This document shows, one piece after another, positions 1-64,000 of a stretch of DNA of 64,000 nt (positions are counted from its first letter, which is position 1; the number at the start of each line of letters is the position of its first letter). Location of the stretch: positions 1 through 64,000 of IMG/VR virus record IMGVR_UViG_3300035698_017294; one strand, 5' to 3'. The position numbers were made by a program, and so were the translations under genes. Source of the DNA: a virus. The notes beneath the pieces were generated by a model. That model saw only the letters and a program-made list of their open reading frames with translations. It was not told where the DNA came from and did not search any database.

Positions 1-1
1 A

Positions 2-94
2 GGACAGCCAGGACAACCGGGACCACCAGAAGAAGACGGCCAAGTAAATGACGAGAAGAAGGTTGGGGACAAATTCAAAGGCAAGAAAGACTAA
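2..94 (+). CDS. C-terminal end of an unidentified protein (partial)
   Basis: An open frame enters from the left edge and stops at 92-94. The visible 30 residues begin with a Gly-Gln-Pro collagen-like stretch (GQPGQPGPPEEDG) and end in a Lys-rich tail. The stop lies 16 bases before the next start at 111, the normal spacing here. Low-complexity acidic/Pro tails are common at the ends of virion proteins. A portal protein would fit upstream of this head module, but nothing visible proves it. Confidence 0.6.
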   Translation, partial: GQPGQPGPPEEDGQVNDEKKVGDKFKGKKD

Positions 95-110
95 AGGCAG
101 AAGACTAAAC

Positions 111-455
111 ATGCTAACCAAATTAGGTTTCTCACCGGCCAAATCAATCAAGTTACTTGGCAGACCATTCGGGGTGCTGGGATCCAAGATTAACAACAAG
201 GTAAACCAGTACACCGCGAACAGGGCGATGCTTGGGTTTAACAAAGCTCGAAGCCTGCCTGTGGCACAACAAGCTAAGGGATATCATCTAGCGCGTAAAC
301 GCGCTAATAGGTATGCTCGTCTTTCACGTGCATTCAATAATGGCACTAGAACAGGCGTAGGCGTAGCCGCGGTAGGATTGGGCAGTGTAGGACTCGCTGG
401 AACAGCACTAGGTTTATTAAATAAAAAAAGTAAAAATAGGTATACATATGGGTAA
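111..455 (+). CDS. Small basic virion-type protein with LGF N-terminal tag
   Basis: The product is 114 residues, strongly basic, with a Gly/Ala-rich hydrophobic segment near the C terminus (about residues 82-105) that could span or insert into a membrane. The start at 111 is preferred over an in-frame ATG at 48, because the upstream frame ends at 94. It also gives the N terminus MLTKLGFSPAK, which resembles the tags on the genes at 448, 3169, 4001 and 24373. Its stop overlaps the next start by 8 bases. No family is recognised; an internal capsid protein is an inference from the tag. Confidence 0.65.
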   Translation: MLTKLGFSPAKSIKLLGRPFGVLGSKINNKVNQYTANRAMLGFNKARSLPVAQQAKGYHLARKRANRYARLSRAFNNGTRTGVGVAAVGLGSVGLAGTALGLLNKKSKNRYTYG

Positions 456-801
456 CAGACCAGGACTACAAAAACTTGGCTTCGTCAAGAAAGCCGGTCT
501 CAGCTTAGAAGACATCGAAGGCGATATTGGAACAACTCTAAGCGATAGACAGGAACCGACAGTACGTAGACTAATATCAGAGCAGTACCAGAAGCGTACG
601 GCATTGCGACATCCTGTAGCTACAGGTATACCGACTCTGGGAATAGCTCCGGCGATAGCAAAGCATAGAGCTAAGAAAGAAGTAAAGAACAAATTACTTA
701 ACATAGCGGCTAAGACTGGCCAGAAGAACCACACTATACTAAAGCGAGATTTTATAAGACTTGCAAGACAACACTATGATAAAAACCATGGTATAATGTA
801 A
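448..801 (+). CDS. Small basic protein with LGFxKKA N-terminal tag
   Basis: The product is 117 residues, Arg/Lys-rich and probably helical. The N terminus reads MGNRPGLQKLGFVKKAG and contains the shared LGF-x-K-x-A pattern. A mildly hydrophobic stretch (HPVATGIPTLGIAPAIAKH) lies in the middle. It overlaps the gene before it by 8 bases and shares one base with the next start (TAATG), so it is translated in a coupled run. No known family is recognised. Confidence 0.7.
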   Translation: MGNRPGLQKLGFVKKAGLSLEDIEGDIGTTLSDRQEPTVRRLISEQYQKRTALRHPVATGIPTLGIAPAIAKHRAKKEVKNKLLNIAAKTGQKNHTILKRDFIRLARQHYDKNHGIM

Positions 802-1370
802 TGCCTAAGAGGCTAAATACTGCACTATCATTAGCTGCGCTAGGCTTTGCGGGGCTCGGCACTGCCGACCTTATCAGATCTAGAGGTATGCGTGAACATA
901 CCAAGTATATCGATAATATAAATTCGACGAGCGACTCAACTAATTATCCAGTACCAAACAGAATTCATAGTACTAGCGTTCAGCGCCTTGCGGTTGATTC
1001 ATCGAACAAAGATGTGTATACTTTATTACACCGAGATGGAAATCAGGCATTTATCGTAGCACCGAACACGGCGCATCCAATAGCTATCGAACACGAACTC
1101 GGCCATGTAAAGGCCAAGTACCATGAGAAGCATCCTGGAATAGCTGCAAGGGCAGTTAGTATAGTGCACAAGCCGACGTTTAAAGCTACAAAGATACGCA
1201 ATGAAGAAGAAGCGTGGAGCTATGTCCATCCGTCCAGGGAAAAGCATGTATTGAAGCAACATGCGCTTGGGGCGTATGACAAAGAATTCCATAGAAAGCG
1301 AGGGCTTGCAGCAGTAGCTGCTGCAGTATTGGCAGCATCTCCACTGGTAGCTAGGAAATTTATCAAGTAA
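801..1370 (+). CDS. Membrane-anchored HExxH metallopeptidase-like protein
   Basis: The product is 189 residues. An N-terminal hydrophobic segment (about 8-25) and a C-terminal one (about 168-183) flank a soluble domain with HELGH at residues 98-102. This is the HExxH zinc-binding motif of zincin peptidases. A later Glu-rich stretch (NEEEAWSYVHP) could supply the third zinc ligand, as in M48-like enzymes. Zinc peptidase activity is inferred from the motif only. The gene sits among small membrane and virion proteins, so a role in entry or lysis is possible but not shown. Confidence 0.6.
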   Translation: MPKRLNTALSLAALGFAGLGTADLIRSRGMREHTKYIDNINSTSDSTNYPVPNRIHSTSVQRLAVDSSNKDVYTLLHRDGNQAFIVAPNTAHPIAIEHELGHVKAKYHEKHPGIAARAVSIVHKPTFKATKIRNEEEAWSYVHPSREKHVLKQHALGAYDKEFHRKRGLAAVAAAVLAASPLVARKFIK

Positions 1371-1392
1371 TAACCTCCGATAAGGGGACGCC

Positions 1393-1818
1393 ATGGGTGC
1401 TAATATAGATACACTGCTTGACAAGGTAGAGCAGGTTGTTGAAGTAATAGCCAATATTCTGCTGAAGCAACGTGAGCATAAGATCCAGATTGATGCTAAT
1501 AAGGATTTGCTCAATAACAACGAGAAGTTAGAAGAAAAGCGTAACGAGTCGTTAGAGAAGGATATAAAGCTAGTCGACACTAAAATTGAGGTGTATGACA
1601 AATCGGCTAAGTCCTCTAATAATCGCGTTTGGGCTATTCTTTTTTTAATTATTATTCCAATGTTTGCCGGCATGTGGGGATACATGTTCAACATGAAGGA
1701 TAAGATGCACGAGATGAACGTTAATCTGAAGGTGATGCAGGCAACACAACACAAACCAGCAACAACCACACCTGAATTTAAAATGCCGAAGGACTCACTA
1801 GATGCCGCCAACGATTAA
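1393..1818 (+). CDS. Coiled-coil single-span membrane protein
   Basis: The product is 141 residues. Residues 1-75 form a charged, heptad-like helix. A clear transmembrane segment follows at about 78-97 (WAILFLIIIPMFAGMWGYMF), then a short Met-rich juxtamembrane part and a Pro/Thr tail. This layout resembles spanin or holin-accessory proteins, but there is no lipobox and no specific family is recognised. A GGGG-type ribosome site precedes the ATG. The stop overlaps the next gene by 17 bases. Confidence 0.65.
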   Translation: MGANIDTLLDKVEQVVEVIANILLKQREHKIQIDANKDLLNNNEKLEEKRNESLEKDIKLVDTKIEVYDKSAKSSNNRVWAILFLIIIPMFAGMWGYMFNMKDKMHEMNVNLKVMQATQHKPATTTPEFKMPKDSLDAAND

Positions 1819-2374
1819 CTCACCGGCCATGAGAGCGTGTCTTGTGGTACAGGCATCTGATTCGATTGTCGCGTCTACGTATAAACTTATAAAGTTAGAC
1901 GAGATCGTAAAAGAATGTGCACTACTCAACAATGCTGTACCATCTTCTGAAGCAGCAATAAGGTGTGACATGTTTAAACTACCTATTGAAGCAGTTCATG
2001 CTGCGATAGATATCCTTGCGGATATAAGAAAGCACAACTCTAAGCACACCGACAAAGAAATTATAGTACACATTGCAATCACGTTTGGGGAAGTACGTTT
2101 AGAGAGAGAACATATGACTGATCTGCCAACATGTGTTGGTCCTAGCTTATCGCGTGCTAGAGAGTTAGTTCAGACATCACTTCCAAATTATATATTGGTG
2201 GACGATATAATTTACGGGAATCTAAAGCAACACAGTATTGACTTTAGATTAATAACACGCGACGACGCACCAGATACCCCATTTTACAGCGTTAAAACAA
2301 ACGAAGATGTTTCAGACGAGACATCTCGTCGTATCAATTCACTTAATATGAAAATTGAGAAATTAGAACGATGA
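1802..2374 (+). CDS. Protein resembling the class III nucleotide cyclase fold, probably inactive
   Basis: The product is 190 residues. The stretch from about residue 50 to 140 follows the order seen in class III cyclase domains: a helix with EAVHAAIDI, a strand ending IAITFGEV, then GPSLSRARELV and a strand with ILVDD. In active cyclases these correspond to the GIHTGEV, G-x-x-VNxAARL and ILVS segments. The N-terminal metal-binding Asp pattern is not clear, so catalysis is doubtful. The resemblance was judged by eye and needs structure prediction. A charged coiled coil ends the protein. Confidence 0.4.
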   Translation: MPPTINSPAMRACLVVQASDSIVASTYKLIKLDEIVKECALLNNAVPSSEAAIRCDMFKLPIEAVHAAIDILADIRKHNSKHTDKEIIVHIAITFGEVRLEREHMTDLPTCVGPSLSRARELVQTSLPNYILVDDIIYGNLKQHSIDFRLITRDDAPDTPFYSVKTNEDVSDETSRRINSLNMKIEKLER

Positions 2375-2832
2375 CAGAAGCACAAACACAAATAAAGATG
2401 GCCAATCTATCTAATCGAATTGATGAGATTTTGGCGGTTACAAATGGGCATTCAGAAATAGATCTTGGCGTTAATAGAATACCTAGCGCCGTATCATACG
2501 ACGTCGGCGACACAGCACTCAAAGCAATCGGTTATCTACTATTCAAAGATATAGATAGCAGGATTCGAATTCAGCATGTCGAAGCCGACGTTGGTGCTGC
2601 AACAAGTTTTCACGATTATGGTGAAAGCCTGGCCATATGTATTTTATACAAAGGCAAACAGAGAGTAGAATACTCTAGCGACCGGGAAACCGAGACGCTT
2701 GAAGCTGGAGGTTTCACCATCCTGCTTCCGTTCGAAGGTCACAAGAACACCGTAATAGAAAAAGTAAAAGGTGTAGTGATTACAATGCCGGCAGCAAAGG
2801 GTTATCCAGATAATGAAAAGACCAGAGCGTAA
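2371..2832 (+). CDS. Cupin-fold protein
   Basis: The product is 153 residues. A helical N terminus is followed by a beta-rich domain with the cupin order: FHDYGESLAICILYKG, then LEAGGFTILLPFEGHKN. This matches the two conserved cupin boxes, which carry His/Glu and Gly/Pro/His. Only some of the usual metal-binding His residues are present (FHDYGE and GHKN). The substrate is unknown. The start overlaps the previous stop (ATGA). A promoter for the next gene begins just after its stop. Confidence 0.55.
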   Translation: MTEAQTQIKMANLSNRIDEILAVTNGHSEIDLGVNRIPSAVSYDVGDTALKAIGYLLFKDIDSRIRIQHVEADVGAATSFHDYGESLAICILYKGKQRVEYSSDRETETLEAGGFTILLPFEGHKNTVIEKVKGVVITMPAAKGYPDNEKTRA

Positions 2833-2836
2833 CAAC

Positions 2837-2865
2837 TTGACGAACAGCGCCCTAGCTAGTATACT
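2837..2865 (+). promoter_or_regulatory. Sigma-70-type promoter, TATACT class
   Basis: TTGACG at 2837-2842, a 17-base spacer and TATACT at 2860-2865. It lies between two genes and about 45 bases before the start at 2911. It belongs to the set of promoters in this window that share TATACT as the -10 element. Confidence 0.7.
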
Positions 2866-2910
2866 ATTGACACAAATGCACAAATGGTACAAAGGATACA
2901 AAGGATAAAC

Positions 2911-3165
2911 ATGGCACTGACATTTTGGGATCTGATGATGACAAAGGAGTCGTCATTACCACTAAACGCTGATTACTTAGATGACCCGGTAAAGGGAAAG
3001 CTAAAATATCCTAAGGCTGGCAAAGTAAAGAAGCCAAACATATTCAAACGTCATAAAGGCAAGCTACTAGGCACCGCGGCAGTATTAGGAGCGGCTGGTG
3101 CACTTAAGGGACTTAAATCGTACAGTGACAAGCAAAGACAAAAGCAACTCTCACGGAGATTCTAA
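2911..3165 (+). CDS. Small basic protein with one hydrophobic segment
   Basis: The product is 84 residues from the ATG at 2911, chosen because AAAGGA lies 6 bases upstream. The in-frame ATG at 2884 would sit too close to the predicted transcription start. Lys-rich throughout, with a Gly/Ala hydrophobic stretch (LLGTAAVLGAAGALKGL) near residues 53-70. It is the first gene behind the 2837 promoter. No family is recognised. Confidence 0.65.
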   Translation: MALTFWDLMMTKESSLPLNADYLDDPVKGKLKYPKAGKVKKPNIFKRHKGKLLGTAAVLGAAGALKGLKSYSDKQRQKQLSRRF

Positions 3166-3168
3166 CGC

Positions 3169-3510
3169 ATGCTGAAAACGCTAGGCTTCACCAAGAAAGC
3201 ATTCTTGGGAATGAAGACCCCGATGCTAGGCTATTCGCACAAGCACGTCAGTGACGAGCTAGGGCAGTTCAAGTTCCATAGGGATTACGAGTATGCCGCA
3301 CGAAGCGCAGGAGATTACGAAGGGATGCGAGGAGCAGTTGCTCGCAAAGCTGAAAGCAGCACCAAGATAAAAACTATGGTAGCCGCACGTAAGGCTCGCA
3401 AAAAAGCAATGCGTTCAACATTCAAGACACTTGCTCCTTGGACCGCAGGACTAGAAGCACCAATGGCGTTTAACGATATTAAGAAAACACTAAAGGCGTC
3501 CAGACTATGA
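3169..3510 (+). CDS. Small basic protein with LGFxKKA N-terminal tag
   Basis: The product is 113 residues, starting MLKTLGFTKKAFLG, the clearest example of the shared N-terminal tag. The rest is Ala/Arg/Lys-rich and probably helical, without a membrane segment. It starts 3 bases after the previous stop and ends in an ATGA overlap with the next gene. Function is unknown. Packaging inside the head is inferred from the tag and from the recurrence of the same K-x-A pattern in capsid proteins. Confidence 0.7.
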   Translation: MLKTLGFTKKAFLGMKTPMLGYSHKHVSDELGQFKFHRDYEYAARSAGDYEGMRGAVARKAESSTKIKTMVAARKARKKAMRSTFKTLAPWTAGLEAPMAFNDIKKTLKASRL

Positions 3511-3833
3511 GTTACTACTACCCGCAACAAATGCAACCGCAACAACAAATACAACAATTGCCACCAGAATATGAATCAGTAGTTTCCAAAGTTGCCTCTA
3601 ACCCAGCATTGATGACAGTGCTTGGGGCCCTGTTTGGTCAATACCAAATGGACGGCCATCCAGCTAAAGGTGGTATGGCTGGACTAGTAACCAGTTTATT
3701 TTGGAACTTGATAAAAAAGAAAGAAGAGAACACAGAAGATGTTCAAAGTCAACTTCAGCAACATCCTCAAACGTATCGGCCAGGCGCTATTCCCTATAAT
3801 CCTAGCATGGGCCATAGAGTTTTTCCTCGCTAG
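3507..3833 (+). CDS. Gln/Pro-rich small protein
   Basis: The product is 108 residues. The N terminus is Gln/Pro/Tyr-rich (SYYYPQQMQPQQQIQQ), followed by a moderately hydrophobic helical part with a Gly-rich centre (HPAKGGMAGLVTSLFWNL) and a Pro-containing tail. The start overlaps the preceding stop (ATGA), which supports it. Its last 95 bases overlap, in another frame, the gene that starts at 3739. No family is recognised. Confidence 0.6.
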   Translation: MSYYYPQQMQPQQQIQQLPPEYESVVSKVASNPALMTVLGALFGQYQMDGHPAKGGMAGLVTSLFWNLIKKKEENTEDVQSQLQQHPQTYRPGAIPYNPSMGHRVFPR

Positions 3834-3984
3834 CATTGATACGAAGAAGGAACGAGAAGACCTAGCGAAAGATCTAGCGTCAAAGATCGATCTCAACTTG
3901 CCATTCCCATTACCGGATTCGGTTAAGGAAGAGATGATCGAACAGATACTTGCAATACTTTACGATGAGTTCAAAACCAAGTAA
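3739..3984 (+). CDS. Small membrane protein overlapping the upstream gene out of frame
   Basis: The product is 81 residues. A hydrophobic segment at about residues 11-30 (IGQALFPIILAWAIEFFLAS) is followed by a charged amphipathic helix and an acidic C terminus. The ORF begins inside the previous gene, and the overlapping frames both give plausible protein. A single-span topology like that of small holins or accessory proteins would fit. Only a weak ribosome site precedes it. Confidence 0.5.
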   Translation: MFKVNFSNILKRIGQALFPIILAWAIEFFLASIDTKKEREDLAKDLASKIDLNLPFPLPDSVKEEMIEQILAILYDEFKTK

Positions 3985-4000
3985 TAAAGTAACAAAGTAA

Positions 4001-4660
4001 ATGCTAAAGAAATTAGGATTCAAAAACAAAGCATGGGCTCTTGGAGGTGCAACAGTACTTCCAGCAGCCGTCTATGGTTACCAAAAGCTCCTTGGGACGA
4101 AGGGCATAGCAGAGGTCGACAAGCACTTAAAGCGCGATAAATCCATAGGTGGCGAAGTGTACGGGTATACCCCGGCGCACATAGCATCTAGGGCTTATGC
4201 TTTGAATCCTAAAGCTGCACTCGTTGCATCTGCGGGAGTAGGCGCAACCATGGCCAAAAAGATGGGCGACACACTAGATACAGTAGCACACGGCGAGCCA
4301 CGGGCAAGAGGGGTATCTAAGGCCGCGATACAAAAATTAACATTGAGCTACAAAGCACCAGCTTTAGCATTGGCAGCAGCTGGAGCCATGGCCGGGTTGG
4401 GGCTGGGCTTAACGAAGAAAGAAAACCCAAAGCATAAAGAAGTGGCTATGTTATCGGCTGCTACCGGACTAGGTTCCGCTGGAATAACTGCTGCCGGATT
4501 TAGCAAATCCAAATTATATGCTAAACATCCAAAGTTACGAGCTAATCACATTATAGCTACTGGGGCTATTGGGGCAGCATTACCCGCTATGGGTTATGGT
4601 TGGAACAAACTAGAGAAATGGCTAGCACCTAATGAGAAAAAAACTATTAATACCACATAA
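4001..4660 (+). CDS. Multi-span membrane protein with LGF N-terminal tag
   Basis: The product is 219 residues. It starts MLKKLGFKNKAW, a variant of the tag seen at 3169. Four Gly/Ala-rich hydrophobic segments follow (about 12-33, 125-146, 155-172 and 190-206), separated by basic loops, so it is a candidate integral membrane protein. No family is recognised. Its 3' end overlaps the next reading frame if that gene starts at 4632. Confidence 0.65.
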   Translation: MLKKLGFKNKAWALGGATVLPAAVYGYQKLLGTKGIAEVDKHLKRDKSIGGEVYGYTPAHIASRAYALNPKAALVASAGVGATMAKKMGDTLDTVAHGEPRARGVSKAAIQKLTLSYKAPALALAAAGAMAGLGLGLTKKENPKHKEVAMLSAATGLGSAGITAAGFSKSKLYAKHPKLRANHIIATGAIGAALPAMGYGWNKLEKWLAPNEKKTINTT

Positions 4661-5543
4661 GCGGTATATACAGGTTCTGATGGTTAGGGGTCTATCCTCA
4701 AAGGCCCTGATACAGGATCTAGAAGCATTAACACTTCCCATTCCAAATCCTGCAGGCTTAATTAAAAGCCTGTATTCGGATCTATATAAAACTAATCCTG
4801 ATCATTTTGATATGGGCGATCCACTCAAGCCAGACATGGATTGGCTGGAGGGCCTAGGTATAGATTCGATATATGCCTACAAATACAATCTTGGATGTAG
4901 AGCAATGGATCCAGGTATCAAAGGCGCTTTTAGAGTGATAGATGATCCGCTAATGCGGAAAGCTATACAGTCACTTGCCTTTGGCAAAGTGACAAATGAA
5001 GATATCGAGCTTATCGTTAATGGCAAGTTTGATATCGGTTATGCTTCAGAAGACTTCGAGGCATTTCTAAAATACTTCTTCGACATTCACGATTGGAATT
5101 TTAACGAACGTCAAGAGTATATGCAGTTGGAACAAAAGTCAGGGTATAAGCGCTTCTATAAACTAGCGCTGGAAGGCGACAAACCTTACCTAATGTGGAA
5201 GCTTGGCCTTTCGCCGAGCCGTACATACGATGACATGCTACGTGAAATGTTTGATGACTCCTTCTATAACTTCAAGGAACGGTCACGACACGATCCGGAA
5301 CTAGCGCAGAAGTGGGGAACACTTGCTGTGAAGCTGTCTGATAAGATCGAAAAGAACGAGAGGGACGACAAAGAGAAGGATGAATACTTCCAGTCATTCC
5401 AGATCGAGACCGATAACTTCGAGGACAAAGAAGAGCCGTTCCCACACATTAGCGAGTTTCAAGATACCGAAGCAGTTGAAGATGGAACAGTTCGTATTGA
5501 AGACCTGCTATCAGCTGAAGACCAAAAGGGATTCAATAAGTGA
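4632..5543 (+). CDS. Unknown acidic protein upstream of terminase
   Basis: The product is 303 residues if it starts at 4632. An internal ATG at 4680, preceded by ACAGG, gives 287 residues and avoids the overlap, and may be the true start. Residues 1-170 are mixed helix; the last 90 are very acidic (KEKDEYFQSFQ, DNFEDKEEP). The central part has Tyr/Trp-rich helices (KYFFDIHDWNFNERQEYMQ). The position before the papain-like gene and terminase would suit a packaging accessory, but I see no small-terminase signature. Confidence 0.6.
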   Translation: MRKKLLIPHKRYIQVLMVRGLSSKALIQDLEALTLPIPNPAGLIKSLYSDLYKTNPDHFDMGDPLKPDMDWLEGLGIDSIYAYKYNLGCRAMDPGIKGAFRVIDDPLMRKAIQSLAFGKVTNEDIELIVNGKFDIGYASEDFEAFLKYFFDIHDWNFNERQEYMQLEQKSGYKRFYKLALEGDKPYLMWKLGLSPSRTYDDMLREMFDDSFYNFKERSRHDPELAQKWGTLAVKLSDKIEKNERDDKEKDEYFQSFQIETDNFEDKEEPFPHISEFQDTEAVEDGTVRIEDLLSAEDQKGFNK

Positions 5544-6463
5544 TACGCCAATTAATCCCAGCTGGACTTCTATTCGGTACTGGCGCTGGCGTTGCTATAG
5601 GCAATCGACAGCTAGTGGACAAGTACAACAGGCGCTCTGCACCCAAGTCGTTCAAAGACTTGCGAAACCAGTATAAGGATACGAAGCCAGGGGACGTGAT
5701 ACTGATACGCGATTCGCACATGCGCGGACCGTCACACACGGCGCTGGTATCCAGTAAAGGTGTGGTATCAGAAGTGCTCGTACCATCACAACATAAAAGC
5801 GTAGCACGCAATGTCCCACTAGAGAAATTTTTAAGGGATAGATCAAGAAGCGGTGGGCGGTATAGTCAAGACGCTGCTGCTAAAATATCAGACGTATTCA
5901 GACCACAGGCAGTGGATGCAAGAAAGCTAAAGTCGTTGTCCAATGCTGCAATAGATAAGGCTAAAAGAGGCATGGTAAAATATGATCCTCTTGCTAACAT
6001 ATCGCACGGAACTGCGATAGTTGGCGACAAGGACATTAAGGCAACATGTGTATCTTTTACAGATGCACTACTACGTGAATCTGGAGCAAAGAGAAGAAAA
6101 AACAAAACTCCCGTACTTCCAAGATCCGCAGTAGTTGGCTTAGATAAGGTAACCAACCTGGATAGACGTGAATCGTACATAGCGCCGCTGAGTGCTATGA
6201 CAGCGGCTTCAGGTGCTATAGCGCTGGCTTCCAAAAGAATGAAGCTCGGCCTACCTCTACTAGCTGCGGGCATCGCTGGTAATGCTATACCCACTGCACG
6301 TGACTCAGATAACTACTTAGTAAGTGCAGCAACAAGGGGTGTTGGCAGCTCGTTACGTAAAGTATTCCGTGGCAAAAATAAAGAATACGATAACGCCATA
6401 GGCGCAGGACTTCTAGCACTTCCTACTTCTCTCGGCATCGCTAAACTACTGAAGCTGAGATAA
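5540..6463 (+). CDS. Permuted papain-like (YiiX/NlpC-type) cysteine hydrolase with membrane segments
   Basis: The product is 307 residues. GDVILIRD at about 51-58 and SHTALV with His66 precede a catalytic-type Cys170 in KATCVSFTDALL. The order His first, Cys later is that of permuted papain-fold amidases and peptidases (YiiX/DUF830-like), which cut amide bonds in peptides, lipids or peptidoglycan. An N-terminal hydrophobic helix and C-terminal hydrophobic stretches (about 213-250, 288-303) suggest membrane attachment. The gene overlaps its neighbours by 1-4 bases. Activity is inferred from motifs. Confidence 0.55.
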   Translation: MIRQLIPAGLLFGTGAGVAIGNRQLVDKYNRRSAPKSFKDLRNQYKDTKPGDVILIRDSHMRGPSHTALVSSKGVVSEVLVPSQHKSVARNVPLEKFLRDRSRSGGRYSQDAAAKISDVFRPQAVDARKLKSLSNAAIDKAKRGMVKYDPLANISHGTAIVGDKDIKATCVSFTDALLRESGAKRRKNKTPVLPRSAVVGLDKVTNLDRRESYIAPLSAMTAASGAIALASKRMKLGLPLLAAGIAGNAIPTARDSDNYLVSAATRGVGSSLRKVFRGKNKEYDNAIGAGLLALPTSLGIAKLLKLR

Positions 6464-9129
6464 TGAAAAAGAAAACGATCAAAATACGCAAATCGCAACT
6501 TGTAGAAGGAGCGTTCCATTTAAACGGCGCTCCTCTTTCGCTAAAGGACTACAAGCACATGCGCCCTATGTATGATATGGGTCGTAAGAAACTTGTGATG
6601 CAGTTTGGTCGACAGACTACCAAGTCGTCTACCATGGCTAATCTAATGTTAGCCAACAGTATGGTACATCCTGGATTTCACTCCATGTATGTAAGCCCAA
6701 CTGTAGATCAGACTAAGGTATTTTCTAATGACCGTCTTGGTCCTCTGATCATGAATTCGCCTTATGTAAAAAATAACTATCTAAGCAATAAGCTGGAACA
6801 GAATGTGTTCCGTAAAAAACTGCGCAACGAATCTACTATGTACTTACGTTACGCTCTTCTAAGTGCTGATAGGTTAAGAGGTTATTGCCTAACCAATTGT
6901 GATTATTATACTTATAGAGGATGGGTACCAGCAACAGATTTAAAAAAAGATGATCTGGTTTTAACTAAAAATGAAAAGACGGGAGAATTTGAGTTCCAAA
7001 AACCCACGGAAATAATAGAGCAGGACTATGATGGCCAGTTAGATATTTATACTGCCAAAGGTTTCCGCTGTGAGGTAACACCTGAACACAGAATGCACCT
7101 ATCTTTTGATGTAAGAGCTGATCATGCTTATGGTGATAAAACTTTACCCCTAGAATGGCAAACTGATTACAAATCTAAAGATTTATATAACCGCAATTTT
7201 AAATTAGGTTTAGGTGATATAAATCAGTGCTATTACAAAGGGAAGTCCCCGGAATTTTTTGAACTTCCTGAACTAAGAACTAATATAAGGGCAACCGGTA
7301 ATGCATATGTAGACGGCGGTATAAGGACTTACAAACCAATCAAACTTCCCATAAAACCGTTTATGCGGTGGATGGGGTGGTGGTTGTCCGAAGGATGGAC
7401 GGTATTGAATAATCCTACTATAGGTATTGCCCAATCTAAAGAGCACAACCCGAAGTATTGGAAAGAGATAGATGAATTATTTAACGAGCTGTTTCCGAAA
7501 CGCGCCAAGTATAATACTGGTATAGAAACATGGGTATTGAATAGTGAATATCGAACTCTTTACGAGTGGCTTAAACCTTTAGGTAAATCTGGCGATAAAT
7601 ATATACCCAGGGAGCTGCTTGAATATACTGAGTACTTACCAGACCTACTGGATGCACTTTACAAGGGAGATGGGGACAATTGCAGGACATATAAAAAGAG
7701 TGATAGATACAAAGATTACCTTAGATTAAATACCAAATCGAAAGAACTTGCAAATACAGTACAAGAGGCATGGTTGCGTATTGGTAAGTTGGCATCTATA
7801 AGACACCGAGATCGTAAATACGGTCGTATTTATACTGTAGAATTAAAATCTAAAAATTATTTTAATTTTTATTTAAACAGGGCATCTTGTTCTGGACAAG
7901 TAACACACGAGCATTATAAAGGTAAAATTTATTGTGTTACAGTTCCAAATCATAATTTTGTAGCTCGCCATTCAAAAGAAAAAATGCCGTTTGTAACTGG
8001 CAATTCCAACGACATGATCCTATACGACGAGGCACAGGATTTATTACAGGACATTGTTCCTGTTGCCAATCAGTCTATGTCGCATTCAATGTTCAAATGG
8101 CTAATGTTTGCGGGTACCCCAAAACGCACAATCGGTACTCTATCGTTTTACTGGAACCTATCCAGTAAGAATGAGTGGATGCCAAAATGTCCGGCATGTA
8201 ACAAGTATAATTATCTCGATGAAAAGAACATAGGCAAAGAAGGTTTGATATGTCGGTTCTGCGGACACATGCTAGACCCAAACAATGGCTTATGGGTAAG
8301 CACTGGTCCGAAGAATGCTGAGTACGAAGGCTTCCGTGTATCACAGCTACAGTTCTTTAATGCCCCGTGGGTTGACTGGAAAAATGATATTATCATACCT
8401 CACGAACAGTATGGTATCACAAAATTCTATAACGAGGTTCTAGGTATTGCGCACGATGAAGGCGTGGTACCAATTACAGAGGCAGAGATCCGAGCGTGCT
8501 GTACTGGCGGCCCCATGACGGATAAGCCAACCAGAGTTGACCAAGGCCACAAACATGTCATAGGGCTTGACTACGGTCCAGTGAACTCAAATAAGTCATA
8601 TACCCTTCTATCTGTGTTATGCAAAAAGCCTGGACCGGCCAAGGTGATACAGGTAAAGTATTTGAAGAAATATGAGGGTAAAGAAGCAGACTTCTCGTTT
8701 ATCCATGATGATGTGCCAGTGAAGTTTAATAGATGGAACGCGTACGTAATAGGCAGCGATTACGGGTTAGGTGAAGCTTCCAATTCTGAGCTGCGTGCCA
8801 AATTAGGGGAAGATAAGGTTATTGCATACCAGCACACTGGAACACAAAAAGACCGCGTGCGCTGGAACAAGCAGATGCGTGCTTATACATTATCCCGTAA
8901 TACAACACTTGGGCAGCTATTTGCTAGGATAAAGAAAAGGAAGATCATATTCCCACGATGGGAAGATTTTGAACCGTTTGCGCGTGACATTTTGGCCATC
9001 ATGATAGACTATGATGAAGAGAAGGGCACCATGTCATACATCAACAGTGAACCAGACGATGCTATGCATTCTATATTATACGGCGGCATGGCATTGGAAT
9101 TACTGGAGGGCATGACAGATGAATACTAG
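6463..9129 (+). CDS. terL: Terminase large subunit, interrupted by an intein
   Basis: The DNA-packaging motor. It has an N-terminal ATPase and a C-terminal RNase H-like nuclease that pump and cut concatemeric DNA at the portal. The 888-residue precursor has a Walker A-like GRQTTKSS at 49-56 and Walker B MILYDEA at 518-524. A Cys4 zinc knuckle (CPAC...CRFC) and nuclease acidic residues in IGLDYG, IGSDYG and EPDDAMH follow. Residues 142-514 are an intein; removing them joins SADRLRGY to SNDMILYDEA, the usual terminase order. The mature protein would be 515 residues. It shares one base with the gene before it. Confidence 0.95.
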   Translation: MKKKTIKIRKSQLVEGAFHLNGAPLSLKDYKHMRPMYDMGRKKLVMQFGRQTTKSSTMANLMLANSMVHPGFHSMYVSPTVDQTKVFSNDRLGPLIMNSPYVKNNYLSNKLEQNVFRKKLRNESTMYLRYALLSADRLRGYCLTNCDYYTYRGWVPATDLKKDDLVLTKNEKTGEFEFQKPTEIIEQDYDGQLDIYTAKGFRCEVTPEHRMHLSFDVRADHAYGDKTLPLEWQTDYKSKDLYNRNFKLGLGDINQCYYKGKSPEFFELPELRTNIRATGNAYVDGGIRTYKPIKLPIKPFMRWMGWWLSEGWTVLNNPTIGIAQSKEHNPKYWKEIDELFNELFPKRAKYNTGIETWVLNSEYRTLYEWLKPLGKSGDKYIPRELLEYTEYLPDLLDALYKGDGDNCRTYKKSDRYKDYLRLNTKSKELANTVQEAWLRIGKLASIRHRDRKYGRIYTVELKSKNYFNFYLNRASCSGQVTHEHYKGKIYCVTVPNHNFVARHSKEKMPFVTGNSNDMILYDEAQDLLQDIVPVANQSMSHSMFKWLMFAGTPKRTIGTLSFYWNLSSKNEWMPKCPACNKYNYLDEKNIGKEGLICRFCGHMLDPNNGLWVSTGPKNAEYEGFRVSQLQFFNAPWVDWKNDIIIPHEQYGITKFYNEVLGIAHDEGVVPITEAEIRACCTGGPMTDKPTRVDQGHKHVIGLDYGPVNSNKSYTLLSVLCKKPGPAKVIQVKYLKKYEGKEADFSFIHDDVPVKFNRWNAYVIGSDYGLGEASNSELRAKLGEDKVIAYQHTGTQKDRVRWNKQMRAYTLSRNTTLGQLFARIKKRKIIFPRWEDFEPFARDILAIMIDYDEEKGTMSYINSEPDDAMHSILYGGMALELLEGMTDEY
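6886..8004 (+). mobile_element. Intein in terminase, with LAGLIDADG homing endonuclease
   Basis: A self-splicing protein insert of 373 residues, from Cys142 to Asn514 of the terminase ORF. Block A begins CLTNCDYYTYRGW and block B is VTPEHRM (T-x-x-H). Two LAGLIDADG-type helices are MGWWLSEGW and LLDALYKGDGD, and block F is YCVTVPNHNF. The C-terminal junction is TGN followed by Ser, so the usual penultimate His is a Gly. It splits the ATPase just before Walker B. Confidence 0.93.
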
Positions 9130-9649
9130 AACGTTTTGGGAATACATGAGTAAGCACGGAGCACAAAAAGTTACTAACGGAAGATATTTTATTGCTATTC
9201 CAACCTCATACGGCGGACCTGAACATATGACGGTTAAGTTCCTAGGTGAACTTAGCGAGACACAAGTACAGAAGGCCAAGGATCGGATGGAGGCATTAGC
9301 TAATATAGAGAAAGTGCCACTAACGAGTAAAGGTGTTGGCCTACTAGGTCGCAAGTCACCCTACTTCGTTGATTTTGTAGATGATGAGGATCGTCGCATT
9401 CGTGACATATTTAAAACATTTAATAAGTCTAGCAAGAAAACGATACCACACGTAACTGCCTTTAAGATAAAGAAAACAGACACAACTTTTAATACCGGAG
9501 CAATTGACCCAATGAGTTCAGTGCTGGCCGATAAAGTTGTCTTATATAGAACTGCTGGCATGCATAAGTACGAGACCGTTTACGAAGTAGCCTTGAAGAA
9601 TAGGACTCCGTGGAATTGGGTCAAAGATAGATTTGCAAATTGGCTATAA
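9119..9649 (+). CDS. 2H phosphoesterase (LigT / 2'-5' RNA ligase fold), possible Acb1-like anti-CBASS
   Basis: The product is 176 residues. Two H-x-T motifs sit at His36-Thr38 (HMTVKF) and His111-Thr113 (HVTAF), spaced as in 2H phosphoesterases. These enzymes hydrolyse or ligate 2',3'-cyclic or 2'-5' phosphates. Phage members include Acb1, which destroys cyclic oligonucleotide signals of CBASS defence; whether this one does so cannot be read from the motif. It overlaps the terminase stop by 11 bases. An internal ATG at 9146 is an alternative start. Confidence 0.75.
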   Translation: MNTRTFWEYMSKHGAQKVTNGRYFIAIPTSYGGPEHMTVKFLGELSETQVQKAKDRMEALANIEKVPLTSKGVGLLGRKSPYFVDFVDDEDRRIRDIFKTFNKSSKKTIPHVTAFKIKKTDTTFNTGAIDPMSSVLADKVVLYRTAGMHKYETVYEVALKNRTPWNWVKDRFANWL

Positions 9650-9661
9650 ATCCCTTATACT
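9633..9661 (+). promoter_or_regulatory. Probable promoter, TATACT class
   Basis: TTGCAA at 9633-9638, a 17-base spacer and TATACT at 9656-9661. It overlaps the end of the 2H gene and lies 33 bases before the next start. The -35 is weaker than in its sister promoters, so confidence is moderate. Confidence 0.5.
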
Positions 9662-9693
9662 TCAATTGTACGAAGTCAATTTAAGGAAAAACA

Positions 9694-10431
9694 ATGTTAA
9701 CACAAGAAGAATTCGCAGAATATGGACGGCAAGCTGCTCGGGCTCATATGGATAGTGATATACCATTGACGGATTCAGTAATTAAGATCGCTGAGGAATT
9801 CTCTCTCAATCGACATGAAATAGATCGGCTTGTTGAAGAAGCCAATACTAGCACATATATGGAAATGTTCAGTAAGCAGGCCGATAAATATATCGAGTTC
9901 GAAGTTGCTGAAGCTGCAAAGGTTGCTGAAGCGATTGCGCCAAAAATGGCATTCTCCAAAGTAGCTGCGTTTTGTGAAGACTATGAATCCCCTCCTGACC
10001 AGTACGATCTAGGTATTGAACTAACTGATGTATTTGGCAACGAAGAAGCAGGCCCAGACGAAGCTCTAGAAAAGGAAGCTTCCGCCATTGCATTAGAAAA
10101 GGTATCTATAGAAAAGCGAGCTGCTACAGAAGAGCAGATGCGCGAGCTGGCATATAATTTCGATGATAGGTCTGACCAATTCATCAACTTTGTAAAAAGT
10201 GCAGCGGCTGCAGGAGTGTCACCAGATTCTATGAAGGTGTCGATCGAAACACACACTGGCGAAAATGCCGTACTGGATTCCCTTTTTAATAAGGCTGCAG
10301 GAGGCATTAAGCACCCAGAGGATTGCTTGAAGAAGATCGCCAAATTAGATGATACGACTGGCATAGTATTACTAGCTAATGAGCTAATAAAGACTGCCGA
10401 AAAATATGTAACACTAAAAGGGCAGGTATAA
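9694..10431 (+). CDS. Prohead internal or scaffold-like protein rich in K-x-A motifs
   Basis: The product is 245 residues, acidic and helical. It carries about ten copies of a hydrophobic-x-Lys-x-Ala pattern, including VIKIAEE, FSKQAD, FSKVAAF, LEKEASA, FVKSAAA, LKKIAKL and LIKTAEK. An AAGGA ribosome site precedes the ATG. It ends by sharing a base with the next start and lies just before the prohead protease. A scaffold or core role is inferred from position and composition. The repeated motif is discussed in the findings. Confidence 0.65.
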   Translation: MLTQEEFAEYGRQAARAHMDSDIPLTDSVIKIAEEFSLNRHEIDRLVEEANTSTYMEMFSKQADKYIEFEVAEAAKVAEAIAPKMAFSKVAAFCEDYESPPDQYDLGIELTDVFGNEEAGPDEALEKEASAIALEKVSIEKRAATEEQMRELAYNFDDRSDQFINFVKSAAAAGVSPDSMKVSIETHTGENAVLDSLFNKAAGGIKHPEDCLKKIAKLDDTTGIVLLANELIKTAEKYVTLKGQV

Positions 10432-11105
10432 TGACTGAGCAATTTGTAAGACTATATAAGCAAGGTAAATTACCTGCTAGCACACTTATTAAAATGGCCG
10501 CTCTTAAAGAAGAGATAGAGAAGAAAGCCGGATGGAAAGGATTTGGCCAAATTGGCAAGTTCCTTGGGTACGGTAGTGCAAAAGCACGTGAAGGCTCAGC
10601 GGAATTGGGCCAACTCGGCCCTGTTAATTCGCTAGGCGGCGGCGCTAAGGCACTTGGTGGGCTAATGCTTATATCCGCATTAGCGGGAGGCCTAATGTCA
10701 GCTGGCCAAACTGGTATCGATAAACTAGATAAAAATCTATTCGATGAAAAAAGAATGACTGGCGCATTAGATGCTATGGTAGAGAAGTTCCCAGAGATGG
10801 GATCCAAAGAAAATAAGGAATTGGTGCACAGCTATTTCAAATCATTGTGGCATTTTAGTCCTCACATAGCTAACGATCCCATGGCGGCACGCGCGTATAT
10901 AAAGCATGCTCTAACGTTACATGAAGTAGGCGGACCTACTCACTTGACGTATAAGGATCTCATTGAAGCCCAGAAAAATAGAGGCCAGACAGAACAGGCA
11001 CTACCTGTTCGCAGCGCTATGAGTGGATCACTTAATGCACTTAAAGCATTTGGTGGACCTCCTGCAAATGATTACATGCTGAACCCAGCAATCGGTAAGC
11101 TTTAA
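10431..11105 (+). CDS. Head-module protein with Gly-rich hydrophobic centre
   Basis: The product is 224 residues. The N-terminal helix has LIKMAAL and IEKKAGW, the K-x-A pattern of its neighbours. A Gly/Ala hydrophobic stretch (ALGGLMLISALAGGLMS, about 72-90) follows, then a soluble helical domain with several His. It sits between the scaffold-like gene and the protease and overlaps the former by 1 base. No family is recognised. Confidence 0.6.
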   Translation: MTEQFVRLYKQGKLPASTLIKMAALKEEIEKKAGWKGFGQIGKFLGYGSAKAREGSAELGQLGPVNSLGGGAKALGGLMLISALAGGLMSAGQTGIDKLDKNLFDEKRMTGALDAMVEKFPEMGSKENKELVHSYFKSLWHFSPHIANDPMAARAYIKHALTLHEVGGPTHLTYKDLIEAQKNRGQTEQALPVRSAMSGSLNALKAFGGPPANDYMLNPAIGKL

Positions 11106-11109
11106 ATAA

Positions 11110-13923
11110 ATGCTAAAACTTGTAGAATATAAAGCCGAAGATGATTTTGGTGTGCAAATAGAACTTATCGAGCCAGGTGGGCCGATGGTTAAAACTGCAG
11201 AAGCATCAGACGAACTTCAAGAGGCTATAGCGCTGATAAAGCCAAACGCAGCAAAGCTGTACATCTTGGTAAATGCTATGGGCGCTGGTGAGTATTACGG
11301 GTCTAATCGAAATGGTGACTACTTCCCTGAAAAGGTATTACAGCAGTATCACAAAACGTTTGAGACCCTGGCACGAGTATATAAGCACCATGTTAATAAA
11401 GATCCAATGCGGTCTTACGGTCGACCTGTATTTAGTCACTACAACAATAAGATGCATCGCGTCGAGCTGATCTTAGAGATAGACAAGGGAAAAGATGCCA
11501 AGATCGAGCAGCAGGTACGTGAAGGAACGATAAAAGTATCAATGGGTGCAAAAGTTCCGTTTGATATATGTCTTGATGTTAATACTTTAGTCAACACAAC
11601 TATTTTAAAGAATATTGAACCGGGGGATTTTGTATTTACCCATGAAGGTAGATCTAAGGAAGTAGTTGCTACATCAACGCGTATTGTAGATTCCTATATA
11701 GAAGTTTTACCTTTTGGTGATTACTTATCTCTAAACTCTACCGAAGAACATCCATTTCAAATTGCTAACTACAAGCAATTCAAGGAAGGCAAAATAACAA
11801 GGCTGAAGGCTTTAAAAACTGATTACCCGATTTTAGACTGGAAAGAGGCCAAAGACTTAAATATTGGTGATTATCTAGTATTTAGAAAAACAGCTAAACA
11901 TGTGTCTACCCTAGGTATTAATTTTGCTAGAATTTTGGGTTACTACTTAGCGGAAGGTTGGCTAATAAAGCAAAGATCCGGTAAGAAAAAAGATGGCCCA
12001 ATGAAAACAATGGGAGTATCTTTTTCTTTTAATATAAATGAACATGACTATATTGATGAATTAGCAGACCTTCTTTCAGAATATGGAACACCAAAAATAT
12101 ATAATGCCCCAGAAAAGCATGAGTGCCGTATAAGTGTTTATTCAAAAGACTTAGTCGACAAGTTATTAAAATATGGTGGTGAGTACCCAGGTACTAAATT
12201 TATTAATTCAGAACTTTATAAAGAATCAGAAGATTTTATTCTGGAACTTTTAGGGACTTTAATAAATGGCGACGGTAGCCAAGATCATTCTTCACAGCAA
12301 GGGGTAATAAGATATAGCACTATATCCGAGTATCTGGGAAGAGGTATTCGTCGACTATGTCTTGAGGCTGGTATAACAGCTAGTATAAATAGACGCGAAA
12401 CGAAAACTACGTATGGCGATTCTACGGTATATACTGTATATATTCCAGCTAGCGCTAGTAAGATTCTTTCAAGCTATTCAGTAAAAGTTAAATCTTATGA
12501 TAAAGGAACTTCTTCTAGGCTATTTAATTTTGATAATCATGTATTAATTCCTATAAAGAAGATATGTAATCACGACGATTACCTTGAAGTTAAAAATATT
12601 CAGGTAGAGGATGACGAATCCTATCAAGCGCAAGATTATGTTTCACATAATTGCTCAATATGTGGACACAAGGCGCGTCGCATGGTAGACTATTGCGAGC
12701 ATCTTAAACGTCCGAATATCAATAGGCTTAGACCTGATGGTCGTCGTGCGTATGCGATTAACACGCAGCCAAAGTTCTTCGATATATCCGTGGTGACAAT
12801 ACCAGCAGATCGTACTGCTTTTATGATGAGAAAGCTAGCGGAGTTCGAAGGCAACAGTGAGTTCGTAAAGCTGTCATCTGAGATGTATCACGAGGTATTA
12901 AAGAAAGCTGATGTTAAGGAAGCGGAAATAGAGAAGCAGATAGACGGCGAGACTATGTCTACTGCGGATACAGATCCTAAGGGGCTTATATATAATACTC
13001 AGGACGAGTTACCAAAAGCTGATCTTATAAATCTGGTAGACAAGCACGGTGCAGAAGCAATACTACGTGCACTTGCCGAAATGAATATCATGCCAAAGCC
13101 TGTGGACTTCCAGAGAATAATGCTACGCTCAGGACACATGGACGATCTAATGGATCACATGGATAGTCATAGGCGAGTTTTCCCGATCTTCTCAGATACG
13201 GAACCATTGCCGTTCAAATGTAATCATAGTGAATTGCCAGATGAGCTGCTACATGAAATGTCGACATACGTTCCCAGACGGTCATTATCAAAACCATTGA
13301 TAATTGTCCGCGTAATGCGCAAGTTTGCAGAGAATAAAAACATCATGTCGGATGATCCATATACGCAGTATTCAAAAAACGAATTGGCGCAGATGGAGAA
13401 CGGCTCACATGTTAAGACTCCAATTTACAAGAATCCAGCTATACCTCTAACCGCCCTCGGCGGCATGTATCTTGGATACTCAAGGTATTTTAAAAAGGCT
13501 GGATCCAGATCTGCTGTGGCGAACAAGTTTATCAAGAAGCCGTGGATGTACCCGCTATTGGCTTTTGGTATAGGAGCAGGAACTGTTGGTGCGCAGAAGG
13601 TTAAAGAGTTCAGCTTATCAAATATTAGCCAAATGCAGAAACAAGCAGGCGCAGCTTCTAACATAGCGGCAGGAATGCTAGTATCTTTACCAGCTACGTA
13701 TTACACTTCATATAACGTAGGTGCGAAGAAGAGATATGGTATACCAGTCGGAAACATAGAAAATACAGTAGCTAAGCATCCATTTATTACTGGGCTAGCG
13801 TCCAGCGTGGCTGCTGGAGCGGCTATTAAAAGACTAACAAAAGTTGCTTCGGCAGAATATTTTTCTACAATGTCAAACAAGGTTATAGACGAATTGTATG
13901 AAAAACTTGTACTTAGCACTTGA
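11110..13923 (+). CDS. Prohead protease-type protein with intein and long C-terminal extension
   Basis: The precursor is 937 residues. Residues 1-153 and 515-600 together resemble the head maturation protease of large myoviruses: AMGAGEYYGSNRNGDYFP, a conserved KVSMGAKVPFDI, a CSICGHKAR...YCEHL zinc-type motif and FFDISVVTIPADRTAF. Such enzymes cut scaffold and capsid proteins in the prohead. Residues 154-514 are an intein. Residues after about 600 form a long extension with K-x-A motifs and three hydrophobic Gly/Ala stretches near the end, unusual for a protease and perhaps an internal protein cleaved off. The stop overlaps the 13920 promoter. Confidence 0.8.
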   Translation: MLKLVEYKAEDDFGVQIELIEPGGPMVKTAEASDELQEAIALIKPNAAKLYILVNAMGAGEYYGSNRNGDYFPEKVLQQYHKTFETLARVYKHHVNKDPMRSYGRPVFSHYNNKMHRVELILEIDKGKDAKIEQQVREGTIKVSMGAKVPFDICLDVNTLVNTTILKNIEPGDFVFTHEGRSKEVVATSTRIVDSYIEVLPFGDYLSLNSTEEHPFQIANYKQFKEGKITRLKALKTDYPILDWKEAKDLNIGDYLVFRKTAKHVSTLGINFARILGYYLAEGWLIKQRSGKKKDGPMKTMGVSFSFNINEHDYIDELADLLSEYGTPKIYNAPEKHECRISVYSKDLVDKLLKYGGEYPGTKFINSELYKESEDFILELLGTLINGDGSQDHSSQQGVIRYSTISEYLGRGIRRLCLEAGITASINRRETKTTYGDSTVYTVYIPASASKILSSYSVKVKSYDKGTSSRLFNFDNHVLIPIKKICNHDDYLEVKNIQVEDDESYQAQDYVSHNCSICGHKARRMVDYCEHLKRPNINRLRPDGRRAYAINTQPKFFDISVVTIPADRTAFMMRKLAEFEGNSEFVKLSSEMYHEVLKKADVKEAEIEKQIDGETMSTADTDPKGLIYNTQDELPKADLINLVDKHGAEAILRALAEMNIMPKPVDFQRIMLRSGHMDDLMDHMDSHRRVFPIFSDTEPLPFKCNHSELPDELLHEMSTYVPRRSLSKPLIIVRVMRKFAENKNIMSDDPYTQYSKNELAQMENGSHVKTPIYKNPAIPLTALGGMYLGYSRYFKKAGSRSAVANKFIKKPWMYPLLAFGIGAGTVGAQKVKEFSLSNISQMQKQAGAASNIAAGMLVSLPATYYTSYNVGAKKRYGIPVGNIENTVAKHPFITGLASSVAAGAAIKRLTKVASAEYFSTMSNKVIDELYEKLVLST
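11569..12651 (+). mobile_element. Intein in prohead protease, with LAGLIDADG homing endonuclease
   Basis: A protein insert of 361 residues, Cys154 to Asn514 of the protease ORF. Block A is CLDVNTLVNTTILKNIEPGD and block B is STEEHPFQ. The two endonuclease helices are ILGYYLAEGW and LLGTLINGDGS. The C-terminal end is the standard VSHN followed by Cys. Splicing joins VPFDI to CSICGHK, restoring the zinc-type motif. It lacks close similarity by eye to the terminase intein outside the common blocks. Confidence 0.93.
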
Positions 13924-13947
13924 CAAAATAGATATGCATATTATACT
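13920..13947 (+). promoter_or_regulatory. Strong sigma-70-type promoter of the capsid operon, TATACT class
   Basis: Perfect TTGACA at 13920-13925, a 16-base spacer and TATACT at 13942-13947. The -35 overlaps the stop codon of the protease gene. Downstream lie a palindrome and a consensus AGGAGGT ribosome site, as expected for abundant head proteins. Confidence 0.85.
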
Positions 13948-13961
13948 AGTAACGTTAAATT

Positions 13962-13978
13962 AAATAAACTGTTTATTT
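13962..13978 (+). repeat. AT palindrome before the ribosome site (hairpin or operator)
   Basis: AAATAAAC, one T, then GTTTATTT: a perfect 8-bp inverted repeat in the 5' leader, ending 4 bases before the AGGAGG site. A similar element occurs at 15555-15571. It could be an mRNA hairpin or a repressor site. Confidence 0.6.
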
Positions 13979-13996
13979 AGCAGGAGGTTTTAAAAA

Positions 13997-14551
13997 ATGG
14001 CTTTAAATTTACAAGAAGTGATTGACAACCTAGAGAGTCAGACTGATCCAGCGGACAACTTTTTCGCAAAATTGGCATCAGATGAAAATCAAGAAGTTGT
14101 TGATGAGGTAACTTCGGACATTGAAGCTTCTGAATATACAGATGAAGAGCAAGAAAAAATCGCCGAAGCTTTTGAGCTAGGGCAATTAGCTGCACAATCT
14201 GTATCCGATGATCTAGAAAAAATAGCTGTTGGTAAAACTGGTATGACACCAGAAACTGGTGCTCCAATGAACCCAGCAATAGCTATGGCAACTAATAATG
14301 CCGATGTTAATCCTCAAGTCTTGGCGCAAGTTATGGCTTTGATTAACCAAGCAGCTAGCGGAATTGGCCAAACTGGCTCACTTGCACACGGCTCAGTCGG
14401 TGGACAAGGTGCAGCGGCGGCTCAAGCTCCCGCAGTTACAGACGCGTATCCCATTGCATCAGATGCAATCGGAACTCCAGGTAGAGTTAAAACCGCGGCT
14501 GATTACGTAGTTGGTGGATTGTACGGGCTCTATTTCGGGGGTGAGGAATAA
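13997..14551 (+). CDS. Acidic assembly (scaffold-like) protein
   Basis: The product is 184 residues. The N-terminal half is acidic and helical with FFAKLASD, QEKIAEA and LEKIAVG; the C-terminal half is Ala/Gly/Gln-rich and ends LYFGGEE. RVKTAAD lies near the end. It starts behind an ideal ribosome site (AGGAGG) and is first in the capsid operon. Order and composition fit a scaffold or core protein processed by the upstream protease; no family is recognised with certainty. Confidence 0.65.
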   Translation: MALNLQEVIDNLESQTDPADNFFAKLASDENQEVVDEVTSDIEASEYTDEEQEKIAEAFELGQLAAQSVSDDLEKIAVGKTGMTPETGAPMNPAIAMATNNADVNPQVLAQVMALINQAASGIGQTGSLAHGSVGGQGAAAAQAPAVTDAYPIASDAIGTPGRVKTAADYVVGGLYGLYFGGEE

Positions 14552-14841
14552 TGGCTGGATTACTTGAAATGTATGAACAAATGACAAAAGAAGCAGAAGA
14601 GACACAAGTCGATGTGCAGCTGGACGAAGAGCGTGTAGGTGTGATCGAGAAGTATGCTTCCTTTGCCGAAGATGTGTTGATTGATAATGGCGAAGATTAT
14701 ACAGAAGATGATGTCATCAAACTGGCTAGTGCGTTGATCGATCATGATCTCGAAGTAGAAGACCAGATGGACAAGGTAGCCGAGCTAGACGAAGCTGGCC
14801 GCATCATGGCACGTGCTTTTCTTGCAGAACTGCAAAACTAA
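14551..14841 (+). CDS. Small acidic assembly protein with K-x-A motifs
   Basis: The product is 96 residues, Glu/Asp-rich and probably all helix. It contains four copies of the shared pattern: MTKEAEE, IEKYASF, VIKLASA and MDKVAEL. The start overlaps the previous stop by one base. It appears related in composition to the proteins at 13997 and 14854, and the three may be divergent paralogues. It probably has a head-assembly role by position. Confidence 0.65.
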   Translation: MAGLLEMYEQMTKEAEETQVDVQLDEERVGVIEKYASFAEDVLIDNGEDYTEDDVIKLASALIDHDLEVEDQMDKVAELDEAGRIMARAFLAELQN

Positions 14842-14853
14842 GTCTGGAGAAAA

Positions 14854-15229
14854 AATGGCAAGTTTACTAGAAATATTAGCTGAATCTAACATAACGTTAG
14901 GTGACGACGAGAGCCAAGTTAAACTGGCTAGCGGTGAGCTGGATACTTCTGTGAACTTAGATAAGGACTCGATCGAAAAGCTGGCTGAAACGCTGGATGC
15001 TTTTGGCGAAGAGGATTCATTACTTGATGAGATGGCAAAAATTGCTGTGTTGCAAGACATGATCAACTTGGTTGAAGCTTCAGACGAACACAAAGCTATT
15101 TTGAAAGAAGCTGGACTGGCTTTACCGCCTTATGCCGAAACTGAACCAGATCGAAATCGTTTTGAATATTTGGCTGAGCGAATTGCTAATGGCGAACGGT
15201 TACTACCCGGAGGCACAGCAAATGACTAA
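14854..15229 (+). CDS. Small acidic assembly protein with K-x-A motifs
   Basis: The product is 124 residues from the ATG at 14854, chosen because CTGGAG lies 6 bases upstream. An earlier in-frame ATG at 14813 lies inside the previous gene and adds an atypical basic leader. Motifs are QVKLASG, IEKLAET, MAKIAVL and ILKEAGL. The N terminus MASLLEILAES resembles MAGLLEMYEQM of the preceding protein, supporting paralogy. Confidence 0.65.
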
Positions 15230-15551
15230 ACACGAATTATGCAAACAAGCGGCAGCGACGATAAGGGCTCAATTCGAACGTATTGAACAACTAGAGAACG
15301 AAAGATTAGTGCTTGACAAAGCTATCGATCTTACCTCTGATTTAGTAGAACACGAAAAGATTTCGTCAGTCAAAGCTTTTGATAAACTAGCTGAATTACG
15401 TGGCCAAACTTTAGAGCAGCTGGTTACGCTGGACAAGGCAATCGAGCTTACTAAGGAGTCAGGCTTTAATCTAGAATTAGGTAGATTATCTGACGAGCAC
15501 AGCAGTGCTAATGGTGACCCTCTAACCAGTTGGTTACTAGACGACAATTAA
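15222..15551 (+). CDS. Small helical assembly protein
   Basis: The product is 109 residues from the ATG at 15222, which has GGAGG 9 bases upstream and overlaps the previous stop. Highly charged coiled-coil sequence with an internal repeat: LVLDKAIDLTSD and LVTLDKAIELTKE. K-x-A copies are LCKQAAA and FDKLAEL. It is the last of four small assembly proteins before the decoration and capsid genes. Confidence 0.65.
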   Translation: MTKHELCKQAAATIRAQFERIEQLENERLVLDKAIDLTSDLVEHEKISSVKAFDKLAELRGQTLEQLVTLDKAIELTKESGFNLELGRLSDEHSSANGDPLTSWLLDDN

Positions 15552-15554
15552 ACT

Positions 15555-15571
15555 AAATAATGATATTATTT
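15555..15571 (+). repeat. AT palindrome before the ribosome site
   Basis: AAATAAT, GAT loop, ATTATTT: a perfect 7-bp inverted repeat directly before GGAGG of the decoration-like gene. It resembles the element at 13962-13978 in sequence and position. Confidence 0.55.
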
Positions 15572-15583
15572 GGAGGTTAAATA

Positions 15584-16045
15584 ATGTTAAAGATAAGAAC
15601 GAATCTAGACATGATAGATCGTTTTGATGCTACGGTTCGATCTGGCGCAGGTAATGATTTACTGGCTAGTGGTTACCAAGGTGTGTGGGCTGTTCCGTCA
15701 GCAAATGGGTTCGATTTACCCACGTCTGTTGGAACCCATCCTGCCTACATGGTATGGACCGAAGGTAATTACAATCCCACTACAGGTGTCGAGTCAATTG
15801 GCTTTACACCCGATGCGACACAGACAACTAAGCTAACTTTCTTGGCCGGTAAATTCCGTATTTTAACAAATATGTTTGAAGATACCCCAACGCCTACAGT
15901 AGGATCTCCTATGTGCGTTAACGCAACGACAGGTAAGTTAATTCAGATAACCGATGATGGTAACGCGTTTGCTAGTGGCGTGGTTGCACACGTCATGACT
16001 GCCGAAGACGCAACAACCGGTTATCTTGAAATTCAAACATTCTAA
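15584..16045 (+). CDS. Capsid decoration / head-stabilisation-like protein
   Basis: The product is 153 residues, beta-rich, with no Cys cluster or membrane segment. The middle and end read like phage head-decoration proteins (GSPMCVNATTGKLIQITDDG, ASGVVAHVMTAEDATTGY). It lies immediately before the major capsid gene, the usual place for a decoration protein, with its own strong GGAGG site. The assignment rests on position and overall character; it would bind the outer capsid surface. Confidence 0.6.
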   Translation: MLKIRTNLDMIDRFDATVRSGAGNDLLASGYQGVWAVPSANGFDLPTSVGTHPAYMVWTEGNYNPTTGVESIGFTPDATQTTKLTFLAGKFRILTNMFEDTPTPTVGSPMCVNATTGKLIQITDDGNAFASGVVAHVMTAEDATTGYLEIQTF

Positions 16046-16062
16046 CAGGAGGTACTAAGAAT

Positions 16063-16989
16063 ATGTCTTATGATGTTGATCCTAAAGCCCTGACAGAACT
16101 CTTCATTGAGAAGATGGGCACAGACATGGAGAAGACAGCAGCTGAGGCTGGTGCCTTCGTGCGTATGAGATTGCGCGAGCTTTCCTTCATGCGTAAAATC
16201 ATGAACCCTACGTACGTTACTGCGGCTGACTGCCAGCGTTCCGTGCTACATGACCAATTGGTCAAAATCGTTGATAAGGAGCCTGATTCAACTGCGTACA
16301 CTATGAACTTCCGTGGCAAAGCTAACGCTACCTACGTGAAGGGTGAACGCTATGAAATTTCTTTCTTCTTAGTGGGATCGGAAGATTTCCAGAAGACTGA
16401 GGAAGAGCTCCTAGCATACGAGATGCCTATTACAGATGTTATTGAAAAGAACTCTGTTAAAGACATTCAAAAAGTTGAAGATACTGTATTTATCCAAACC
16501 ATTTCTGGAATATGTGATGACAATTCTAAGAGTAGAAGCCTGGCAACAGGAATCTCTGGAATTACCAATCCTATTCCTCAGCTGGTTTTCCGTACCGGAT
16601 TCAATTTACTTGAATCCGTAAGTGGAAATGACCCATTGTATACTGACTTGATTCTTATGAACCAAGCTGATTACAATAAACTTATTGAGTGGAATAGTAC
16701 TCAGATCGGTGATCAAATCGCGACTGAGATTACTACTAATGGTTTCACTTACCCAACTCTGTTCGGTAAGAAAGTTATCACCACAATTAAGGGTGCATTG
16801 GTTCCTGAGAATACACTGTATTTCTTTGCACCAAAAGAGTACTTGGGTCACGCCTACATTCTAGGTGATACAAAGTTCTGGATCGAAAAGAGAAAGAATC
16901 TTGTGACTTGGGGTGCTTACGAGCATATCGGTGTAGGTATCGGTAACAACAACGGTGTTGCTAGAGTTACATACAGCGTTTTATCATAA
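16063..16989 (+). CDS. Major capsid protein, HK97 fold
   Basis: The product is 308 residues, the building block of the head shell. The N-terminal helical arm includes MEKTAAEAG at about 22-30, matching the K-x-A pattern and a plausible maturation cleavage site. The body has the capsid order: an E-loop-like region, a long spine region, then LYTDLILMNQADYNKL, YPTLFGKKVITT, NTLYFFAPKEYLG and a C-terminal strand. An AGGAGGT ribosome site precedes it and a terminator follows, as expected for the most abundant protein. Length is typical. Confidence 0.85.
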   Translation: MSYDVDPKALTELFIEKMGTDMEKTAAEAGAFVRMRLRELSFMRKIMNPTYVTAADCQRSVLHDQLVKIVDKEPDSTAYTMNFRGKANATYVKGERYEISFFLVGSEDFQKTEEELLAYEMPITDVIEKNSVKDIQKVEDTVFIQTISGICDDNSKSRSLATGISGITNPIPQLVFRTGFNLLESVSGNDPLYTDLILMNQADYNKLIEWNSTQIGDQIATEITTNGFTYPTLFGKKVITTIKGALVPENTLYFFAPKEYLGHAYILGDTKFWIEKRKNLVTWGAYEHIGVGIGNNNGVARVTYSVLS

Positions 16990-17034
16990 TCACCCGACCC
17001 TGTCGGTTTATTATACATTCACTCCCTTTTCCTG

Positions 17035-17064
17035 CCCTCGAGCTTCAACCACTCGGGGGTTTTT
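17035..17064 (+). terminator. Intrinsic terminator of the capsid operon
   Basis: Stem CCCTCGAG (17035-17042) with CTCGGGGG (17052-17059), a 9-base loop, followed by five T. It lies 46 bases after the capsid stop. Confidence 0.85.
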
Positions 17065-17202
17065 ATTTGGGGGGGGGGGGTAAAAAAGGAACCAAAGGTT
17101 CCTTTCAATGCTAAGAAGCTGCAGCCAACCTTCTTTCCTTTTCACCTCCCTCATGAAGAGGTGGCCAATTTTCTACGGAGTGTGCTTTAAGGTGGGAGGA
17201 AT
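17065..17202. other. Non-coding stretch with G11 tract and hairpins
   Basis: Part of the gap of about 430 bases between the capsid and cupin genes. It holds a run of 11 G at 17069-17079. An imperfect hairpin of about 9 bp with one bulged C follows at about 17084-17105; read on the - strand it is followed by six T, so it may act as a terminator in that direction. A small stem CACCTC/GAGGTG lies near 17140-17165. No larger gene is visible. Homopolymer length should be treated with caution. Confidence 0.5.
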
Positions 17203-17298
17203 ATGCCCACCAAAGTAGCTATCTGGCACTACCCAGCCGCAGAGTACCAAACATCACGAATCGAGCCCTCGGAAGCGCTTACTTTACTTATGCCTTAA
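17203..17298 (+). CDS. Possible 31-residue leader or micropeptide
   Basis: An ATG at 17203 is preceded by a strong GGGAGGA site and opens a 31-residue frame (MPTKVAIWHYPAAEY...), stopping at 17298 just before the next promoter. Its expression would need transcript from upstream of the terminator or an unseen promoter. The only support is the ribosome site. Confidence 0.3.
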   Translation: MPTKVAIWHYPAAEYQTSRIEPSEALTLLMP

Positions 17299-17301
17299 TT
17301 C

Positions 17302-17330
17302 TTGACATTTCTTTTTATATTTTATATACT
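17302..17330 (+). promoter_or_regulatory. Strong promoter, TATACT class
   Basis: TTGACA at 17302-17307, a 17-base T-rich spacer and TATACT at 17325-17330. It drives the cupin and heat-shock genes after a terminator-closed operon. Confidence 0.85.
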
Positions 17331-17420
17331 ATAGTGGTACTGTGGTTTTCATGGTTGCCTCCTTTCGGTTAGAGAGTGCTCGGAGTGAGCGCTCTCTTTC
17401 TATTTAAGAAAGAAAGTTTT

Positions 17421-17762
17421 ATGGAAGTTGTCGATCGTCCCTGGGGTTACTTCTTAGTTTTAGACGAGGATAAAGACTCCAAGACCAAAAAAATAGTTGT
17501 GCACCCCAACCAACGTTTAAGTTTACAGCGCCACTGTAAGCGAGACGAGCACTGGTTCATTACACACGGCTTAGCCGTGGTAACGATGAACGATGCTGCC
17601 CTTAACCTAAAGAAGGGCCAACAGGTAACCATTCCTAGGATGGTACGACATAGGGTGCATAACACAGGAACGGAAGACCTGGTCTTTATTGAGATACAGA
17701 CTGGTGATTACTTCGGGGAAGACGACATTGAGAGATTTGAAGATGATTATGAAAGGGAATGA
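17421..17762 (+). CDS. Mannose-6-phosphate isomerase type II (cupin)
   Basis: The product is 113 residues from the ATG at 17421, chosen because the family starts at this point (RPWGYF). It matches the C-terminal isomerase domain of ManC/AlgA-type enzymes throughout: LSLQRHCKRDEHW, VTIPRMVRHRVHN, IEIQTGDYFGEDDIERFEDDY. The cupin His and Glu ligands (RH...EH, H) are present. Such domains interconvert fructose-6-P and mannose-6-P, which could feed GDP-mannose to the sugar island at 44.7-47.7 kb. The GDP-mannose pyrophosphorylase half is absent here. Confidence 0.8.
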   Translation: MEVVDRPWGYFLVLDEDKDSKTKKIVVHPNQRLSLQRHCKRDEHWFITHGLAVVTMNDAALNLKKGQQVTIPRMVRHRVHNTGTEDLVFIEIQTGDYFGEDDIERFEDDYERE

Positions 17763-17764
17763 GA

Positions 17765-18148
17765 ATGGGTTATTCATACGGACCAATTGACTGGGATAGT
17801 GATGGAAGGGTTAATTGGAATCAAGCAGGTGAAGAGCACCCGCCACCATACGGCGTAAGGAACGAATGCAATAGAACTGAAAATGATGAGTTCTACTATT
17901 TCTGGATCCCGGCCCCAGGCGCCATTAAGGATAAAATAAAAATTACGGTTGCGGACAATACTATTACAGTTATAGCAAATATTGACTACCCGTGGGGTAC
18001 TAAGAGAACTATAGCAATGGACATTGATATTCCCACCAACGGTGACAGCGATAAGATCAATTCAATCATGCACAATGGCTTGCTGGAGATCAATATACAA
18101 AAGACTAAAGAACCAAGATCAGTGCCTATTGAGATTAAAGTAACTTAA
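17765..18148 (+). CDS. Small heat-shock protein, Hsp20/alpha-crystallin family
   Basis: The product is 127 residues. The start at 17765 is preferred to 17759 because GAAAGGGA lies at proper distance. The alpha-crystallin domain is visible: FWIPAPGAIKDKIKITVADN, ITVIANID, then NSIMHNGLLEINIQK, the conserved G-x-L signature. It ends with an I-x-I-like tail (PIEIKV). It overlaps the cupin stop and shares its promoter. Some phages encode such ATP-independent holdases, which may protect virion proteins during assembly; the client is unknown. Confidence 0.75.
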   Translation: MGYSYGPIDWDSDGRVNWNQAGEEHPPPYGVRNECNRTENDEFYYFWIPAPGAIKDKIKITVADNTITVIANIDYPWGTKRTIAMDIDIPTNGDSDKINSIMHNGLLEINIQKTKEPRSVPIEIKVT

Positions 18149-18170
18149 ATCCGCTAAAACCGCTATCCGA

Positions 18171-18199
18171 TTGACTTTAACCCCTGTCTGTATTATACT
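18171..18199 (+). promoter_or_regulatory. Promoter, TATACT class, embedded in an inverted repeat
   Basis: TTGACT at 18171-18176, a 17-base spacer and TATACT at 18194-18199, upstream of the connector genes. A 10-bp inverted repeat has one arm in the spacer (18178-18187) and the other in the leader (18216-18225). Confidence 0.8.
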
Positions 18200-18225
18200 T
18201 TAGGTATAGTTCAACACAGGGGTTA
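18178..18225 (+). repeat. Inverted repeat spanning promoter and leader
   Basis: TAACCCCTGT at 18178-18187 and ACAGGGGTTA at 18216-18225 are perfectly complementary, 28 bases apart. The arms flank the -10 and the likely start point, and the second arm includes the ribosome site (AGGGG). It may be a repressor operator. Confidence 0.6.
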
Positions 18226-18230
18226 TTTAT

Positions 18231-18701
18231 ATGGCTATATCTACAGCTAATCAAGCCTACGTCGATAGATTGCGAAACTGGCTAGGTGACATGGCGGATC
18301 TTAACGTACTCACAGGGGTACAAGAAAGCTCCGATGTATTTCTATATGAAGCGCTAGAAGATGCTATTGATGAGGTAAACAACGAATGGGGCTTTGAGTC
18401 TACATACACTATGGGCACATTTCCTAACTTCAGTTTATTGAAGTATGGTGCAGCATGCCAGGTACTAATGGGTAAAGGAATCCTATCGGCGCGTAACACG
18501 CTTACCTACAGGGATGCTGGCGGGGTCCAGGTTTCAGATCTGGATAAGTATCAGCGCTACATGCCTATATTCAACCAGTTACTACAGAAGTGGACCGCAG
18601 GGGTGCGTGGCATGATTCGCAGAATCAATGTTGATGGTGCCTACGGTGGCGTCGGTACAGAGATGGATCAGAATACATTTGATGGTGATCTGTGGTACTA
18701 A
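18231..18701 (+). CDS. Head-tail connector-like protein
   Basis: The product is 156 residues, mostly helical: an N-terminal helix bundle with acidic helices (YEALEDAIDEVNNEWGFES), then a Tyr-rich segment and a Gly-rich C terminus. Length, helical content and position after the capsid operon fit the small adaptor proteins that dock on the portal. No diagnostic motif is present, so this is a positional call. Confidence 0.5.
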   Translation: MAISTANQAYVDRLRNWLGDMADLNVLTGVQESSDVFLYEALEDAIDEVNNEWGFESTYTMGTFPNFSLLKYGAACQVLMGKGILSARNTLTYRDAGGVQVSDLDKYQRYMPIFNQLLQKWTAGVRGMIRRINVDGAYGGVGTEMDQNTFDGDLWY

Positions 18702-19480
18702 TAGAAGACCTAACCGTATATGCGGCGGGCGTAAATTCTGTCTACCTAACGTTTACCCCGACGCCGCTTAATGGTGAGACATTGAGCTTGTATCGTATAG
18801 CTATACAGCGAAGTGAGGTTAACACCGACAATACTGATGTGTGGTCAACGGTGGATATTGTAACAGCTGATAACACAGACTACACCGATATATCCCTATC
18901 GGGATTTAACTACAACAAGTTCAGAGATTTGTGGTACCGAGCCCGAGCATACCAAGCATCAATTCCAAACAATGTATCACCTTTGTGTGACAAAAAATCT
19001 ATTGCATATGATCCAGATCTATACGCGTTGGAGATTATAAGGCAGCAAACCTTAGCCCTTCAACCAAGATATGCAGGACAAAATATTTGCGTGTTACGTA
19101 AACGTAGCACAACAGATAGATGTGATACATGTTGGGATGCTGTGTTACAGAGAGTAAACGACCCAGACTGCTCAGACTGCTATGGCACTGGGTTTACGAC
19201 CGGTTACTATGCCTCGATAAGTGGGCTAGCTACTATATCGGCCGATTCTAAGAATAAACAGATAAACCAATTCGGCGCATTTGAGGAATCTAATAAAGTG
19301 TTACATATGGGGCCATTCCCTTTTATATACCCACAAGATATTATTGAAGATCAGTTTGGCCGTAGGTGGAGAGTTAACCAAGTAAACACAGAAGAGAAAA
19401 ACGGTCAGAAGATTAATCAATCCGCACAGATAGCAGAGATTGATAGAGAAGATATTATTTACACGATAGAGATTCCATAA
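18692..19480 (+). CDS. Neck/tail structural protein with Cys4 zinc-type knuckle
   Basis: The product is 262 residues. The N-terminal part is a beta-sandwich-like domain (fibronectin type III-like character), then comes a helix. CDTCWDA...CSDCYGTGF is a C-x2-C...C-x2-C knuckle that probably binds zinc, and a beta-rich C terminus follows. It overlaps the preceding gene by 10 bases. A head-closure or neck role is inferred from the place. Confidence 0.5.
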   Translation: MVLIEDLTVYAAGVNSVYLTFTPTPLNGETLSLYRIAIQRSEVNTDNTDVWSTVDIVTADNTDYTDISLSGFNYNKFRDLWYRARAYQASIPNNVSPLCDKKSIAYDPDLYALEIIRQQTLALQPRYAGQNICVLRKRSTTDRCDTCWDAVLQRVNDPDCSDCYGTGFTTGYYASISGLATISADSKNKQINQFGAFEESNKVLHMGPFPFIYPQDIIEDQFGRRWRVNQVNTEEKNGQKINQSAQIAEIDREDIIYTIEIP

Positions 19481-21058
19481 ATGGCAATTCTTGAAGTACC
19501 ATCAGCCCATGCTACAATTGTAGCCGCGCAGATAGCTGCAACCGACGGCGACATTATCAATGTAGCTGCTGGGGCATATACCGAAACCAGTGCTATTGGT
19601 TATGTATCTGGTAAATCATTAACTGTTCGCGGAGATTCCGGCAGCGAAAGGACAGAGGTTATAATTCGGGCAACTCCGGGCAACGCTTATGGATTCCGTC
19701 CAATGTCGTCTGGTAAGACCTTAACGCTGGAAAACTTGACGATAGAAATAGATCATACCCAGTCCCCAGTTTGGGCATGCATATTTGCTGCAGCTGATAC
19801 CAATATAAGTTTGAGCAATGTGTGGGTTAGAATTATTGACCAAGGCGCTTCGCAGTATATTATCCGCTCAGATTCTGGTTCGTTGATTACAGCAGTGAAC
19901 TGTAAGATAAGCTCAGAGTGCGGGCTTGTGAATTTATGGAAGAGATTCTTACAGACTACTATGACGTGGGACACCTGCGACTTCTATGATATAAGATTTT
20001 GGTCCTATAGCAATGGGGGCGCTAATACAAATCTAGCGGGCGAGCACCATTTTGTAGATTGTACGTTCAGCCGCGTAACAGAGACAACAGGGGTAATTTA
20101 CATACACTTCCACGACGGAACTGCCGCTAAGGAAGCAATTACATGTACCAATACTTCGTTTTACGGCATTGAAGGAAAAGAAACATATCAGAGCGGATTT
20201 TACAGAAATGATGTAACTGTAGATAACGATGTAATAACAGGATGCTTTTTCCAACATCTAGCCATTGCAATTACCATTGCAGATTATAGTGGCGCGGAGG
20301 GAACTGCCGAGAATGTACGTATCACAAATAATACTATAGAGGATTGTGAAAACGTAGGCGTATCGTGTGGTACACTTAGGCCTGTTATACAAGGAAATTC
20401 ATTTTACCACACTTCGACGTTTACCCCAACCGAACAATTCCATGCTATCCTTCCAGGTTCAAATGCAAGAGCGCACTTTACCAACAAGCAAGGAAAAGGA
20501 TCTATTATTACTGGGAACTATGCAGACATCAAAAGTGGGTATCTGCTAGTAGACAAAGGTGATGATATTCTATTTTTCGGGAATTATGGTATACTAAGAG
20601 GCGATGCTGGAGCGGTGTTTTACATCAAAGGTGGAAATGGCGGCCAATATCGTGGCAATGTATGCGTATCTAATCAACGATTACTTACTGTCGCAACGTG
20701 GGTTGGGCATACACCAGAAGACTGGGTTGTAGAGGACAATTTATTTGTAACCGAAGGCGGTGATTACATTGTATCTGATGTTGACGGTGTTGACATGTCA
20801 CAAGGTACTATAGGTAATAACAGGTATAAAGGAACACCTGCGGTTGCCTTTTATAACGATAGCGGTATAGCCAGAGACTGGAGCTGGTGGCAGGCTAACA
20901 CAAATGATTCTACTAGTACCTATCCTGATACTGATGCATGGACGGACGAAGGTAGAGAAAAGCTTTTAATTCATTCATTTACTTCGGGGAAGCCGTACTT
21001 TCCGCAGATGCGCATAGGGTCAGCTGGTTCTTGGAGCGGCGATGGCTGGAGAAAATAG
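19481..21058 (+). CDS. Right-handed beta-helix protein, probable tail spike or fibre
   Basis: The product is 525 residues. The N terminus (ATIVAAQIAATDGDIINVAAG) is the classic opening of a pectate-lyase-like solenoid. Many short turns with N-x-x-I/F and asparagine ladders follow (VRITNNTIEDCENVGV, IQGNSFYH). Phage spikes of this fold bind or cleave host surface polysaccharide. No catalytic residues can be assigned from sequence alone, and there is no clear C-terminal chaperone domain. It follows the neck gene with no gap. Confidence 0.65.
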   Translation: MAILEVPSAHATIVAAQIAATDGDIINVAAGAYTETSAIGYVSGKSLTVRGDSGSERTEVIIRATPGNAYGFRPMSSGKTLTLENLTIEIDHTQSPVWACIFAAADTNISLSNVWVRIIDQGASQYIIRSDSGSLITAVNCKISSECGLVNLWKRFLQTTMTWDTCDFYDIRFWSYSNGGANTNLAGEHHFVDCTFSRVTETTGVIYIHFHDGTAAKEAITCTNTSFYGIEGKETYQSGFYRNDVTVDNDVITGCFFQHLAIAITIADYSGAEGTAENVRITNNTIEDCENVGVSCGTLRPVIQGNSFYHTSTFTPTEQFHAILPGSNARAHFTNKQGKGSIITGNYADIKSGYLLVDKGDDILFFGNYGILRGDAGAVFYIKGGNGGQYRGNVCVSNQRLLTVATWVGHTPEDWVVEDNLFVTEGGDYIVSDVDGVDMSQGTIGNNRYKGTPAVAFYNDSGIARDWSWWQANTNDSTSTYPDTDAWTDEGREKLLIHSFTSGKPYFPQMRIGSAGSWSGDGWRK

Positions 21059-21081
21059 TATGATAGTTATTAGGAGATATT

Positions 21082-21795
21082 TTGTCTAGATATACTTATG
21101 GAGAATATGGAACTATAGGCGGGTCCTTCACCACAGGTGATACAGTTACAGTTACTGTATATGACCTTTCTACAGAAAGTTCAGTTTCTTTATCTATACC
21201 ATCCGCGTCAGAGATTGGTGCAACTGGAGAATTTTATTGGAGTTTTTCTAATCTTACAACTGCTCCTACTGTTTTTACTGAGTACTTAGCTGTAATGACT
21301 AATGGTACAGTGTCTCACAGTTTCCAGCACACGATAGGCGGGTATCCAAACGATCTAGCATCTTCCATTGCTCTTATATCTGGGGTTCTCGATACTCCAG
21401 CAAACTTCATGGCTGATGTTTCAGCATTAGCTACTCCAGCAAACTTCATGGCAGATGTCACGGCTCTTGCAGGATCTGGGGTTCTAGGTGAAGTAAAAGC
21501 AAAGACAGACTTGATTCCACTTAACCCGACTTCTGTAAATGAATACGCAGCGCGGTTAGCCACACTTCAAACTGATGTGTCAGCGACAGCTACCGAAGCA
21601 ACAGTATCTGGAATGAATGTTACAGTATCTGGAATGGATAGTTTCATAACAGATGTCCATGACGAGGTAATGGGTAAGTGGGTTGTAGATACGGCAGCTA
21701 ATACACTAACCTTATACCGTATAGATGGTGATACCGTATTAGAGACGTTTGACCTAACAGGTACTAGTCCATCTTACACAGGCAGAACACCATAA
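21082..21795 (+). CDS. Virion structural protein with TTG start and internal repeat
   Basis: The product is 237 residues. The TTG at 21082 has TAGGAGAT upstream and no better ATG follows. N-terminal beta-sandwich; a central repeated unit (TPANFMADVSALA, TPANFMADVTALA) is coded by near-identical DNA at about 21400-21470. The C terminus (LTLYRIDGDTVLETFDLTG) is typical of phage baseplate or fibre-associated proteins. It probably belongs to the tail-tip or fibre group. Confidence 0.6.
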   Translation: MSRYTYGEYGTIGGSFTTGDTVTVTVYDLSTESSVSLSIPSASEIGATGEFYWSFSNLTTAPTVFTEYLAVMTNGTVSHSFQHTIGGYPNDLASSIALISGVLDTPANFMADVSALATPANFMADVTALAGSGVLGEVKAKTDLIPLNPTSVNEYAARLATLQTDVSATATEATVSGMNVTVSGMDSFITDVHDEVMGKWVVDTAANTLTLYRIDGDTVLETFDLTGTSPSYTGRTP

Positions 21796-21989
21796 TGATA
21801 ATCACACGCGGCTATGGTGCAAACTTCTCTATCGTGACACAAGGATATGCTGGTACAACGCAAAAAATAATAAGGGTGCCGTCACCGCTGCATAGAAAGC
21901 TAGGATACGCCTCATCTATAGTGCAAACCATTTCAGAAGAGTCGTCACCAAATAGGGCTTTATTTTTATCTTCATCTTTAAACGCATAG
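21795..21989 (+). CDS. Small unknown protein
   Basis: The product is 64 residues with an N terminus MIITRGYGANFSIVTQGY and a Ser-rich C terminus. It shares one base with the preceding stop, which supports translation. No membrane segment or family is visible. Confidence 0.5.
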   Translation: MIITRGYGANFSIVTQGYAGTTQKIIRVPSPLHRKLGYASSIVQTISEESSPNRALFLSSSLNA

Positions 21990-22014
21990 ATGTAGACTTC
22001 GAAGGAGACTTGAG

Positions 22015-22299
22015 TTGAGCAAAACATATGTAGGAGATGTCGGCACTATAATAATTGTCGATATAGGCGAGAGTGTCTCTGCGGCAACCTATACAGCGCT
22101 AAAGGTGCGTAAGCCGGGCGCTGATACAGAGTATATATGGTCCGGCGAAGTATACAATACAAACTACGTTAAGTACACTACCGTAGATGGGGATTTCAGT
22201 ATAGCTGGCCAGTATCACGTTCAGCCGCATATCATAACATCGACCTGGGATGGTCTGGGTGAAACAATCACACTAACTGTATTTGATCCATTCGAGTAA
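22015..22299 (+). CDS. Small beta-rich structural protein (BppU N-domain-like)
   Basis: The product is 94 residues with a TTG start behind GAAGGAGA. The order (VGDVGTIIIVDIG, TALKVRKPGADTEYIWSG, GQYHVQPHIIT, ITLTVFDPFE) resembles the N-terminal domain of baseplate upper proteins that attach fibres to the tail. Position among fibre-like genes agrees. The similarity is by eye. Confidence 0.5.
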   Translation: MSKTYVGDVGTIIIVDIGESVSAATYTALKVRKPGADTEYIWSGEVYNTNYVKYTTVDGDFSIAGQYHVQPHIITSTWDGLGETITLTVFDPFE

Positions 22300-22308
22300 A
22301 GGTAACAC

Positions 22309-23013
22309 ATGAGTCTATTTGATCCAATTAAACCATATCTTTGTCCGGATATTTTCAACAAACAGAATAAGCTTCGGCCGTATGTACGGCTGGTCATAAC
22401 GACCGGCGTTGAACTGCTTGTACCGAAGGAACATGTTGGAGGCATCTATATACGCGGATCTGTTATCGATTACAAGTGGAGCTACACATCCGATGTGGAT
22501 GTTAATATTCTACTGAAGCCCGAGCACGCAGATAGGCGGGCAGAGTTCCACTCAATGGTAAAAGGATCCAATGGTAAGACGTTCATCAAGAAGCATCCTA
22601 TAAACTACTTTATAGATATTATGCCAGATGAATGGAACATGCTACATCTGCGCAGGCTGTACGACGTTACAAATAATAAATGGGTTGCTACTCCAGACAG
22701 AACAAAAGCTATTACACGTAAGAAGGCACTAGAGCTAGCATCGCCAGTGGCTCCAATAGCGGCAACAAATGCTGAGCTGCAAATTGAGCAATTGGCTAAA
22801 GCCATTAGATCTGGAGACATGGACCGTATACTACACGAGGCAAAAGACGTAACACAATTCTATAAAATACTTGACCGCAAGCGAAAACGTGGCTATGCTC
22901 TAGGAGCGGGAACCTACTCTCACCAGAATGCGCTATACAAGTATGTAGAACATGAGGGTAAGTACCCAGACACGCTTGGAAAGATATACGAACTACTTAG
23001 AGATAGAGTGTAA
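22309..23013 (+). CDS. Nucleotidyltransferase-fold protein
   Basis: The product is 234 residues. GSVIDYKWSYTSDVDVNILL carries the G-S...D-x-D signature of the polymerase-beta-like nucleotidyltransferase superfamily. NYFIDIMP would provide the third carboxylate. This family transfers NMP groups to proteins, RNA, antibiotics or second messengers; the substrate here is unknown. The helical C terminus contains LDRKRKRGYALGAG. It shares one base with the helicase gene. Its presence inside the tail region is unusual. Confidence 0.65.
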   Translation: MSLFDPIKPYLCPDIFNKQNKLRPYVRLVITTGVELLVPKEHVGGIYIRGSVIDYKWSYTSDVDVNILLKPEHADRRAEFHSMVKGSNGKTFIKKHPINYFIDIMPDEWNMLHLRRLYDVTNNKWVATPDRTKAITRKKALELASPVAPIAATNAELQIEQLAKAIRSGDMDRILHEAKDVTQFYKILDRKRKRGYALGAGTYSHQNALYKYVEHEGKYPDTLGKIYELLRDRV

Positions 23014-24395
23014 TGTCAGCAGACGCAGTAATAGAACGATATAAAAGATCGCCTGCCGGATTACTAGTGGTACGCCCAACCGGCAGCGGAAAAACTAGGC
23101 TTGCATTAAAGGCGACCAGAGAAGACAAACGTAACACGGTTGTTGGCACTGCTTCCCTAACCAAGAACTTTGAGGGCGAAGAGAAAAAGGTCTTTAAGGC
23201 TACTACGCCGAGAAAGGTTACAACTTACTCTAGTGTAGCACGAGGCAATGAGCTACCAGGCGGTAATAATCTGATTCTAGACGAGTCACATTATATCCGT
23301 AACCCAAAAACGCGAACTGCAAAGATGCTAACCCAGGAGCGTAAAAAGTACAACAAGGCCCTACTACTTACAGCGACTCCTATAGTAAATGAGCCGTATG
23401 ACTTAGCAAGCCAGGTAAACTTGGTTGCTAATCGCGAAGTAATGCCGGCGGATAAGAAAGAATTCTATAGCAAGTATTACGATTCCAAGAATGTCAAACC
23501 GGGCTTCTTTGGGAGAATGCTAGGGGTTAAGCCAGGTGCCGTAAGGGAACTTAAAAAAAGAACTGATCTAGAAGACACTGTATCACAATTTGTTGACATT
23601 GCAGATAAAAAAGAAGTTGCCGAATTCATGCCAAAGACTAAGCATGAGGTAGTCAACGTTCCTATGGCCGAGGACCAATCAAAGATCTATAAGTATCTGG
23701 AGGGTAAAATGCCCTTCCATGTGCGATACAAAATAAAGAAAGGCCTGCCACCATCTAAGTCTGAGAGCGCGAATCTAAACGCATACATGACTGGTCTACG
23801 CCAAGTATCTAACACAACAGCACCTTACGTAAAAGAAGGTGTACAGCCGGTTAGCTCTAAGCTAGACCAAATGGTTAAAGACATGCGGGCCGAGTTGGCA
23901 AATAAGGGTAAAGTGATAACCTACTCCAATTTCCTAGGTGCCGGCTCAACTCGTATCAAGGCTCGACTAGACAAGAAGAATATACAGTACAGCGAAATAC
24001 ACGGGTCGTTGACTAAGAAGCAGCGTGCGGCCGAGGTAGAGAAATATACCTCTAACAAGTCCAACGTCATGTTGTTTAGCGGCGCTGGTTCTGAGGGATT
24101 GAACCTGCCTAAGACTACAATGGTCCAGATCACAGAACCGCATTGGAATGAGGCACGCGTCTATCAGGCGGCATCGCGAGGAGTTCGTCGAGGAGATGAT
24201 CCTAATCGTACAGTCAACATTAGACATTATTTATCGACTCGGCCGGAATCAAAATTAAACAGACTGGGCTTTGGTAAGCCGAAAAAGTCGGCTGATCAAT
24301 ATCTATATGAAATGAGTAAGCGCAAAAAAGAAGAATCTGATTCCATGCTGCGCGCGCTACGGGGAAAAAGTGATGCTAAGAGAACTAGGGTTTGA
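23013..24395 (+). CDS. SNF2-type superfamily 2 helicase/translocase
   Basis: The product is 460 residues. Walker A PTGSGKT is at 22-28, motif II LDESH at 89-93, and motif III LLLTATPIVNEPYDL follows. The second RecA domain has KVITYSNF, EIHGSLT, VMLFSGAGSEGLNLP (motif V) and QAASRGVRRGD (motif VI). DESH and the early motif order place it near SNF2 or phage UvsW-type ATPases that remodel DNA-protein or branched DNA. It is compact, with no extra domains. It overlaps the next gene by 23 bases. Confidence 0.8.
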   Translation: MSADAVIERYKRSPAGLLVVRPTGSGKTRLALKATREDKRNTVVGTASLTKNFEGEEKKVFKATTPRKVTTYSSVARGNELPGGNNLILDESHYIRNPKTRTAKMLTQERKKYNKALLLTATPIVNEPYDLASQVNLVANREVMPADKKEFYSKYYDSKNVKPGFFGRMLGVKPGAVRELKKRTDLEDTVSQFVDIADKKEVAEFMPKTKHEVVNVPMAEDQSKIYKYLEGKMPFHVRYKIKKGLPPSKSESANLNAYMTGLRQVSNTTAPYVKEGVQPVSSKLDQMVKDMRAELANKGKVITYSNFLGAGSTRIKARLDKKNIQYSEIHGSLTKKQRAAEVEKYTSNKSNVMLFSGAGSEGLNLPKTTMVQITEPHWNEARVYQAASRGVRRGDDPNRTVNIRHYLSTRPESKLNRLGFGKPKKSADQYLYEMSKRKKEESDSMLRALRGKSDAKRTRV

Positions 24396-24660
24396 GAAGA
24401 CTGCCAAGAAGAAAAGCGAATTCAAGGTATTGCAGGAGAACAAAGTCCCGCTGACTCCAGAAGAGCGGGCTAAGGTAATGGGCAGTAAGGCAGTTTGGCA
24501 TTTTAACGGGGGTTCCCCTAGTCCGGCTGTATGGAAGTCGGTTAACAAGCAAACTGGTAAAACGACTTTTGTGACACATACGCACAGAGCATATAACACA
24601 GCTCCTACAGTGCAGGGTGGCATAGGTCGCTTTCACAAGTTTATCAAAGGCACAGCATAA
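24373..24660 (+). CDS. Small basic protein with LGFxKxA N-terminal tag
   Basis: The product is 95 residues from the ATG at 24373 (MLRELGFEKTAKKK). This start reproduces the tag of the genes at 448, 3169 and 4001 although the gene is 20 kb away. The rest is basic with His/Thr-rich stretches (KTTFVTHTHRAYNT). It overlaps the helicase gene and shares a base with the ligase start. Function is unknown. Confidence 0.65.
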   Translation: MLRELGFEKTAKKKSEFKVLQENKVPLTPEERAKVMGSKAVWHFNGGSPSPAVWKSVNKQTGKTTFVTHTHRAYNTAPTVQGGIGRFHKFIKGTA

Positions 24661-26024
24661 TGGCAGAGTTTGCCCCAGGTCTTCCTAACAAGAAGATAAC
24701 TACACCAGTCCCATCCACACGTTACCAAACGTGGGAGTATTCCATACAAAGGCACGATGCTGTTAAAGCTGGATTACATTATGACCTGCGCTTAGGCAGC
24801 GGGACATCGGGCGTAGCACATTCTTGGGTTATTAAAAGTATACCGCGGCCCGGGCAGAAGGTACTAGCGATTGAGCAGCCGGATCATACGCTGGAATACA
24901 TGCGTTATTCTGGAAGACTCAAATCAGGGTATGGTATGGGCCAGGTACAGGTAGTGGAAAGCGCCAATGCCGAAATGTTGGAATCCTCATCTGATAAGCT
25001 TGTATTCAATATTTATAAGGGCGCCGATACACATCGATTTGCACTTATAAGAACTGGTGGCAAGAATTGGTTGTTTTACAATACCACTAATACGCGCGAC
25101 CGTGTTAAGATACCATCTACCAAGAGGAGTTATAAAACCGTTAGTGTGGACGCATTGGATCCAAATAAACCGGATACGCTGTGGTCGCCTAAGGTAGACG
25201 GTGCGCACAATATTTTTTACCTTAAAAAGGGTCGTCGTCCTGAGATATTTTCATATCGCACATCTAAGCGCGACAGTAATAAACTGATAGAGCACACATA
25301 TAAAACGGAGCTGTATAAGGAGCGTGTTCCAAATGAGATAGGTGAGACGATATTACGAGGGGAACTATACGGGGTTGATAATGTAGGCAAGGTAGTATCC
25401 AGCGCGACAACCGCCGGCATACTGAATTCAAATGTTTGGCTATCCCGTAATTCTGCGGGAAAAGTTGGGGGATCCGAAAAATCGCTAGGGCGAAAGGTCC
25501 GGATCGACCATGTCATATTTGACATAGATCGCTATAAAGGCAAAGATGTCAGTGACTTGCCGTATAGTCAGAAGCTGTTGCTAATGAGAGAGGTGAGCAG
25601 ACAAATGCCATCTATCAAATTAGCTCCAATGGTATCCAGCCCAGATAAGAAAATTCACATGCTCAAGTCTATTAAAGAGGGCAATCATCCTTTAAGTAAA
25701 GAAGGTATTGTTGAAATTGACTTAAACAAGTCGATTCCTACAAAGGCCAAACTGAAAAAGGAGATTGATGTTTACGTTACTATGGTTTTTCCTGGAGGAG
25801 GAAAGTACGGTGGAAGCGCAGCCGGTGGCTTTTTGGCTTCACGGACCCAAGGAGGCCCAGCAAGTATTAGAGTTGGTTCAGGATTCTCCGATGCTGAGCG
25901 TATTAAAATGTGGAATAATCGCAAACGCTACATCGGCAGATTTGCAAAAATTGAGATTCAAGAAGAACTTCCGTCAGGAAAAGTACGTAGCCCAGTCTTT
26001 AAAGAATGGCGTTCGTACATTTAA
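24660..26024 (+). CDS. LigD-like 3'-phosphoesterase fused to ATP-dependent DNA ligase
   Basis: The product is 454 residues. Residues 20-140 match the phosphoesterase domain of bacterial NHEJ ligase LigD, with the metal and active-site residues present (His32; HYDLR at 40-44; DH...Y at 75-80). This domain trims 3' ends. Residues 170-454 are a nucleotidyltransferase ligase: KVDG at 178-181 (adenylated Lys178), RGELYG, FDIDRY, EGIVEI and an OB-fold end with SPVFKEWR. The Arg after KxDG is replaced by His. No Ku or polymerase domain is nearby. It lies between helicase and tail genes. Confidence 0.8.
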   Translation: MAEFAPGLPNKKITTPVPSTRYQTWEYSIQRHDAVKAGLHYDLRLGSGTSGVAHSWVIKSIPRPGQKVLAIEQPDHTLEYMRYSGRLKSGYGMGQVQVVESANAEMLESSSDKLVFNIYKGADTHRFALIRTGGKNWLFYNTTNTRDRVKIPSTKRSYKTVSVDALDPNKPDTLWSPKVDGAHNIFYLKKGRRPEIFSYRTSKRDSNKLIEHTYKTELYKERVPNEIGETILRGELYGVDNVGKVVSSATTAGILNSNVWLSRNSAGKVGGSEKSLGRKVRIDHVIFDIDRYKGKDVSDLPYSQKLLLMREVSRQMPSIKLAPMVSSPDKKIHMLKSIKEGNHPLSKEGIVEIDLNKSIPTKAKLKKEIDVYVTMVFPGGGKYGGSAAGGFLASRTQGGPASIRVGSGFSDAERIKMWNNRKRYIGRFAKIEIQEELPSGKVRSPVFKEWRSYI

Positions 26025-26027
26025 TGC

Positions 26028-26055
26028 TTGACAAAGTGCAGTAAATTAGTATACT
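26028..26055 (+). promoter_or_regulatory. Strong promoter of the tail sheath operon, TATACT class
   Basis: TTGACA at 26028-26033, a 16-base spacer and TATACT at 26050-26055, four bases after the ligase stop. Confidence 0.85.
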
Positions 26056-26076
26056 TAACAAGTAGAGGTGCAATCA

Positions 26077-27174
26077 GTGAGCGTGCTGATCGATGTTAAA
26101 CATATAGTTCTGTCTTTCTTACAGACTTACTTCGAAAACAAGAGCACTACGCACCCTTGGTCTTCGACATATGCCCAAACCAAGATTATTATAGCGGACA
26201 AGTTCGCTGTGGATCTGAAGTCTATAGAAAAGAAACCGGCTATAATTCTCTCTCGCGGACAGGCGAGATGGACCAAGTTGGTTATGGACCAACGTGCCAC
26301 AACCGATATAGTTGGCAAAGATAAAACGTATACGGATCTTGTTCGTATGTCATTGACACTAAACATTATAGGAAAGAATGGTATAGTCCTAGAGGACATA
26401 GCCAGTACACTTTTCAATATATTTGTGGGACATAAGGATATTCTAAAAGCGGCCGGAATTGATACAATTGACGCAATAGAGATTGGACAAGAACAAGTTA
26501 TACAGTCTGATTCTGAAATTAATTTGGTTAGAGTACCAGTATCAATGGTAGTTACAATTGCCAAAACATTGGCATCGTATACCGATTCTACTTTTGCAAC
26601 TATCCTTGTTTCTGGCACTACGACTCAGGTTAGAGAAGGCGAAGATTATCACATTGTTGGCCAATCCGTAATAATGGAGGACGCTGACGATCAAGATAAT
26701 TTCTCTATAACTTATCTGGATAATACAGATTATACTTCGCATACAGAATATCTGACAATGGAAGATCATGCGATGTATCTTCCGCTAACATTTAACGCGT
26801 ATGCGCCATCAGGAATTTCTGTTAAAGCGCTAAACGCGATGACGAATGTAGAATACCCGATAGATGCTGTGTATATTAGTGGCTTAGTTCCTGTTGGTGA
26901 TGAAATTGTAACAGTGCGCGTAAGCGGAATGTATTACGAATCACTACCTAGCGGAATAACAACGAGCGACATATCGGATGCTTTTAAGACGACTTATTAC
27001 CTAGATGCTCGTACACCCGTGCATCGATACATATTAATGCGTTCCGGATTAGTCGATTATACAGACTATGGTGTATACGGAGATTACCTTGCAGGTAATT
27101 GGGCATACGATCCTGACGAGACACTTTCTACATATCCATATGTTAGTGGTGTTCTAGGAGTTATAAATGAATAA
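26077..27174 (+). CDS. Tail or neck structural protein
   Basis: The product is 365 residues with a GTG start at 26077, chosen because AGAGG lies 8 bases upstream; an in-frame GTG at 26068 overlaps that site. The N-terminal 170 residues are mixed helix/strand (SVLIDVKHIVLSFLQTYFE, then IVRVPVSMVV-like strands). The C terminus is beta-rich with several Ig-like strands. It is first behind the 26028 promoter and precedes the sheath, a usual place for a tail terminator or completion protein. No sure family. Confidence 0.55.
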   Translation: MSVLIDVKHIVLSFLQTYFENKSTTHPWSSTYAQTKIIIADKFAVDLKSIEKKPAIILSRGQARWTKLVMDQRATTDIVGKDKTYTDLVRMSLTLNIIGKNGIVLEDIASTLFNIFVGHKDILKAAGIDTIDAIEIGQEQVIQSDSEINLVRVPVSMVVTIAKTLASYTDSTFATILVSGTTTQVREGEDYHIVGQSVIMEDADDQDNFSITYLDNTDYTSHTEYLTMEDHAMYLPLTFNAYAPSGISVKALNAMTNVEYPIDAVYISGLVPVGDEIVTVRVSGMYYESLPSGITTSDISDAFKTTYYLDARTPVHRYILMRSGLVDYTDYGVYGDYLAGNWAYDPDETLSTYPYVSGVLGVINE

Positions 27175-27195
27175 AATTACAATAGGAGACTTATA

Positions 27196-28830
27196 ATGAC
27201 TTATGTGAAACCCGGTGTTGAAATCACCCAGGTTCAGAAAACCGTCTCCCCAAACTTAGGGGCTCCCTCCTTACCTGCGGCCATTATAGGTCCTGGCTAC
27301 TATATAAGCCATATTGTGGAAAACCCAGAATCGGCTTACATGCATGATGGCTTACCAATAGCCGGTGTTGACGGGGAAGAAACAGTAGAGATCGGGTTAG
27401 CCGGGCTCATGAATAGCGGTTTAACTACTATGCCTTCGGGAATAGGTAGCCCAGGTGCGATATATGCTGGTGTTTATGCAACAAGTAGCACCGAATCCAC
27501 TTATGCTCAAACCATGATACCGATGATTTCAGGTGTCACGTGTGAGGGAATGTGGTATAATGCCGGTGCAGAGGTTTTAACTATTTCCGGTATATCGTCT
27601 TCGATAACTTCTGGTTTACTATACTTCGGCTTCAGATCATTGCGCGATGACCAAGCTGGGGATGTTATTGAATATGACAGTGCGGACAAAATTGAATACA
27701 AGTTGGGCGCTATAACGGTTTTCAATCCCCTGGCCAAAGCGATCTACTTAGCTATGCAATCAGCTGGTGCGTCGGTCTATGGATTTGCAATTAGTGGACT
27801 TGATCTATACTCTGGAGCAATTGGTACTGGCACTGGTAAGCTTGAAAACAAAGAAGTTTACACCCTTGTACCACTTACACAGGATGCAACTTATACAGAT
27901 GCGGTTGAATTACATTGTAGTACAATGTCTAGCGCAACTAATAAAAAAGAACGTATCATGGTCTACAGTCACCACACTACATACAATGCAGATGCTGCGG
28001 TTTGGTCTGCTGCTATAAAAAATTACGCAGGCTCAGTAATGAATAAGCGTTCCATCCATGTATGGCCAACTGTGGCATACATACGCGAGCGTCTATTTAG
28101 TGCTCAGTATAAACCGAGTTACATAACAGCAAACATGCTGCCGAATCCGTATACTACTGAAACGGCTATGATAACAACCAACGCTAAGCTGACTGGCAAC
28201 CTTACACTTTCAAGTGGTGCTAAATACTACGAAGGTGATGAAATTACTGAAACGATATGGACTGCTATTTATTTAGAATTCCCATTCTTAACAGTAGATG
28301 TTCCAGTTCCTGGATGGTATGCTGCAGCTATCGTAGCTGGCCAAATTGCCGGACAGAACCCAGAGCAAAGTTTAACAAACTTGCCTATAGCTGGACTAAG
28401 TAAGCTAAGGTATGTTAGTGACACATTCTCTGAGACCCAGCTAAACACTATCGGCGGCGGTGGTAACTACCTAATGTGGCAGGCAACTCCTGCATCTAGG
28501 ATAGTATGTCGTCACCAGTTATCTACCAATGTGATGAGTGTTGAGACCAAGGAACTTAGTATCACAAAGACAATTGACTATGTGGCTAAGTTTGTTCGTA
28601 ACCAACTACTGCCATTCGTAGGCAGATGGAATATCGATACTAATCTGATTAAGATTGTGTCATCTCATATGCGCGCTATTGGCGACTATTTGAAAAATAA
28701 TGGAACAGTTGAAGATTTTGTAGTTGAGAAGGTAGAGCAAGATGCTAGCCAAAAAGATGTTCTGAATCTTACTATCAACGTGAAGCCCTTGTATCCAGCT
28801 AACTACATTAAAGTTACTTTAACTTTCTAA
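27196..28830 (+). CDS. Contractile tail sheath protein
   Basis: The product is 544 residues, the subunit that contracts to drive the tail tube. The N terminus YVKPGVEITQV is the hallmark opening of sheath proteins. The C-terminal domain (VAGQIAGQNPEQSLTNLPI, then IVRNQLLPFVGR-like helix and VKPLYPANYIKVTLTF) matches the conserved sheath core. The length is normal for myoviruses. This gene is the main proof that the phage has a contractile tail. Confidence 0.93.
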   Translation: MTYVKPGVEITQVQKTVSPNLGAPSLPAAIIGPGYYISHIVENPESAYMHDGLPIAGVDGEETVEIGLAGLMNSGLTTMPSGIGSPGAIYAGVYATSSTESTYAQTMIPMISGVTCEGMWYNAGAEVLTISGISSSITSGLLYFGFRSLRDDQAGDVIEYDSADKIEYKLGAITVFNPLAKAIYLAMQSAGASVYGFAISGLDLYSGAIGTGTGKLENKEVYTLVPLTQDATYTDAVELHCSTMSSATNKKERIMVYSHHTTYNADAAVWSAAIKNYAGSVMNKRSIHVWPTVAYIRERLFSAQYKPSYITANMLPNPYTTETAMITTNAKLTGNLTLSSGAKYYEGDEITETIWTAIYLEFPFLTVDVPVPGWYAAAIVAGQIAGQNPEQSLTNLPIAGLSKLRYVSDTFSETQLNTIGGGGNYLMWQATPASRIVCRHQLSTNVMSVETKELSITKTIDYVAKFVRNQLLPFVGRWNIDTNLIKIVSSHMRAIGDYLKNNGTVEDFVVEKVEQDASQKDVLNLTINVKPLYPANYIKVTLTF

Positions 28831-28845
28831 ATTAAGGAGTAGGCT

Positions 28846-29487
28846 ATGTCTCAAAACGTAACTGAGTGGACATCCAACTTCACTGCAAAACACGTAGACG
28901 ATAATGTCAATGACGGGGAATTTATTTCCGGTGAGTCTATTGTCATTGCCGCACTGAACCAGGTGACTGGCAGTATCGACCAGGATCAATTCGCCATGAA
29001 CCCTGCTAACTATACGGCTATAGGGCTTTTGGAAACTGGATCAGTTCGACAAGATAAGCAGATTCAGCAGCTATTCGAAATCGGATCTGCACTACCATAT
29101 TTCGTACCGGGCCATACAATGATATCAATGGCGCTAAACCGCGTCATGTTTAACGGGGAATCCCTGTTGAAGGTTATCTATGGTGATAAAGGTGCGGGTA
29201 GTATTGTTCCTAGTCCAGGCCCATCATTCGAGATTGGCACCCGCGATGATCCACGGCAAGCTGATTTCTATATTAACCTTGCGTCAACTTTCTTTAACTC
29301 TCCAACTACTATCGGAATTTTCATGTGTGACAATTCTGGAGACTTTGTCGGTGGGTTTGGTTTGGCAGGATGCTATGTACAAAGCCATGTTATGGCATTT
29401 AGCAGCCGTCAAGTGGTTATCGCGGAGAACGTATCGATAAGAGCTACCAAAATGCTCGGATTCGCAACTGCGGAATCAAGCGAATAG
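28846..29487 (+). CDS. Tail tube protein
   Basis: The product is 213 residues, beta-rich, directly after the sheath with an AAGGAG site. The pattern (an internal loop with GLLETGSVRQDKQIQQLFEIG, then FVPGHTMISMALNRVMFNG) fits tube proteins of large myoviruses that stack as hexamers inside the sheath. The assignment relies on position and general character. It is the last gene before the bidirectional terminator. Confidence 0.75.
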   Translation: MSQNVTEWTSNFTAKHVDDNVNDGEFISGESIVIAALNQVTGSIDQDQFAMNPANYTAIGLLETGSVRQDKQIQQLFEIGSALPYFVPGHTMISMALNRVMFNGESLLKVIYGDKGAGSIVPSPGPSFEIGTRDDPRQADFYINLASTFFNSPTTIGIFMCDNSGDFVGGFGLAGCYVQSHVMAFSSRQVVIAENVSIRATKMLGFATAESSE

Positions 29488-29504
29488 ATTTAGGCTAAAA
29501 AAAT

Positions 29505-29531
29505 AAAGGCGGGTTTTATCCCGCCTTTTTT
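29505..29531. terminator. Bidirectional terminator between convergent operons
   Basis: AAAGGCGGG (29505-29513) pairs with CCCGCCTTT (29520-29528) around a 6-base loop. T runs follow on the + side and A runs precede, so both the tail operon and the - strand operon can end here. Confidence 0.9.
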
Positions 29532-29544
29532 GTAACTCAATTAT

Positions 29545-30159
29545 CTAAATATAGCGATCTATCTCAACTTTATTTCCATCAATGTCCCCAGCAAGTATTA
29601 TACCGTGGTGGATATCGTCGATCTCCAATTCAGATGCATGCCGCAACACCTCTGGTCGGGATTCTCCGACGCGCTCTAGCTGCTGCTCCTCGCTAACAAG
29701 GAGCTTGAATTGTAGGAATCCGAACTTCTCTAAAGCATCTGCCTCGTTAATAAATCTACAGTCATCTACCGCATAATTGATCTCAGGATGTAGTACAATT
29801 TCTCGCAGAAGGTATTTATACCAAATGCCATCGTCTAACAACTTTCGACATCCGTCAGTTCCGAAGTACTGATAGCGTTTTCGGTTTTTGCCCTTCTCGG
29901 CAGGAATCTTAAATGTCTCCTTCAAGATATCATTTAGTCTTCCGACACTAAGTCCGGCACCTGCCGCTTTTAGCATGCTTACAATATTTTTCCATGCCTG
30001 GGTATCCTCTGGACAGCATGAGTCACATATTTCTTTGATAGGGCTCGCAAAGCTAATCTTCACGAACCCATACTTCTCTACGAGGTAATCAGCTAGCGTC
30101 GTTTTCCCGCTCGCCAACTTCCCGATTAAACTCACATTCAAGTTTAGCTTTGTCCTCAA
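29545..30159 (-). CDS. Deoxynucleoside monophosphate kinase
   Basis: The product is 204 residues. P-loop GKLASGKTT lies near residue 13-21, and VDDCRFINEADAL is the conserved acidic/Arg segment of phage dNMP kinases of the T4 gp1 group. It phosphorylates dNMPs to dNDPs with ATP for DNA synthesis. Length is close to the family norm. It overlaps the upstream gene by 71 bases and is last in the - strand replication operon. Confidence 0.75.
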   Translation of the reverse strand: MRTKLNLNVSLIGKLASGKTTLADYLVEKYGFVKISFASPIKEICDSCCPEDTQAWKNIVSMLKAAGAGLSVGRLNDILKETFKIPAEKGKNRKRYQYFGTDGCRKLLDDGIWYKYLLREIVLHPEINYAVDDCRFINEADALEKFGFLQFKLLVSEEQQLERVGESRPEVLRHASELEIDDIHHGIILAGDIDGNKVEIDRYI

Positions 30160-30988
30160 GTTTGCTCCAAGTGTATTTAATTAATTCCTTGTCTCTTTTC
30201 TCGCCCTTAGTGCGACCAAGATCATAGATAGGAAAGGTGTGCTGCGTTAGGACTGTTCCATTACGCTTGTTGAAGGTACACACTTCAGAGTCGTCAAAAT
30301 CGAACCGCATTAAACCGCAGGTCTTAATATAGTCTTCTACAGAACGTCCCATAAACGATGCAAATAGTAAACGTACTTGGTTTTTCCCGGTATTGGTTTC
30401 CATGTTCTTTATCCGGCAATAAAGGTTAGCGTACTTTGTTTCATTGTGGCCGGTGTATCCAACCTTGACCTTATGTGGATACGCAGTGGATGTTATGTAA
30501 AACAGATCAAATAGCTGTAAATCTTCTAAGCCCATCAATGTCGATAATATCTTCACCATGCCGTGCCCGTTCCTACTGGCAAACGCCAGCAGTTGTAGCA
30601 GTGCTGGCAGGACGTCAGTTTCGCCATAGTAGCTAAAATCGAATTTAGAAATACCAGGAAATGGGCCATGCACCGAATATCTAGTTTCCTCTAGTAGGTC
30701 ATATATAGCGGATATTTTTTCAGTAGTGTAGTTTCTACCTTTAATGTAGATCTCACTAACTTCACCAACCTCTTTCAGGAACGGCATATTGTTATACTGT
30801 AGCGGCGCACGAGTACCATCATCTGTTACTATTTCAATAATAGTAGAGCCCTTGGCGCCCATAAGTGCTTTTTTAAATGGTGATAAACCATCAACCCATG
30901 ATCCGTCCTTTTCTTCTTCTTTGTCAATGGCTTTATAGGAAGCCACGATGTCTTTTGTTGCTAGTTGCGTTGTCGAATTTTCACTCAC
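30089..30988 (-). CDS. Unknown replication-operon protein
   Basis: The product is 299 residues with mixed helix and strand and no membrane segment. Segments such as KVKVGYTGHNETKYANLYC and GRSVEDYIKTCGLMRFDFDD stand out, but I recognise no family. The last part is highly charged. It is placed between DNA polymerase and dNMP kinase, so a DNA-binding or replication accessory role (for example a single-strand binding protein) is possible but unproven. Confidence 0.6.
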   Translation of the reverse strand: MSENSTTQLATKDIVASYKAIDKEEEKDGSWVDGLSPFKKALMGAKGSTIIEIVTDDGTRAPLQYNNMPFLKEVGEVSEIYIKGRNYTTEKISAIYDLLEETRYSVHGPFPGISKFDFSYYGETDVLPALLQLLAFASRNGHGMVKILSTLMGLEDLQLFDLFYITSTAYPHKVKVGYTGHNETKYANLYCRIKNMETNTGKNQVRLLFASFMGRSVEDYIKTCGLMRFDFDDSEVCTFNKRNGTVLTQHTFPIYDLGRTKGEKRDKELIKYTWSKLEDKAKLECEFNREVGERENDAS

Positions 30989-31007
30989 TTCAATTTCCTA
31001 TCAAATG

Positions 31008-33363
31008 TTAATGCTGCCAACATTCCGCGACTTTTGCCTCGGCTTTCATTGGAACACGTGTTAAAAGTCTGTAGGCTGCCTGTATCATCTCATGTTCCAC
31101 CATGGATTTTACTTCAGCTACATCATCCTTGTGCACTTCTAGTAGTATCTCGTCGTGCACTACATTGATCAATTTGGCTTGATAGCCTTTCTCTTTTAGT
31201 CTTAGTCTGATGTTGGTCAATGCAATTTTGGTTATAGTTGCATTTCCACCTTGGAAGGGTAGATTTTTTGCTTGATTGCTCGCGTGGCTTGCTTCTCCGG
31301 AAACGGCCCAGTCTGTTTGCAGCATATAAAGCCGCCGACCGTCAAGGGGGCTGTAAGCATAACCATTTGTTTTTGCATGTTTTACAAGCTTGTCCAACAT
31401 TTCTTTAATCTTCGGAAAGGTGGCCCAGAATCTAGCTAATAGTTTTTTAGCAGCTTGCTTGCTGATATTCAACTTCTTTGCTAGCCTGAATGGGCCCATT
31501 CCGTAGGCAACCGGTTTCCCTATAGTTTCCCATAGGCCCGGACTATCCCTTTATGTACTTGCCCGTTACGGGGCTTCGTTTGCAATGATGCATTTGATGA
31601 CAACGCTTACATAAAACTTCCCAATTAGTTGGGGCGTTATTGTTCCTATCGTGATCTTTATGATGCACTAATAGATTATCTATAGATCCGCACTGGTTAC
31701 ATTTTTTACCATAATGCGCAAATGCTTTTTTCGAGAAACCACCAATTCCGTTTTTATAGGAATGGTTTTTCTCGCCCAGTTGGTTTCCTCCACTACCGGC
31801 TCCTGGTAATTTGAAATCACCTTTTTGGAGTTTGTGCCAGTAAGAATTACACCTTTGGGAGCAAAATTTCTTTTGCTGTCCTGACAGTTCATTGCTACAA
31901 CGAATACATACCCGTCGTCTAGTCTCTACACCTTCCGCTGTCACACGGCTTGGCTCGGGATTGCCACCACCATTACGTGCTGAGGTTTCCCCGAATTTGG
32001 CGAGTTTTGATTCGGCATTATTTTTCACCATACCGAAATTGATGCCTTTGGCTTGTTGTCTTAGATCTGCATATTCCTCTTTAATCTCATGGTTCACAGT
32101 TAATTCGGTGTATTCCATTTCGAATAGCAGGGAGGCAACATAGCTATGAATGTCATAGCCGTTCTCTAATGCGTAAATCCACGAATCCTCGCCAGATAGC
32201 TCGGCAATTATTCGTAGCTCACAGCCAGCGTAATCTGAGGCCATGATAAGCCAATCGCCGAACTGTGCGGTAAACGCAGCTCTGTATACATTGGCTCGTG
32301 GTATGTTTTGCAGGTTTGGATTTCGACTCGAAGAGCGGCCCGTATCTGCTTCAATTTGCTTAAAATCGGAATGTATTCTACCTGTATCGTCGCGAACATG
32401 TTCGTCGTACAAAACCATTCCGTAGGTAGTTATCAGCTTGGACGCTTTGCGCCAGGCCAGTAGGTTTGCTACAACTGGTCTATCGCTGTATATCTCAATT
32501 ACATCATTACCTGTTCCGGCAAGTGGTTTTCCTACAGCTGATTCTAAAATCGGCTTTACCTGCGCAGGTGATCCGTAGTTCAATAAATACGCAAACTCAT
32601 CACCGAAGTCCAGCGCGCCTTGCCCAGTATCGGGCAGGTGCGGCTTTACAGCGTGATCCAATCGTATCTTAGCTAGATCGCGCGCCTTAATGGCAGAATC
32701 TTCAAGCTTCTGCCAGCGCTCCTTATTTAGGAATATTCCATTTAATTCCATGTCACCCATAGCTGAAACTGTGCCACATTCTATGTTTAGCAGTTCTAGC
32801 ATTTTTTTGTCGTTCATGGATTTTGCGTTAGCCAGCTGTTCCCCTATTATTGGTAGCATAACTTCTGCATCATACGCGGAATATTCTAGTTGGGCTTTTG
32901 TAAAAGAATCGCCGTAAGTCATTTCTGCAAAAGAGTTCCGCTCCTCCTTATCCATTGGTTTATATCTTGGCAGGTAGCGTTCAACAAGATGGGCCAAACT
33001 AAACCCCTTCTTACGCTTACCCTTATTAAGCACTTGCTCAATTATGAACGTGTCCATAATATTAACAAGCTCAACTCCGAAGTTTGTTTTTATCATTTTA
33101 TAATCAAACTTCAGATTGTGTCCTACCCATTTAGTCTTTTGATTTCCTAAGAAATCTCCTAGACGGTCGTATTCAAGGGCACTTAGCTGCGCTACATCAA
33201 ATACGTACTGAAATTCATCTGTACCTAGCTGCACCAATAAAACTTGGCACGATAGCGGATCCAGTCCAGTTGTTTCAGTATCAAGACCTAACGCCGGGTA
33301 GTGCGAAAGCACGCCCAACGCCTTGTCTAAATCTTTGCCTGATGTAATTACTTTATAGCTCAT
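31008..33363 (-). CDS. Family A DNA polymerase, split by a group I intron
   Basis: The coding exons are complement 32032-33363 and 31008-31511; splicing gives 611 residues. The N-terminal 3'-5' exonuclease shows GLDTETTGLD (Asp28, Glu30), GHNLKFDY and YSAYDAEV. The polymerase domain shows motif A SDYAGCELR, motif B QAKGINFG joined to VAYGMGP across the intron, and motif C VHDEILLEV. There is no 5'-3' nuclease. It is the phage replicative polymerase. Exon 1 is an exact multiple of three, so without splicing the frame runs on into the intron HNH ORF. It overlaps the sigma gene by 11 bases. Confidence 0.92.
31512..32031 (-). mobile_element. Group I intron in the DNA polymerase gene
   Basis: A 520-base insert on the coding (-) strand. 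P1 is exact: exon end TTCGGT pairs with intron GCCGAA, with a U-G pair at the splice site (exon ends at 32032). The conserved core is present as AATCCCGAGCCAAGCC (P4/P5 region), GGTGTAGAGACTAGACG (P6/P7) and GGGATAGTCC (P7 3' strand). The 3' end is G at 31512 before GTTGCC. The intron lies at the motif B codons and carries an HNH ORF. Confidence 0.92.
31543..32031 (-). CDS. Intron-encoded HNH homing endonuclease
   Basis: An open frame of 162 codons inside the intron, continuous with exon 1. It has two zinc-binding pairs at the front (CIRCSNEL...FCSQRC). An HNH core follows: CNQCGSIDNLLVHHKDHDRN, then NWEVLCKRCHQMHH. Such nucleases cut intronless alleles and spread the intron. No ATG/Shine-Dalgarno pair is obvious for the core, so it may start at the ATG on the first intron base or be made as a polymerase fusion. 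Its TAG stop lies within the P7 3' strand. Confidence 0.85.
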   Translation of the reverse strand: MVKNNAESKLAKFGETSARNGGGNPEPSRVTAEGVETRRRVCIRCSNELSGQQKKFCSQRCNSYWHKLQKGDFKLPGAGSGGNQLGEKNHSYKNGIGGFSKKAFAHYGKKCNQCGSIDNLLVHHKDHDRNNNAPTNWEVLCKRCHQMHHCKRSPVTGKYIKG

Positions 33364-34174
33364 CGACGTAGTATCTGAGTTTGTTGGTAGCGTCCTTGGA
33401 CAGTTCTTCCAATACTGCTTTCTTGATTTGTCTCACACGTTCGCGCGTGATGCCAAATAAGTTTCCAATCTCTTCAAGAGTAAGAGGATGTATATCTGCT
33501 ATTCCGTAATACAATCTTAAAATATCTTTTTCGCGTGGTCCGAGGTTTCGTATCACGACCTCGATATGTTTTAACTTTTCATCCTGATGTAAAAAGTAAT
33601 CCGGTTCTGGGTCATCTGCTTGGATGGTATCTTTTATTTCTATACCTTCAGCATTAGTGTCATATAAACTTACTGGGGTAAGGCTACCATGCAGCATTTC
33701 GAAGGTATCGACTTTACTGCCAAGTGCGTCTTGAATCTCAATAAGGGTTGGCATGCGTCCAAGTTTTTTTGCTAGGGTATCTAGCTGTCCCTTATATCTA
33801 CTAATATCAATATTCTTGTTAGCGGGCAGTCGTATCAGCCGACCTTGGTCAGCTATGTATTTTAAAATCGCTTGCCGGATCCACCATGTAGCATAAGTGA
33901 TAAGCCTGAACCCGCGTTCTGGGTCGAATCTCTCGACTGCGGTTATAAGGCCCTCGTTACCTGATTGTATTAGATCGTCGAGCGATAGCTTGTCGTTTTC
34001 ATATTTCTTTGCGATGGTTATGACATATCGCAGATTACAAACTATAAGCCTATCCCTGGCTTCCATGTCGTCTCTATTTCTGAAGTATCGAAACGATAGC
34101 TCTTTTTCTTCCTGTGGCTTTAGAAGGGGATAACATGATATCTGTCGCAGATATATTTTGATGTTATTATCCAT
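33353..34174 (-). CDS. RNA polymerase sigma factor, sigma-70 family
   Basis: The product is 273 residues. Region 1.2 (YLRQISCYPLLKPQEE), region 2 with core-binding and -10 helices (LDDLIQSGNEGLITAVERFD, then ITYATWWIRQAI), region 3 and region 4.2 (TLEEIGNLFGITRERVRQI) are all present. It resembles group 1/2 sigmas rather than ECF types. It would direct host RNA polymerase to phage promoters. It overlaps the polymerase gene and the next gene by about 10 bases. Full-length phage sigma-70 proteins of this kind are uncommon. Confidence 0.92.
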   Translation of the reverse strand: MDNNIKIYLRQISCYPLLKPQEEKELSFRYFRNRDDMEARDRLIVCNLRYVITIAKKYENDKLSLDDLIQSGNEGLITAVERFDPERGFRLITYATWWIRQAILKYIADQGRLIRLPANKNIDISRYKGQLDTLAKKLGRMPTLIEIQDALGSKVDTFEMLHGSLTPVSLYDTNAEGIEIKDTIQADDPEPDYFLHQDEKLKHIEVVIRNLGPREKDILRLYYGIADIHPLTLEEIGNLFGITRERVRQIKKAVLEELSKDATNKLRYYVDEL

Positions 34175-34679
34175 TAATGCTTCCCATTAGTAATGAGTTG
34201 AAAGATACTGGGGCTTCGCCCCACAGCGAGCAGTCTATATTTACTACAGACTTGTCCAGTAGATATGAGTAGTGAGCACCCCTCATATGCTGTCCAGGGC
34301 GTTTGCGACTCCATTCAGCAGATGCGTCACTCACTATTTCTGGTATCTTAGATGAAGTTAGGTTCTTAGCTAAAGTGCTTACGACAAACACGGCATTCCT
34401 CTTTGGGTTATTTCGCAAAGTGAATGTTCCATCACTGTATAGAAATAGGTTTTTGAACTTAACCCCTTTATTGCCTTCGACATTGTACTCGGAACCTGTT
34501 ACGAATACAATTAGGCCGTTTAGCGCTAGCTGATAATAATCAGCTTTGCCGTCAGAAAAATTTCCGACGTGTATTACCATATCTTCGGCACGGACGGTTT
34601 TATTCCAGTTGTTTATACGTAGTGCATTCTGTTCCGGGGTATCCCCAGAGAAGCCTACATTGCCGATAAGGTATAGCAT
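34167..34679 (-). CDS. Degenerate calcineurin-like phosphoesterase fold, metal ligands lost
   Basis: The product is 170 residues. Its first 75 residues align by eye with the intact metallophosphatase at 62915. LYLIGNVGFSGD replaces LFFTADTHFGH, INNWNKTV matches VENWNKKV, VIHVGNFS replaces VYHLGDFS, and VFVTGSEYN replaces VLISGNHDK. All three metal motifs (D-x-H, GD, GNHD) are changed, so catalysis is unlikely. It probably has a binding or regulatory role. It overlaps the sigma gene. Confidence 0.6.
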   Translation of the reverse strand: MLYLIGNVGFSGDTPEQNALRINNWNKTVRAEDMVIHVGNFSDGKADYYQLALNGLIVFVTGSEYNVEGNKGVKFKNLFLYSDGTFTLRNNPKRNAVFVVSTLAKNLTSSKIPEIVSDASAEWSRKRPGQHMRGAHYSYLLDKSVVNIDCSLWGEAPVSFNSLLMGSING

Positions 34680-34681
34680 GG

Positions 34682-34972
34682 TTAGTTTATTTCCTTGTCG
34701 TCTTCGGTGAAGTCAGGTAGATCGGTATCCAACTCATCTCCAAATTTATCTATGAATGATTCACTGAGCGTAAATAGCGCAGTTCGTAAGACGCTTAAGG
34801 TGTTTTCCATGCCCTTTTTCTCTGGCAGTTTATCACCATTTTCATCTTGTACTACGCCGGTTTCTATAATAAGAGACTTGTCCGCAGATAGATAGATTTG
34901 CAATATAAGTGCATCGTCATCAGTGATATTGTACTCTTCAGTAAAATCCGCAGTATATTCTTTTTTTGGCAT
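34682..34972 (-). CDS. Small acidic unknown protein
   Basis: The product is 96 residues and very acidic, especially at the C terminus (ELDTDLPDFTEDDKEIN). A predicted helix (LSVLRTALFTLSESFID) lies in the middle. It starts after a short gap behind the GP88-like gene in the same operon. No family is recognised. Confidence 0.6.
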   Translation of the reverse strand: MPKKEYTADFTEEYNITDDDALILQIYLSADKSLIIETGVVQDENGDKLPEKKGMENTLSVLRTALFTLSESFIDKFGDELDTDLPDFTEDDKEIN

Positions 34973-34980
34973 TCAATTTC

Positions 34981-35685
34981 CTAGTGTTTTATAAATACTA
35001 CATCCTTCGGCGTTACTTTATCAAAGCATAGCCGACATGTTTCGCATGCCCCTTTGAGATCCATTTTTCCGGATGTTGCCGGACAAGCAAATGAATTCTT
35101 TGGTAGTTCTTTAGTTTTAGCCCATGGGCCAAACGCTAGTTTAATCTTATACTTTTTCGCGAATTTCTTTGCCGCTTTTGCGTTATAGTCATCACTAGAA
35201 GCTAGCAGATAAAAGTTCTTTAGCTTCACTATCTTTTTGAAGTCTAAATCAAATGACCTCGTATAGGCCCAGAACACCGTGCCTGGCTTTGACTTTATAA
35301 CTTTGGTCCATGCATCTATTGCAAACTGGCTGTGGAAATCGCCAGATTCGTGTATTCGAAAAATATCGGCAGTTCGTGGTATCATTTTCTTAAGTGCATT
35401 AGCACATAATATAATACCGTTTGGATCGGATTCCAAGTGTTTTATTAGTGCCCAATTTTGGGCAAATGCTGATTGAACAGCAACAAAAATATGTCTGCCT
35501 TTCATTGCGTAGCACCCTTTACACGCCTCGGTTTCGCCCGGACATGAATACTCTTTGGATGCTGGTAAAGAAAATGCTCTTTTTGACTTCGTTGAGATCT
35601 TAGCTGGGGAAGATGCTTTAAACCCCTCCGGTATTATCGTATTTAATACGACACCTTCCATCTTTTGTGTATATGTGTTGATCAT
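34981..35685 (-). CDS. GP88-like phage protein with conserved Cys residues
   Basis: The product is 234 residues. Features of the phage GP88 family are visible: FSLPASKEYSCPG followed by CKGCYAMKG, then FRIHESGDFHSQFAIDAW, FWAYTRSF and a terminal CETCRLCF. The Cys clusters probably bind metal. The family has no established function that I can cite; it is common in phages. It lies in the middle of the - strand early operon. Confidence 0.6.
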   Translation of the reverse strand: MINTYTQKMEGVVLNTIIPEGFKASSPAKISTKSKRAFSLPASKEYSCPGETEACKGCYAMKGRHIFVAVQSAFAQNWALIKHLESDPNGIILCANALKKMIPRTADIFRIHESGDFHSQFAIDAWTKVIKSKPGTVFWAYTRSFDLDFKKIVKLKNFYLLASSDDYNAKAAKKFAKKYKIKLAFGPWAKTKELPKNSFACPATSGKMDLKGACETCRLCFDKVTPKDVVFIKH

Positions 35686-35712
35686 TAGTTTCCTGTGTAG
35701 TTTAAGTATTGA

Positions 35713-36102
35713 TTACTTAAAACTTACACTAGGACTGATACTTATTTTATTTATATTTTTAGTGTATATGTCGTTAAAATCACCAGTATACGTGTCACAA
35801 GTGGGCGGACTATCAAGTAGTAATGTAAAACTTTCGTCGTCATTTTCCACAACAGTACAATCGAAAAGTACCTCTATATTGGAAGTAGGTAGTTTGAATT
35901 TGACAAATAGTTCGGTATCCTCGTCACGCCAAGAAGATTCTTCAATACGTATATTTTCAAGAACTAAGGCTTTTTCAATATATTTAATTATTGAGGATCT
36001 TAATAATGGTATAGCTTGCTCCGAAACGGAGTCTAATACCAGGCCATACGGAATTTTTCCCACTGGGCACTGGTCCGCATAATCTCCATATTCGTTAGAC
36101 AT
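35713..36102 (-). CDS. Small unknown protein
   Basis: The product is 129 residues with alternating strands and helices, no Cys cluster and no membrane segment (CPVGKIPYGLVLDSVSEQAI; LFVKFKLPTSNIEVLFDCTV). It overlaps the previous gene by 8 bases. No family is recognised. Confidence 0.55.
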   Translation of the reverse strand: MSNEYGDYADQCPVGKIPYGLVLDSVSEQAIPLLRSSIIKYIEKALVLENIRIEESSWRDEDTELFVKFKLPTSNIEVLFDCTVVENDDESFTLLLDSPPTCDTYTGDFNDIYTKNINKISISPSVSFK

Positions 36103-36436
36103 CTTTAGGTGCCCCCTGCGCTTCCATTATATTAGAGGGTATTGTACATATTTTACATATCTCCAACTTATTGCCTGGAATATGCGCTACCAGTCCTCCC
36201 CTAGCCTGTAGGTCCCTAATGCCATATACAACAGGATGAAATCTTATGTCCGTTAAATGGACACCTTCAAGTAAATCATTAAAAACGTTTACGGCTATAT
36301 TATGCCTTAACCGTTTAAGTTCCTGTTTGTACGGTTCTGGAAGAGTGGCCTCTAAGCGTTGAGTAGCGTCAATACATGTAACACCAATTTTTTTATCATT
36401 GGCAACATCATATCTTGTGCTTTTTGTACAACTCAT
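36095..36436 (-). CDS. Small unknown protein
   Basis: The product is 113 residues. A helix with Arg/Lys (PYKQELKRLRHNIAVNVFNDLL) is followed by a region with two Cys (LEICKICTIPS). It overlaps both neighbours. No family is recognised. Confidence 0.55.
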   Translation of the reverse strand: MSCTKSTRYDVANDKKIGVTCIDATQRLEATLPEPYKQELKRLRHNIAVNVFNDLLEGVHLTDIRFHPVVYGIRDLQARGGLVAHIPGNKLEICKICTIPSNIMEAQGAPKDV

Positions 36437-36629
36437 TACTCCTACAATCTAGTACAGCAGTACCATCGTTTCTCATTAGGCAGAAATCCCAATTGTTCTT
36501 TTGTAGCACGCCTTTGCTGTATTTTGCCTGGAATGCGGTTTTACTGGTTTGTGACACAATAGAATACTGGACACCCAGATTACACGATGTCGCCGCCAGC
36601 TTAAAAAGAAACTCGATTACATCTTTCAT
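36408..36629 (-). CDS. Small unknown protein
   Basis: The product is 73 residues with a helix followed by strands (FQAKYSKGVLQKNNWDFCLM) and a charged end. It overlaps its neighbours by 4 and 29 bases, typical of this operon. No family is recognised. Confidence 0.5.
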   Translation of the reverse strand: MKDVIEFLFKLAATSCNLGVQYSIVSQTSKTAFQAKYSKGVLQKNNWDFCLMRNDGTAVLDCRSNELYKKHKI

Positions 36630-37207
36630 TTCTTAGCCCTCATGAACAGGTAGTAGTATCGTAAACTAACGCCGTCCATAAGTCGGCAGCAGAATATCCA
36701 GCTGCCTTCCTGTAGCTCTTCTACTAGCTCTTCAACGGTCTGTGTGAGACATTCAGATGCCCTATACTCTACGCCATTGACAAAGAAGTCAATGACCTCC
36801 CCGGTGCGTGCTTCGATCAATGTCTCAATCTGCTTACGCAGTTCTCTGGGCTTAATCTCATGTTCAGCTGCAATCTTACGAATTAGGCGCTGCGACTTGC
36901 CCTCATTCATAGACTCTTTTGGCTCTTCTATTAACTCCCCAGTTCCTTCCCCCACTGCGGCACAGTCGTGATCTTTACTCTTTTCTGCCTTAGCCGATTT
37001 AGCCTTTGGCTTACGTTTTGCCTTTTCAGGCTTTGCTGCAGTATCGGCTTTCGTCTTCTTATTCGCAGTGGCTTTCTTAGGTGCCACGCCAGTATTCTGC
37101 TTAGGCTGTCCAGATTCATCGCTTGCCTCCCTTCTTGCTTTAACTTCCTCTAGCGATAGCCCTAAAGCTATTTCTTCCTTCGTTCTTCTTATGCGTGATG
37201 CCATCAA
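36626..37207 (-). CDS. Lys/Ala-rich tailed protein, possibly DNA-binding
   Basis: The product is 193 residues (the second Met at 37204 may be the start). Residues 40-75 are extremely Lys/Ala-rich (KKATANKKTKADTAAKPEKA), like histone H1-type or linker tails. The C-terminal domain is acidic and helical (IRKIAAEHEIKPRELRKQIE resembles a small DNA-binding helix pair). It may bind nucleic acid. No precise family. Confidence 0.55.
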   Translation of the reverse strand: MMASRIRRTKEEIALGLSLEEVKARREASDESGQPKQNTGVAPKKATANKKTKADTAAKPEKAKRKPKAKSAKAEKSKDHDCAAVGEGTGELIEEPKESMNEGKSQRLIRKIAAEHEIKPRELRKQIETLIEARTGEVIDFFVNGVEYRASECLTQTVEELVEELQEGSWIFCCRLMDGVSLRYYYLFMRAKK

Positions 37208-37230
37208 CGTCCTTTCGTATATGTAAAAGA

Positions 37231-37252
37231 AGTGGACACAATAGTGCCCACT
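37231..37252 (-). terminator. Hairpin between genes, possible weak terminator or attenuator
   Basis: AGTGGACAC and GTGCCCACT pair with one mismatch around a 4-base loop. On the - strand a short T-rich stretch (CTTCTTTT) follows. It lies between the double-HTH gene and the Lys-rich gene. Confidence 0.4.
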
Positions 37253-37264
37253 CCTCTAAATAGT

Positions 37265-37741
37265 CTATTTTTGCCGCATCAGTTGAGAAAGGTACCATGC
37301 CTTCAATGCGCGGTAGGTTGTTTTGTGGGGTATGGTTTTCCCCGCCCGCATGTTATGGATCGTAGTGCTTGTCACACCTAAGGTCAACGCAGCGGCTCTT
37401 TGGTTGTTGTTATGTGCTTCGATTAGCTTTACTACCATTTTTTCAGTTTCTGCTTTTGCCTTTGATGTTGAATGTGGAGGCCACTGAGTTCCTCCAGTCA
37501 GTGCGAAAATCCTAACTAAATCGTTCTCGTACTCCGGTACCAGTTTCATCATTTTGGCTATTTCGTACAGTTTAGCCATGTGCTTCTGTTGGGGGCGTGT
37601 GCCATTAATCCACCTGGCTATTTGTCGAGTATGTACGCCGACTTTGTTAGCAAGAATATCGGCCTCTATGCCCTGAATGATACCCTCTACTAACTCACTA
37701 ACGGTTACTGGATTGTTAACTGAATGGTCAAATGTTTGCAT
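37265..37741 (-). CDS. Double helix-turn-helix regulator
   Basis: The product is 158 residues. Two HTH-like units are visible: NKVGVHTRQIARWINGTRP at about 36-54 and QRAAALTLGVTSTTIHNMRAG at about 113-133. The order of motifs resembles lambda-repressor or Cro-type DNA-binding domains. A transcription regulator of phage genes is likely. It follows the ThiF-like gene by 10 bases. Confidence 0.65.
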   Translation of the reverse strand: MQTFDHSVNNPVTVSELVEGIIQGIEADILANKVGVHTRQIARWINGTRPQQKHMAKLYEIAKMMKLVPEYENDLVRIFALTGGTQWPPHSTSKAKAETEKMVVKLIEAHNNNQRAAALTLGVTSTTIHNMRAGKTIPHKTTYRALKAWYLSQLMRQK

Positions 37742-37751
37742 CTAATGCTCC

Positions 37752-38363
37752 TTACTTAAAACTGTGTATGTACTTAATAGGATAGGCGTCTTCGCGAATC
37801 ATATGCAGGAATACCTGACTACCGATGGTAGCTATGATCTTATTGCCCTGCTGAATTATGTTCTGATCTAGCTCATACTTCATCTGGCAACTTGTGTCTT
37901 CGCGTCCGGTTTTTACCGTATCAAGTAAATCTTCAACTTTCGCCTTGGGATGAGATGTGAACAATGCTACGGTTGCACCTTCAGATCTCATATCAATGAA
38001 CTTAAACTTGGTTGTGTCCCACAGTTCAAACATATGCCTGCGGAAACTGGTCCCATCAACACAACTGATAACGAAATCGTATCCATCGTCCAAGTATTCT
38101 TGTAGGTCTGTTACCCGTCCGATTATTCCTTTATGAACCTGTAGGTCTTTTTTCCATCTTGTCTTAAGCGCCTTTACCTTGAATTCGCCAATATCGTCTT
38201 TGGTAAAATTCTGATACTTGATTACCTTTTCTGTAACCATATCATCATCTATCATCGTGAACAGGTAATTATTAGGTATCTGGTCGGCGATCATCAGTTC
38301 GTGCATTTCATACATGAAGCGGCTACCAATGCCGCCTACGCCAACTACTAAAACTTTTATCAT
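37752..38363 (-). CDS. ThiF/E1-like ubiquitin-activating-type enzyme (PRTRC-like)
   Basis: The product is 203 residues. Rossmann motif GVGGIGS is at 8-14, an Asp-rich switch FTMIDDDMV at 35-43, and DDIGEFKVKAL at 56-66 supplies the E1 Lys. ISCVDGTSFRR follows, and a C-terminal TSCQ with Cys159 fits a catalytic Cys. E1-like enzymes adenylate the C terminus of ubiquitin-like proteins. The spacing, including the long helix after GS and the SCQ...LDQN segment, resembles ThiF proteins of PRTRC cassettes. The Arg of the usual NxxR/NRQ motif is Phe here (YQNF). It overlaps the JAB gene by 4 bases. Confidence 0.75.
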   Translation of the reverse strand: MIKVLVVGVGGIGSRFMYEMHELMIADQIPNNYLFTMIDDDMVTEKVIKYQNFTKDDIGEFKVKALKTRWKKDLQVHKGIIGRVTDLQEYLDDGYDFVISCVDGTSFRRHMFELWDTTKFKFIDMRSEGATVALFTSHPKAKVEDLLDTVKTGREDTSCQMKYELDQNIIQQGNKIIATIGSQVFLHMIREDAYPIKYIHSFK

Positions 38364-38836
38364 TCGTGTATCTCCAACTTTACTGATGTATACCCATCAT
38401 TTTCATAATTCCACTTCCATCCGCGAAGTATTTTATCGCCACCGCCCCAGATTAGGTATGGCACGTTGTGTCCGTTACCTCTCCGGTATTCTCCAGAATC
38501 AATAACTGATGGTATGCCAACGCTATGGGGATGATTATGTACCGACACGGCTTGTGTTTTGCTTTTTAGATCCATGACAGATGTATTTTTCAATACATTC
38601 ATCATTTGCTGCGGATCCATGCGATAGTCAGCAACGTCTTGCTGATGTTCGGATAGTAGGTTTGTGACCCAATGGAAATTCTCTACATGAAGAATAACAT
38701 CCTGCTTTCCAAAATATACGCCGGTAAAAAATCCACAGAATTCACGCTTGTACGCCATATCTAATGTAAACAGATGCTTTAGTAGGTGGCGCGGTACATG
38801 AATTAATTCAACACTTAGTGTCTTATGCTTATTCAA
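38360..38836 (-). CDS. JAB/MPN+ metallopeptidase (deubiquitinase-type)
   Basis: The product is 158 residues. The JAMM motif is complete: Glu32 in REFCGFF, then HNH at 100-102, seven residues, Ser110 and Asp113 (H-x-H-x7-S-x2-D). These residues bind zinc and cleave isopeptide or C-terminal peptide bonds of ubiquitin-like proteins. It is coupled by ATGA to the E1-like gene, the pairing found in CBASS Cap2/Cap3, BIL and PRTRC systems. No ubiquitin-like substrate is recognised in the window. A terminator-like hairpin precedes it. Confidence 0.85.
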   Translation of the reverse strand: MNKHKTLSVELIHVPRHLLKHLFTLDMAYKREFCGFFTGVYFGKQDVILHVENFHWVTNLLSEHQQDVADYRMDPQQMMNVLKNTSVMDLKSKTQAVSVHNHPHSVGIPSVIDSGEYRRGNGHNVPYLIWGGGDKILRGWKWNYENDGYTSVKLEIHE

Positions 38837-38870
38837 AACTTAAACTCCTGTGACTTAAATTTATAAAGAA

Positions 38871-38891
38871 AGAGCGGGACTAGCCCGCTCT
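38871..38891 (-). terminator. Terminator-like hairpin before the JAB/E1 pair
   Basis: AGAGCGGG and CCCGCTCT pair around a 5-base loop. On the - strand TTTCTTTA follows. It could partly separate the upstream operon (238- and 731-residue proteins) from the JAB/E1 pair. Confidence 0.65.
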
Positions 38892-38904
38892 CATTGTTGC
38901 CAAA

Positions 38905-39621
38905 TTAAATACGCAGTGCGTTGCGGAGATCAGCGTCATTTTGCTGAATAGTTCCTTCTAGTTGTTTCTTGATTGCACCAACGATATGATTTCTAGCGTT
39001 AAGGATGTCGTAGCGATTTTCATTATCAACCGTTACTTTTACCTTTTTATTTGCAGGATTCAATCCGACTAGCATATGGGCGTGGGGCTTAATTGACCCA
39101 GCGAACTTAGCTTCCATACGGCGCTTATCTACGCACGCAGCTACCAAGCTCATCTTACCTGTATTTAGGTCAGACATCACTTCGTTATACTCATCCTGGG
39201 TTAGCTGTACAAGTCCTGCTTCAATATACTTATACAATTCATTACGCCAAGCGAAGATCTCTGGAAGGCGATCTTTGTTAAGCTGAACTTCAATAACGTC
39301 AGGCTCGGTTTTAAAAGTGATAGCCACACAGGTGTCACCAATGTAGGGGAAGTTCTCATCTACATTAAGCACAATTGCATAGTTCTCAGCTCCACCAACT
39401 AAGGCTGCCGACAAAACAATGTTCTCTTCACCAATCAGGTCATCAGTGGTAATAGTGTTAACGTCCTGCATGCGGCCGTCAACAAACAACCATTTATCTT
39501 CGTCTTTTGCGATCTCTTGAATCTTTTTAACAGCCTCATTTGGAATCAGGCTATAAGGTGTATCACCCTCAGTACTCATCACTGCGAAATCTATCTTTTG
39601 GATATTATCTTCCATCTTCAT
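38905..39621 (-). CDS. Unknown protein upstream of the JAB/E1 pair
   Basis: The product is 238 residues. The first 120 residues alternate strands and helices (IVLSAALVGGAENYAIVLNV, CVAITFKTEPDVIEVQL); the rest is helical, then basic and beta-rich (PANKKVKVTVDNENRYDIL). No Cys cluster and no terminal Gly-Gly. It is separated from the 731-residue gene by 12 bases. It may work with the JAB/E1 pair, but I recognise no E2 or ubiquitin-like fold. Confidence 0.6.
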   Translation of the reverse strand: MKMEDNIQKIDFAVMSTEGDTPYSLIPNEAVKKIQEIAKDEDKWLFVDGRMQDVNTITTDDLIGEENIVLSAALVGGAENYAIVLNVDENFPYIGDTCVAITFKTEPDVIEVQLNKDRLPEIFAWRNELYKYIEAGLVQLTQDEYNEVMSDLNTGKMSLVAACVDKRRMEAKFAGSIKPHAHMLVGLNPANKKVKVTVDNENRYDILNARNHIVGAIKKQLEGTIQQNDADLRNALRI

Positions 39622-39633
39622 TCCTTATGTATT

Positions 39634-41829
39634 CTAAAGTGTAGTTATTTTGTCTGCAACCATTGAATCGTTTGCTACGGCCAGCATTCTAGCAACCAGC
39701 ATATCTCTACCGGCGACTCTGTGGCCTTTACCAACGATGCAAAGGTAACTGAAATTCTCATCATAAACCTGATGATCATTTCCTACTTCAACGTAGTATG
39801 TTTGTTTTTTTCCCTCTACCTTGTAGGCCTGCATGGTGCCGTATTGATTACGTGTCGGTATGTCTACCAGCTCGGCATTGAGGGATTTTACAGTTTTTGC
39901 CAGCAGGACCTCCGACTTGCGGATCACTTCGTTATATTCCGCTAATCCGGCTTTAAGAAGGTTAGTAACTGCTGACTGCGGTATGGTGATCAGCGCTGGG
40001 TCACCAAACAATGCAAACATATCCTCTAGGGATCTGCATCTTGTTATTTTTGTTTTGAATTGCTTTATATTTCTAACGTGATGCAAAGTCTTATTTTCAT
40101 CATTACCCTTTAGATAATTTTTACCGCGCTTCCTGGTAAGATGAAATACATAGTGCACTGGAATGTTTAAGAAGTTGTCACGATAGGATGCACCGAGTCC
40201 CGTGGCTATGGTGTCATGCAGCTCCATTGAGCAATTGGTAATTGACTTTAGGAACGCATCATACTCTTCATCTGTGTTGTAACACAAAGCTGTAGCAATA
40301 ATTTGCGAAGCCTCTCCCAGGTTTACGCGTACACCATTTATAGTTAGCTTGCTCTGCCGTGTTCCAACAGCTGTCAGCTTAGTAGTACGTAACCCATTCA
40401 CGTTAACTGTTCCAATTTTTGCTTTGAATGACGCCCCTTCGGTACCGGCTCGTATCCCCTGCTCAAGATTTGCACAAAACGCTGTCACAATGTCATCGAA
40501 CTGTACGTTTGCTATACCGCTGTTCCATGTGTATTGTTCTTTATCTCGCAGATATACGCCAATAGCTGATTTGTAGCGGTCATCTAGTACATCATTTATC
40601 TTGTATTCTATGAGTTCAATTCGCTGCGTATCATAGGTTACAGTACCATTTTCGTAGGTTACACCATTGAATTTCAATATCTCGTCTTTTGCAAGTTTGG
40701 ATTGTAGGGCTTTTCGCAGACCTTCCTTGAGCTCTTTTTCGTCATCCGCTTTTCGCATAGCAACTAGCATAGGCAATGAAGTCTCATAGAATTTATCTAT
40801 ATCAAGAGCCAATGAATTTTTCTCACCTACTTCATCTTTGTATGACCGCCAAGCATCGACCCACTCAACCTCCTCCAAAATATTGTTAAGCACTTCGGCT
40901 GAAAACGTGCTACCGTCAATAAAACAAGTAGGAGCGGCCTCGCGGGGGTCTTTAAATAAAAGCATTCCTGCGTCACAATATGGGTATATTTCACTGTCGT
41001 CCGAAACGGTCATTGATTTAGCCAGCATATGTTCATTAACATCAGCAGCATTATCAACGTCTTCTGCATTTTGAAGGTATTGGTTTTCGGCAGACCGGTA
41101 TACTACTGTTCTAACACCATCTTTTTCAGCTACCATTGTGATTTTACATATGCACCACCTATAGGGCAGTTTGTGTATAAGAGATGTCATGTCCTTATGC
41201 TCTTGCAGAGTGGTAAACGCTTCGGTGATTTTATACCCATCTTCTCTGAATTGCTCTACTGCCGCTGGAGTGTCTAGGCGGATTTTTCTGTTCTTATTAG
41301 CCACCTCATAAAGGCTATCAAAATCTGCACAATGCATTTCGATATCTTCAGCTAGAAAATTGATTTTGGAAAAATAGCTCAGCTTTCCAAGCTGTTCTAG
41401 CTTAGGCAGCTCATCTGATCTCCACGAGCAGAGTTTATTACCAGATCCGTATCTGGACACTGATGGCATGGTGAATCTAATAAGATACTTAGATGCTATT
41501 GCACCGTGATCAGCCAGTTCGGATCGTGCGTGTGACTCTAGAATCACTCTAAGTAGTGGGAGTGGGTCGCGGGTGGTATTAAATGTGGCTTCGCACCTTA
41601 GCCACCGTGCTGGAGCGGCATGAATACTACGATCGAAATGTACTGAAAACGGAAAAAAATGACCTACGTTAGGTTTTAAATCCCCTTCAACCCATTCGTC
41701 TATTTCTTTTGATAATTCATCAACTTTAGTAAAGAATTCATCAACTGCGCCTTCTTCGCTGAAGTTGTATATGGCCGCCATGCCCTCTATTTGCTCTCTA
41801 GATCTTCCTTCATACTTAATTTTAGTCAT
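39634..41829 (-). CDS. Large unknown protein
   Basis: The product is 731 residues, the longest - strand gene. It has no membrane segments, no P-loop and no clear known motif. The central part has alternating beta segments with NG turns (KAKIGTVNVNGLRTTKLTAV, QSKLTINGVRVNLGEA). The C-terminal 100 residues include a Tyr-rich strand region (MQAYKVEGKKQTYYVEVGND). Its size and place next to the 238-residue protein suggest they act together. Function is unknown. Confidence 0.65.
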   Translation of the reverse strand: MTKIKYEGRSREQIEGMAAIYNFSEEGAVDEFFTKVDELSKEIDEWVEGDLKPNVGHFFPFSVHFDRSIHAAPARWLRCEATFNTTRDPLPLLRVILESHARSELADHGAIASKYLIRFTMPSVSRYGSGNKLCSWRSDELPKLEQLGKLSYFSKINFLAEDIEMHCADFDSLYEVANKNRKIRLDTPAAVEQFREDGYKITEAFTTLQEHKDMTSLIHKLPYRWCICKITMVAEKDGVRTVVYRSAENQYLQNAEDVDNAADVNEHMLAKSMTVSDDSEIYPYCDAGMLLFKDPREAAPTCFIDGSTFSAEVLNNILEEVEWVDAWRSYKDEVGEKNSLALDIDKFYETSLPMLVAMRKADDEKELKEGLRKALQSKLAKDEILKFNGVTYENGTVTYDTQRIELIEYKINDVLDDRYKSAIGVYLRDKEQYTWNSGIANVQFDDIVTAFCANLEQGIRAGTEGASFKAKIGTVNVNGLRTTKLTAVGTRQSKLTINGVRVNLGEASQIIATALCYNTDEEYDAFLKSITNCSMELHDTIATGLGASYRDNFLNIPVHYVFHLTRKRGKNYLKGNDENKTLHHVRNIKQFKTKITRCRSLEDMFALFGDPALITIPQSAVTNLLKAGLAEYNEVIRKSEVLLAKTVKSLNAELVDIPTRNQYGTMQAYKVEGKKQTYYVEVGNDHQVYDENFSYLCIVGKGHRVAGRDMLVARMLAVANDSMVADKITTL

Positions 41830-41848
41830 TTATTTTTAATTTCCTTAC

Positions 41849-42238
41849 TTACTCTTCGTCTTTGAATTTCTCGTGCTCACAAGCTATGATAGCCTTGTAC
41901 CCATTTTCCTTGGGCCATGTGGACATTTCTTTTCCAATTAATTCCGCGGGCGTGACTACACCCAGATACTTCATTACTTGTACAAGCACGCTTCTCGCGT
42001 CTAGTTTGCCTGCTGGATCGGTTGATATCCACATCCCTTTGTGTGTAGGATCGCCTGCCCTATCGAGGATCCAAGCTTCATCAATTTGGTAATCGATTCC
42101 GTTTGGGTCACTGCATATAAGGACAGCTTTGGTAGCGACCTTATCAGGTGCCGTGTTAACTTCTCTCGATTCTACGTTCGTTATTTTCAAGTCTTTTCGT
42201 GAAGATCCTATCTTCATATTCAGGATGTTGGTTTCCAT
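41849..42238 (-). CDS. Small unknown protein
   Basis: The product is 129 residues with strands at the front (LKITNVESREV; KAVLICSDPNGIDYQIDEAW), a WISTDPAGKLDARSVLVQVM segment and a charged end. It looks like a small single-domain protein; no family is recognised. It follows dUTPase by 3 bases. Confidence 0.55.
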   Translation of the reverse strand: METNILNMKIGSSRKDLKITNVESREVNTAPDKVATKAVLICSDPNGIDYQIDEAWILDRAGDPTHKGMWISTDPAGKLDARSVLVQVMKYLGVVTPAELIGKEMSTWPKENGYKAIIACEHEKFKDEE

Positions 42239-42241
42239 GTA

Positions 42242-42703
42242 TTACTTTTCCTCTGCGCTGTCTGAGCTTCCAAAACCTTTTTCGCCGCGCTCTGTATCAT
42301 CAAGATTGTCTGCCCACTCGAAAGTAGCATCTATTCTATGATGTAAAACAAATTGAGCTATTTTGTCGCCCAGCTCTATATTTATTGGCTCTGGACCGTG
42401 ATTGGCCAGTACCACTTTAACTTCTCCTCGATAACCAGGATCAACGACGCCACCTTTGATAAAAACACTTTCCCTGGATGCAAACCCACTACGTTCGTCG
42501 ATTTTGATGTAGTAGTCTTCTGGAATGGCTACTGCTATACCTAGTGGCAGCACAGCTTTGGACCAGCCTGTAATACGCGTATACCCTACTGCTATTACAT
42601 CGAAGCCTACGTCGGTCCGGTTTATCTTAACTGGCAGCTTGGCATTTTTATGTAATTTCTTAATCTTGATCGTTAAGTTTTCGAATTTCTGAGATTGACC
42701 CAC
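42242..42703 (-). CDS. dut: dUTPase (dUTP diphosphatase), trimeric type
   Basis: The product is 153 residues with a probable GTG start. All five motifs are visible: DVGFDV, ERSGFAS, GGVVDPGYRGEVKV, GDKIAQFVL and TERGEKGFGSS. It hydrolyses dUTP to dUMP and diphosphate, keeping uracil out of DNA and feeding ThyX (59.9 kb). The GFGSS C-terminal motif indicates a complete enzyme. Its start overlaps the next gene by 44 bases. Confidence 0.9.
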   Translation of the reverse strand: MGQSQKFENLTIKIKKLHKNAKLPVKINRTDVGFDVIAVGYTRITGWSKAVLPLGIAVAIPEDYYIKIDERSGFASRESVFIKGGVVDPGYRGEVKVVLANHGPEPINIELGDKIAQFVLHHRIDATFEWADNLDDTERGEKGFGSSDSAEEK

Positions 42704-42956
42704 TATATTTTTCCATTTCCTTTTGCGTTAGTAATTTTCCTACTGTCATTATACTCGATTCCCTTATTCGCATCTCGCCTGGCACTGGCACGGCCCGCTC
42801 AAGAAATGGGGATGCGAGTTCCATCTTTTTTTTAGGTAAAGGTAGAAGAATGATTGTTTCGCCGTTGGGCGTAGAATCACCCATTAGTCCTATATAACTT
42901 ATACCACAGTTTAAGTGAATTAGTACGGGCGTGTCCTTTTCGAACATTGTCATCAT
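42660..42956 (-). CDS. Small unknown protein
   Basis: The product is 98 residues from the ATG at 42956, chosen because it overlaps the RecU-like stop as ATGA. The middle is basic and Pro-rich (ILLPLPKKKMELASPFLERA). The last part is charged and overlaps the dUTPase start. No family is recognised. Confidence 0.5.
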   Translation of the reverse strand: MMTMFEKDTPVLIHLNCGISYIGLMGDSTPNGETIILLPLPKKKMELASPFLERAVPVPGEMRIRESSIMTVGKLLTQKEMEKYSGSISEIRKLNDQD

Positions 42957-43429
42957 GTTAACAACTCCATGTAATCTGTGAGTGGAACCAGCCACTCGTC
43001 TTTGAATTCATCTGTCGGAATACTCTTACGCCCATCATCGTCGTATGCACTATTCCAGAACTTGCATATGAGCTCCATAGGGACCTTGTGAGCGTGCGTT
43101 TCGTTTAAACTGTAAAAGTGTACCAAGAAGAATGCCGCGCCTCCTAGGGCGTCCCATAGGCGCAGAAATTCAACCTGATGCTGCTTAAGAAGAGCGAGAG
43201 GCAAAGAAGTTTTGTTCTGGGTCTCTTTAGCATCAAATGCTATCCCTTTACCGCCCTTCAACACGCCGATAAAATCGACTGTACTTAGCTGCGGAATTAG
43301 ACCCTGACTGGTTGGAACAATGGGCGTCTCAATCTTTTGTATGTTGGCAAGCTTCTTTTTACGGTAAGTTCGGTTACATCTTTGAACTGCTTTTTCCAGT
43401 GCCTTGCCGCGTGGTATCTTTTTAGTCAT
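42953..43429 (-). CDS. RecU-like Holliday junction resolvase
   Basis: The product is 158 residues. The core STVDFIGVLKGGKGIAFDAKET matches the nuclease motif of RecU-type resolvases (Asp, then E/D-x-K). LKQHQVEFLRLWDALGGAAFFLVHF matches the following helix and strand. It would cut four-way junctions arising in phage recombination. RecU is best known from Firmicutes and their phages, which is a hint but not proof about origin. It starts 2 bases after the methyltransferase stop. Confidence 0.8.
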   Translation of the reverse strand: MTKKIPRGKALEKAVQRCNRTYRKKKLANIQKIETPIVPTSQGLIPQLSTVDFIGVLKGGKGIAFDAKETQNKTSLPLALLKQHQVEFLRLWDALGGAAFFLVHFYSLNETHAHKVPMELICKFWNSAYDDDGRKSIPTDEFKDEWLVPLTDYMELLT

Positions 43430-43430
43430 T

Positions 43431-44033
43431 TTATCTTCTACCTATAATTCTAAGATACGGACATAGCCCGTCCTTGTGTGTATTCCTAGTTAGCTCTATC
43501 ACTTCAAGACCCAGTTTGTCGAAAATTGCTCGAAGCTTTCCCCCTGTGTATGCATTTCTGTGGAACTGTCCTTTACCATTCTGGTGTCCGAATAGAGTAG
43601 CAGTTAGGTAACCCCACCTACTGGTGAAGTCCTTTTTGTATTGCCCGAACCAATGCGCGTCATCACGAAATCCCACTTCATAAAAGTCTTGGAAATTCTC
43701 GTCAGCTTCTAACCATATCTTAATCTGTGCCTCGAAATCCGGAACAAAAATATTGACCGTACCACCCGGTGCTAGCAGTCTGCGGATTTCTAGGAATAAT
43801 TTCTTTTCTTCATCAAAAGATAAATGCTCTGCGACGGATTCGCACAATATTTCTGATGCGCAGGCATCTTTAAACGGTAGAGCAAATATGTCGTAATTGA
43901 AAACTGGGATTGATGGGTAAGATGTAGGATCCAATCCGTTCTGGGGAAGAATATCACTCTTCGAATCCATATCAATATTAATCCAATCGTCACCCAGTAT
44001 GTTTTTGCCACAACCTAAATGTAATTTCATCAT
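43431..44033 (-). CDS. SAM-dependent methyltransferase (sugar/LPS type)
   Basis: The product is 200 residues from the ATG pair at 44033/44030. The N terminus MKLHLGCGKNILGDDWINID has the class I SAM-binding glycine loop and acidic residue. Later segments (ESVAEHLSFDEEKKLFLEIRRLLAPGG) are those of methyltransferases found with LPS and glycan genes. It probably methylates a sugar or a lipid-linked glycan. It is the first gene of the sugar island. Confidence 0.75.
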   Translation of the reverse strand: MMKLHLGCGKNILGDDWINIDMDSKSDILPQNGLDPTSYPSIPVFNYDIFALPFKDACASEILCESVAEHLSFDEEKKLFLEIRRLLAPGGTVNIFVPDFEAQIKIWLEADENFQDFYEVGFRDDAHWFGQYKKDFTSRWGYLTATLFGHQNGKGQFHRNAYTGGKLRAIFDKLGLEVIELTRNTHKDGLCPYLRIIGRR

Positions 44034-44037
44034 GTTT

Positions 44038-44691
44038 TTAGCCGTTATCACCCTTTACAAACATTTTGTAATTTCTTTCCATCATTTGTCCATAACTAAC
44101 TTCGTGCTTTTCAATATCACTTATACCTGTTGCTTGGATTGCGGCAATTGGGTACATAGCGTATACATCAAATTTACGGGCTTGTGTGACATACCAATCG
44201 GTATATCGATCGATGGGCTGTTTAAAATTTTTTAAACCTTTAATCAAAAAATCGTACAGGGTAGACTTTATAGCATAAGCATGTAGTGCTTTTGCTGCTC
44301 TTGGAATTATTAAATTTGGGCTTGCCAAATTAGAATAATCGATAAGGTTACAACCGAAATATAGCATGTCCCAATCTTCTGGTAATTGTTCCATTGCTTT
44401 TGGTATTGTATCTTCCCACTCATTTGCTAGTTCGAAATCATCTTCGAATATTAAAACATTTTCGTAATTGTTTTCTTTTGCGTACTCATATATTTTACAG
44501 TGACTGTCCTTACAACCAACGGTTGGCTGTGTAGGATTGTCAATGCCTTCGAACTTTATTACTCTGTCTGCGATTCCCAATTTTTCAAATTCTTTACTTA
44601 CAGCTTCCCATCGTTCGGTCCGCCGCTTTAAGTTAATGCAAAAAATTTGACCAAATAGGTCTAATGCGTTTTTCATAATATTTTTATCCAA
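44038..44691 (-). CDS. Glycosyltransferase family 25
   Basis: The product is 217 residues. FCINLKRRTERW near the start and NVLIFEDDFEL (the E-D-D metal site) are the signatures of family 25 enzymes that build LPS or transfer galactose. The conserved WDMLYFGCN follows. Substrate cannot be read from the sequence. It overlaps the Gmd gene by 19 bases. Confidence 0.8.
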   Translation of the reverse strand: MDKNIMKNALDLFGQIFCINLKRRTERWEAVSKEFEKLGIADRVIKFEGIDNPTQPTVGCKDSHCKIYEYAKENNYENVLIFEDDFELANEWEDTIPKAMEQLPEDWDMLYFGCNLIDYSNLASPNLIIPRAAKALHAYAIKSTLYDFLIKGLKNFKQPIDRYTDWYVTQARKFDVYAMYPIAAIQATGISDIEKHEVSYGQMMERNYKMFVKGDNG

Positions 44692-45644
44692 TACTGAATC
44701 ATTTCGTCTAACATTGTCTCAAAGGTATAGACAGGCTTCCAACCTAATGTCGTTTTGGCCTTGCGCGAATCGCCCTTTAGTCGAGCAAGTTCTTCAGGGC
44801 GCAGGTACTTACTGTCGGTTTTTACATAGGTGCGATAGTCTAGCCCAAGCTTATCGAATACGTATTTGCATAGGTCTTGTACCGTGTGTGATACACCTGT
44901 AGCGCATACGAAGTCATTGGGCTGTTCTTGCTGAAGCATCATCCACATTGCTTTTACATAGTCTGAGGCGTGTCCCCAATCTCGAGCAGCGTCTAAATTT
45001 CCCAATGTGAGATGATCTAGGTGCCCCAGTTTGATTTCAACGGCACCTTTTACTACTTTGTTAGTAACAAAGTTTATTCCCCTTCTTGGAGATTCGTGAT
45101 TGAATAGTATACCATTGGATATGAACATGCCGTAAGCATTACGATAGTTTTTAGTTAAATGATAAGCATATAACTTAGCACAGCCATAAGGACTCACAGG
45201 TGACATTGGAGTAGTTTCTCGTTGGAATCCATCTGAGTCTATATTGTTCCCGAACATTTCTGAGGAACTAGCTTGATATATTTTTGCATGACGTACAGCA
45301 TGTCTAGAGGTTTCCAACAAGTTTAACGTACCAATAGCATTTACCTGGGAGGTGTAAATTGGCTCATCAAAACTTATTCGTACGTGTGATTGGGCACCAA
45401 GATTGTAAACTTCATCTGGCGAGTATTTACTAAATATACGCTCCAATGAAGAAGTGTCAAGCAGGTCCCCATACTCAAGGGTTATCTGATTCTGTAGGTG
45501 GTCAATCCGGATTGATTGGCTTTCCGGAACGCTGTTTCGGCGTATCATTCCGACTACTCGATATCCTTTAGATATAAGAAACTCGGCTAAGTATGAGCCA
45601 TCTTGACCGTTAATACCTGTTATTAGCGCAGTTTTTTTATCCAT
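44673..45644 (-). CDS. gmd: GDP-mannose 4,6-dehydratase
   Basis: The product is 323 residues. NADP-binding GINGQDGSYL lies at the N terminus, with catalytic segment SSSEMFG and YGCAKLYAYH (Y-x-x-x-K); the RRNSVPES segment is typical of this enzyme. It converts GDP-mannose to GDP-4-keto-6-deoxymannose, the entry step for GDP-fucose, GDP-colitose, GDP-rhamnose and GDP-perosamine. It is slightly shorter than enterobacterial Gmd. It overlaps the next gene by 8 bases in a tight operon. Confidence 0.88.
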   Translation of the reverse strand: MDKKTALITGINGQDGSYLAEFLISKGYRVVGMIRRNSVPESQSIRIDHLQNQITLEYGDLLDTSSLERIFSKYSPDEVYNLGAQSHVRISFDEPIYTSQVNAIGTLNLLETSRHAVRHAKIYQASSSEMFGNNIDSDGFQRETTPMSPVSPYGCAKLYAYHLTKNYRNAYGMFISNGILFNHESPRRGINFVTNKVVKGAVEIKLGHLDHLTLGNLDAARDWGHASDYVKAMWMMLQQEQPNDFVCATGVSHTVQDLCKYVFDKLGLDYRTYVKTDSKYLRPEELARLKGDSRKAKTTLGWKPVYTFETMLDEMIQYWIKIL

Positions 45645-46797
45645 TTATCACCTTATTAATAACTGAGCAGACTGTCCTAATGTTAGCTTCTGACATGCCT
45701 GGATGATTTGGTATGTAAAGTCCTTTATTGTGAACCAAGTCATTGGCTACAGGACATGTATCACGTGAACTATAGGCTCGTTGATATGCTGGCTGCATTT
45801 CCATACTTCCGCATATAAGTGGCCTTGTTTCTATATCATTTTCGATTAGAGCTTTAGCGATTTCATCCCGCTTCGGATGTATTACAGGATAAGCAAAACT
45901 GGAGACGGTTCCACATGGAACCCTTGGTTTCCAGAAATCATTCATCAAAGTTTCCTGATACAGTTCGAAACCATTATGCCTTGCTCTTACAATTCTATCT
46001 AGCTTATCAAGTTGTCGAAGACCTATACGTGCTTGTAAATCAGTAGATCTTAAATTCATGCCAGAGAAATAGAATGTAAAGGATTGGTGGAAATCAGAGA
46101 TACCATGACTGTTCTGAAGCGTATCACTAGTTTTTTCCGACAGATCTCTTGCCCACCCATGGCTTCTGATACTTAGCATAACTTCATACAACTCTTTATC
46201 ATTGGTGCAAACCATTCCACCTTCAATAGTGGAAATGTGGTGACCGAAATATGTAGAGAAGCTGGACATCTTTCCATATGATCCTAGTTTAGTGCCGTAG
46301 TAAGTTGAGCCTAGGGACTCGCATGCATCTTCGAGTAGGATCATATGACGATCCTCACAAATCCTTTTTATTGCTTCCATCTGCGGTTGCATGCCTAATA
46401 CCGATACTAGTAAAAGTGCTTTAACTTTTGGGTCTGCGGTTAATTCGCCAAAGTGTTTAAAATCTACCGATAATGTCTCTTTGTTGCAATCACAAAGTAC
46501 CGGAACTAACCCAAGTTGCATTACGGGAAACAGGTCTGTTGCCCACGATACTGCGGGTACAATAACCTTGTCGCCTTTGACAAGTTGGCCTAATTCGAGA
46601 AGAGCTTGTATCATTATCAGATTGGCAGAGGATCCAGAGTTTACAAACACTGCATGTTCGCGTCCTATATACTGTGCCCATTTCTTTTCGAATTCTTTTG
46701 TAACTGGGCCCTGAGTTAGTCTGGGGTAGGTTTTTAACCATCGAACGAGATCATCTAAATCTAGTCCATCTATAGTATCATTTATTAGTTTTATCAT
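45637..46797 (-). CDS. colD: GDP-4-keto-6-deoxymannose 3-dehydratase, ColD-like
   Basis: The product is 386 residues. DegT/DnrJ/EryC1 fold, PLP-binding pattern (NSGSSANLIMIQALLE; LLEDACESLGS), but the usual catalytic Lys before GEGG is His: FGHHISTIEGGM. This Lys-to-His change marks ColD, which removes the 3-hydroxyl to give the colitose precursor, rather than an aminotransferase. Length matches ColD. The neighbours are Gmd and a ColC/Fcl-like enzyme. Confidence 0.85.
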   Translation of the reverse strand: MIKLINDTIDGLDLDDLVRWLKTYPRLTQGPVTKEFEKKWAQYIGREHAVFVNSGSSANLIMIQALLELGQLVKGDKVIVPAVSWATDLFPVMQLGLVPVLCDCNKETLSVDFKHFGELTADPKVKALLLVSVLGMQPQMEAIKRICEDRHMILLEDACESLGSTYYGTKLGSYGKMSSFSTYFGHHISTIEGGMVCTNDKELYEVMLSIRSHGWARDLSEKTSDTLQNSHGISDFHQSFTFYFSGMNLRSTDLQARIGLRQLDKLDRIVRARHNGFELYQETLMNDFWKPRVPCGTVSSFAYPVIHPKRDEIAKALIENDIETRPLICGSMEMQPAYQRAYSSRDTCPVANDLVHNKGLYIPNHPGMSEANIRTVCSVINKVING

Positions 46798-47701
46798 TGT
46801 CCCACTTTTCTTTCATTTGATCGTAAGTGTGTTTAATCCCACTCTCAAGACTTGTTAAGAATATAGGGAAAGGAGTATTACAAAAAGTATGTAGTTTACT
46901 ATTGCTTATATCTTTACGATGTTGCCCACCGAGCATGCCATTAAACTTTATTTTCAGGTGAGGTTTTCCGCAAGCACGAATTGCTATATTGGCAATTTTC
47001 TTAATACTATAATTCTCTGATGAGCCTACGTTCATATTTTCATTTACGTCCTTAAGTATTACATACTTGATTACTTTCGCTAAATCTCCAGCATACATGA
47101 ATTGACGTAGTGGAGTACCATCTCCCCACAGTTCTATTTCGTCCTCAGCCTCATATATTTTACGAAGGAGGGATGCTACAAAGTGGCTGTTATGGGGTTC
47201 ATACTTATCGTATATACCATACAAGTTTGATGGTATCAAGTAGCTATATTTTTTATTGTATTGCTGACGGTAAGCATCTATTTGTGCCGCCATAGCTCTT
47301 TTGGCCATTGCATACGCAAAGTTACTTTGGGGGGCTGGTCCCTGATACAGCATGTCTTCAGTCATTGGGTACTGTTTCACCTGTTCAGGATAAATACAAC
47401 TGCTCAACATGCCAATGAATCGATCTACTCCATAAGCATGTGCATGCTTAAGTATGAGAGTGTTCATTAAGATGTTATCTTCCAGGTACTTTGTCGGATT
47501 AGATGTGTTATCCTGTATGCCCCCCACTTTGGCCGCTAAGTGTATTACAATTTTCGGTTGGTATAGATAGAACATTTCTTCAACATCCGGTTCAGAAGTC
47601 AAATCATATTCTGCTGAGGATAAATAATTAAAATCTGGCATCACTTCTTGGAGGTATTGACCTACTAAGCCATATCCTCCGGTTATTAAGGTTTTAGTCA
47701 T
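46778..47701 (-). CDS. GDP-L-colitose/L-fucose synthase-like epimerase-reductase (ColC/Fcl)
   Basis: The product is 307 residues from the ATG at 47701. SDR fold with TGGYGLVGQYL, SSCIYP and FAYAMAKRAM (Y-x-x-x-K). GDP-fucose synthases and ColC share these motifs; with ColD beside it, ColC (making GDP-L-colitose) is the more likely role, but GDP-fucose synthase is not excluded. It overlaps ColD by 20 bases. Confidence 0.8.
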   Translation of the reverse strand: MTKTLITGGYGLVGQYLQEVMPDFNYLSSAEYDLTSEPDVEEMFYLYQPKIVIHLAAKVGGIQDNTSNPTKYLEDNILMNTLILKHAHAYGVDRFIGMLSSCIYPEQVKQYPMTEDMLYQGPAPQSNFAYAMAKRAMAAQIDAYRQQYNKKYSYLIPSNLYGIYDKYEPHNSHFVASLLRKIYEAEDEIELWGDGTPLRQFMYAGDLAKVIKYVILKDVNENMNVGSSENYSIKKIANIAIRACGKPHLKIKFNGMLGGQHRKDISNSKLHTFCNTPFPIFLTSLESGIKHTYDQMKEKWDNDKTNK

Positions 47702-48756
47702 TAGCATATTCTTTCTGTAGGCTGTTGTTTAGCAAACTCCAACGTCTTCGCCGATTCATGCTCTAATAAAATATAAAATATTTTACTAATATCAGCAGTC
47801 TTACCACTTAAAACTAAATCGACTAGGCTAATAGATTCAACGGAACTATAATATTTTTTCCTATCATCACATATAGATACCCCTATGACATGTTTCAAGT
47901 TCATTTTAATTGACATAGCCCATTCTGTACTTAGCAGGAATACGTCGTTAAGGGAGCATGCGTTTAACATGAAAGCACCATTTTCACCATTAAGTAATAA
48001 TCCATCACTTAAATAGAAAAGTGCTAAGACTTCATCCTGCGTTAAGGTATCATTTATTTCGTGATAATTGGTGTGCGCAGGAGATATGGTTTGTGGCGGA
48101 AACCCTATATTTACGATATTCATACCCGAATCTAAAATTTTAGTTATTATATTCGGTAAGTTTGGTATTATGTTAAGAGTATTCGTGTTAGGTTGCTTTT
48201 TTGAGAAGTTCCGTGTTATAATTATGTATGTTTTGTTGTCAAAGTATTTGTTATATTTTTCTTTAATCTTGAGAAAGGTTGGATAATAGGGTTTTAAGCT
48301 ATTACCATCTTGAATATAATCTGAGATAAATCTAAAATCTCTACGATAGCAGGATGCGAGATCTTTGTCTCGCACAGAATACCATTCTCGAAATAAAATG
48401 TAATCTCTTATGTTTCGCATAAGAAATTCATTATAAAAGATTACGTTTTCTGGATTTATGCTGCTATAGTTAGTGTTAACATGTGTGATGAATTTTTCCT
48501 TAGTATCAGTTACATTGCGATCCCCAAGGTAATCTAAAATATCTGGAAGGGCTCCCTTTTGACTTTTCATATAATCTGTCGAAAATACTAAAAGCTTATC
48601 GGCTTCGGGAATTACACCTATTACATTCTCTGGTATTGCTACAATTACTTGTATAGGATCGGTGTAGGTTTGTCGCAGTTTATAGATAAAAACATTTAGT
48701 CTAAAAAAAGCATTAAACTCAAATATTGGGGCGTATATTATAAAAGTTTCCACCAC
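47701..48756 (-). CDS. Unknown protein, possible GT-B-type glycosyltransferase
   Basis: The product is 351 residues, with a two-domain layout of alternating helix and strand: first half with IVAIPENVIGVI, second half with TYIIITRNFSKKQPN, MNIVNIGFPP and YLSDGLLLNGENGAFMLNAC. The latter part resembles the donor-binding half of GT-B enzymes, but there is no reliable motif. It lies within the sugar operon and is richer in A+T than the neighbouring Gmd/ColD genes by eye. Confidence 0.5.
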   Translation of the reverse strand: MVETFIIYAPIFEFNAFFRLNVFIYKLRQTYTDPIQVIVAIPENVIGVIPEADKLLVFSTDYMKSQKGALPDILDYLGDRNVTDTKEKFITHVNTNYSSINPENVIFYNEFLMRNIRDYILFREWYSVRDKDLASCYRRDFRFISDYIQDGNSLKPYYPTFLKIKEKYNKYFDNKTYIIITRNFSKKQPNTNTLNIIPNLPNIITKILDSGMNIVNIGFPPQTISPAHTNYHEINDTLTQDEVLALFYLSDGLLLNGENGAFMLNACSLNDVFLLSTEWAMSIKMNLKHVIGVSICDDRKKYYSSVESISLVDLVLSGKTADISKIFYILLEHESAKTLEFAKQQPTERIC

Positions 48757-49049
48757 ACCTCCAAGTCTTCAATAGTAAATGCTTTGTCGTCTATAAACAA
48801 ATCGAATGCAGGTTTTCCAAATTTAAGCTCGTGATACTTTACTTTCCAACGCTTGAGTTGGGCTTTAGTAATTTTTGACCAATCTTTTTTAGATTGCGTT
48901 CCACGAGCTGTCCAGTATATAATACGATGGCCTTGATCAAATAACTTATTTATCATTTTTATTTTATCTGCACGAGGCATCGCAAGCGAGTAATCCATGT
49001 GCGGCGATTCCGTACATATTGTGTTATCTATATCGACATAAATTATCAT
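48738..49049 (-). CDS. Small HAD-like phosphatase
   Basis: The product is 103 residues. DIDNTIC (D-x-D-x-T) at residues 6-12 is HAD motif I, and FDLFIDDKA supplies motif IV Asp residues. IYWTARG holds the motif II Thr. It is short, with no cap, typical of capsule-type sugar HADs. It might act on a phosphorylated nonulosonate or a similar sugar. Confidence 0.7.
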   Translation of the reverse strand: MIIYVDIDNTICTESPHMDYSLAMPRADKIKMINKLFDQGHRIIYWTARGTQSKKDWSKITKAQLKRWKVKYHELKFGKPAFDLFIDDKAFTIEDLEVWWKLL

Positions 49050-49897
49050 TATTTTCTTAATCTTTTTCTAGTTTTGATTTCGGCTTCGGTTACCTGTTTA
49101 TCAGGACTCCCCAACATCTTTTCTATATCAGCACATCTTTTATATAGCATATCCATAGCTAATATTTCAAGACTAGCATGTTGATCGGTGCCCCAAAGTT
49201 TTTTAGATAGTGTAATATGCCTTTCAATTACTTTGGCGCCAAGTGATACCGCAAGAACGGTAGGTTCTAAATCTTCTTCGTGCCCTGAGTACCCTATTGT
49301 ACAACCATATCGTTGCCTTAGGGTATCTATCACACGCAAATTAATTTGATCGACAGGGGTCGGATATGCTGAATTACAATGCATAATCACTGGGTTATGC
49401 GTTTTGGAAATAATTAAATTAACAGCTGAATCTATCTCTTCTAATGTTGACATTCCCGTCGAGATTAGAAGTGGTATATTAGTAGAGCACAAACGACGAA
49501 TTAATTCTAAATCAGTAACTAGTGCTGAAGGTATTTTAATGAAAGGTGGGTTAAATTGTGTAATGAACTCTAAACTTGGAATATCCCATACTGATGCTGT
49601 CCAGTCAATTGGTTTTTGTTTGCAATAGGAATTTATGTCAGAATAATTTTTTGCAGTTAGTTCAACTTTATATCTATAGTCTAAATACGATATTCGCCCC
49701 CAAGGAGTATCACGCATTATATTTTTTTGATGTTCTGGAACACATGTAGCTGGGTCACGTTTTTGAAATTTGGCACAATCCCAGTTACACGCAAAAACTG
49801 CATCTAGCAATTTCTTAACAATGCTCATATCCCCGTTATGGTTAATTCCTATTTCGCCAACAAAGTAAGGTTTTTCTAGGGCGTTAAAATCTACCAT
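49049..49897 (-). CDS. NeuB-like nonulosonate synthase lacking the SAF domain
   Basis: The product is 282 residues from the ATG at 49897, behind GGGGGA. TIM-barrel motifs: VGEIGINHNGD, CAKFQKRD, LISTGMSTLEEID, MHCNSAYPTP and VIERHITL. The enzyme joins PEP with an N-acyl-mannosamine-type sugar. The protein ends at RKRLRK, where NeuB normally continues into the antifreeze-like (SAF) domain, so the C-terminal domain is missing. It overlaps the SDR gene by 7 bases. Confidence 0.8.
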   Translation of the reverse strand: MVDFNALEKPYFVGEIGINHNGDMSIVKKLLDAVFACNWDCAKFQKRDPATCVPEHQKNIMRDTPWGRISYLDYRYKVELTAKNYSDINSYCKQKPIDWTASVWDIPSLEFITQFNPPFIKIPSALVTDLELIRRLCSTNIPLLISTGMSTLEEIDSAVNLIISKTHNPVIMHCNSAYPTPVDQINLRVIDTLRQRYGCTIGYSGHEEDLEPTVLAVSLGAKVIERHITLSKKLWGTDQHASLEILAMDMLYKRCADIEKMLGSPDKQVTEAEIKTRKRLRK

Positions 49898-50571
49898 GCT
49901 GTCCATCCCCCATCTACTACTATATTTGATCCAGTCATATAGGAACAGTTTTTTGAGCACATGTAGTTTAAAAGTTCATTTAATTCGTTATTTGCCATCA
50001 TTCGCTTTAAAGGAGTATGTTCAGCATATTTATCTTTAAAATCCTTGCTTTGCTCAAATAGTACGCCCCCCGGGCTTACACAATTAACTAGGAATTGTGG
50101 AGAGAGGTGTGTAGCGAGATGTTTTGTAAGTTGTATAACTCCTGCCTTAGAAACACTATACCCGATATGTTTTTCGCCTGCTTCATATAGATCAGGCCTA
50201 GGTGAGACTAAACCATATGTAGAAGATACATTAACTATATGCCCAATTTTATTGTTAGCGGCGAAAGCTCTACAAACAGAAAATAGTGCTACTAGATTTA
50301 TGTCAAGGTAATCTTTAAAAGAGCTAAGAGAGATATCGAACAGAGTTTGGCATTTTCCGGAGTTATCGACGTGATCATTCAAAGCGAACATGTTTATTAA
50401 ATAGTTAGCTTTATTATGAGTGAAGAAATGATTAACTTCTTTTTCGTTTGTTAGGTCGTTACCCAGTTTAGTGTCACATCTAATAACTTGTGTTTCTTTT
50501 TGCTCCTCAAGAAATGCACTTATGCTTGATCCAATTAATCCTTCTGAGCCGGTAACTATTATAGTTCTCAT
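49891..50571 (-). CDS. Short-chain dehydrogenase/reductase (PtmA-like)
   Basis: The product is 226 residues. TGSEGLIGSS is at the N terminus; the catalytic triad is VNVSSTYG and YSVSKAG (Y-x-x-x-K), and the C terminus is typical (GSNIVVDGGWTAW). Such SDRs stand beside NeuB and cytidylyltransferases in legionaminate-type clusters (PtmA). The exact substrate is unknown. It overlaps the aminotransferase gene by 4 bases. Confidence 0.75.
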   Translation of the reverse strand: MRTIIVTGSEGLIGSSISAFLEEQKETQVIRCDTKLGNDLTNEKEVNHFFTHNKANYLINMFALNDHVDNSGKCQTLFDISLSSFKDYLDINLVALFSVCRAFAANNKIGHIVNVSSTYGLVSPRPDLYEAGEKHIGYSVSKAGVIQLTKHLATHLSPQFLVNCVSPGGVLFEQSKDFKDKYAEHTPLKRMMANNELNELLNYMCSKNCSYMTGSNIVVDGGWTAW

Positions 50572-51761
50572 TTGAAAAGTTCTCTTATTGCTTTTTCCAA
50601 TATTTCAGCCTGCTTATCGGCTTCTGACTTATTATAGTTTGTTTGGAAAACCATTAGATTTTTTTGGAGTGACTCTGCAATTGGGCATAGCCCAGGTTTG
50701 TATGAAATATTACCGTATATCTCAGGTAATCTTTTTCTAAACTCTCCTGTTTGCATTAATGGCTCCAGGTAAGGCACGCTCCAAGCACTGTAAAATGCTT
50801 CTCCACCCAGTTCTACAACTTTAGTTTGAAACTCTTTCCAACTTACTCCGTGTGTACTGCCGTTAAATCGGGCAGCAACTGACCAGTAGGAATGGATTGC
50901 ATTAGAAGAAATAGTTTGTAATCCAAATATACCTTGCCCAGTGTTAAGTGCACGGGAAATAATTTCGCCAGCGTAATACCTTTTTTGGACTAAATCTTCT
51001 AATTGCTCTAGTTGCCCCAGGGCCACAGCTGAACATAACTCTGATAATCTGTAATTCCAGCCTAGTGAATCATGTCTTTTGTATAAAGGATCCTTAAAAA
51101 CTATTGGGTCAAGCTTGACTTTTCCTTCATCTGCTTTTAAAGCTTTAAAACCGTGGCCTCCTAATTTTCGCGCTTTAACTGCTAAGTCTGCATTATCGGT
51201 GATTAATATTCCCCCTTCCCCGCAGGACAGATGCTTTGAAGTTTCGAAACTGAAACTTGACATATCGCCGTGTTCCCCAACTATTTTATTATTATAAACT
51301 CCTAAAAAGCATTCTGCATTATCCTCGATTACGGGAATACCATGCCGTTTTGATATTTCCATAATGGCTTTCATGTCGCAAGGTACTCCGTAGACACTTA
51401 CAGTCATAATGGCTTTAGTTTTTTTGGTTATTTTATTTTTTATACTTTCAGGATCTATAGTAAAAGTATAGGGAGACACATCAGCGTAGACTGGAATAGC
51501 GTTAGCGTGTAAAGTGGCTGCTGTATTCATTATCACAGTAAGTGCTGGGGAGATAACCTCATCTCCCGCTCGAACACCCACAGCTTCTAAAGCTGCGTGT
51601 AGGGTTGATGTGCCAGAATTAAAGGCTATTCCGTATTTTTTGTTGAACTTATTAGCGAAAGCTTTTTCAAGCGTAGTAGTGAAATCACCTTGTGTAGCAC
51701 TATGTTTATCCTCAAACAAAACCTGCGCAAGGTATTTTAGTTCGTTTCCATCATATTTCAT
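50568..51761 (-). CDS. DegT/DnrJ/EryC1 aminotransferase
   Basis: The product is 397 residues. The PLP-binding pattern is NSGTSTLHAALE and IEDNAECFLG, with the catalytic Lys in FETSKHLSCGEGG, so unlike the ColD-like protein this is a normal sugar aminotransferase. It transfers an amino group to a keto sugar, consistent with an amino-nonulosonate or amino-deoxy sugar. It overlaps both neighbours. Confidence 0.85.
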   Translation of the reverse strand: MKYDGNELKYLAQVLFEDKHSATQGDFTTTLEKAFANKFNKKYGIAFNSGTSTLHAALEAVGVRAGDEVISPALTVIMNTAATLHANAIPVYADVSPYTFTIDPESIKNKITKKTKAIMTVSVYGVPCDMKAIMEISKRHGIPVIEDNAECFLGVYNNKIVGEHGDMSSFSFETSKHLSCGEGGILITDNADLAVKARKLGGHGFKALKADEGKVKLDPIVFKDPLYKRHDSLGWNYRLSELCSAVALGQLEQLEDLVQKRYYAGEIISRALNTGQGIFGLQTISSNAIHSYWSVAARFNGSTHGVSWKEFQTKVVELGGEAFYSAWSVPYLEPLMQTGEFRKRLPEIYGNISYKPGLCPIAESLQKNLMVFQTNYNKSEADKQAEILEKAIRELFK

Positions 51762-52521
51762 GTTTTATCTTAAAGTTTGTTGTTTTTAATTGGTTTTGCC
51801 GCCACTCAGCATGTCTAAACATATTGGTGTTTTTCAAGTGCTTATTAGCATTTATGTACTCCAATATTTCTTTTAACGTGCATTCCTTTTGTAGTACAAA
51901 ACTGTGGCCTAGCCCTGTTATGAGATGTTTGAAAAAGTCTAAATCCTCTTTGTAATCTAAAGTTAATCGAATTGTGTTATCCTTATACCCATCAGGTACG
52001 GATTTTAATTGGCTTATATCGATATTTGGTATTTTGGTAAAATAAGGTTCTATCATTTCAGTATCATCTGTATCTTTTATATCACAAACGTGTTGTAACG
52101 CTTTGCGGCTTATCCCATAAGTAAACCCACCGCATACGATACTGGGGCTATAAATAAAATCGTTACCTAAATGCTCGTGTTGGGAAAATGCTAAATCTGC
52201 CAGATGTGGATCACACAATAAATCGTCTCCGTCAGCCGTTACGAAAAAGTTTATATTAAAAGCTTTGCATGCGCTATTCCAGCGAATAAGTTTATCAGTT
52301 TTACTTCCTCTAAAATATTGTATATCGTGCTTAATTGCTAATTCGCATAGTTTGTCGTCTTCGGAATTTTCTGTTGTACACAATATTATTTTGCCAGCCA
52401 AAAGACTATGCTTCATTCTCAGTATCACGTAGACGATTGTGGGAATTCCACATATAGTTAAAAGTGCCTTATTTGGTAATCGCTTTGAGCCTGTTCTGAC
52501 TGTAATAAAAATTGCATTCAT
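51751..52521 (-). CDS. Cytidylyltransferase-type nucleotide sugar synthase (SpsF-like)
   Basis: The product is 256 residues. The N terminus FITVRTGSKRLPNKALLTICG matches the CTP-binding loop of CMP-sugar synthetases and SpsF. A DDLL...D pattern and a C-terminal half with a long helical end follow. It would activate the acidic sugar as CMP-sugar. It overlaps neighbours by 4-11 bases. Confidence 0.8.
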   Translation of the reverse strand: MNAIFITVRTGSKRLPNKALLTICGIPTIVYVILRMKHSLLAGKIILCTTENSEDDKLCELAIKHDIQYFRGSKTDKLIRWNSACKAFNINFFVTADGDDLLCDPHLADLAFSQHEHLGNDFIYSPSIVCGGFTYGISRKALQHVCDIKDTDDTEMIEPYFTKIPNIDISQLKSVPDGYKDNTIRLTLDYKEDLDFFKHLITGLGHSFVLQKECTLKEILEYINANKHLKNTNMFRHAEWRQNQLKTTNFKIKHEI

Positions 52522-53939
52522 ACTTGCCTAAATCCTCTAAAATCGCTATTATGTTCTAAATATAAAAGTCTCGATTGTTCCCTACTAATGTTCAATTTTT
52601 TAGAGTAGTAGTTATTAATTAAGATCTGATTTGCTTCGAATAGGGCTTTATGAAATCCATCGTCAGTTAAATTGGTAAAATTTATAGTTAGCAAATCTGA
52701 ATTTAAATGTTTAGTTTCGTAGAAATCTTGTACTGGATTATCTTTAGATAATAATCCTTGGTCTACGGCGTAGTTAAATAAGGGAGTACCAGGATAAGGT
52801 GTGACAGGCCTAATAGTACGCAATTCGGCACAATTATCGTACTTTAATAGGAAGTCGACTCCCTTTCTCAAGGTATCACAGGTTTCTCCAAGATTCCCCC
52901 ATATTATATTAAACCCGATGTGGATATTTTCTTTTTGTGTAGCTTCGATACCTTTTATTATGGTTGAAACTGTTAGTGATTTATTCATTAATTCTAATGC
53001 ATTATCATCCATAGATTCTATGCCGTAATTAATGTATATGCATCCTGCTTTTTTCATCAACGCTAAGATTTTACTATTCGCATAATTTAGTCTTCCGTTG
53101 CATTCCCAAGTAAACTTTCTATACTTTTCTTGGTATCTTATAAAACTCTCGCAAAGTGAAGTTATTCGTTTTTCCCCCAACATTAACAGTTCATCTGAAA
53201 ATACAAAATAGTTGATATCATGTAAGTTTTGTAAGTAACTTATTTCGTGTATAATGCTTTCTGCACTTCTACTTCTATGCCCTTTATCCATTCTATAGCA
53301 AAAGTTACAACGAAATGGGCATCCTCGTCCAGATAGTATTGGCATAGAGAAGTCAGTAGCTTTAATCCAAGGCGTGCGTATTAATTTGTAATGGTTTATG
53401 GGGAATGAATCGTAGGCAGGCATTGGTAATTTATCAATATTTTTAATCTGGTCTCTTGCTGAATTTATTCTTATCTCGTTATTTTCTTGATAAGCTATGC
53501 CAGGAATATTGGTAAAATTTGTATTACTTTTAAAGGCTTGCACTACTTCTTTAATCGTTTCTTCTCCCTCCCCCATAACAACAAGGTCGGCATTAGTTTT
53601 ATTTAAGAAATATTTGGGATCAGGTGAGGGCCCGTGTCCGCCCAATAGGAATAAAGCTGGTCTGTTTTTTGAGTGGTTAATAGCATTCGAGAGCCCGATT
53701 AATTTTTTAAATTGCCAATAACCTGCTATAACCCCTATTCCTATTAAATCGAAAGGTTCTTCTGTATCCAGATAATTGGTTAAGGCACTATCGGGGCTAT
53801 GATTTATATCTTGATGATAAAATGATAAATCACAGTCTTGTCGTAACACACTTGCTAGTGCTGCGATTCCTTGCGGAAACCAACTTATATGTGATTCATT
53901 GTCGTAAATAACAAAAAGAAAACGTGGGTTATTTTTCAT
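52518..53939 (-). CDS. B12-binding-type radical SAM protein
   Basis: The product is 473 residues. The N-terminal part resembles a cobalamin-binding fold (LFVIYDNESHISWFPQGIAAL; IGIGVIAGYW; FLLGGHGPSP). The radical SAM motif CPFRCNFCY lies near residue 210. A TIM-barrel-like C terminus follows. Such enzymes do methylations, rearrangements or C-C bond changes. In this cluster an unusual sugar modification is likely; the reaction cannot be named. Confidence 0.8.
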   Translation of the reverse strand: MKNNPRFLFVIYDNESHISWFPQGIAALASVLRQDCDLSFYHQDINHSPDSALTNYLDTEEPFDLIGIGVIAGYWQFKKLIGLSNAINHSKNRPALFLLGGHGPSPDPKYFLNKTNADLVVMGEGEETIKEVVQAFKSNTNFTNIPGIAYQENNEIRINSARDQIKNIDKLPMPAYDSFPINHYKLIRTPWIKATDFSMPILSGRGCPFRCNFCYRMDKGHRSRSAESIIHEISYLQNLHDINYFVFSDELLMLGEKRITSLCESFIRYQEKYRKFTWECNGRLNYANSKILALMKKAGCIYINYGIESMDDNALELMNKSLTVSTIIKGIEATQKENIHIGFNIIWGNLGETCDTLRKGVDFLLKYDNCAELRTIRPVTPYPGTPLFNYAVDQGLLSKDNPVQDFYETKHLNSDLLTINFTNLTDDGFHKALFEANQILINNYYSKKLNISREQSRLLYLEHNSDFRGFRQV

Positions 53940-54726
53940 GTAAGCTACCTAACTCAAAACTACTATACCATGGGTCCTTTGTGGTATTTATTATTTGAAT
54001 ATTTAAGTTTTGTGCTGATCCTTGCAAAATGTCAAAGTCCTTTTTAACTCGCGGTCTGGCGTTATCCAATCCTCCTACGTCAGGTGATCCTTGTTTATTA
54101 GTAATAATAGTTCCCGGTTTTAAAGCTTTTGCGTATAGGTCTCCACCTCGTGTGTAACTCATATCCATGCCTAAAAGGTAAATTGGATTACATCCCATAA
54201 TAATAGCTGCCGCTATCATATGTAGTGAAACTGAGTCACCGCTACTATAATGTTCTGGGTAATTTGATAATTTTTGGACTTGCTCTTGTATACATAATTG
54301 GTTCTTGTCAATTCGACTACAACAGGATATTCCATTTTTATAGATTTGTCTAGAGCCGTGCGCTGGGCAAGGTTGAGTATTGAAATGTCTTTGATCATAT
54401 CCTAGAAAATCACAAGATAGGTTAGCGTCTATAAAGGAATAGGGAGTTAAATCTATATTGCGAGCATATAAGACGGTAGCGCCTACCTCATTCATTTTTC
54501 TGTGATGCACGGTTATCGACTCCGAACCGCTAGCTAATACCCAATAGTTTGGCTTTGTTTCTATATGCGTGAACCAATCGTTACATGAAAATTGAAGTGA
54601 CGCAGGGTTTTCTTCCATGTAGGTATAAGCTTTCTCTAACTCGTTATTTAAACTGGGACCGTGGCCCATAATCAGAGCTGTTATATTTTTGTGCTTATCT
54701 ACTATATCGTTTAAGTGTAATTTCAT
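53929..54726 (-). CDS. Maf/DUF115-like glycosyltransferase-type protein
   Basis: The product is 265 residues. MGHGPSLNNEL and MGCNPIYLLGMDMSY are typical of DUF115/Maf-related proteins. Maf proteins transfer nonulosonates to flagellin Ser/Thr. Here it stands next to NeuB- and CMP-synthase-like genes. A Cys-rich stretch (ISCCSRIDKNQLC) is unusual. Substrate and acceptor are unknown. Confidence 0.65.
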   Translation of the reverse strand: MKLHLNDIVDKHKNITALIMGHGPSLNNELEKAYTYMEENPASLQFSCNDWFTHIETKPNYWVLASGSESITVHHRKMNEVGATVLYARNIDLTPYSFIDANLSCDFLGYDQRHFNTQPCPAHGSRQIYKNGISCCSRIDKNQLCIQEQVQKLSNYPEHYSSGDSVSLHMIAAAIIMGCNPIYLLGMDMSYTRGGDLYAKALKPGTIITNKQGSPDVGGLDNARPRVKKDFDILQGSAQNLNIQIINTTKDPWYSSFELGSLHEK

Positions 54727-55556
54727 AGCACGCCTTTTAGTATGTTTTCATACATCCAATCCTCTGTAATTGCGTATTGCTGAAAGCTTTGAAAATTGGA
54801 TTTTACAGCTTTGGCTCTTCTATCATAATCTTCATCTGCCAAAGAGGTCAATATTGATTCTAATTCTTTTAAATTAGTAAAATGTAATATACCTTCGGGG
54901 TCAAAGAAGTCTTTTATATTGGGGCATCCCCAATATATAGGTATGGTACCGACAGCAAAGCAATCTAGTAATTTTTCTGTAAAGTAATTTTCAGCTTTGC
55001 AGTTTTCTGTGACCACGGAGAATCGGTATTTTTTTAAACCTTCTTCTTTCCGGCTTAGTCGCACTCCGGTTCCTGTTCCATACAAATCTATAAGGTGTTT
55101 AAAGCGCAAAGCCGCAGCATGGCGAAATTGGTGTCCTAGAGTAGATTTTTTAGTGGAGTAAATCATAGAAACGCTTTTGGTTTTTTGATGAATTTGGTAC
55201 TGTGTTTCCGGTATCCAGCAACCTCCGAATGGAATAAATTTGGTTTTATTGGGGAATTGTGCTAGTAGCTTACTATCGTGAGTCATTGTAAAATCTAATA
55301 GATCTTTGTAGTTTTCAAAGCTTTCATAGCGCGCAGTAGCGTCCATTAATGTATTTTGTCGATTCTCAAGTAACCAGCCTATTTTTATTTTGGAGTTTAC
55401 AGCCTTTATTAAATCTTGGCGAAGATTACGATCGGTAAAAATAGTAATACCATTCCAGTTAAGCTGATCCCGAATATATTCTATTTTGTTAGAATCTTTA
55501 TCGTGTACTGATATTTTAAGATGTCGGAATTCATCATCGAATAAGTTTAATTTCAC
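54723..55556 (-). CDS. Glycosyltransferase family 10 (alpha-1,3/4-fucosyltransferase type)
   Basis: The product is 277 residues. YRFSVVTENCKAENYFTEKL and GTIPIYWGCPNIKDFF are the diagnostic donor-binding segments of GT10. This family uses GDP-L-fucose; some members tolerate related L-galacto sugars such as colitose. It overlaps the GT11 gene by 4 bases. Confidence 0.85.
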   Translation of the reverse strand: MKLNLFDDEFRHLKISVHDKDSNKIEYIRDQLNWNGITIFTDRNLRQDLIKAVNSKIKIGWLLENRQNTLMDATARYESFENYKDLLDFTMTHDSKLLAQFPNKTKFIPFGGCWIPETQYQIHQKTKSVSMIYSTKKSTLGHQFRHAAALRFKHLIDLYGTGTGVRLSRKEEGLKKYRFSVVTENCKAENYFTEKLLDCFAVGTIPIYWGCPNIKDFFDPEGILHFTNLKELESILTSLADEDYDRRAKAVKSNFQSFQQYAITEDWMYENILKGVL

Positions 55557-56299
55557 ATTTTAATCCAATCTAACGGTAGCAAATCTGATAAATCATAGTT
55601 ACACTTTTTAATACCAAGCCACAACTTAGGTGCTACTACCTGTTTATTTGGGTTCACTCCAAGCCATGCACTCCACCAACTAAAACTACTATTGGCAATT
55701 ATGTGATTATCGCATAATGACTGCACGGCCATATCCACATATTGATTATTACCTTCGATAAATATGGAACGACTGTCTGCTAAATTTTCTTTACACCAAT
55801 TTATATCGTCTGATGTTATTATAAAATTACTATCTGGGAATTTATCTTTTGCTTGAGTATAATACTCTGTGCTACAAATTGGAAAACTTTCTGGTTTTGT
55901 TAAGTAGTCGCCTCTACGTACATGAAGGCTTGTATTGATACCAGCGGGTAAAAGTTTTTTTGCTTTATTTAAGATAAATGGTCTAAAAGTAAAATCTTTT
56001 CGTATTACATCTTCTATAGCTTTAAAGTATTTCTCTGATTGGAAATAGCCATATAGATCGCAGTTATCTGGGCAGTTAAAGAGATCGGACCAGTAATGAA
56101 AATGAAGTTCTTGTACAATAGAAGCATCTGGCACTATCCCAGCTATAGCATCTAATAGAAAACATTTAAACAAATGGTGTCCGCTAAGCGGTAAGCACAT
56201 TTCATAATTATTCTTTAGTGCAACAGCTTTAAGTGCTGCGTACTGGAACATTTGGTTTCCTAAATGTCCGTACGAGCCTAATTTAGAAAAGGTAATCAT
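55553..56299 (-). CDS. Glycosyltransferase family 11 (alpha-1,2-fucosyltransferase type)
   Basis: The product is 248 residues. The GDP-binding HVRRGDY segment lies in LHVRRGDYLTKPE, and the conserved IIANSSFSWWSAWLG is intact; the N terminus GHLGNQMFQYAALKA is typical. The enzyme adds a GDP-activated 6-deoxy-L-galacto sugar to a glycan. With the ColD/ColC pair the donor may be GDP-colitose. It overlaps its neighbours. Confidence 0.88.
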   Translation of the reverse strand: MITFSKLGSYGHLGNQMFQYAALKAVALKNNYEMCLPLSGHHLFKCFLLDAIAGIVPDASIVQELHFHYWSDLFNCPDNCDLYGYFQSEKYFKAIEDVIRKDFTFRPFILNKAKKLLPAGINTSLHVRRGDYLTKPESFPICSTEYYTQAKDKFPDSNFIITSDDINWCKENLADSRSIFIEGNNQYVDMAVQSLCDNHIIANSSFSWWSAWLGVNPNKQVVAPKLWLGIKKCNYDLSDLLPLDWIKM

Positions 56300-56973
56300 T
56301 TAAAAATCTCCATTGCGCTTACTTCTTCCCCGATAAAGTTAACCGCTTTATCGTGGTATTGTGCTATAGCTTTGGCTCCAACATGCCCAATATGCTCTAC
56401 TATAGAGGGTAAGGTACAAATTAAATTACCTCCATATTTTTTAACATCTGTAGTTAAAGCCCAATCCCACTCTTCTCCTATTTTAAAAGGATGCTTCTCA
56501 AAATAGTCCATAGCGATTAATAAATTAGCTCCGCCTATTGATGTTTTAGTACAATAATGTCCATGATCGTCTATTAAATCATGCTGGTTAGTTCGTGTAT
56601 CAAAACCAGTAATAACTGGCTGTTGGGTTTCCTGGTATAATTTAACAAGAGCCGTTATCCAATCTTTTGAATACAGCATATCTGCGTCGGTAACTAAAAA
56701 GTATGGAACCTTTTCTACAAGCTTGCGTATTCTAATGTCTTGCGCTATGCGCATTACCTTGCACAATGGAATTCCTATATGCCTATGTACTTGATAGGTC
56801 CATTTATACTCTAAAGCTACACTTCGTAATTGCGCTTGTAAATTTTCGTTAGACCCGTCATCCATAATAATGACTTCGATATCTTCCGGGGTACTAGAAT
56901 TAAAGAGGCTAGTTAAACTACGCAATGTAATGTCATCACGGTTATAAGTGCTTATATATAATGGTATTTTCAT
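56296..56973 (-). CDS. Glycosyltransferase family 2
   Basis: The product is 225 residues. The GT-A nucleotide-binding start IPLYISTYNRDD and VIIMDDGSNEN, then a D-x-D motif in LVTDADMLYS, indicate a metal-dependent family 2 enzyme. It contains no membrane segments, so it is probably cytosolic. The sugar and acceptor are unknown. It overlaps its neighbours by 4 bases. Confidence 0.82.
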   Translation of the reverse strand: MKIPLYISTYNRDDITLRSLTSLFNSSTPEDIEVIIMDDGSNENLQAQLRSVALEYKWTYQVHRHIGIPLCKVMRIAQDIRIRKLVEKVPYFLVTDADMLYSKDWITALVKLYQETQQPVITGFDTRTNQHDLIDDHGHYCTKTSIGGANLLIAMDYFEKHPFKIGEEWDWALTTDVKKYGGNLICTLPSIVEHIGHVGAKAIAQYHDKAVNFIGEEVSAMEIFK

Positions 56974-57623
56974 TTATTAAAGGGCCTTTCGTATTTTTCA
57001 TGCCCGGGCATTCCTCCCCACTTTCTAATGTAATACGTTTGACTACGTTGAAAATAAACTTGCAGTTCAGGCGTTTTTTCTAATGTTTGGGAAACTAACT
57101 TAACTTCGGGTGATAACTCATCTACCAATAAGCACCATTTATCTGGAGCTCCAAGATTACATCGATACATAATATCATTGTCTTCATACCAAGCTGGCCA
57201 AATGATTTCGTCTGCATATTTTCCAGGTGCATATTCTAAGAATTCTGCTCCTTTTCGATTTAGCGCCCATGCAGCAAATCCGCTCGTAGCTCGCATAAAC
57301 CAGTACGGAGTGGTCTTTAGATAATTTTTAATTATCTCTATTTGGCCCTGCCCATATCTTATGTCATCATTTAGTATTAGTAAAAAGTCTATTTCTTTTT
57401 CTTTGAAGCTTCGGTTAATTGCACGATTCCAGCTTTTTGCGACCCCTAGATTTTTTGGTTGCGTGTCAATGAATACTTTTGGGTGATCTACGTGTATACT
57501 TTGATTTCCGTTATCCACTATATGTATATACTCAAAATGCTCAGACTGTGGTAATAGCGTATCCAAGGATTGTTCTAGTAAATCTTTCCTGTTCAGAGTA
57601 GGTATTGTAATTGCTAATTTCAC
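56970..57623 (-). CDS. Glycosyltransferase family 2-like
   Basis: The product is 217 residues. AITIPTLNRKDLLEQS opens it and LLILNDDIRYG holds the metal-binding Asp pair. The domain is short and overlaps the actin-like gene by 4 bases. It probably transfers one sugar in the same glycan. Confidence 0.75.
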   Translation of the reverse strand: MKLAITIPTLNRKDLLEQSLDTLLPQSEHFEYIHIVDNGNQSIHVDHPKVFIDTQPKNLGVAKSWNRAINRSFKEKEIDFLLILNDDIRYGQGQIEIIKNYLKTTPYWFMRATSGFAAWALNRKGAEFLEYAPGKYADEIIWPAWYEDNDIMYRCNLGAPDKWCLLVDELSPEVKLVSQTLEKTPELQVYFQRSQTYYIRKWGGMPGHEKYERPFNK

Positions 57624-58627
57624 GTATCTTCCTCTATAACAGCCTCAGATAGCGCTCCAGCTGCTACGGCGTGTAGCGGGTCCGCGACTAACTCGATACT
57701 TTTAATGTTAATTGGGAAGTCCAGTTCATCGTAAATTCTTTTGAACACGTCAATAAATCCGTCTGCCATCGAAGTTCCACCACCACATACAATCTTTACA
57801 GGTGTCTTAAAATGTGGCATACCTTCGCTTGTATTGAACAGGTGTGCTATATGAGTTAGGATATTTTTGATCGCATGGGTATAGTAGCTGCGTATAGCCA
57901 GTTGCTCTCTGCCAGCGTCCGATAAATTCTTAGTTAAAGAAAAGTCGGGGTCTTCCTTTATAGAAGTAATCTGTGGTATTGGGGTAGCTGTATCACGCGC
58001 TGCTTGTTGATCAATCCAGTCGCCTGATTTTGTAACACTAAAGTCTAGGGCAGCGACACCACGATACATCACAGTAACGTTAGCCATGCCGGCTCCCCAA
58101 GATATGGCTATCCCAGTGTAATCTTCGTCAGCCAAGGAACCATAGGCTAGGGCATGAGCTTCTTTAACTGTCTTTGGTGTATAGCCCAGGGATGCTAAAA
58201 TAGCGTCAATTACATCTGTGTGATAATTTGTATGCGCGTCAGAATCAATAGGTTTGGAGGGTGTTACATAGATACAGGTTTCGTCCTCAATCTCAGGATC
58301 GCCGAGAATGGCAGCTATTACAGCTTTAATAATTGGAAGAGCGTCTTTTTCAGACGGATTAAGTAACCCCAAAGCCATTGGACGCCGTAGCTCAATGTTG
58401 CCAAAAATATTAGCATAATCGTAAGCACCATTGCCAATAACGTATACATTGTCCCCAATGCGTACATAATTTATCCTCATTCGAACTAGTTCGTTTTTTC
58501 GTTGTTCCCACTTCCCCAAATAAACGAAAGCATTTCGTTCTGATGAAAACGTAGTTGTGTTCTTTTTACCTTTGGTTCGTCTAGCACCGACTATATTGCC
58601 GGTGCCAACATCAATTCCTACTGGCAT
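57620..58627 (-). CDS. Actin-like ATPase (ParM/MreB-related)
   Basis: The product is 335 residues. It has the phosphate-1 motif VGIDVGTGNIVGA, phosphate-2 region IAISWGAGMANVTV and adenosine motif IVCGGGTSMADGF of the actin fold. Bacterial relatives form dynamic filaments that move plasmids or position cell structures. In phage it could place DNA or the replication site. PRTRC systems also include an actin-like protein (protein D), a possible link to the E1/JAB pair. It is ATGA-coupled to a GT gene. Confidence 0.85.
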   Translation of the reverse strand: MPVGIDVGTGNIVGARRTKGKKNTTTFSSERNAFVYLGKWEQRKNELVRMRINYVRIGDNVYVIGNGAYDYANIFGNIELRRPMALGLLNPSEKDALPIIKAVIAAILGDPEIEDETCIYVTPSKPIDSDAHTNYHTDVIDAILASLGYTPKTVKEAHALAYGSLADEDYTGIAISWGAGMANVTVMYRGVAALDFSVTKSGDWIDQQAARDTATPIPQITSIKEDPDFSLTKNLSDAGREQLAIRSYYTHAIKNILTHIAHLFNTSEGMPHFKTPVKIVCGGGTSMADGFIDVFKRIYDELDFPINIKSIELVADPLHAVAAGALSEAVIEEDT

Positions 58628-58900
58628 TTATTTCTCCTCCGTATCAACACTGATGCGGCTTTCTACTGTTTCTATATCTGGCACACCGTAGCCGCCGACC
58701 AGGTCTCTTGAATCAATTGTTCGTACACCGTGTTTATCGCCCGGCTTCGTTGCCTTGTTGCTAACGTAACTGTTTTTGCGTGTACTAATTTCAATTAATC
58801 CCGATAGTAGATTCTGCAGCATTCTTTCATTATTCCGCATCGTCCCCAATACCTGCCAAGCACAGTACGCTATAGCTATGAGAAGGATTTCAGTAATCAT
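58628..58900 (-). CDS. Small single-span membrane protein
   Basis: The product is 90 residues. An N-terminal hydrophobic segment (residues 2-20, ITEILLIAIAYCAWQVLG) is followed by a hydrophilic, charged tail. It ends directly before the actin-like gene start, with 0-1 bases between. It could anchor the filament protein to the membrane, an inference from position only. Confidence 0.6.
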   Translation of the reverse strand: MITEILLIAIAYCAWQVLGTMRNNERMLQNLLSGLIEISTRKNSYVSNKATKPGDKHGVRTIDSRDLVGGYGVPDIETVESRISVDTEEK

Positions 58901-59696
58901 TGATTACATCCTTTATTTTGTCCCACTTATTGTCGAAGTTATCGAAGCATGCGTGGAATGTGTTTTCTTTGTTTTGGCCCCAAGACCACTGATCAGAAAT
59001 ACCTGTATCAAACCCATGCCGCTTTTCAGTTTCTGCGTCGTATAGCAGAATTTGCGGCTTGTCCATATGCCAAGCAAGTGCATTGATAGCGCTATGTGAG
59101 CACACTACACCGCAAGCCCCTTCTATGAGAGATGCTGTTTCTGGCACCGTAAGCTTATCTATTAGATTGTGCACTCGAGGGTATTGGCAAAACTCTTGCT
59201 CTATGCGCTCGGCTTTATGCCCATCAATGCTTGTATAGTTTTTACCAACTATAACACAGTGATAATCTGTGGTGTCTAGTATGTGGTCAATTATTTTGGT
59301 GGTTATTGAAATAGGAATGTGTCGTTTTGTATCAGTGCCTGTAGTTGAAAAGACGACATACTTCTTGTTACCAAGAAATCCGAAATCCGTTGGGCCTGGC
59401 ACATACCAAATAATAGGTCTGCGGAGGCTAGCGGGTAGATAGGAGAGCCGCTTCCACGGAATTCCTGCCTTGTCCCAAGCTGCTGCAATATCTTCTTGTT
59501 TTTGAAAGCCGACATTGACTACGGTAAGCTGGTCTCTTTTAGGATGCCATTCAAATATTTCTTTTGCCGATGGGTTGTGGCACATGAGGGCGACATAGAC
59601 GTGCACATTAGGTTCTAAGTGGGCGAGGTTGCAGTATTGGGTACCACTATACATGTTATTGATCATGTCGCCTAGGCCGCCGCCCCAGGCTATCAT
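58890..59696 (-). CDS. GT9/heptosyltransferase-like glycosyltransferase
   Basis: The product is 268 residues from the ATG at 59696. The upstream in-frame ATG at 59714 would lie at the predicted transcription start. GT-B features: IAWGGGLGDMINN at the start, YVVFSTTGTDTKRHIP for the linker, and the late segment ETASLIEGACGVVCSHSAINALAWHMDKP, which matches the donor-site helix of ADP-heptose transferases. It overlaps the small membrane gene by 11 bases. Confidence 0.7.
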   Translation of the reverse strand: MIAWGGGLGDMINNMYSGTQYCNLAHLEPNVHVYVALMCHNPSAKEIFEWHPKRDQLTVVNVGFQKQEDIAAAWDKAGIPWKRLSYLPASLRRPIIWYVPGPTDFGFLGNKKYVVFSTTGTDTKRHIPISITTKIIDHILDTTDYHCVIVGKNYTSIDGHKAERIEQEFCQYPRVHNLIDKLTVPETASLIEGACGVVCSHSAINALAWHMDKPQILLYDAETEKRHGFDTGISDQWSWGQNKENTFHACFDNFDNKWDKIKDVINDY

Positions 59697-59721
59697 ATGT
59701 TCTCTCTTTTCCATAAACTTA

Positions 59722-59749
59722 GTATAGCGAATTACTCAACTTTGTCAAG
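59722..59749 (-). promoter_or_regulatory. Promoter on the - strand, TATACT class
   Basis: Reading on the - strand: TTGACA (59749-59744), a 16-base spacer and TATACT (59727-59722). It lies inside the end of the gene at 59732 and drives the GT9-like gene and the following sugar operon. Confidence 0.85.
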
Positions 59750-59929
59750 TACTTTAACCTCGACAAGTTCAAAACTCGCTTCTCCTATCATTATGTTTTT
59801 TGGTAAGATAGACCTTAACCTCTTAGGGTTGGGATTCTCGCAAGTGTAGATATATTTATCCAACCAAGTTCGGGGATCGTTGTGGTCGAATTCAGGACTA
59901 ATGTTTCTGTATATTACTTCACACTTCAT
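59732..59929 (-). CDS. Small unknown protein
   Basis: The product is 65 residues (MKCEVIYRNISPEFDHNDPRT...), with a strand-helix-strand look and no membrane segment. It overlaps ThyX by 4 bases, and its 3' end contains the next promoter. No family is recognised. Confidence 0.55.
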   Translation of the reverse strand: MKCEVIYRNISPEFDHNDPRTWLDKYIYTCENPNPKRLRSILPKNIMIGEASFELVEVKVLDKVE

Positions 59930-60549
59930 TGGTCACTCCTCGTGAATAAACATTGTAGATCTTCTGGTATCACGTCATACATCATGTTAGCAAGGAGATA
60001 AAAAGGGGTAAATACAGTAGGGACAAGTCGCAGATCAAAGAGATGTTGCAAGCTAACCATGTTGAACTGATATAGGCCCGTAGTGAGCCAGCTTTCGGGG
60101 AGCGCATGTTTTAATTCCTCAATTTTTTCTTTTTTACTTAACTTATCCATGAGTACTATACGTCTTACTTTACTAGCAAATTCGCTAGCTAGATCGTCAA
60201 TAAATACTGATGGATAGAGATTTTGTTTCACGATATCTCGTACTTCAAAGAAAGGCCTCTTACCCTCTTCCAATAATCTACCAAATGTATATCTGGTGGA
60301 CTTAACTGAAGGTGACACAGCAATTCTATGTCGCGATATCTCTTGTAATACATTTCGCGGAAAGTCGATTAACCTAAAAGTCAGATGCCACTTTTCTCCT
60401 ACACTAGTATGATGATACTGGTGTACTACTTTTTTAATATACTCAATATCTACATTATCTGGATCTATTTTATATTCTAAATTGTAACACGTACGCGCTG
60501 ACTCCTCTACCAGAGCCAGCCCAGAGTGTTCTCGTAATACAACTTTCAT
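59926..60549 (-). CDS. thyX: Flavin-dependent thymidylate synthase ThyX
   Basis: The product is 207 residues. HHTSVGEK and SRHRIAVSPSVKSTRY match the ThyX signature, the second as RHR-x8-S-x-RY, one residue longer than the usual RHR-x7-S. The final part is helical with LQHLFDLR. It makes dTMP from dUMP using methylene-tetrahydrofolate, FAD and NADPH. It acts with dUTPase and dNMP kinase in dTTP supply. The start overlaps the neighbouring stop. Confidence 0.85.
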   Translation of the reverse strand: MKVVLREHSGLALVEESARTCYNLEYKIDPDNVDIEYIKKVVHQYHHTSVGEKWHLTFRLIDFPRNVLQEISRHRIAVSPSVKSTRYTFGRLLEEGKRPFFEVRDIVKQNLYPSVFIDDLASEFASKVRRIVLMDKLSKKEKIEELKHALPESWLTTGLYQFNMVSLQHLFDLRLVPTVFTPFYLLANMMYDVIPEDLQCLFTRSDQ

Positions 60550-60770
60550 TTAGCTTTTCCAACGTTTATGTTTCTAGGCTGAGGGCGATTTAGGTCACGC
60601 TGTAGCACAAGTTTTAATCGTTGCCCTGTCTCACGAAAGGCGCGGAACTTATAAGGCTCCTGACCAGATTGAGTTTCGTTGTGACTACGCATACCGGCAA
60701 TCAACTCATCAGTTTTCTTTAAGAAGGTTACAGCCAATGCACGCATGGCGTTGATTTTACTTAGCTCCAT
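60546..60770 (-). CDS. Small basic unknown protein
   Basis: The product is 74 residues, helical and Arg-rich (KFRAFRETGQRLKLVLQRDL). It overlaps both neighbours. No family is recognised; an RNA- or DNA-associated role is possible from the charge. Confidence 0.5.
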   Translation of the reverse strand: MELSKINAMRALAVTFLKKTDELIAGMRSHNETQSGQEPYKFRAFRETGQRLKLVLQRDLNRPQPRNINVGKAK

Positions 60771-61083
60771 TTACATCTCCGGTACCGTTAGGATTAGGAT
60801 TGAACTGTATCACGTTGCCAGTACTGTTGGGATCAACATCTTGCGGGGCCAAGGTCTTAATAGTATCGTCCTCTGGTGGGGCATCCATCTTTTCTTTTAC
60901 TTGTTCCATGAATTCAGCAAAACCCTCTTCCATCTTGGCCTTGACTTCTTTTTGCTTTTCTTCATCCCATTTGAACTCATCGGTAAGTACGGACATCATA
61001 ACGCCGACTTGGATTTGCAGCATACGAATATCCATTGTTAGATTGGACACCATAGCGGTAAGCTGCATGTTGTTAAACATCAT
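60757..61083 (-). CDS. Small helical protein
   Basis: The product is 108 residues. Helices at residues 5-75 with a coiled-coil look (FKWDEEKQKEVKAKMEEGFA) and a Pro/Asn-rich C-terminal end (STGNVIQFNPNPNGTG). No membrane segment. It lies directly downstream of tRNA-Cys. No family is recognised. Confidence 0.55.
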   Translation of the reverse strand: MMFNNMQLTAMVSNLTMDIRMLQIQVGVMMSVLTDEFKWDEEKQKEVKAKMEEGFAEFMEQVKEKMDAPPEDDTIKTLAPQDVDPNSTGNVIQFNPNPNGTGDVNGAK

Positions 61084-61129
61084 ATTTTCTTTTCCTTTAT
61101 CTATAATTTGGGTGTATAATAAGCTAAAA

Positions 61130-61204
61130 AGCAGCGGGAGGGATTCGAACCCATCGTCCCCGGCTTTGCAGGCCGGTGCATGAACCAGACTCTACCACCG
61201 CTGC
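61130..61204 (-). tRNA. tRNA-Cys (GCA)
   Basis: Cloverleaf on the - strand: acceptor GCAGCGG/CCGCTGC, anticodon stem CCGGC/GCCGG with loop CTGCAAA (anticodon GCA), and a T loop with TTCGAAT. The discriminator base is U, as expected for Cys. No CCA is encoded. Confidence 0.88.
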
Positions 61205-61212
61205 ACTGTGGG

Positions 61213-61359
61213 TTAATCGTTTTTCTTTTCTTCTTTACTCGAATGCTTGTCGCACAAAGTAACATGGATTACGTCGGAATACTCTCCATAGCCGTCACTT
61301 ACTTTCACTTTACAACCACACTTAGCATCTCGACCATTTACAAATGTAAGTTTTTCCAT
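61213..61359 (-). CDS. Small Cys/His protein, possible zinc ribbon
   Basis: A 48-residue ORF starting MEKLTFVNGRDAKCGCKVKV, with CGC at 14-16 and C36/H39 as possible zinc ligands; the tail is Lys/Glu-rich. GAAAGG lies upstream of the ATG. It lies between two tRNAs. Short length keeps confidence moderate. Confidence 0.5.
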   Translation of the reverse strand: MEKLTFVNGRDAKCGCKVKVSDGYGEYSDVIHVTLCDKHSSKEEKKND

Positions 61360-61398
61360 GTGAACGAATACCTTTCTGTTCCCTATTTCATTTATATA

Positions 61399-61661
61399 TC
61401 AATCTGGGTCAGGCCCAATATCTATTATGGGTATTTCAAATATTTGTGAATACTCTTGATCTGCATGTCTCCAGGATTTTTGGTTACCATCTTTATCACA
61501 TGGTACCTTGCAGGCTCGACTAATACAAAAATTGTGCTTGTCGGCAGTAATAAATTCGCCAAAGTGTCCAGAAACTCCTACCGGTAAATCGTCTGGAATA
61601 CTCTCTAATAGCTTTTTTAAATCTCTTACGGTAAAATATTTTGGATAGGTTTTTTTGGCAT
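61399..61661 (-). CDS. Small protein likely made by -1 frameshift at A7
   Basis: The ATG at 61661 follows GGAGAG, but its frame stops after 11 codons. The run of seven A at 61656-61650 forms a slippery A-AAA-AAA in the correct frame. A -1 shift there opens an 87-residue protein (MPKKTYPKYF..., ending DIGPDPD). The downstream frame contains VGVSGHFGEFI and a Cys pair (CISRACKVPC). A sequencing or assembly error in the homopolymer, or a pseudogene, is an alternative. Confidence 0.55.
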
Positions 61662-61680
61662 AATCTCTCCTTTAATTAAG

Positions 61681-61755
61681 GGCCCCCGACCGGATTTGAA
61701 CCGGCAAAAATCCTGGGCCACGGCCAGGCGCTTTAACCTATTAAGCTTCGAGGGC
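61681..61755 (-). tRNA. tRNA-His (GTG)
   Basis: Acceptor GCCCTCG/CGGGGGC, anticodon stem CCTGG/CCAGG with loop CCGTGGC (anticodon GTG), T loop TTCAAAT. The discriminator is C, as in His tRNAs. Position 33 is C rather than U, unusual. Confidence 0.75.
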
Positions 61756-61757
61756 AG

Positions 61758-61828
61758 TGGGAAATAAGGGTAACGATCCCCTGTTTAATGGATGTAAGCC
61801 ATTTGTTCTACCTTTGAACTAATTTCCC
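61758..61828 (-). tRNA. tRNA-Val (TAC)
   Basis: Acceptor GGGAAAT/ATTTCCC, D stem GTTC/GAAC, anticodon stem AATGG/CCATT with loop CTTACAT (anticodon TAC), discriminator A. The T loop is slightly degenerate. The upstream HNH gene runs into its first 10 bases. Confidence 0.78.
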
Positions 61829-62436
61829 TGGTAATAATTTTTCATATGAAAGTATCTAATCGAGTTGTGATTTAAAGACCCATAGTTTTCTGTGAGTGAG
61901 TGGCAGTTTGGGCAAATGTATTCTAAGTTTTCTTCCTTATTATTTAGGCAATTACCATCAATGTGGTTTATGTGTAAGGGGATCTTATGGGTTTTAGGGT
62001 TTATTTTAGACCAACCGCATTTTTCACATTTTCCATTACTACGTTTTCGCAGATAGGCGCGTATATGTTCTGAAATCCCAAACTTGCCTTTGATTCCAGT
62101 TACTGTACCTGCTTTCCATTTTTTGATATAAGTTTTGTACCTATATTCGAGATCACATGTTTGGCAACAATATTTTCGTTGGTTCCCAGTTAGTAGTTTA
62201 TTGCAATTTAAACACTGGTGTAGCTTTACTGCTCGACATTCTGTGCATCTTGTTTTATGGTTGGCTCTTATATTAGCCTCGAATGTTTTGTTACAGGTTG
62301 GGCAGGTACTCGTCTTTGTGCGAATATCATTTTTCGGATTGAATTTGCGGCGAGAATTGTTATATTTAGCTGCGCATGCACTACAGCAAAACTTTTTATT
62401 ATATGTTGAACGTCCACAGCGTTTACATTTATTCAT
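61819..62436 (-). CDS. Free-standing HNH homing endonuclease with zinc ribbons
   Basis: The product is 205 residues from the ATG at 62436, chosen because of AAGG upstream and the promoter at 62462; a longer frame to 62643 would cross that promoter and a tRNA-like sequence. Multiple C-x2-C ribbons open it (CKRCGRS, CCSACAAK, CPTCNK, CTECRA, CLNCNK). The HNH core is HINHIDGNCLNN and LEYICPNCHSLTENYGSLNHN. Its stop codon lies in the tRNA-Val gene. It is probably a mobile gene inserted among the tRNAs. Confidence 0.85.
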   Translation of the reverse strand: MNKCKRCGRSTYNKKFCCSACAAKYNNSRRKFNPKNDIRTKTSTCPTCNKTFEANIRANHKTRCTECRAVKLHQCLNCNKLLTGNQRKYCCQTCDLEYRYKTYIKKWKAGTVTGIKGKFGISEHIRAYLRKRSNGKCEKCGWSKINPKTHKIPLHINHIDGNCLNNKEENLEYICPNCHSLTENYGSLNHNSIRYFHMKNYYQGN

Positions 62437-62504
62437 TTCGAACCTTATTAACTTTATTATAAATATACGAAATATCCAAGTAAAGTCAATAGGTTCGAAA
62501 TGAA
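62432..62504. repeat. 14-bp inverted repeat flanking the HNH promoter
   Basis: TTCATTTCGAACCT at 62432-62445 and AGGTTCGAAATGAA at 62491-62504 are perfectly complementary. They bracket the promoter; the first arm contains the start codon and ribosome site of the HNH gene. Confidence 0.7.
62462..62489 (-). promoter_or_regulatory. Promoter of the HNH gene
   Basis: On the - strand TTGACT (62489-62484), a 16-base spacer and TATATT (62467-62462). It belongs to the phage promoter family but with TATATT. Confidence 0.7.
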
Positions 62505-62513
62505 ATAATAAAG

Positions 62514-62589
62514 CATGACCCAAGGGCATTGAACCCTCCACATGACAGGTTTCACGCCTGCCATCGCCGACCCAGGAACATGGGGCCAT
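62514..62589 (-). tRNA. tRNA-like gene, anticodon uncertain (TGA by position)
   Basis: Acceptor ATGGCCC/GGGTCAT (one G-U), T arm GAGGG TTCAATG CCCTT. The anticodon stem GCAGG/CCTGT has loop CGTGAAA, where position 33 is G, not U. A short variable region argues against a normal Ser tRNA, and the D arm is weak. It may be degenerate or a tRNA mimic. Confidence 0.45.
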
Positions 62590-62594
62590 ATGAA

Positions 62595-62675
62595 AAACCG
62601 TAGAGCCGTTATACGTACAATGAGGGCAGACCCGTAGGCCCACCCGTGGGGTTTGCGCCCACTACTCTACGGTTT
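62595..62675 (-). ncRNA. Candidate three-way-junction structured RNA
   Basis: On the - strand an 11-bp closing stem AAACCGTAGAG/CTCTACGGTTT encloses two hairpins. One is GTGGG/CCCAC with a 7-base loop. The other is a 9-bp stem GGGTGGGCC/GGTCTGCCC (with G-U pairs) and a TACG tetraloop closed by C-G (UNCG type). A T run follows the closing stem. It is about 81 bases, between the 83-residue gene and the tRNA-like gene; its 5' arm overlaps the 83-residue gene stop. No T loop or anticodon is present, so it is not an ordinary tRNA. Confidence 0.6.
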
Positions 62676-62918
62676 AATTCGATATTGTGTGTCACGGTAC
62701 CTCTTCCAGTTGCGGAACGGTACGCGTACTCTTGAAAAGTTGCATCCCCACACAGAGCGGGTTTTAGAATCATAGTGAGATACATCTTTACAAACAATGT
62801 CGCAAGCTTCTTGAAAACTATCTGCCAGCGCACAGCCTTCGTAGTGGGCACATGCCTCATTACCAGTTGCAATGTAACCTTCTGACCAAACTGCATAGTG
62901 TCTTTTTTCGTCACTCAT
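62667..62918 (-). CDS. Small unknown protein with C-terminal basic patch
   Basis: The product is 83 residues. MSDEKRHYAVWSEGYIATGNE opens it and VRVPFRNWKRYRDTQYRIKP ends it, with several Cys/His in between (CAHYEGCALAD). It overlaps the metallophosphatase stop by 4 bases. The overlapping frame 62609-62914 is rejected as a shadow. No family is recognised. Confidence 0.6.
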   Translation of the reverse strand: MSDEKRHYAVWSEGYIATGNEACAHYEGCALADSFQEACDIVCKDVSHYDSKTRSVWGCNFSRVRVPFRNWKRYRDTQYRIKP

Positions 62919-63430
62919 AATTTATCTCCGTTGTTGGGCCTTTCGGACATTATAACTGTTAACTCTTCAAGACTTATAGGACTGTAGTCGTTATTATCGA
63001 CTCCGACGTCCCACGATTTTCCAATCGGCGGTAAACTAGAATGGCTATGTCCGTAGATGTGCCACGAATTCCTATGTGATTGATTCCATACGCGCATGGC
63101 ATAGTGACACATCGTAAGTCTCACTCGGCTATCAAGTTGAATTTCAACCAGTGGTGATACAAATTTAAACAGGTGTTTAACGTTTAGTGCAGGTTTATCA
63201 TGGTTCCCTGAAATAAGAACTATGTCACCGTTCAATTGGTGAATAAATGGGGCAGCCGGACTAAAAGAAAAGTCACCGAGGTGGTATACTAAATCCCCAT
63301 GCTTAACTTTCTTATTCCAGTTTTCGACTAGAGATTTGTTCATGTGGTGTGCGTTATCAAAGGGTCGCTGGCAAAATTTAATAATATTGGCATGACCGAA
63401 GTGTGTATCGGCTGTGAAAAATAGATTCAT
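62915..63430 (-). CDS. Calcineurin-like metallophosphoesterase
   Basis: The product is 171 residues from the ATG at 63430, which overlaps the upstream stop (ATGA). Metal motifs are complete: TADTHFGH, HLGDFSF, LISGNHDKP and a C-terminal GHSHSS. The family hydrolyses phosphoesters with two metals. It resembles phage and bacterial YfcE-type enzymes. An inactive relative lies at 34167. Substrate unknown. Confidence 0.85.
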   Translation of the reverse strand: MNLFFTADTHFGHANIIKFCQRPFDNAHHMNKSLVENWNKKVKHGDLVYHLGDFSFSPAAPFIHQLNGDIVLISGNHDKPALNVKHLFKFVSPLVEIQLDSRVRLTMCHYAMRVWNQSHRNSWHIYGHSHSSLPPIGKSWDVGVDNNDYSPISLEELTVIMSERPNNGDKL

Positions 63431-63810
63431 TTTGCTATTACACATTTCTGCCAAGCGAATGGGAAGTCGGTTACTCTGGCCGCACCGAGGTTATCAGCTA
63501 GAATTTCTAACATCCATTGCCGTCCTTTTGGGTTTATGCTATGTAGGACCACAACACCGGGGAATATAATTGGGCCTAACTCTTCTGCTATATACCTAGC
63601 TACATCACTACCAGTTCCTGCGGCTCCCGCTTCTAGCATTTCTTGCCCGCCCAGATCGTGATCTAAAAAGACGACATCAAATTTTGGGTTTAGTTTTAAT
63701 AGTTCAATTGCTCTATCTGCTGTACGTACGAAGTGGATATTCTCTGGAAAGTAATTATCTACGAATTGAGCTATTCTTTCTGCGTTGTCTTCTAAAATTA
63801 ATATTCTCAT
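63427..63810 (-). CDS. cREC-type receiver-like protein
   Basis: The product is 127 residues. It has receiver-fold features (MRILILEDN, VVFLDHDLGG, VVVLHSINPKG) and the residue pattern of cREC domains, proposed to process cyclic phosphates, rather than classic two-component receivers. No DNA-binding domain is attached. It is ATGA-coupled to the metallophosphoesterase. In phages such proteins could act on nucleotide end phosphates or second messengers; this is inference. Confidence 0.6.
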   Translation of the reverse strand: MRILILEDNAERIAQFVDNYFPENIHFVRTADRAIELLKLNPKFDVVFLDHDLGGQEMLEAGAAGTGSDVARYIAEELGPIIFPGVVVLHSINPKGRQWMLEILADNLGAARVTDFPFAWQKCVIAK

Positions 63811-63837
63811 TTTTCCCCTTTTAACTTAAATAAAAAA

Positions 63838-63909
63838 AGCACCCGGAGAGACTCGAACTCTCGTCACCTGGGTGGAAGCCAGGGTCCTTAACCGCTAGGA
63901 TACGGGTGC
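63838..63909 (-). tRNA. tRNA-Gly (TCC)
   Basis: Acceptor GCACCCG/CGGGTGC, anticodon stem CCTGG/CCAGG with loop CTTCCAC (anticodon TCC), T loop TTCGAGT. Discriminator U, no CCA encoded. Confidence 0.9.
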
Positions 63910-63918
63910 ATTAGCTGT

Positions 63919-64000
63919 TTAATAATCAGTTACTATCCAGTAAGTGCCGTCGCTAAAATCAAATGTAGCTTCGTGACACTCATCGAGATTCATATTGTCT
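63919..64000 (-). CDS. C-terminal end of an unidentified protein (partial)
   Basis: An open frame enters from the right edge and ends at 63919 (...EATFDFSDGTYWIVTDY). The stop lies 9 bases before the tRNA-Gly gene. Too short to identify. Confidence 0.45.
   Translation of the reverse strand, partial: DNMNLDECHEATFDFSDGTYWIVTDY

What the first reader, a model, noticed from the sequence alone, without database searches (positions are those of the whole stretch)
111..24660. Shared N-terminal tag LGF-x-K-x-A on unrelated small proteins
Five otherwise dissimilar proteins open with a hydrophobic leader of the same kind: MLTKLGFSPAK (111), QKLGFVKKA (448), MLKTLGFTKKA (3169), MLKKLGFKNKA (4001) and MLRELGFEKTA (24373). 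The last lies 20 kb away from the others, so a simple paralogue cluster is not the explanation. Seen: the tag. Known: T4 internal proteins carry a short N-terminal capsid-targeting sequence cut by the prohead protease. Inferred: this is an analogous capsid-targeting or sorting signal of a different sequence type. If correct it defines a set of head-packaged proteins, several of them membrane-like, that could enter the host cell with the DNA.
Basis: partly seen in the sequence, partly recalled or inferred. Interest (0 to 1): 0.82.

Follow-up and report, generated by a model that had tools for sequence, protein, structure and literature searches.

The report
Cleavable capsid-cargo tags in large phages
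Many unrelated small proteins of this large phage and its relatives start with the same short tag, which ends in what looks like the cutting site of the phage's own capsid-assembly protease, so the tag probably loads them into the virus head and is then clipped off.

Summary
The tag is real. LGF is not the core. The core, hydrophobic-x-K-x-A, is the commonest motif of the head-assembly cluster: 31 copies against 4.3 expected in the window's head proteins, none in excess in tail or replication genes, and no other spacing enriched. It recurs in the head clusters of relatives down to 30% identity, at one place in the major capsid protein (K and A in 51 of 52 distinct sequences) and near the start of the protease. 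The protease core is predicted to have the T4 gp21/herpesvirus assemblin fold. Relatives use other tags (MKYFEKxA, MDKAxxVFxKYA, TYWELMxKxA), all ending in the same site; 86 tagged proteins fall into 64 unrelated groups, and orthologous cargo can carry different tags. Best reading: exchangeable capsid-targeting propeptides, like T4's, cut by a protease with inferred K-x-A specificity instead of x-x-E. Cleavage is strongly inferred, head targeting likely, entry into the host possible. Nothing has been shown in virions. Novelty: new variant of a known kind.

The parts
111..143 (+). Tag-like N-terminus MLTKLGFSPAK, if ATG 111 is the start (ORF 48-455); no K-x-A site
   Evidence: sequence
448..801 (+). 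Tagged cargo candidate, 117 aa; tag QKLGFVKKA with site FVKKA (residues 12-16)
   Evidence: ortholog L104:15899 keeps the tag (MLKELGFEKTA), the G006 homolog has an internal IHKAA before the same domain
2911..3165 (+). Candidate with second tag type MALTFWDLMMTKESS (site degenerate, K-E-S)
3169..3510 (+). Tagged cargo candidate, 113 aa; MLKTLGFTKKA, site FTKKA
   Evidence: the G001 homolog has lost the site (LGFLGM)
4001..4660 (+). Tagged cargo candidate, 219 aa, Ala/Gly-rich; MLKKLGFKNKA (variant F-x-x-K-A)
   Evidence: ortholog L007:191 MLKKLGFSSKA
9119..9649 (+). LigT-like 2H phosphoesterase with second tag type MNTRTFWEYMSKHGA; ortholog in L007 MSTRTYWELMTKRA
   Evidence: PF02834 24.8 bits against cut-off 23.3
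9694..10431 (+). Scaffold- or core-like protein with 11 hydrophobic-x-K-x-A sites (1.2 expected)
   Evidence: homologs in relatives equally rich
10431..11105 (+). Head-cluster protein with 3 sites
11110..13923 (+). Capsid-assembly protease, interrupted by an intein (about 11572-12651); N-terminal site MVKTA at residues 26-30
   Evidence: fold of the intein-free ortholog: T4 gp21 Z 10.0, then assemblins
13997..14551 (+). Head-cluster protein, sites FAKLA and LEKIA
14551..14841 (+). Head-cluster protein, sites such as MTKEA and IEKYA
   Evidence: homolog L007:8494
14855..15229 (+). Head-cluster protein, sites such as IEKLA and MAKIA
   Evidence: homolog L007:8814
15132..15551 (+). Head-cluster protein, sites LCKQA and FDKLA
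16063..16989 (+). Major capsid protein; conserved site MEKTA at residues 22-26 (16126-16140)
   Evidence: K and A in 51 of 52 distinct relatives; phrog_2522 major head protein
23013..24395 (+). SNF2-type helicase, untagged here; orthologs carry tag C or tag D
24370..24660 (+). Tagged cargo candidate, 96 aa; MLRELGFEKTA, site FEKTA; the G017 homolog has a different tag (AQVFEKYA)

Best explanation
The tag is a short N-terminal propeptide for loading proteins into the phage head. Its front part (MLKxLGF here; MKYF, MDKAxxVF or TYWELM in relatives) docks the protein onto the prohead core. [quoted passage not shown] Cleavage frees the cargo inside the maturing head, from where it may enter the host with the DNA. 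Shown: the motif, its confinement to head genes, its fixed place in capsid protein and protease, its presence on many unrelated proteins, and different tags on orthologous cargo. Strongly inferred: K-x-A is the protease site. Inferred: targeting. Possible: ejection into the host.
For: Window head proteins 31 sites against 4.3 expected (maximum of 500 shuffles 12); tail 1 against 2.8; minus strand 38 against 34; eight other spacings and residue pairs not enriched. In 153 non-redundant head proteins of relatives K-x-A is the most enriched residue pair of all (900 against 331, z 31), with consensus [LMFI]-E-K-[TVQ]-A-[ESA], and Gly, Pro and Asp nearly absent between K and A. Capsid protein site at the boundary between variable N-terminus and conserved arm in 52 distinct sequences. 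Protease N-terminus: K29 and A31 at least 90% conserved in 32 sequences. Protease core fold = T4 gp21 Z 10.0, then herpesvirus assemblins; residues 1-31 disordered in the model. Tag families A-D end in the same site; 86 tagged proteins, 64 unrelated groups. Orthologous cargo with different tags; helicase untagged, tag C or tag D. 15 of 32 records found by tag DNA patterns alone hold this protease. Isolates Arash and D69 show the same motif pattern.
Against: No mass spectrometry or N-terminal sequencing of any member. Tags at 111 and 4001 lack the exact motif, and the G001 homolog of 3169 lost it. N-terminal enrichment in this phage's own genome is modest (8 against 3.7). Shuffles treat related sequences as independent, and the head cluster was delimited after the first count. 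Distant relatives differ: phage G's capsid protein has no K-x-A, although its protease has 7 hydrophobic-x-K-x-A sites against 1.0 expected.
Confidence: 0.82

Rival explanations
1. K-x-A is an uncut docking motif: head proteins and cargo share a short helix that binds the core or shell, and no proteolysis happens there.
For: The site sits in likely helices; some tags (4001, 111, 2911) keep the lead-in but not the exact site.
Against: The site lies near the protease's own N-terminus and at the boundary to the capsid protein's conserved arm; many copies in scaffold-like proteins fit multi-site digestion; the lead-in differs between lineages while K-x-A stays; Gly, Pro and Asp are excluded between K and A, as at a protease site.
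Confidence: 0.1
2. The tag is only a by-product of 5'-end recombination or gene duplication within the cargo region and has no function of its own.
For: Tags are lineage-specific and their genes are clustered, so copying of 5' ends is a likely way for them to spread.
Against: Tags are kept with different synonymous codons; different tags on orthologs keep the same K-x-A boundary; the same site is in capsid protein and protease.
Confidence: 0.03
3. The tags are generic membrane or export leaders, or chance Lys/Ala-rich helices.
For: LGF is hydrophobic and several cargo proteins are Ala/Gly-rich; two tagged relatives match mitochondrial carrier repeats.
Against: The tag is 11 residues long, without a hydrophobic run of signal-peptide length. 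Composition-preserving shuffles give 0.0045 tags and 4.3 sites. Soluble enzymes (SNF2 helicases, LigT-like) carry tags.
Confidence: 0.03

Closest known systems
T4 capsid targeting sequence (CTS) of internal proteins IPI-IPIII and Alt, cut by gp21 (PMC9026906)
   Same: Short N-terminal propeptide shared by otherwise unlike proteins; about 10 residues suffice in T4 IPIII; targeting and cleavage residues lie in different parts; protease of the same predicted fold; the same site in scaffold and capsid proteins.
   Different: T4 cuts after L/I-x-E; here the conserved site is hydrophobic-x-K-x-A. Here several lineage-specific tag families sit on dozens of unrelated proteins.
SPN3US and phiKZ prohead proteases (gp245, gp175) and their ejection proteins (PMC10052503, PMC5694885)
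   Same: Large heads; scaffold and inner head proteins with many sites; cargo such as an RNA polymerase is expected to enter the host.
   Different: They cut after A-x-E or S-x-E, mostly with propeptides of 100 residues or more.
Phage P1 Dar system (DarB capsid localisation signal; PMC9024508)
   Same: An N-terminal signal packages an anti-restriction protein and can carry a foreign protein.
   Different: A single large protein; the P1 capsid protein is cut between E120 and S121.
Herpesvirus assemblin proteases
   Same: Same predicted fold (Z up to 9.5). From general knowledge, assemblins cut after Ala (Ala-Ser bonds), as inferred here.
   Different: Assemblins process their scaffold; no cargo-tag system is known to me. 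Their residues before the Ala differ from K-x-A.

Membership tests
T4-type capsid targeting sequence (CTS) | Short N-terminal propeptide shared by otherwise dissimilar proteins of one phage | tested here: met
   86 tagged proteins in 64 unrelated groups; 11 tag C copies in G003, 8 tag D starts in G017
T4-type capsid targeting sequence (CTS) | Tag ends in the same site as scaffold, protease and capsid protein | tested here: met
T4-type capsid targeting sequence (CTS) | Cleavage motif L/I-x-E | tested here: not met
   [LI]-x-E 34 against 26.5 expected (maximum of shuffles 38), A-x-E 15 against 18.3, S-x-E 12 against 9.6, while hydrophobic-x-K-x-A 31 against 4.3
T4-type capsid targeting sequence (CTS) | Tagged proteins are inside the virion with the tag removed | not testable with these tools
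   needs mass spectrometry of virions
T4-type capsid targeting sequence (CTS) | The tag is sufficient to package a foreign protein | not testable with these tools
   needs a fusion experiment
gp21/assemblin-fold capsid proteases | Fold of the protease core | tested here: met
   AF2 model of L007 ortholog, residues 46-217: 5jbl (T4 gp21) Z 10.0, 128 residues, 3.0 A; then VZV 9.5 and pseudorabies virus 9.3. Foldseek alone gave no confident hit
gp21/assemblin-fold capsid proteases | Invariant Ser and His in the core | tested here: met
   H95 and S145 (S-M) invariant in 32 sequences; their superposition on the gp21 catalytic residues was not examined
gp21/assemblin-fold capsid proteases | Proteolytic activity | not testable with these tools
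   needs a biochemical assay
Pfam Peptidase_S78 (HK97-type prohead protease) | Match to the PF04586 profile | tested here: inconclusive
   3 of 32 members match at E up to 0.1, best 0.00036; the member modelled does not

The most novel reading that the evidence does not exclude
A widespread lineage of large tailed phages runs an open cargo-loading code: any gene can join the virion proteome by gaining a roughly 11-residue, lineage-specific tag that ends in a K-x-A protease site. Dozens of enzymes and membrane-like proteins (SNF2 helicases, LigT-like phosphoesterases, mitochondrial-carrier-like proteins), some fused as polyproteins, are thereby packaged, released by the protease and delivered into the host.
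Probability: 0.5. Interest if true: 0.85.

Novelty: new variant of a known kind. Interest (0 to 1): 0.73.

Why it matters
If right, the virion cargo of a whole group of uncultured large phages can be read from sequence: find the protease, then every protein that starts with the lineage's tag. It would name dozens of candidate early-acting host-takeover or anti-defence proteins that have no annotation, show how T4-like cargo loading evolves (fixed cut site, changing docking part), add an apparent Ala-ending specificity to phage prohead proteases of the gp21 type, whose studied members cut after Glu, and offer a new short tag for loading proteins into phage capsids.

Tried and rejected
LGF as the defining element: LGF alone is common (51 occurrences in six frames of G000, 38 of them without an ATG close upstream). 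Paralogy of the tagged proteins: 64 unrelated groups. Composition bias: shuffles and spacing controls negative. T4-, SPN3US- and phiKZ-type sites in the same proteins: not enriched. Solved relatives as proof of cleavage: only phage G capsid 6wkk was found, too distant and without K-x-A; Myrna and Alice capsid proteins have no hydrophobic-x-K-x-A site near the N-terminus and the words protease and cleavage do not occur in the Myrna capsid paper. Pfam, PHROGs, NCBIfam and PADLOC gave no function for the five named cargo proteins. Foldseek alone did not recognise the protease. Literature: no paper naming a KXA site in phage heads in the held library, which lacks most subscription journals.

Full report
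WHAT WAS CHECKED. The window is the first 64 kb of a 106,197-base virus record. The genes make it a tailed phage: intein-bearing TerL at 6463, capsid-assembly protease at 11110, major capsid protein at 16063, tail and sheath genes to about 29.5 kb, replication and sugar genes on the minus strand. The five N-termini exist. Exact LGF-x-K-x-A occurs three times in six frames of the record, always at an ORF start (475, 3181, 24385), against 0.0045 expected in shuffled N-termini. The tags at 111 (LGFSPAK) and 4001 (LGFKNKA) only resemble it. Synonymous codons differ between copies.

WHERE THE MOTIF LEADS. A gene-by-gene count of hydrophobic-x-K-x-A showed it packed into the head-assembly genes: gene 9694 has 11 copies against 1.2 expected. 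With hand-curated genes and the intein removed, the eight head proteins hold 31 against 4.3 expected (maximum of 500 shuffles 12), eleven tail-region proteins 1 against 2.8, and 79 minus-strand proteins 38 against 34.1. KA, KxxA, KxxxA, AxK, RxA, ExA, KxS and KxG are not enriched in the head proteins. The head cluster was delimited after this was seen, so relatives are the real test.

RELATIVES. A capsid-protein search returned 76 loci, 28-79% identical. Every head cluster inspected, including those at 30% identity, is filled with the motif. In 153 non-redundant head proteins K-x-A is the most enriched residue pair of all (900 against 331); the consensus is [LMFI]-E-K-[TVQ]-A-[ESA]. In 52 distinct capsid proteins the K and A are each present in 51 (the exception has EKTA shifted by the alignment) and sit between a variable N-terminus and the conserved arm. 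The protease has the site near residue 27 in most of 32 sequences. The isolated phages Arash (Salmonella) and D69 (Vibrio) show the same.

THE PROTEASE. An AF2 model of the L007 ortholog is confident for most of residues 32-215 and disordered for 1-31, the part before and including the site. The second-look aligner places T4 gp21 first (Z 10.0), then herpesvirus assemblins; Foldseek alone did not find them. H95 and S145 are invariant. Weaker sequence matches link it to hypothetical proteins of Mycobacterium cluster C phages and to Bacillus phage G gp19.

THE TAGS. Each lineage has its own lead-in joined to the same site: A MLKxLGFxKxA (this phage, G001, G008, G013), B TYWELMxKxA (G001; degenerate in the window at 2911 and 9119), C MKYFEKxA (G003; 11 copies, all at initiation codons counting GTG and TTG), D MDKAxxVFxKYA (G017, G006; eight starts in about 10 kb of G017, plus three internal copies in one 679-residue frame that looks like a polyprotein). 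In all, 86 tagged proteins fall into 64 unrelated groups once 22 residues are removed (a few are probably chance hits). Orthologous cargo changes tag: window 24370 has MLRELGFEKTA, its G017 homolog has AQVFEKYA at the same boundary (64% identity beyond); the domain of window 448 follows MLKELGFEKTA in G001 and an internal IHKAA in G006. The SNF2 helicase is untagged here and in G001, has tag C in G003 and L147, and tag D in G017. Searching 2.9 million viral contigs for the tag DNA patterns alone led to 32 records tested, of which 15 hold this protease.

MECHANISM. Shown by sequence: a motif shared by tags, scaffold-like proteins, protease and capsid protein. Strongly inferred: it is the protease's cleavage site, probably after the Ala. 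Inferred from the T4 precedent (first 10 residues of IPIII suffice; PMC9026906): the lead-in docks cargo on the prohead core. Possible: ejection with the DNA. T4, SPN3US and phiKZ proteases cut after Glu, and their motifs are not enriched here. So this works like a T4 capsid targeting sequence but fails the test of the same cleavage specificity.

LIMITS. No proteomics. Some tags are degenerate and one homolog lost the site. Shuffle tests ignore relatedness. Records may be fragments. The paper library is partial.

Noticed in passing
L027:3417-4955, L027:6541-8262 and L118 (record G017; the same protease with one TGA also in G020, G021, G065): This relative reads TGA as Trp: TerL is open only under code 4, and its three TGA codons align with Trp in nearly all relatives compared.
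   Followed up: partly
L153:546-887 and L114:17287-17595: Two tagged proteins match the mitochondrial carrier family PF00153 (E 1.2e-14 and 1.9e-11), unexpected in phages.
   Followed up: partly
L118:8380-10419: One 679-residue frame (code 4) holds three internal tag-D-like sites, as if several cargo proteins were made as one polyprotein.
   Followed up: partly
window 9119-9649: A LigT-like 2H phosphoesterase with a tag-like N-terminus; possibly a packaged RNA-processing or anti-defence enzyme.
   Followed up: partly
window 6463-9129, 11110-13923; L005:8224-12144: TerL, the capsid protease and a ribonucleotide-reductase-like protein each appear to carry an intein.
   Followed up: no
window 31008-33363 (-): The DNA polymerase I gene appears split, with an HNH-endonuclease-like segment at the break.
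   Followed up: no
L165:11881-16416, L166:11839-15474, L167:11719-12621: Mycobacterium cluster C phage proteins listed as hypothetical or tape measure, and Bacillus phage G gp19, match this protease family; they may be unannotated capsid proteases.
   Followed up: partly
window 43431-57623 (-): A long run of sugar and glycan genes (NeuB-like synthase, aminotransferases, glycosyltransferases, a radical SAM protein) by their sequences.
   Followed up: no

What the first reader, a model, noticed from the sequence alone, without database searches (positions are those of the whole stretch)
9694..16989. Recurring hydrophobic-x-Lys-x-Ala motif across the head-assembly proteins
The motif appears about ten times in the 245-residue protein (9694) and four times each in the proteins at 13997, 14551 and 14854. 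It also occurs in the proteins at 10431 and 15222, in the protease extension (for example MRKLAEF, YFKKAGS), and once in the major capsid N-terminal arm (MEKTAAEAG). The recurrence spans non-homologous proteins. Known prohead proteases of large phages cut at short consensus sites. Inferred: K-x-A may be the cleavage consensus of this phage's prohead protease, with the N-terminal tags of the previous finding as the same signal.
Basis: partly seen in the sequence, partly recalled or inferred. Interest (0 to 1): 0.78.

Follow-up and report, generated by a model that had tools for sequence, protein, structure and literature searches.

The report
Phage capsid protease Lys-x-Ala cut sites
A large, hardly studied group of phages carries the same five-residue tag (hydrophobic-x-Lys-x-Ala) over and over inside the proteins that build its capsid, very probably because it marks where the phage's own maturation protease cuts, a signature different from those published for T4-like and phiKZ-like phages.

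Summary
In the head module (9694-16989), [ILVMF]-x-K-x-A occurs 30 times against 4.3 expected from shuffles; the rest of the 106-kb record has 49 against 42. K-x-A is the most over-represented of 1600 residue-pair patterns. Related loci show the same enrichment; 336 non-redundant head ORFs hold 901 motifs against 170. Arg cannot replace Lys; Ser and Gly hardly replace Ala; the next residue is Ser/Glu/Ala and almost never Pro. The capsid protein carries one such site near residue 26 in all 49 homologues, and its body is depleted of K-x-A. The protease carries a site before and one just after its catalytic domain. Scaffold proteins carry sites about every 20 residues. The adjacent decoration-like protein carries none. 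Non-homologous scaffolds of Salmonella phage Arash carry the motif too; T4's known L/I-x-E motif behaves alike in T4. The catalytic domain folds like T4 gp21 and herpesvirus assemblins. Best explanation: Psi-x-K-x-A|(S/E/A) is the cleavage consensus of this lineage's prohead protease, probably cut after Ala. No cleavage has been shown experimentally. New variant of a known kind.

The parts
9694..10431 (+). 245-aa core/scaffold protein with 11 K-x-A sites (predicted cuts after residues 33, 63, 78, 86, 91, 129, 143, 170, 202, 216, 235); homologue of Arash gp220
   Evidence: family total 288 motifs vs 32.6 expected
10431..11105 (+). 224-aa protein with N-terminal sites LIKMA|A and IEKKA|G (residues 19-33); homologue of Arash gp221
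11110..13923 (+). Prohead protease: 30-residue N-terminal extension, catalytic domain split by an intein (residues ~154-515), and a C-terminal scaffold-like extension
11185..11199 (+). MVKTA|EAS, N-terminal processing site of the protease (32 of 36 aligned sequences have a site here)
12826..12840 (+). MRKLA|EFE, site directly after the catalytic domain (release-site-like; 31 of 37 aligned sequences)
12895..12909 (+). VLKKA|DVK, site in the protease extension
13315..13329 (+). MRKFA|ENK, site in the protease extension
13486..13500 (+). YFKKA|GSR, site in the protease extension
13633..13647 (+). MQKQA|GAA, site in the protease extension
13834..13848 (+). LTKVA|SAE, site 24 residues before the C-terminus (maturation-site-like; last site 18-29 residues from the end in most relatives)
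13997..14551 (+). 184-aa scaffold/core protein, 4 K-x-A
   Evidence: family 190 vs 24.3
14551..14841 (+). 96-aa scaffold/core protein, sites spaced 18-23 residues apart over its whole length
   Evidence: family 174 vs 19.9
14855..15229 (+). 124-aa scaffold/core protein, 4 K-x-A spaced about 20 residues apart
15189..15551 (+). 120-aa core protein (or start at 15222), 2 sites
   Evidence: family 70 vs 7.0
15584..16045 (+). 153-aa decoration-like protein without the motif (internal negative control)
   Evidence: family 3 vs 4.5 expected; weak similarity to phage G gp26, pairwise E 1e-4
16063..16989 (+). Major capsid protein, HK97 fold
16126..16140 (+). MEKTA|AEA, predicted maturation site of the capsid protein; predicted mature N-terminus AEAGAFVRMR (residue 27)
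   Evidence: (K and A each in 35 of 36)

Best explanation
Psi-x-K-x-A|(S/E/A) is the cleavage consensus of the herpesvirus-like prohead protease encoded at 11110-13923. The protease is made as a precursor with an N-terminal extension and a C-terminal scaffold-like extension, and is built into the prohead core together with the proteins at 9694, 10431, 13997, 14551, 14855 and 15189. When the shell is complete it frees itself (cuts after residues 30, 577 and 913). It then chops the core proteins into peptides of about 20 residues that leave the head, and removes 26 residues from the capsid protein, which allows expansion and DNA packaging. Shown here: the motif, its rules, its positions and their conservation, and the predicted folds of the protease and capsid protein. 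Inferred: that it is a cleavage site, that the cut is after Ala (P1 = Ala, P3 = Lys, P5 = hydrophobic), that the core proteins are scaffold, and the order of events.
For: Enrichment 30 vs 4.3 in the window; 3-8x upstream of the MCP in relatives; 3-9x around the protease in further loci; 35 vs 5.7 in Arash head genes with 67 vs 66.5 in the rest of its genome. Substrate-like rules in 336 non-redundant head ORFs: 901 vs 170; PsixRxA 78 vs 93; PsixKxS 149 vs 117; residue after Ala S 2.9x, E 2.8x, A 1.6x, P 0.1x; residue before Ala Gly 1 vs 12, Pro 3 vs 8. The spacing is i, i+2, i+4, as read from an extended chain and not from a helix. K-x-A in the MCP arm in all 49 homologues; K and A each in 35 of 36 aligned. 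MCP first 40 residues 27 vs 2.5, remainder 3 vs 11; K-x-A in the body 6 vs 23 while A-x-K is 16 vs 23. Protease sites flank the catalytic domain: N-terminal region 35 vs 1.7, extension 164 vs 26. In the AlphaFold2 model of the L002 homologue residues 1-31 are below pLDDT 50 and its N-terminal site ends at A31. The catalytic domain matches T4 gp21 (Z 10.2) and herpesvirus proteases (Z up to 9.6). Motif Lys in scaffold families are conserved at 0.47-0.59 against 0.14-0.33 for other Lys. T4's known L/I-x-E motif is enriched in T4 gp22 (16 vs 5.9) and gp21 (7 vs 2.5) by the same test.
Against: No cleavage product or mature N-terminus has been measured; the Arash proteome table gives no peptide positions. 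In the AlphaFold2 monomers the MCP site lies at the start of a helix (22-40) and the post-catalytic site in a predicted strand, so both would have to become accessible. A more distant clade (within L060-L077) has motif matches inside the catalytic domain (18 vs 3.3). Phage G shares the protease and its sites, but its capsid protein has no K-x-A. Homologous proteases of mycobacteriophage I3, Finch, Phrappuccino and a Moorella phage show little or none of the signature.
Confidence: 0.86

Rival explanations
1. The motif is a docking or targeting motif: a short linear motif by which core proteins, protease and MCP arm bind one common partner (portal, core or coat) during assembly, and it is not cut there.
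For: It is confined to proteins expected inside the prohead and sits near the N-terminus of each, as T4 capsid targeting sequences do (PMC9026906). Many copies per protein would also suit a multivalent scaffold.
Against: The residue downstream of Ala is constrained (S/E/A, no Pro) exactly where a scissile bond would be; K-x-A is depleted in the MCP body; sites sit at both ends of the protease catalytic domain. In T4 the targeting peptide itself ends in the protease site, so the two are not exclusive.
Confidence: 0.08
2. The protease recognises Psi-x-K-x-A but does not cut after Ala: the bond is elsewhere, for example after Lys or one residue downstream. (A variant of the best explanation; its share lies within that 0.86.)
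For: The register is inferred only. Lys is the most exclusive residue of the motif.
Against: Known relatives use a P3-x-P1 format (L/I-x-E, S/A-x-E, A-x-E; PMC9026906, PMC10052503) and herpesvirus assemblins cut after Ala (YLQA-T, VQA-S; PMC4498786), which puts Ala at P1. Pro is nearly absent directly after Ala, and Gly and Pro directly before it.
Confidence: 0.08
3. Composition or secondary-structure artefact: acidic, Lys/Ala-rich helical proteins throw up K-x-A by chance or by helix periodicity.
For: The core proteins are rich in Ala, Lys and Glu.
Against: Shuffles keep composition. Substitutions and other spacings of the same residues are not enriched to any comparable degree, and i/i+2/i+4 is not a helix period.
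Confidence: 0.01

Closest known systems
T4 gp21 prohead protease system (cuts after L/I-x-E)
   Same: Catalytic-domain fold (Z 10.2); protease gene beside scaffold and MCP genes; short P3-x-P1 consensus, many sites in scaffold, one maturation site in the MCP arm, sites in the protease itself (PMC9026906).
   Different: Consensus Psi-x-K-x-A in place of L/I-x-E (the latter only 1.1-1.2x here); long scaffold-like C-terminal extension; CxxC...CxxH insertion; predicted MCP propeptide 26 residues against 65.
phiKZ gp175 and SPN3US gp245 (cut after S/A-x-E and A-x-E)
   Same: gp21-like protease with a C-terminal propeptide, several redundant sites per propeptide, P1' Ser preference in SPN3US (PMC10052503, PMC9026906).
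   Different: P1 would be Ala, not Glu; S/A-x-E is not enriched once motifs are masked (1033 vs 1020).
Herpesvirus assemblin pUL26 (release site after the protease, maturation site near the C-terminus, cuts after Ala)
   Same: Fold (VZV Z 9.6; PrV and HSV-2 Z 8.0-9.2), protease followed by a scaffold-like part, a site right after the protease and one about 24 residues from the end, P1 Ala (PMC4498786).
   Different: Herpesvirus [VIL]-x-A-S is not enriched as such (109 vs 112); here P3 is an obligatory Lys and the capsid protein itself carries a site.
Bacillus phage G gp19
   Same: Homologous protease with the same sites (7 vs 0.7 expected): LVKTA|A near the N-terminus and LEKVA|S right after the catalytic domain; its MCP gp27 (6WKK) is the only solved relative found for the window's MCP by sequence profile (E 1.5e-17).
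   Different: Phage G gp27 has no K-x-A and the deposited chain starts at Met1, so its MCP is probably not processed.

Membership tests
Herpesvirus-like prohead proteases (T4 gp21 / HK97 S78 / assemblin group) | Catalytic domain with the assemblin/gp21 fold | tested here: met
   VIA-align on an AlphaFold2 model of the L002 homologue: T4 gp21 5jbl Z 10.2 over 127 residues, rmsd 2.9; VZV 1vzv Z 9.6; PrV and HSV-2 Z 8.0-9.2; unrelated rows at or below 5.5
Herpesvirus-like prohead proteases (T4 gp21 / HK97 S78 / assemblin group) | Conserved catalytic Ser and His | tested here: met
   S145 invariant and H95 at least 90% conserved in 28 diverse sequences; that these are the catalytic residues is inferred from the family
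Herpesvirus-like prohead proteases (T4 gp21 / HK97 S78 / assemblin group) | Sequence match to a curated family model | tested here: inconclusive
   Pfam Peptidase_S78 in 4 of 28 members, best E 3.6e-4; PHROG 18299 'head maturation protease' E 5e-6 on the window protein
Herpesvirus-like prohead proteases (T4 gp21 / HK97 S78 / assemblin group) | Gene lies with scaffold and MCP genes | tested here: met
Herpesvirus-like prohead proteases (T4 gp21 / HK97 S78 / assemblin group) | Proteolytic cleavage of head proteins | not testable with these tools
   needs virion proteomics or a purified enzyme
T4/phiKZ/SPN3US type of consensus (P1 Glu) | L/I-x-E or S/A-x-E strongly enriched in scaffold proteins | tested here: not met
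   [LI]xE 1.1-1.2x, [SA]xE 1.0x, against 5.3x for PsixKxA
Assemblin-type protease-scaffold fusion with R- and M-sites | One site directly after the protease domain and one near the C-terminus | tested here: met
   sites at residue 214 of the intein-less protein (31 of 37) and 18-29 residues from the end in most sequences; their function as R and M sites was not tested
Assemblin-type protease-scaffold fusion with R- and M-sites | Separate scaffold product from an internal start | tested here: inconclusive
   several internal ATG codons after the release-like site, none with a clear Shine-Dalgarno

The most novel reading that the evidence does not exclude
A large phage lineage (at least 550 IMG/VR stretches encoding a related protease, Salmonella phage Arash, Vibrio phages D69/D148/D181 and, for the protease, Bacillus phage G) uses a cleavage consensus with obligatory Lys at P3 and Ala at P1, different from the published Glu-at-P1 prohead proteases, in a herpesvirus-like protease-scaffold fusion. 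The motif then acts as a marker of prohead-interior proteins that share no homology.
Probability: 0.78. Interest if true: 0.68.

Novelty: new variant of a known kind. Interest (0 to 1): 0.64.

Why it matters
Cleavage rules are measured for only a few model prohead proteases, and the well-studied T4 and giant-phage ones cut after Glu. A second, very clean rule derived from sequence alone, and testable in a cultured Salmonella phage, would show how protease specificity and dozens of substrate sites change together in evolution. It also gives a simple way to find the otherwise unrecognisable scaffold and internal proteins of a large group of uncultured phages.

Tried and rejected
1) Chance or composition: rejected by shuffles, the unbiased pair scan and the control regions. 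2) DNA-level repeat: K and A codons vary. 3) Helix periodicity: only the i/i+2/i+4 spacing is strongly enriched. 4) Other proteins of this record with p<0.02 that I annotated (83863, 88224, 46778) are a nucleotidyltransferase, a ribonucleotide reductase and an epimerase; treated as chance. 5) Search for N-terminal tags on proteins outside the head module: no excess (4 vs 3.8 here; 6 vs 5.7 in Arash). 6) Arash virion proteomics as a direct test: the table has no peptide positions and its coverage values are unsuitable. 7) Plain Foldseek with the protease model gave no hit at E below 0.001; the VIA second look did find gp21 and assemblins. 8) Literature searches for a K-x-A prohead consensus found none; these cover open-licence papers only. 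9) Sequence profile of the protease against the PDB: no hit.
Full report
What was claimed.

The observation. The window is bases 1-64000 of a 106,197-bp virus record. The head module runs: terminase with intein (6463), 9694, 10431, protease with intein (11110), 13997, 14551, 14855, 15189, decoration-like 15584, MCP 16063. K-x-A occurs 11, 3, 11, 4, 4, 4, 2, 0 and 2 times in the nine proteins from 9694 to the MCP. With the hydrophobic position restricted to ILVMF there are 30 motifs against 4.3 expected from shuffled proteins; in the other 137 ORFs there are 49 against 42.4. Of all 1600 residue pairs at spacings 1 to 4, Lys-x-Ala is the most over-represented in the head module (39 vs 14.1, z 7.3), and the position two before Lys is ILVMF in 29 of 39.

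Relatives. The MCP gave 76 IMG/VR loci, plus Salmonella phage Arash (34% identity) and Vibrio phages D69, D148 and D181. Where enough head module is held, the region upstream of the MCP has 3-8 times the expected number of motifs in the relatives, down to 28-30% MCP identity, while downstream regions are near expectation in most. In the complete Arash genome the head genes have 35 against 5.7 and the rest 67 against 66.5. Arash genes 220, 221, 222 and 226 are homologous to 9694, 10431, the protease and the MCP, but no Arash homologue was found for 13997-15189; both sets of scaffold-position proteins carry the motif.

Rules of the motif. In 336 non-redundant head ORFs: Psi-x-K-x-A 901 vs 170. 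Replacing Lys by any other residue gives no comparable enrichment (Arg 78 vs 93). Replacing Ala gives at most small effects (Ser 149 vs 117, Gly 120 vs 116, Pro 123 vs 75). The residue before Lys favours Glu, the residue before Ala excludes Gly and Pro (1 vs 12, 3 vs 8), and the residue after Ala is Ser (2.9x), Glu (2.8x) or Ala (1.6x), almost never Pro (0.1x). Changing the spacing removes the signal, apart from weaker echoes of K-x-A itself. P5, P3 and P1 at every second residue is what a protease reads from an extended chain (general knowledge of proteases). In scaffold families, motif Lys are conserved at 0.47-0.59 against 0.14-0.33 for other Lys.

Where the sites are. MCP: one site whose Ala is at about residue 26 in most; K-x-A is present in all 49 homologues listed (the hydrophobic residue is replaced in a few); Lys and Ala are each in 35 of 36 aligned sequences. 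The first 40 residues hold 27 motifs vs 2.5; the remainder 3 vs 11, and K-x-A in the body is 6 vs 23 while the reversed A-x-K is 16 vs 23. Protease: a site at residue 28 (32 of 36), one right after the catalytic domain at 214 in intein-less numbering (31 of 37), several in the extension, and a last one 18-29 residues from the C-terminus in most sequences; the catalytic part of the main clade has 2 vs 4.8. Scaffold-like proteins: a site about every 20 residues. The decoration-like family 15584, in the middle of the cluster, has 3 vs 4.5. If all sites were cut after Ala, the 14551 protein would fall into peptides of 15, 21, 23, 18 and 19 residues.

Structure. The MCP model has the HK97 fold; its only sequence-profile match in the PDB is phage G gp27, 6WKK, E 1.5e-17. 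In the protease model (L002, 570 aa) residues 1-31 have pLDDT below 50 and the catalytic domain is high; the N-terminal site of L002 ends at Ala31. Against the PDB the catalytic domain is closest to T4 gp21 (5JBL, Z 10.2) and then to herpesvirus proteases (VZV Z 9.6, PrV, HSV-2, HCMV). Plain Foldseek alone did not reach significance. The catalytic candidates Ser145 and His95 are conserved.

Comparison with known systems. T4 gp21 cuts after L/I-x-E and phiKZ after S/A-x-E (PMC9026906); SPN3US gp245 cuts after A-x-E with Ser preferred at P1' (PMC10052503). T4's own motif shows the same kind of enrichment by the test used here: gp22 16 vs 5.9, gp21 7 vs 2.5, gp68 5 vs 2.0. None of these Glu patterns is strongly enriched here: [LI]xE 1.1-1.2x, [SA]xE 1.0x after masking. 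[quoted passage not shown] The present protease has sites at both places, but with Lys at P3. The phage therefore works like a T4/assemblin system and, by fold and gene context, its enzyme belongs to that superfamily; its consensus fits none of the published ones I could find.

Limits of the signature. Phage G gp19 has the motif (7 vs 0.7) with the same flanking sites, but its MCP has none and its deposited chain starts at Met1. Homologous proteases of mycobacteriophage I3, Rhodococcus phage Finch, Phrappuccino and Moorella phage MTATph1 show little or no signature. So the consensus belongs to a lineage and not to the fold, as expected if specificity drifts. In a more distant clade (within L060-L077) matches also fall inside the catalytic domain (18 vs 3.3). 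They may be buried, or be internal sites such as those reported for HCMV and KSHV proteases (PMC4498786); this is unexplained.

Inference and confidence. That Psi-x-K-x-A is a functional protein signal of the prohead interior is, in my view, established by these counts. That it is the protease's cleavage site is the best explanation (0.86). The cut after Ala is an inference from the P3-x-P1 format of relatives, from P1 Ala in assemblins, and from the Pro and Gly exclusions on either side. A pure docking motif would not obviously be purged from the MCP body, constrained on its downstream side, or placed at both borders of the protease domain. Significance figures come from shuffles and treat related sequences as partly independent, even after removal of redundancy, so the z-scores are descriptive. 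No experimental cleavage data exist; Arash offers a direct test.

Noticed in passing
6463-9129 and 11110-13923: Both terminase and prohead protease carry LAGLIDADG inteins; in the protease it sits between the candidate catalytic Ser (VSMG) and the CxxC motif. Several relatives (e.g. L018, L048, L057, L007) have proteases of 912-977 aa, apparently with the same insertion.
   Followed up: partly
11110-13923 (post-intein CSICGHKARRMVDYCEHLK): The protease has a conserved CxxC...CxxH insertion (three Cys invariant in 28 sequences, also seen in phage G gp19), a candidate zinc knuckle that I do not know from T4 gp21 or assemblins.
   Followed up: partly
L060-L077: A distant clade has motif matches inside the protease catalytic domain (FEKFAR, LEKLAN; 18 vs 3.3 expected); possible internal self-inactivation sites or a structural coincidence.
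   Followed up: partly
Salmonella phage Arash OQ632216: 174466-175335 (gp242), 142729-144576 (gp218), 55924-57243 (gp97): Three Arash proteins outside the head cluster carry 8, 4 and 5 motifs; candidates for further prohead-interior proteins.
   Followed up: partly
p10431 family in L020, L033, L048, L058, L059: In many relatives this protein begins with M-x-K-x-(A/S) as its first five residues, with a hydrophobic stretch soon after; Arash RNA polymerase beta gp206 also begins MPKSA.
   Followed up: no
15584-16045: Decoration-like protein, weakly similar to phage G gp26 (pairwise E 1e-4), without the motif.
   Followed up: partly
17759-18148: 129-aa protein that looks by eye like a small heat-shock (Hsp20) protein, next to a cupin-like protein at 17376; not tested.
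   Followed up: no

What the first reader, a model, noticed from the sequence alone, without database searches (positions are those of the whole stretch)
37752..38836. Phage-encoded E1-like and JAB peptidase pair, a possible ubiquitin-like system
An E1-type adenylating enzyme with a candidate catalytic Cys159 and a JAMM-complete peptidase are coupled by ATGA. The same pair forms the core of type II CBASS (Cap2/Cap3), BIL and PRTRC cassettes. The E1 sequence layout resembles PRTRC ThiF proteins, and an actin-like protein, also a PRTRC component, lies 19 kb away. No ubiquitin-like protein or E2 is recognised; the adjacent 238- and 731-residue proteins are unknown and are the best candidates for partners. 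Two readings are possible: a phage conjugation system acting on host or virion proteins, or a decoy/antagonist of host Cap2/Cap3-type defence.
Basis: partly seen in the sequence, partly recalled or inferred. Interest (0 to 1): 0.85.

Follow-up and report, generated by a model that had tools for sequence, protein, structure and literature searches.

The report
Phage-encoded ubiquitin-like tagging cassette
This phage carries next to one another a small ubiquitin-like protein ending in two glycines, the enzyme that would activate it and the protease that would release it, so a virus of bacteria may run its own ubiquitin-style protein-tagging system, never tested so far as the papers searched here show.

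Summary
In detail: an E1-type adenylating enzyme (37752-38363, -) and a JAMM peptidase (38360-38836, -) overlap by ATGA, and their catalytic residues are conserved in relatives. Twelve related phage records carry the same E1 (37-65% identity). In seven of the eight relatives read, the homologue of the first 77 residues of the neighbouring 238-residue protein is a stand-alone 69-88-residue protein ending in Gly-Gly (or GGN, GGNAN). In the window and its nearest relative it is fused, straight after GG, to a 160-residue tail, a natural JAMM substrate. E1, modifier and 731-residue protein co-occur in 13 of 13 records, JAMM in 12. A terminator-like hairpin follows the modifier gene in five loci, which would make more modifier than enzymes. 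The E1 clade is sister to PRTRC ThiF (99/98), but PRTRC proteins A, B, C and F are not matched, and no E2 is recognised. Best reading: a phage ubiquitin-like activation and deconjugation system, more likely conjugating proteins than carrying sulfur. Unproven: the beta-grasp fold (fold search insignificant), the transfer step, the targets. Sister phages carry a PRTRC-type cassette instead, some with tandem modifiers. New variant of a known kind.

The parts
39391..39621 (-). Ubiquitin-like modifier domain, residues 1-77 of the 238-residue ORF, ending ..SAALVGG
   Evidence: Stand-alone 69-88-residue protein ending in GG (or GGN, GGNAN) in L140, L142-L147; G76 and G77 invariant; fold not proven
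38905..39390 (-). C-terminal extension of about 160 residues right after GG, then stop; precursor tail
   Evidence: Shared with L139 only (48% identity over the whole protein); absent from the other seven loci
38865..38892 (-). Terminator-like hairpin with T-rich tail between the modifier gene and JAMM-E1
   Evidence: -17.5 kcal/mol for the gap, 6 of 200 shuffles as low; hairpins at the same place in L139, L143, L145, L147
38360..38836 (-). JAMM/JAB peptidase, 158 residues, TTG start with AGGAG upstream
   Evidence: Prok-JAB; E32, H100, H102, S110, D113 invariant; profile hits JAMM structures 2e-11
37752..38363 (-). E1-like adenylating enzyme, 203 residues, candidate catalytic Cys159
   Evidence: ThiF; PRTRC_ThiF-like; G8, G10, D39, Q51, K62, D103, C159 invariant; tree
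39634..41829 (-). 731-residue protein of unknown fold, obligate neighbour; C516, C533, H538, C697 invariant; candidate transfer or target-recognition factor
   Evidence: Present and adjacent in 13 of 13 records; alignment A9; no family or structure hit
41849..42238 (-). 129-residue protein, usual upstream neighbour, unknown
   Evidence: Homologue at the same place in L139, L140, L142, L143, L145, L147

Best explanation
The cassette is a phage-encoded ubiquitin-like system. The first 77 residues of the 238-residue protein are a modifier that is made as a precursor; the JAMM peptidase cuts after Gly77 to free the diglycine end (inferred). The E1 adenylates that end with ATP and takes it as a thioester on Cys159 (inferred from conserved residues). 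The modifier is then joined to phage or host proteins during early or middle infection, directly from the E1 or through the 731-residue protein, which has invariant cysteines (speculative); JAMM also removes it again (inferred, since JAMM is kept in relatives whose modifier needs no trimming). The hairpin behind the modifier gene would keep the enzymes scarcer than the modifier (inferred). Shown here: gene content, order, co-occurrence, conservation of catalytic residues and of the terminal GG. Not shown: any activity, the fold, or a target.
For: E1 and JAMM with invariant catalytic residues. Modifier free and ending in GG, GGN or GGNAN in seven of eight relatives read, fused after GG in the window and L139. 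Co-occurrence over 13 records: E1 13, modifier 13, 731-like 13, JAMM 12. JAMM present where the modifier already ends in GG (L140, L142, L144, L147). Terminator-like hairpin behind the modifier gene in five loci. E1 groups with PRTRC-type E1s at 99/98 and not with ThiF/MoeB. No rhodanese or CysM-like (PALP) gene in five records searched. Neighbours are dUTPase, sigma factor and polymerase A.
Against: The ubiquitin fold is not proven: model of residues 1-77 has pLDDT 65 with a ubiquitin-like order of elements, but Foldseek finds nothing significant, and profile comparison with ubiquitin gives E 0.024, reached by 6 of 150 shuffles. No E2 is recognised, and the E2_D search also missed the E2-like genes of sister phages, so it is weak evidence either way. 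The E1 clade has Tyr in place of the Arg of the NxxRQ ATP motif, and the window also has Val47 for Asn. G026 lacks JAMM. Sulfur from host enzymes cannot be excluded.
Confidence: 0.68

Rival explanations
1. A sulfur-carrier system: the E1 adenylates the diglycine end so that it becomes a thiocarboxylate for tRNA or small-molecule thiolation, and JAMM releases product or carrier, as in the mycobacterial CysO, MoeZ and Mec+ set (recalled, not tested).
For: E1, diglycine carrier and JAMM without a recognisable E2 is the minimal sulfur-carrier set; weaker matches of the E1s to ThiF and MoeB families.
Against: E1 lies outside the ThiF/MoeB branch; no rhodanese or PALP gene in five records; an obligate 731-residue partner of no metabolic family.
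Confidence: 0.18
2. A decoy or antagonist of host Cap2/Cap3-type or BIL defence: the phage proteins sequester or undo host conjugation.
For: Type II CBASS and BIL use the same enzyme types, and the JAMM alone could strip host conjugates; weak PADLOC E1-E2 matches.
Against: The cassette has its own modifier, co-inherited in 13 of 13 records, with E1 catalytic residues kept; an antagonist would not need them. A dual role is possible.
Confidence: 0.08
3. Virion maturation: the modifier or its tail is processed by JAMM during assembly, like the proposal for lambda TAPI and TAPK.
For: Iyer 2006 (PMC1779556) proposes JAB cleavage at the Gly of the phage tail Ub-like TAPI; in Salmonella phage Arash products of the PRTRC-type cassette were listed in the particle proteome (PMC10585845).
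Against: Cassette lies among replication genes, not tail genes; lambda TAPI has no E1; the Arash particle list of 116 proteins also holds polymerases and other enzymes.
Confidence: 0.06

Closest known systems
PRTRC plasmid cassette (Iyer 2006 class 6d-like: Ub-like, JAB, E1, E2-like, helical protein)
   Same: E1 is the sister clade of PRTRC ThiF; JAB directly before E1; Ub-like protein in the operon; mobile element
   Different: JAMM is short and canonical, not PRTRC_A; modifier ends GG, not GTKG; no PRTRC_B E2-like, C or F matched; gene order differs (modifier next to JAMM)
PRTRC-type cassettes in sister phages (Salmonella Arash, Vibrio D69, IMG/VR G012, G014, G019) and in KLEB27-3, ME3
   Same: Phage-borne JAB and E1, with Ubl in D69, G012, G014, G019; Arash, D69 and the IMG/VR records share the lineage-marker head protein with the window
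   Different: Those read carry an E2-like protein with a (L/M)C(Y/T/V)G motif and Ubls ending GTKG, some tandem
BilABCD (type II BIL)
   Same: Ubl precursor, JAMM that trims it, E1
   Different: BilA has two Ub domains, BilB is a CEHH E2, BilD has two adenylation domains (PMC11354881); here E1 is one 203-residue domain and no CEHH E2 is seen
Type II CBASS Cap2/Cap3
   Same: E1 and JAMM
   Different: Cap2 is an E2-E1 fusion acting on a CD-NTase with no separate modifier (own knowledge); here E1 is free and a modifier is encoded
crAss-like, Flavobacterium and other phage E1-JAB operons
   Same: E1, JAB and a protein with a possible N-terminal Ub-like domain before SG or GG
   Different: E1s fall in another clade nearer ThiF/MoeB

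Membership tests
Ubiquitin-like modifier | Small protein with exposed C-terminal diglycine | tested here: met
   69-88 residues, ending GG or with 1-3 residues beyond, in seven loci; G76 G77 invariant
Ubiquitin-like modifier | Beta-grasp fold | tested here: inconclusive
   pLDDT 65, right order of elements; no significant structural or profile match
E1 superfamily | Nucleotide-binding glycines, Asp, Lys, Asp and a conserved Cys | tested here: met
   G8, G10, D39, K62, D103, C159 invariant in nine; Arg of NxxRQ is Tyr
JAMM peptidase | E, HxH, S, D metal site | tested here: met
   E32, H100, H102, S110, D113 invariant in eight
PRTRC system | ThiF protein above TIGR03736 cut-off | tested here: not met
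   49.7 bits against 144.75; sister clade
PRTRC system | PRTRC A, B, C, F proteins | tested here: not met
   No profile match to window proteins or to family profiles for B and C
Type II CBASS | E2-E1 fused Cap2 | tested here: not met
   Free-standing 203-residue E1; PADLOC E1-E2 models match only in the E1 part
Type II CBASS | CD-NTase gene beside it | not tested
   No dedicated search; none named among the proteins scanned
BIL | CEHH E2 (BilB) and two-domain E1 (BilD) | tested here: not met
   Single-domain E1; no Pfam E2 or CEHH-type hit among scanned neighbours
Sulfur-carrier ThiS/MoaD system | E1 of the ThiF/MoeB branch with sulfur donors | tested here: not met
   Other branch; no rhodanese or PALP; host donors not testable
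Protein conjugation system | E2 or other transfer enzyme; covalent conjugates | not testable with these tools
   No E2 found; chemistry needs the bench

The most novel reading that the evidence does not exclude
A self-contained viral ubiquitin-like conjugation system of a new type, in which a single-domain E1 and a new transfer factor (the 731-residue family) replace the E2, used by phages to tag host or phage proteins during replication.
Probability: 0.35. Interest if true: 0.92.

Novelty: new variant of a known kind. Interest (0 to 1): 0.74.

Why it matters
Bacterial ubiquitin-like conjugation is known mainly as host defence (CBASS, BIL). A phage lineage in which some members carry a diglycine modifier with its own E1 and JAMM while others carry a PRTRC-type set would put such chemistry on the viral side as a conserved early or middle function. 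It gives a small, testable set (77-residue modifier, 203-residue E1, 158-residue JAMM), a possible E2-less route, and culturable sister phages (Arash, Vibrio D69) for work on the PRTRC-type version, whose role is unknown.

Tried and rejected
Single-protein scans of IMG/VR for the E1, 238-, 731- and 158-residue proteins found no relatives, and protein searches of isolate phages found none. GP88 relatives did not carry the cassette. Homology of the 238-, 731- and 129-residue proteins to PRTRC B, C or F was tested and rejected. The polyubiquitin hit of the 238-residue protein (E 0.012) was discounted: it sums weak repeats, at 2.3 bits each in the shorter query; a shuffled pairwise test gave p 0.0045, post hoc. 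The single-sequence model of the full 238 residues (pLDDT 36) was not used. Search for another GG- or GTKG-ended ORF in the record gave no better candidate. Pfam ubiquitin in the record: none. Jumbo-phage and crAss papers do not mention this system in the passages searched.

Full report
Observation. The E1 is a ThiF-family protein whose best curated match is PRTRC_ThiF at 2.9e-13, far under the cut-off. The peptidase is a Prok-JAB protein. The record is a 106,197-base virus contig; polymerase A, a sigma factor, dUTPase and GP88 lie nearby.

First comparisons. In isolate phages no relative of either protein or of the 238-residue neighbour was found. In plasmids the nearest E1s are PRTRC ThiF proteins, and their cassettes run E-C-F-B-A-ThiF. 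Cys159 aligns with the conserved Cys of PRTRC ThiF. But PRTRC A, B, C and F profiles do not match the window proteins.

Finding the family. The 937-residue head protein at 11110-13923 (probably a portal, with a LAGLIDADG insert) is related to proteins of Salmonella phage Arash and Vibrio phage D69. Its conserved motifs pulled 80 IMG/VR contigs of this lineage. In 46 of these records a search with the window E1 found 12 close relatives (37-65% identity, about 1e-32 or better) and a second, weaker group. Some of the 12 are near-duplicates by their scores (G003, G004, G038; G008, G023; G024, G025), so about eight or nine independent lines stand behind the counts.

The modifier. In eight loci read in full the order is 129-like, 731-like, modifier, JAMM, E1; the 129-like match is missing from L144 and L146, and JAMM from L146. 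In L140, L142, L144, L146 and L147 the homologue of the first 77 residues of the 238-residue protein is a free protein whose last two residues are GG; in L143 one residue and in L145 three residues follow. Only in the window and in L139 does it continue into a tail of about 160 residues, directly after GG. Gly76 and Gly77 are invariant. This is the pattern of a ubiquitin-like modifier and its precursor. A model of the 77 residues from one sequence has pLDDT 65 and the ubiquitin order of helix and strands, but the fold search was not significant, and comparison of the family profile with ubiquitin-like proteins gave E 0.024, reached by 6 of 150 column shuffles. The fold is thus likely but not shown.

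Co-inheritance. Over the records searched, the modifier and the 731-like protein occur in exactly the 13 records (window included) with the close E1, and JAMM in 12 of them. JAMM is missing in G026, whose modifier ends in GG. JAMM is also kept in L140, L142, L144 and L147, whose modifier needs no trimming, which speaks for deconjugation as well as maturation.

Residues and regulation. JAMM E32, H100, H102, S110 and D113, and E1 G8, G10, D39, K62, D103 and C159, are invariant. The E1 clade has Tyr at the Arg of the NxxRQ motif, and the window has Val for the Asn; some other phage and plasmid E1s also lack that Arg. A hairpin with a T-rich tail lies behind the modifier gene in the window, and hairpins lie at the same place in four relatives. 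If they terminate in part, the modifier would be made in excess of its enzymes; this is inference.

Place in the E1 tree. The window clade of nine is supported at 98/96, is sister to PRTRC and PRTRC-like phage E1s, and the joint group stands at 99/98 apart from ThiF, MoeB and crAss-type phage E1s.

Mechanism. Most likely JAMM frees Gly77, the E1 adenylates it and forms a thioester at Cys159, and the modifier is attached to proteins with or without the 731-residue protein, whose C516, C533, H538 and C697 are invariant. The search for Pfam E2 families found none, but the same E2_D search missed the E2-like proteins seen by eye in sister phages, so an unrecognised E2 in the 731-residue protein remains open. 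A sulfur-carrier role is the main rival; no rhodanese or PALP gene was found in five records.

Sister system. In the second group, Arash, D69 and three IMG/VR records read here carry a PRTRC-type cassette: Ub-like proteins ending GTKG (one copy in G014 and G019, two in G012, three in D69), an E2-like protein, a PRTRC_A-like JAB and an E1. For Arash no Ub-like gene was read. One phage lineage thus uses two versions of the same kind of machinery.

Literature. The class of prokaryotic E1, JAB and Ub-like operons, and JAB cleavage of a phage tail Ub-like protein, were proposed by Iyer 2006 (PMC1779556). BilABCD is described in PMC11354881. No paper found here describes this phage cassette; the library lacks most subscription journals.

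Noticed in passing
L029:2397-3188 (Vibrio phage D69); L149:6794-7174 (G012): Tandem Ub-like proteins, three and two copies, each ending GTKG: a phage polyubiquitin-like precursor in a PRTRC-type cassette.
   Followed up: partly
L015 (crAss001 gp76-79), L016 (FpV4), L019 (Dulem virus 41): Conserved E1 and JAB genes with a protein whose N-terminal part looks Ub-like and stops at SG or GG before an extension; crAss gp78 has a YMHSHV..CTG motif that could be E2-like.
   Followed up: partly
L010:1395-4796: Another phage operon: 89-residue Ub-like protein ending GGGA, JAMM protein, two unknowns, E1, then primase, helicase and polymerase A genes.
   Followed up: partly
L014:2805-6684 (Xanthomonas phage PhiXhv-15): 141-residue protein with a Ub-like C-terminal part ending GG, an 892-residue protein with an E2-like HGSLCLG motif, and an E1.
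   Followed up: no
57620-58627: Volactin-family actin (PF25216, 1.1e-72), a family named for a haloarchaeal actin, in a phage with a sigma factor.
   Followed up: no
31008-33363: Polymerase A gene split: N-terminal part running into an HNH-like sequence, then a separate C-terminal part; looks like an intron or homing-endonuclease insertion.
   Followed up: no
11110-13923: Head protein with a LAGLIDADG insert (intein-like) in a conserved region; its NAMGAGEYYGSNRNGDYFPE motif marks this phage lineage.
   Followed up: partly
L027:4224-8144: Ribonucleotide reductase with an intein-like insert holding an HNH-type sequence, outside the window in the same record.
   Followed up: no
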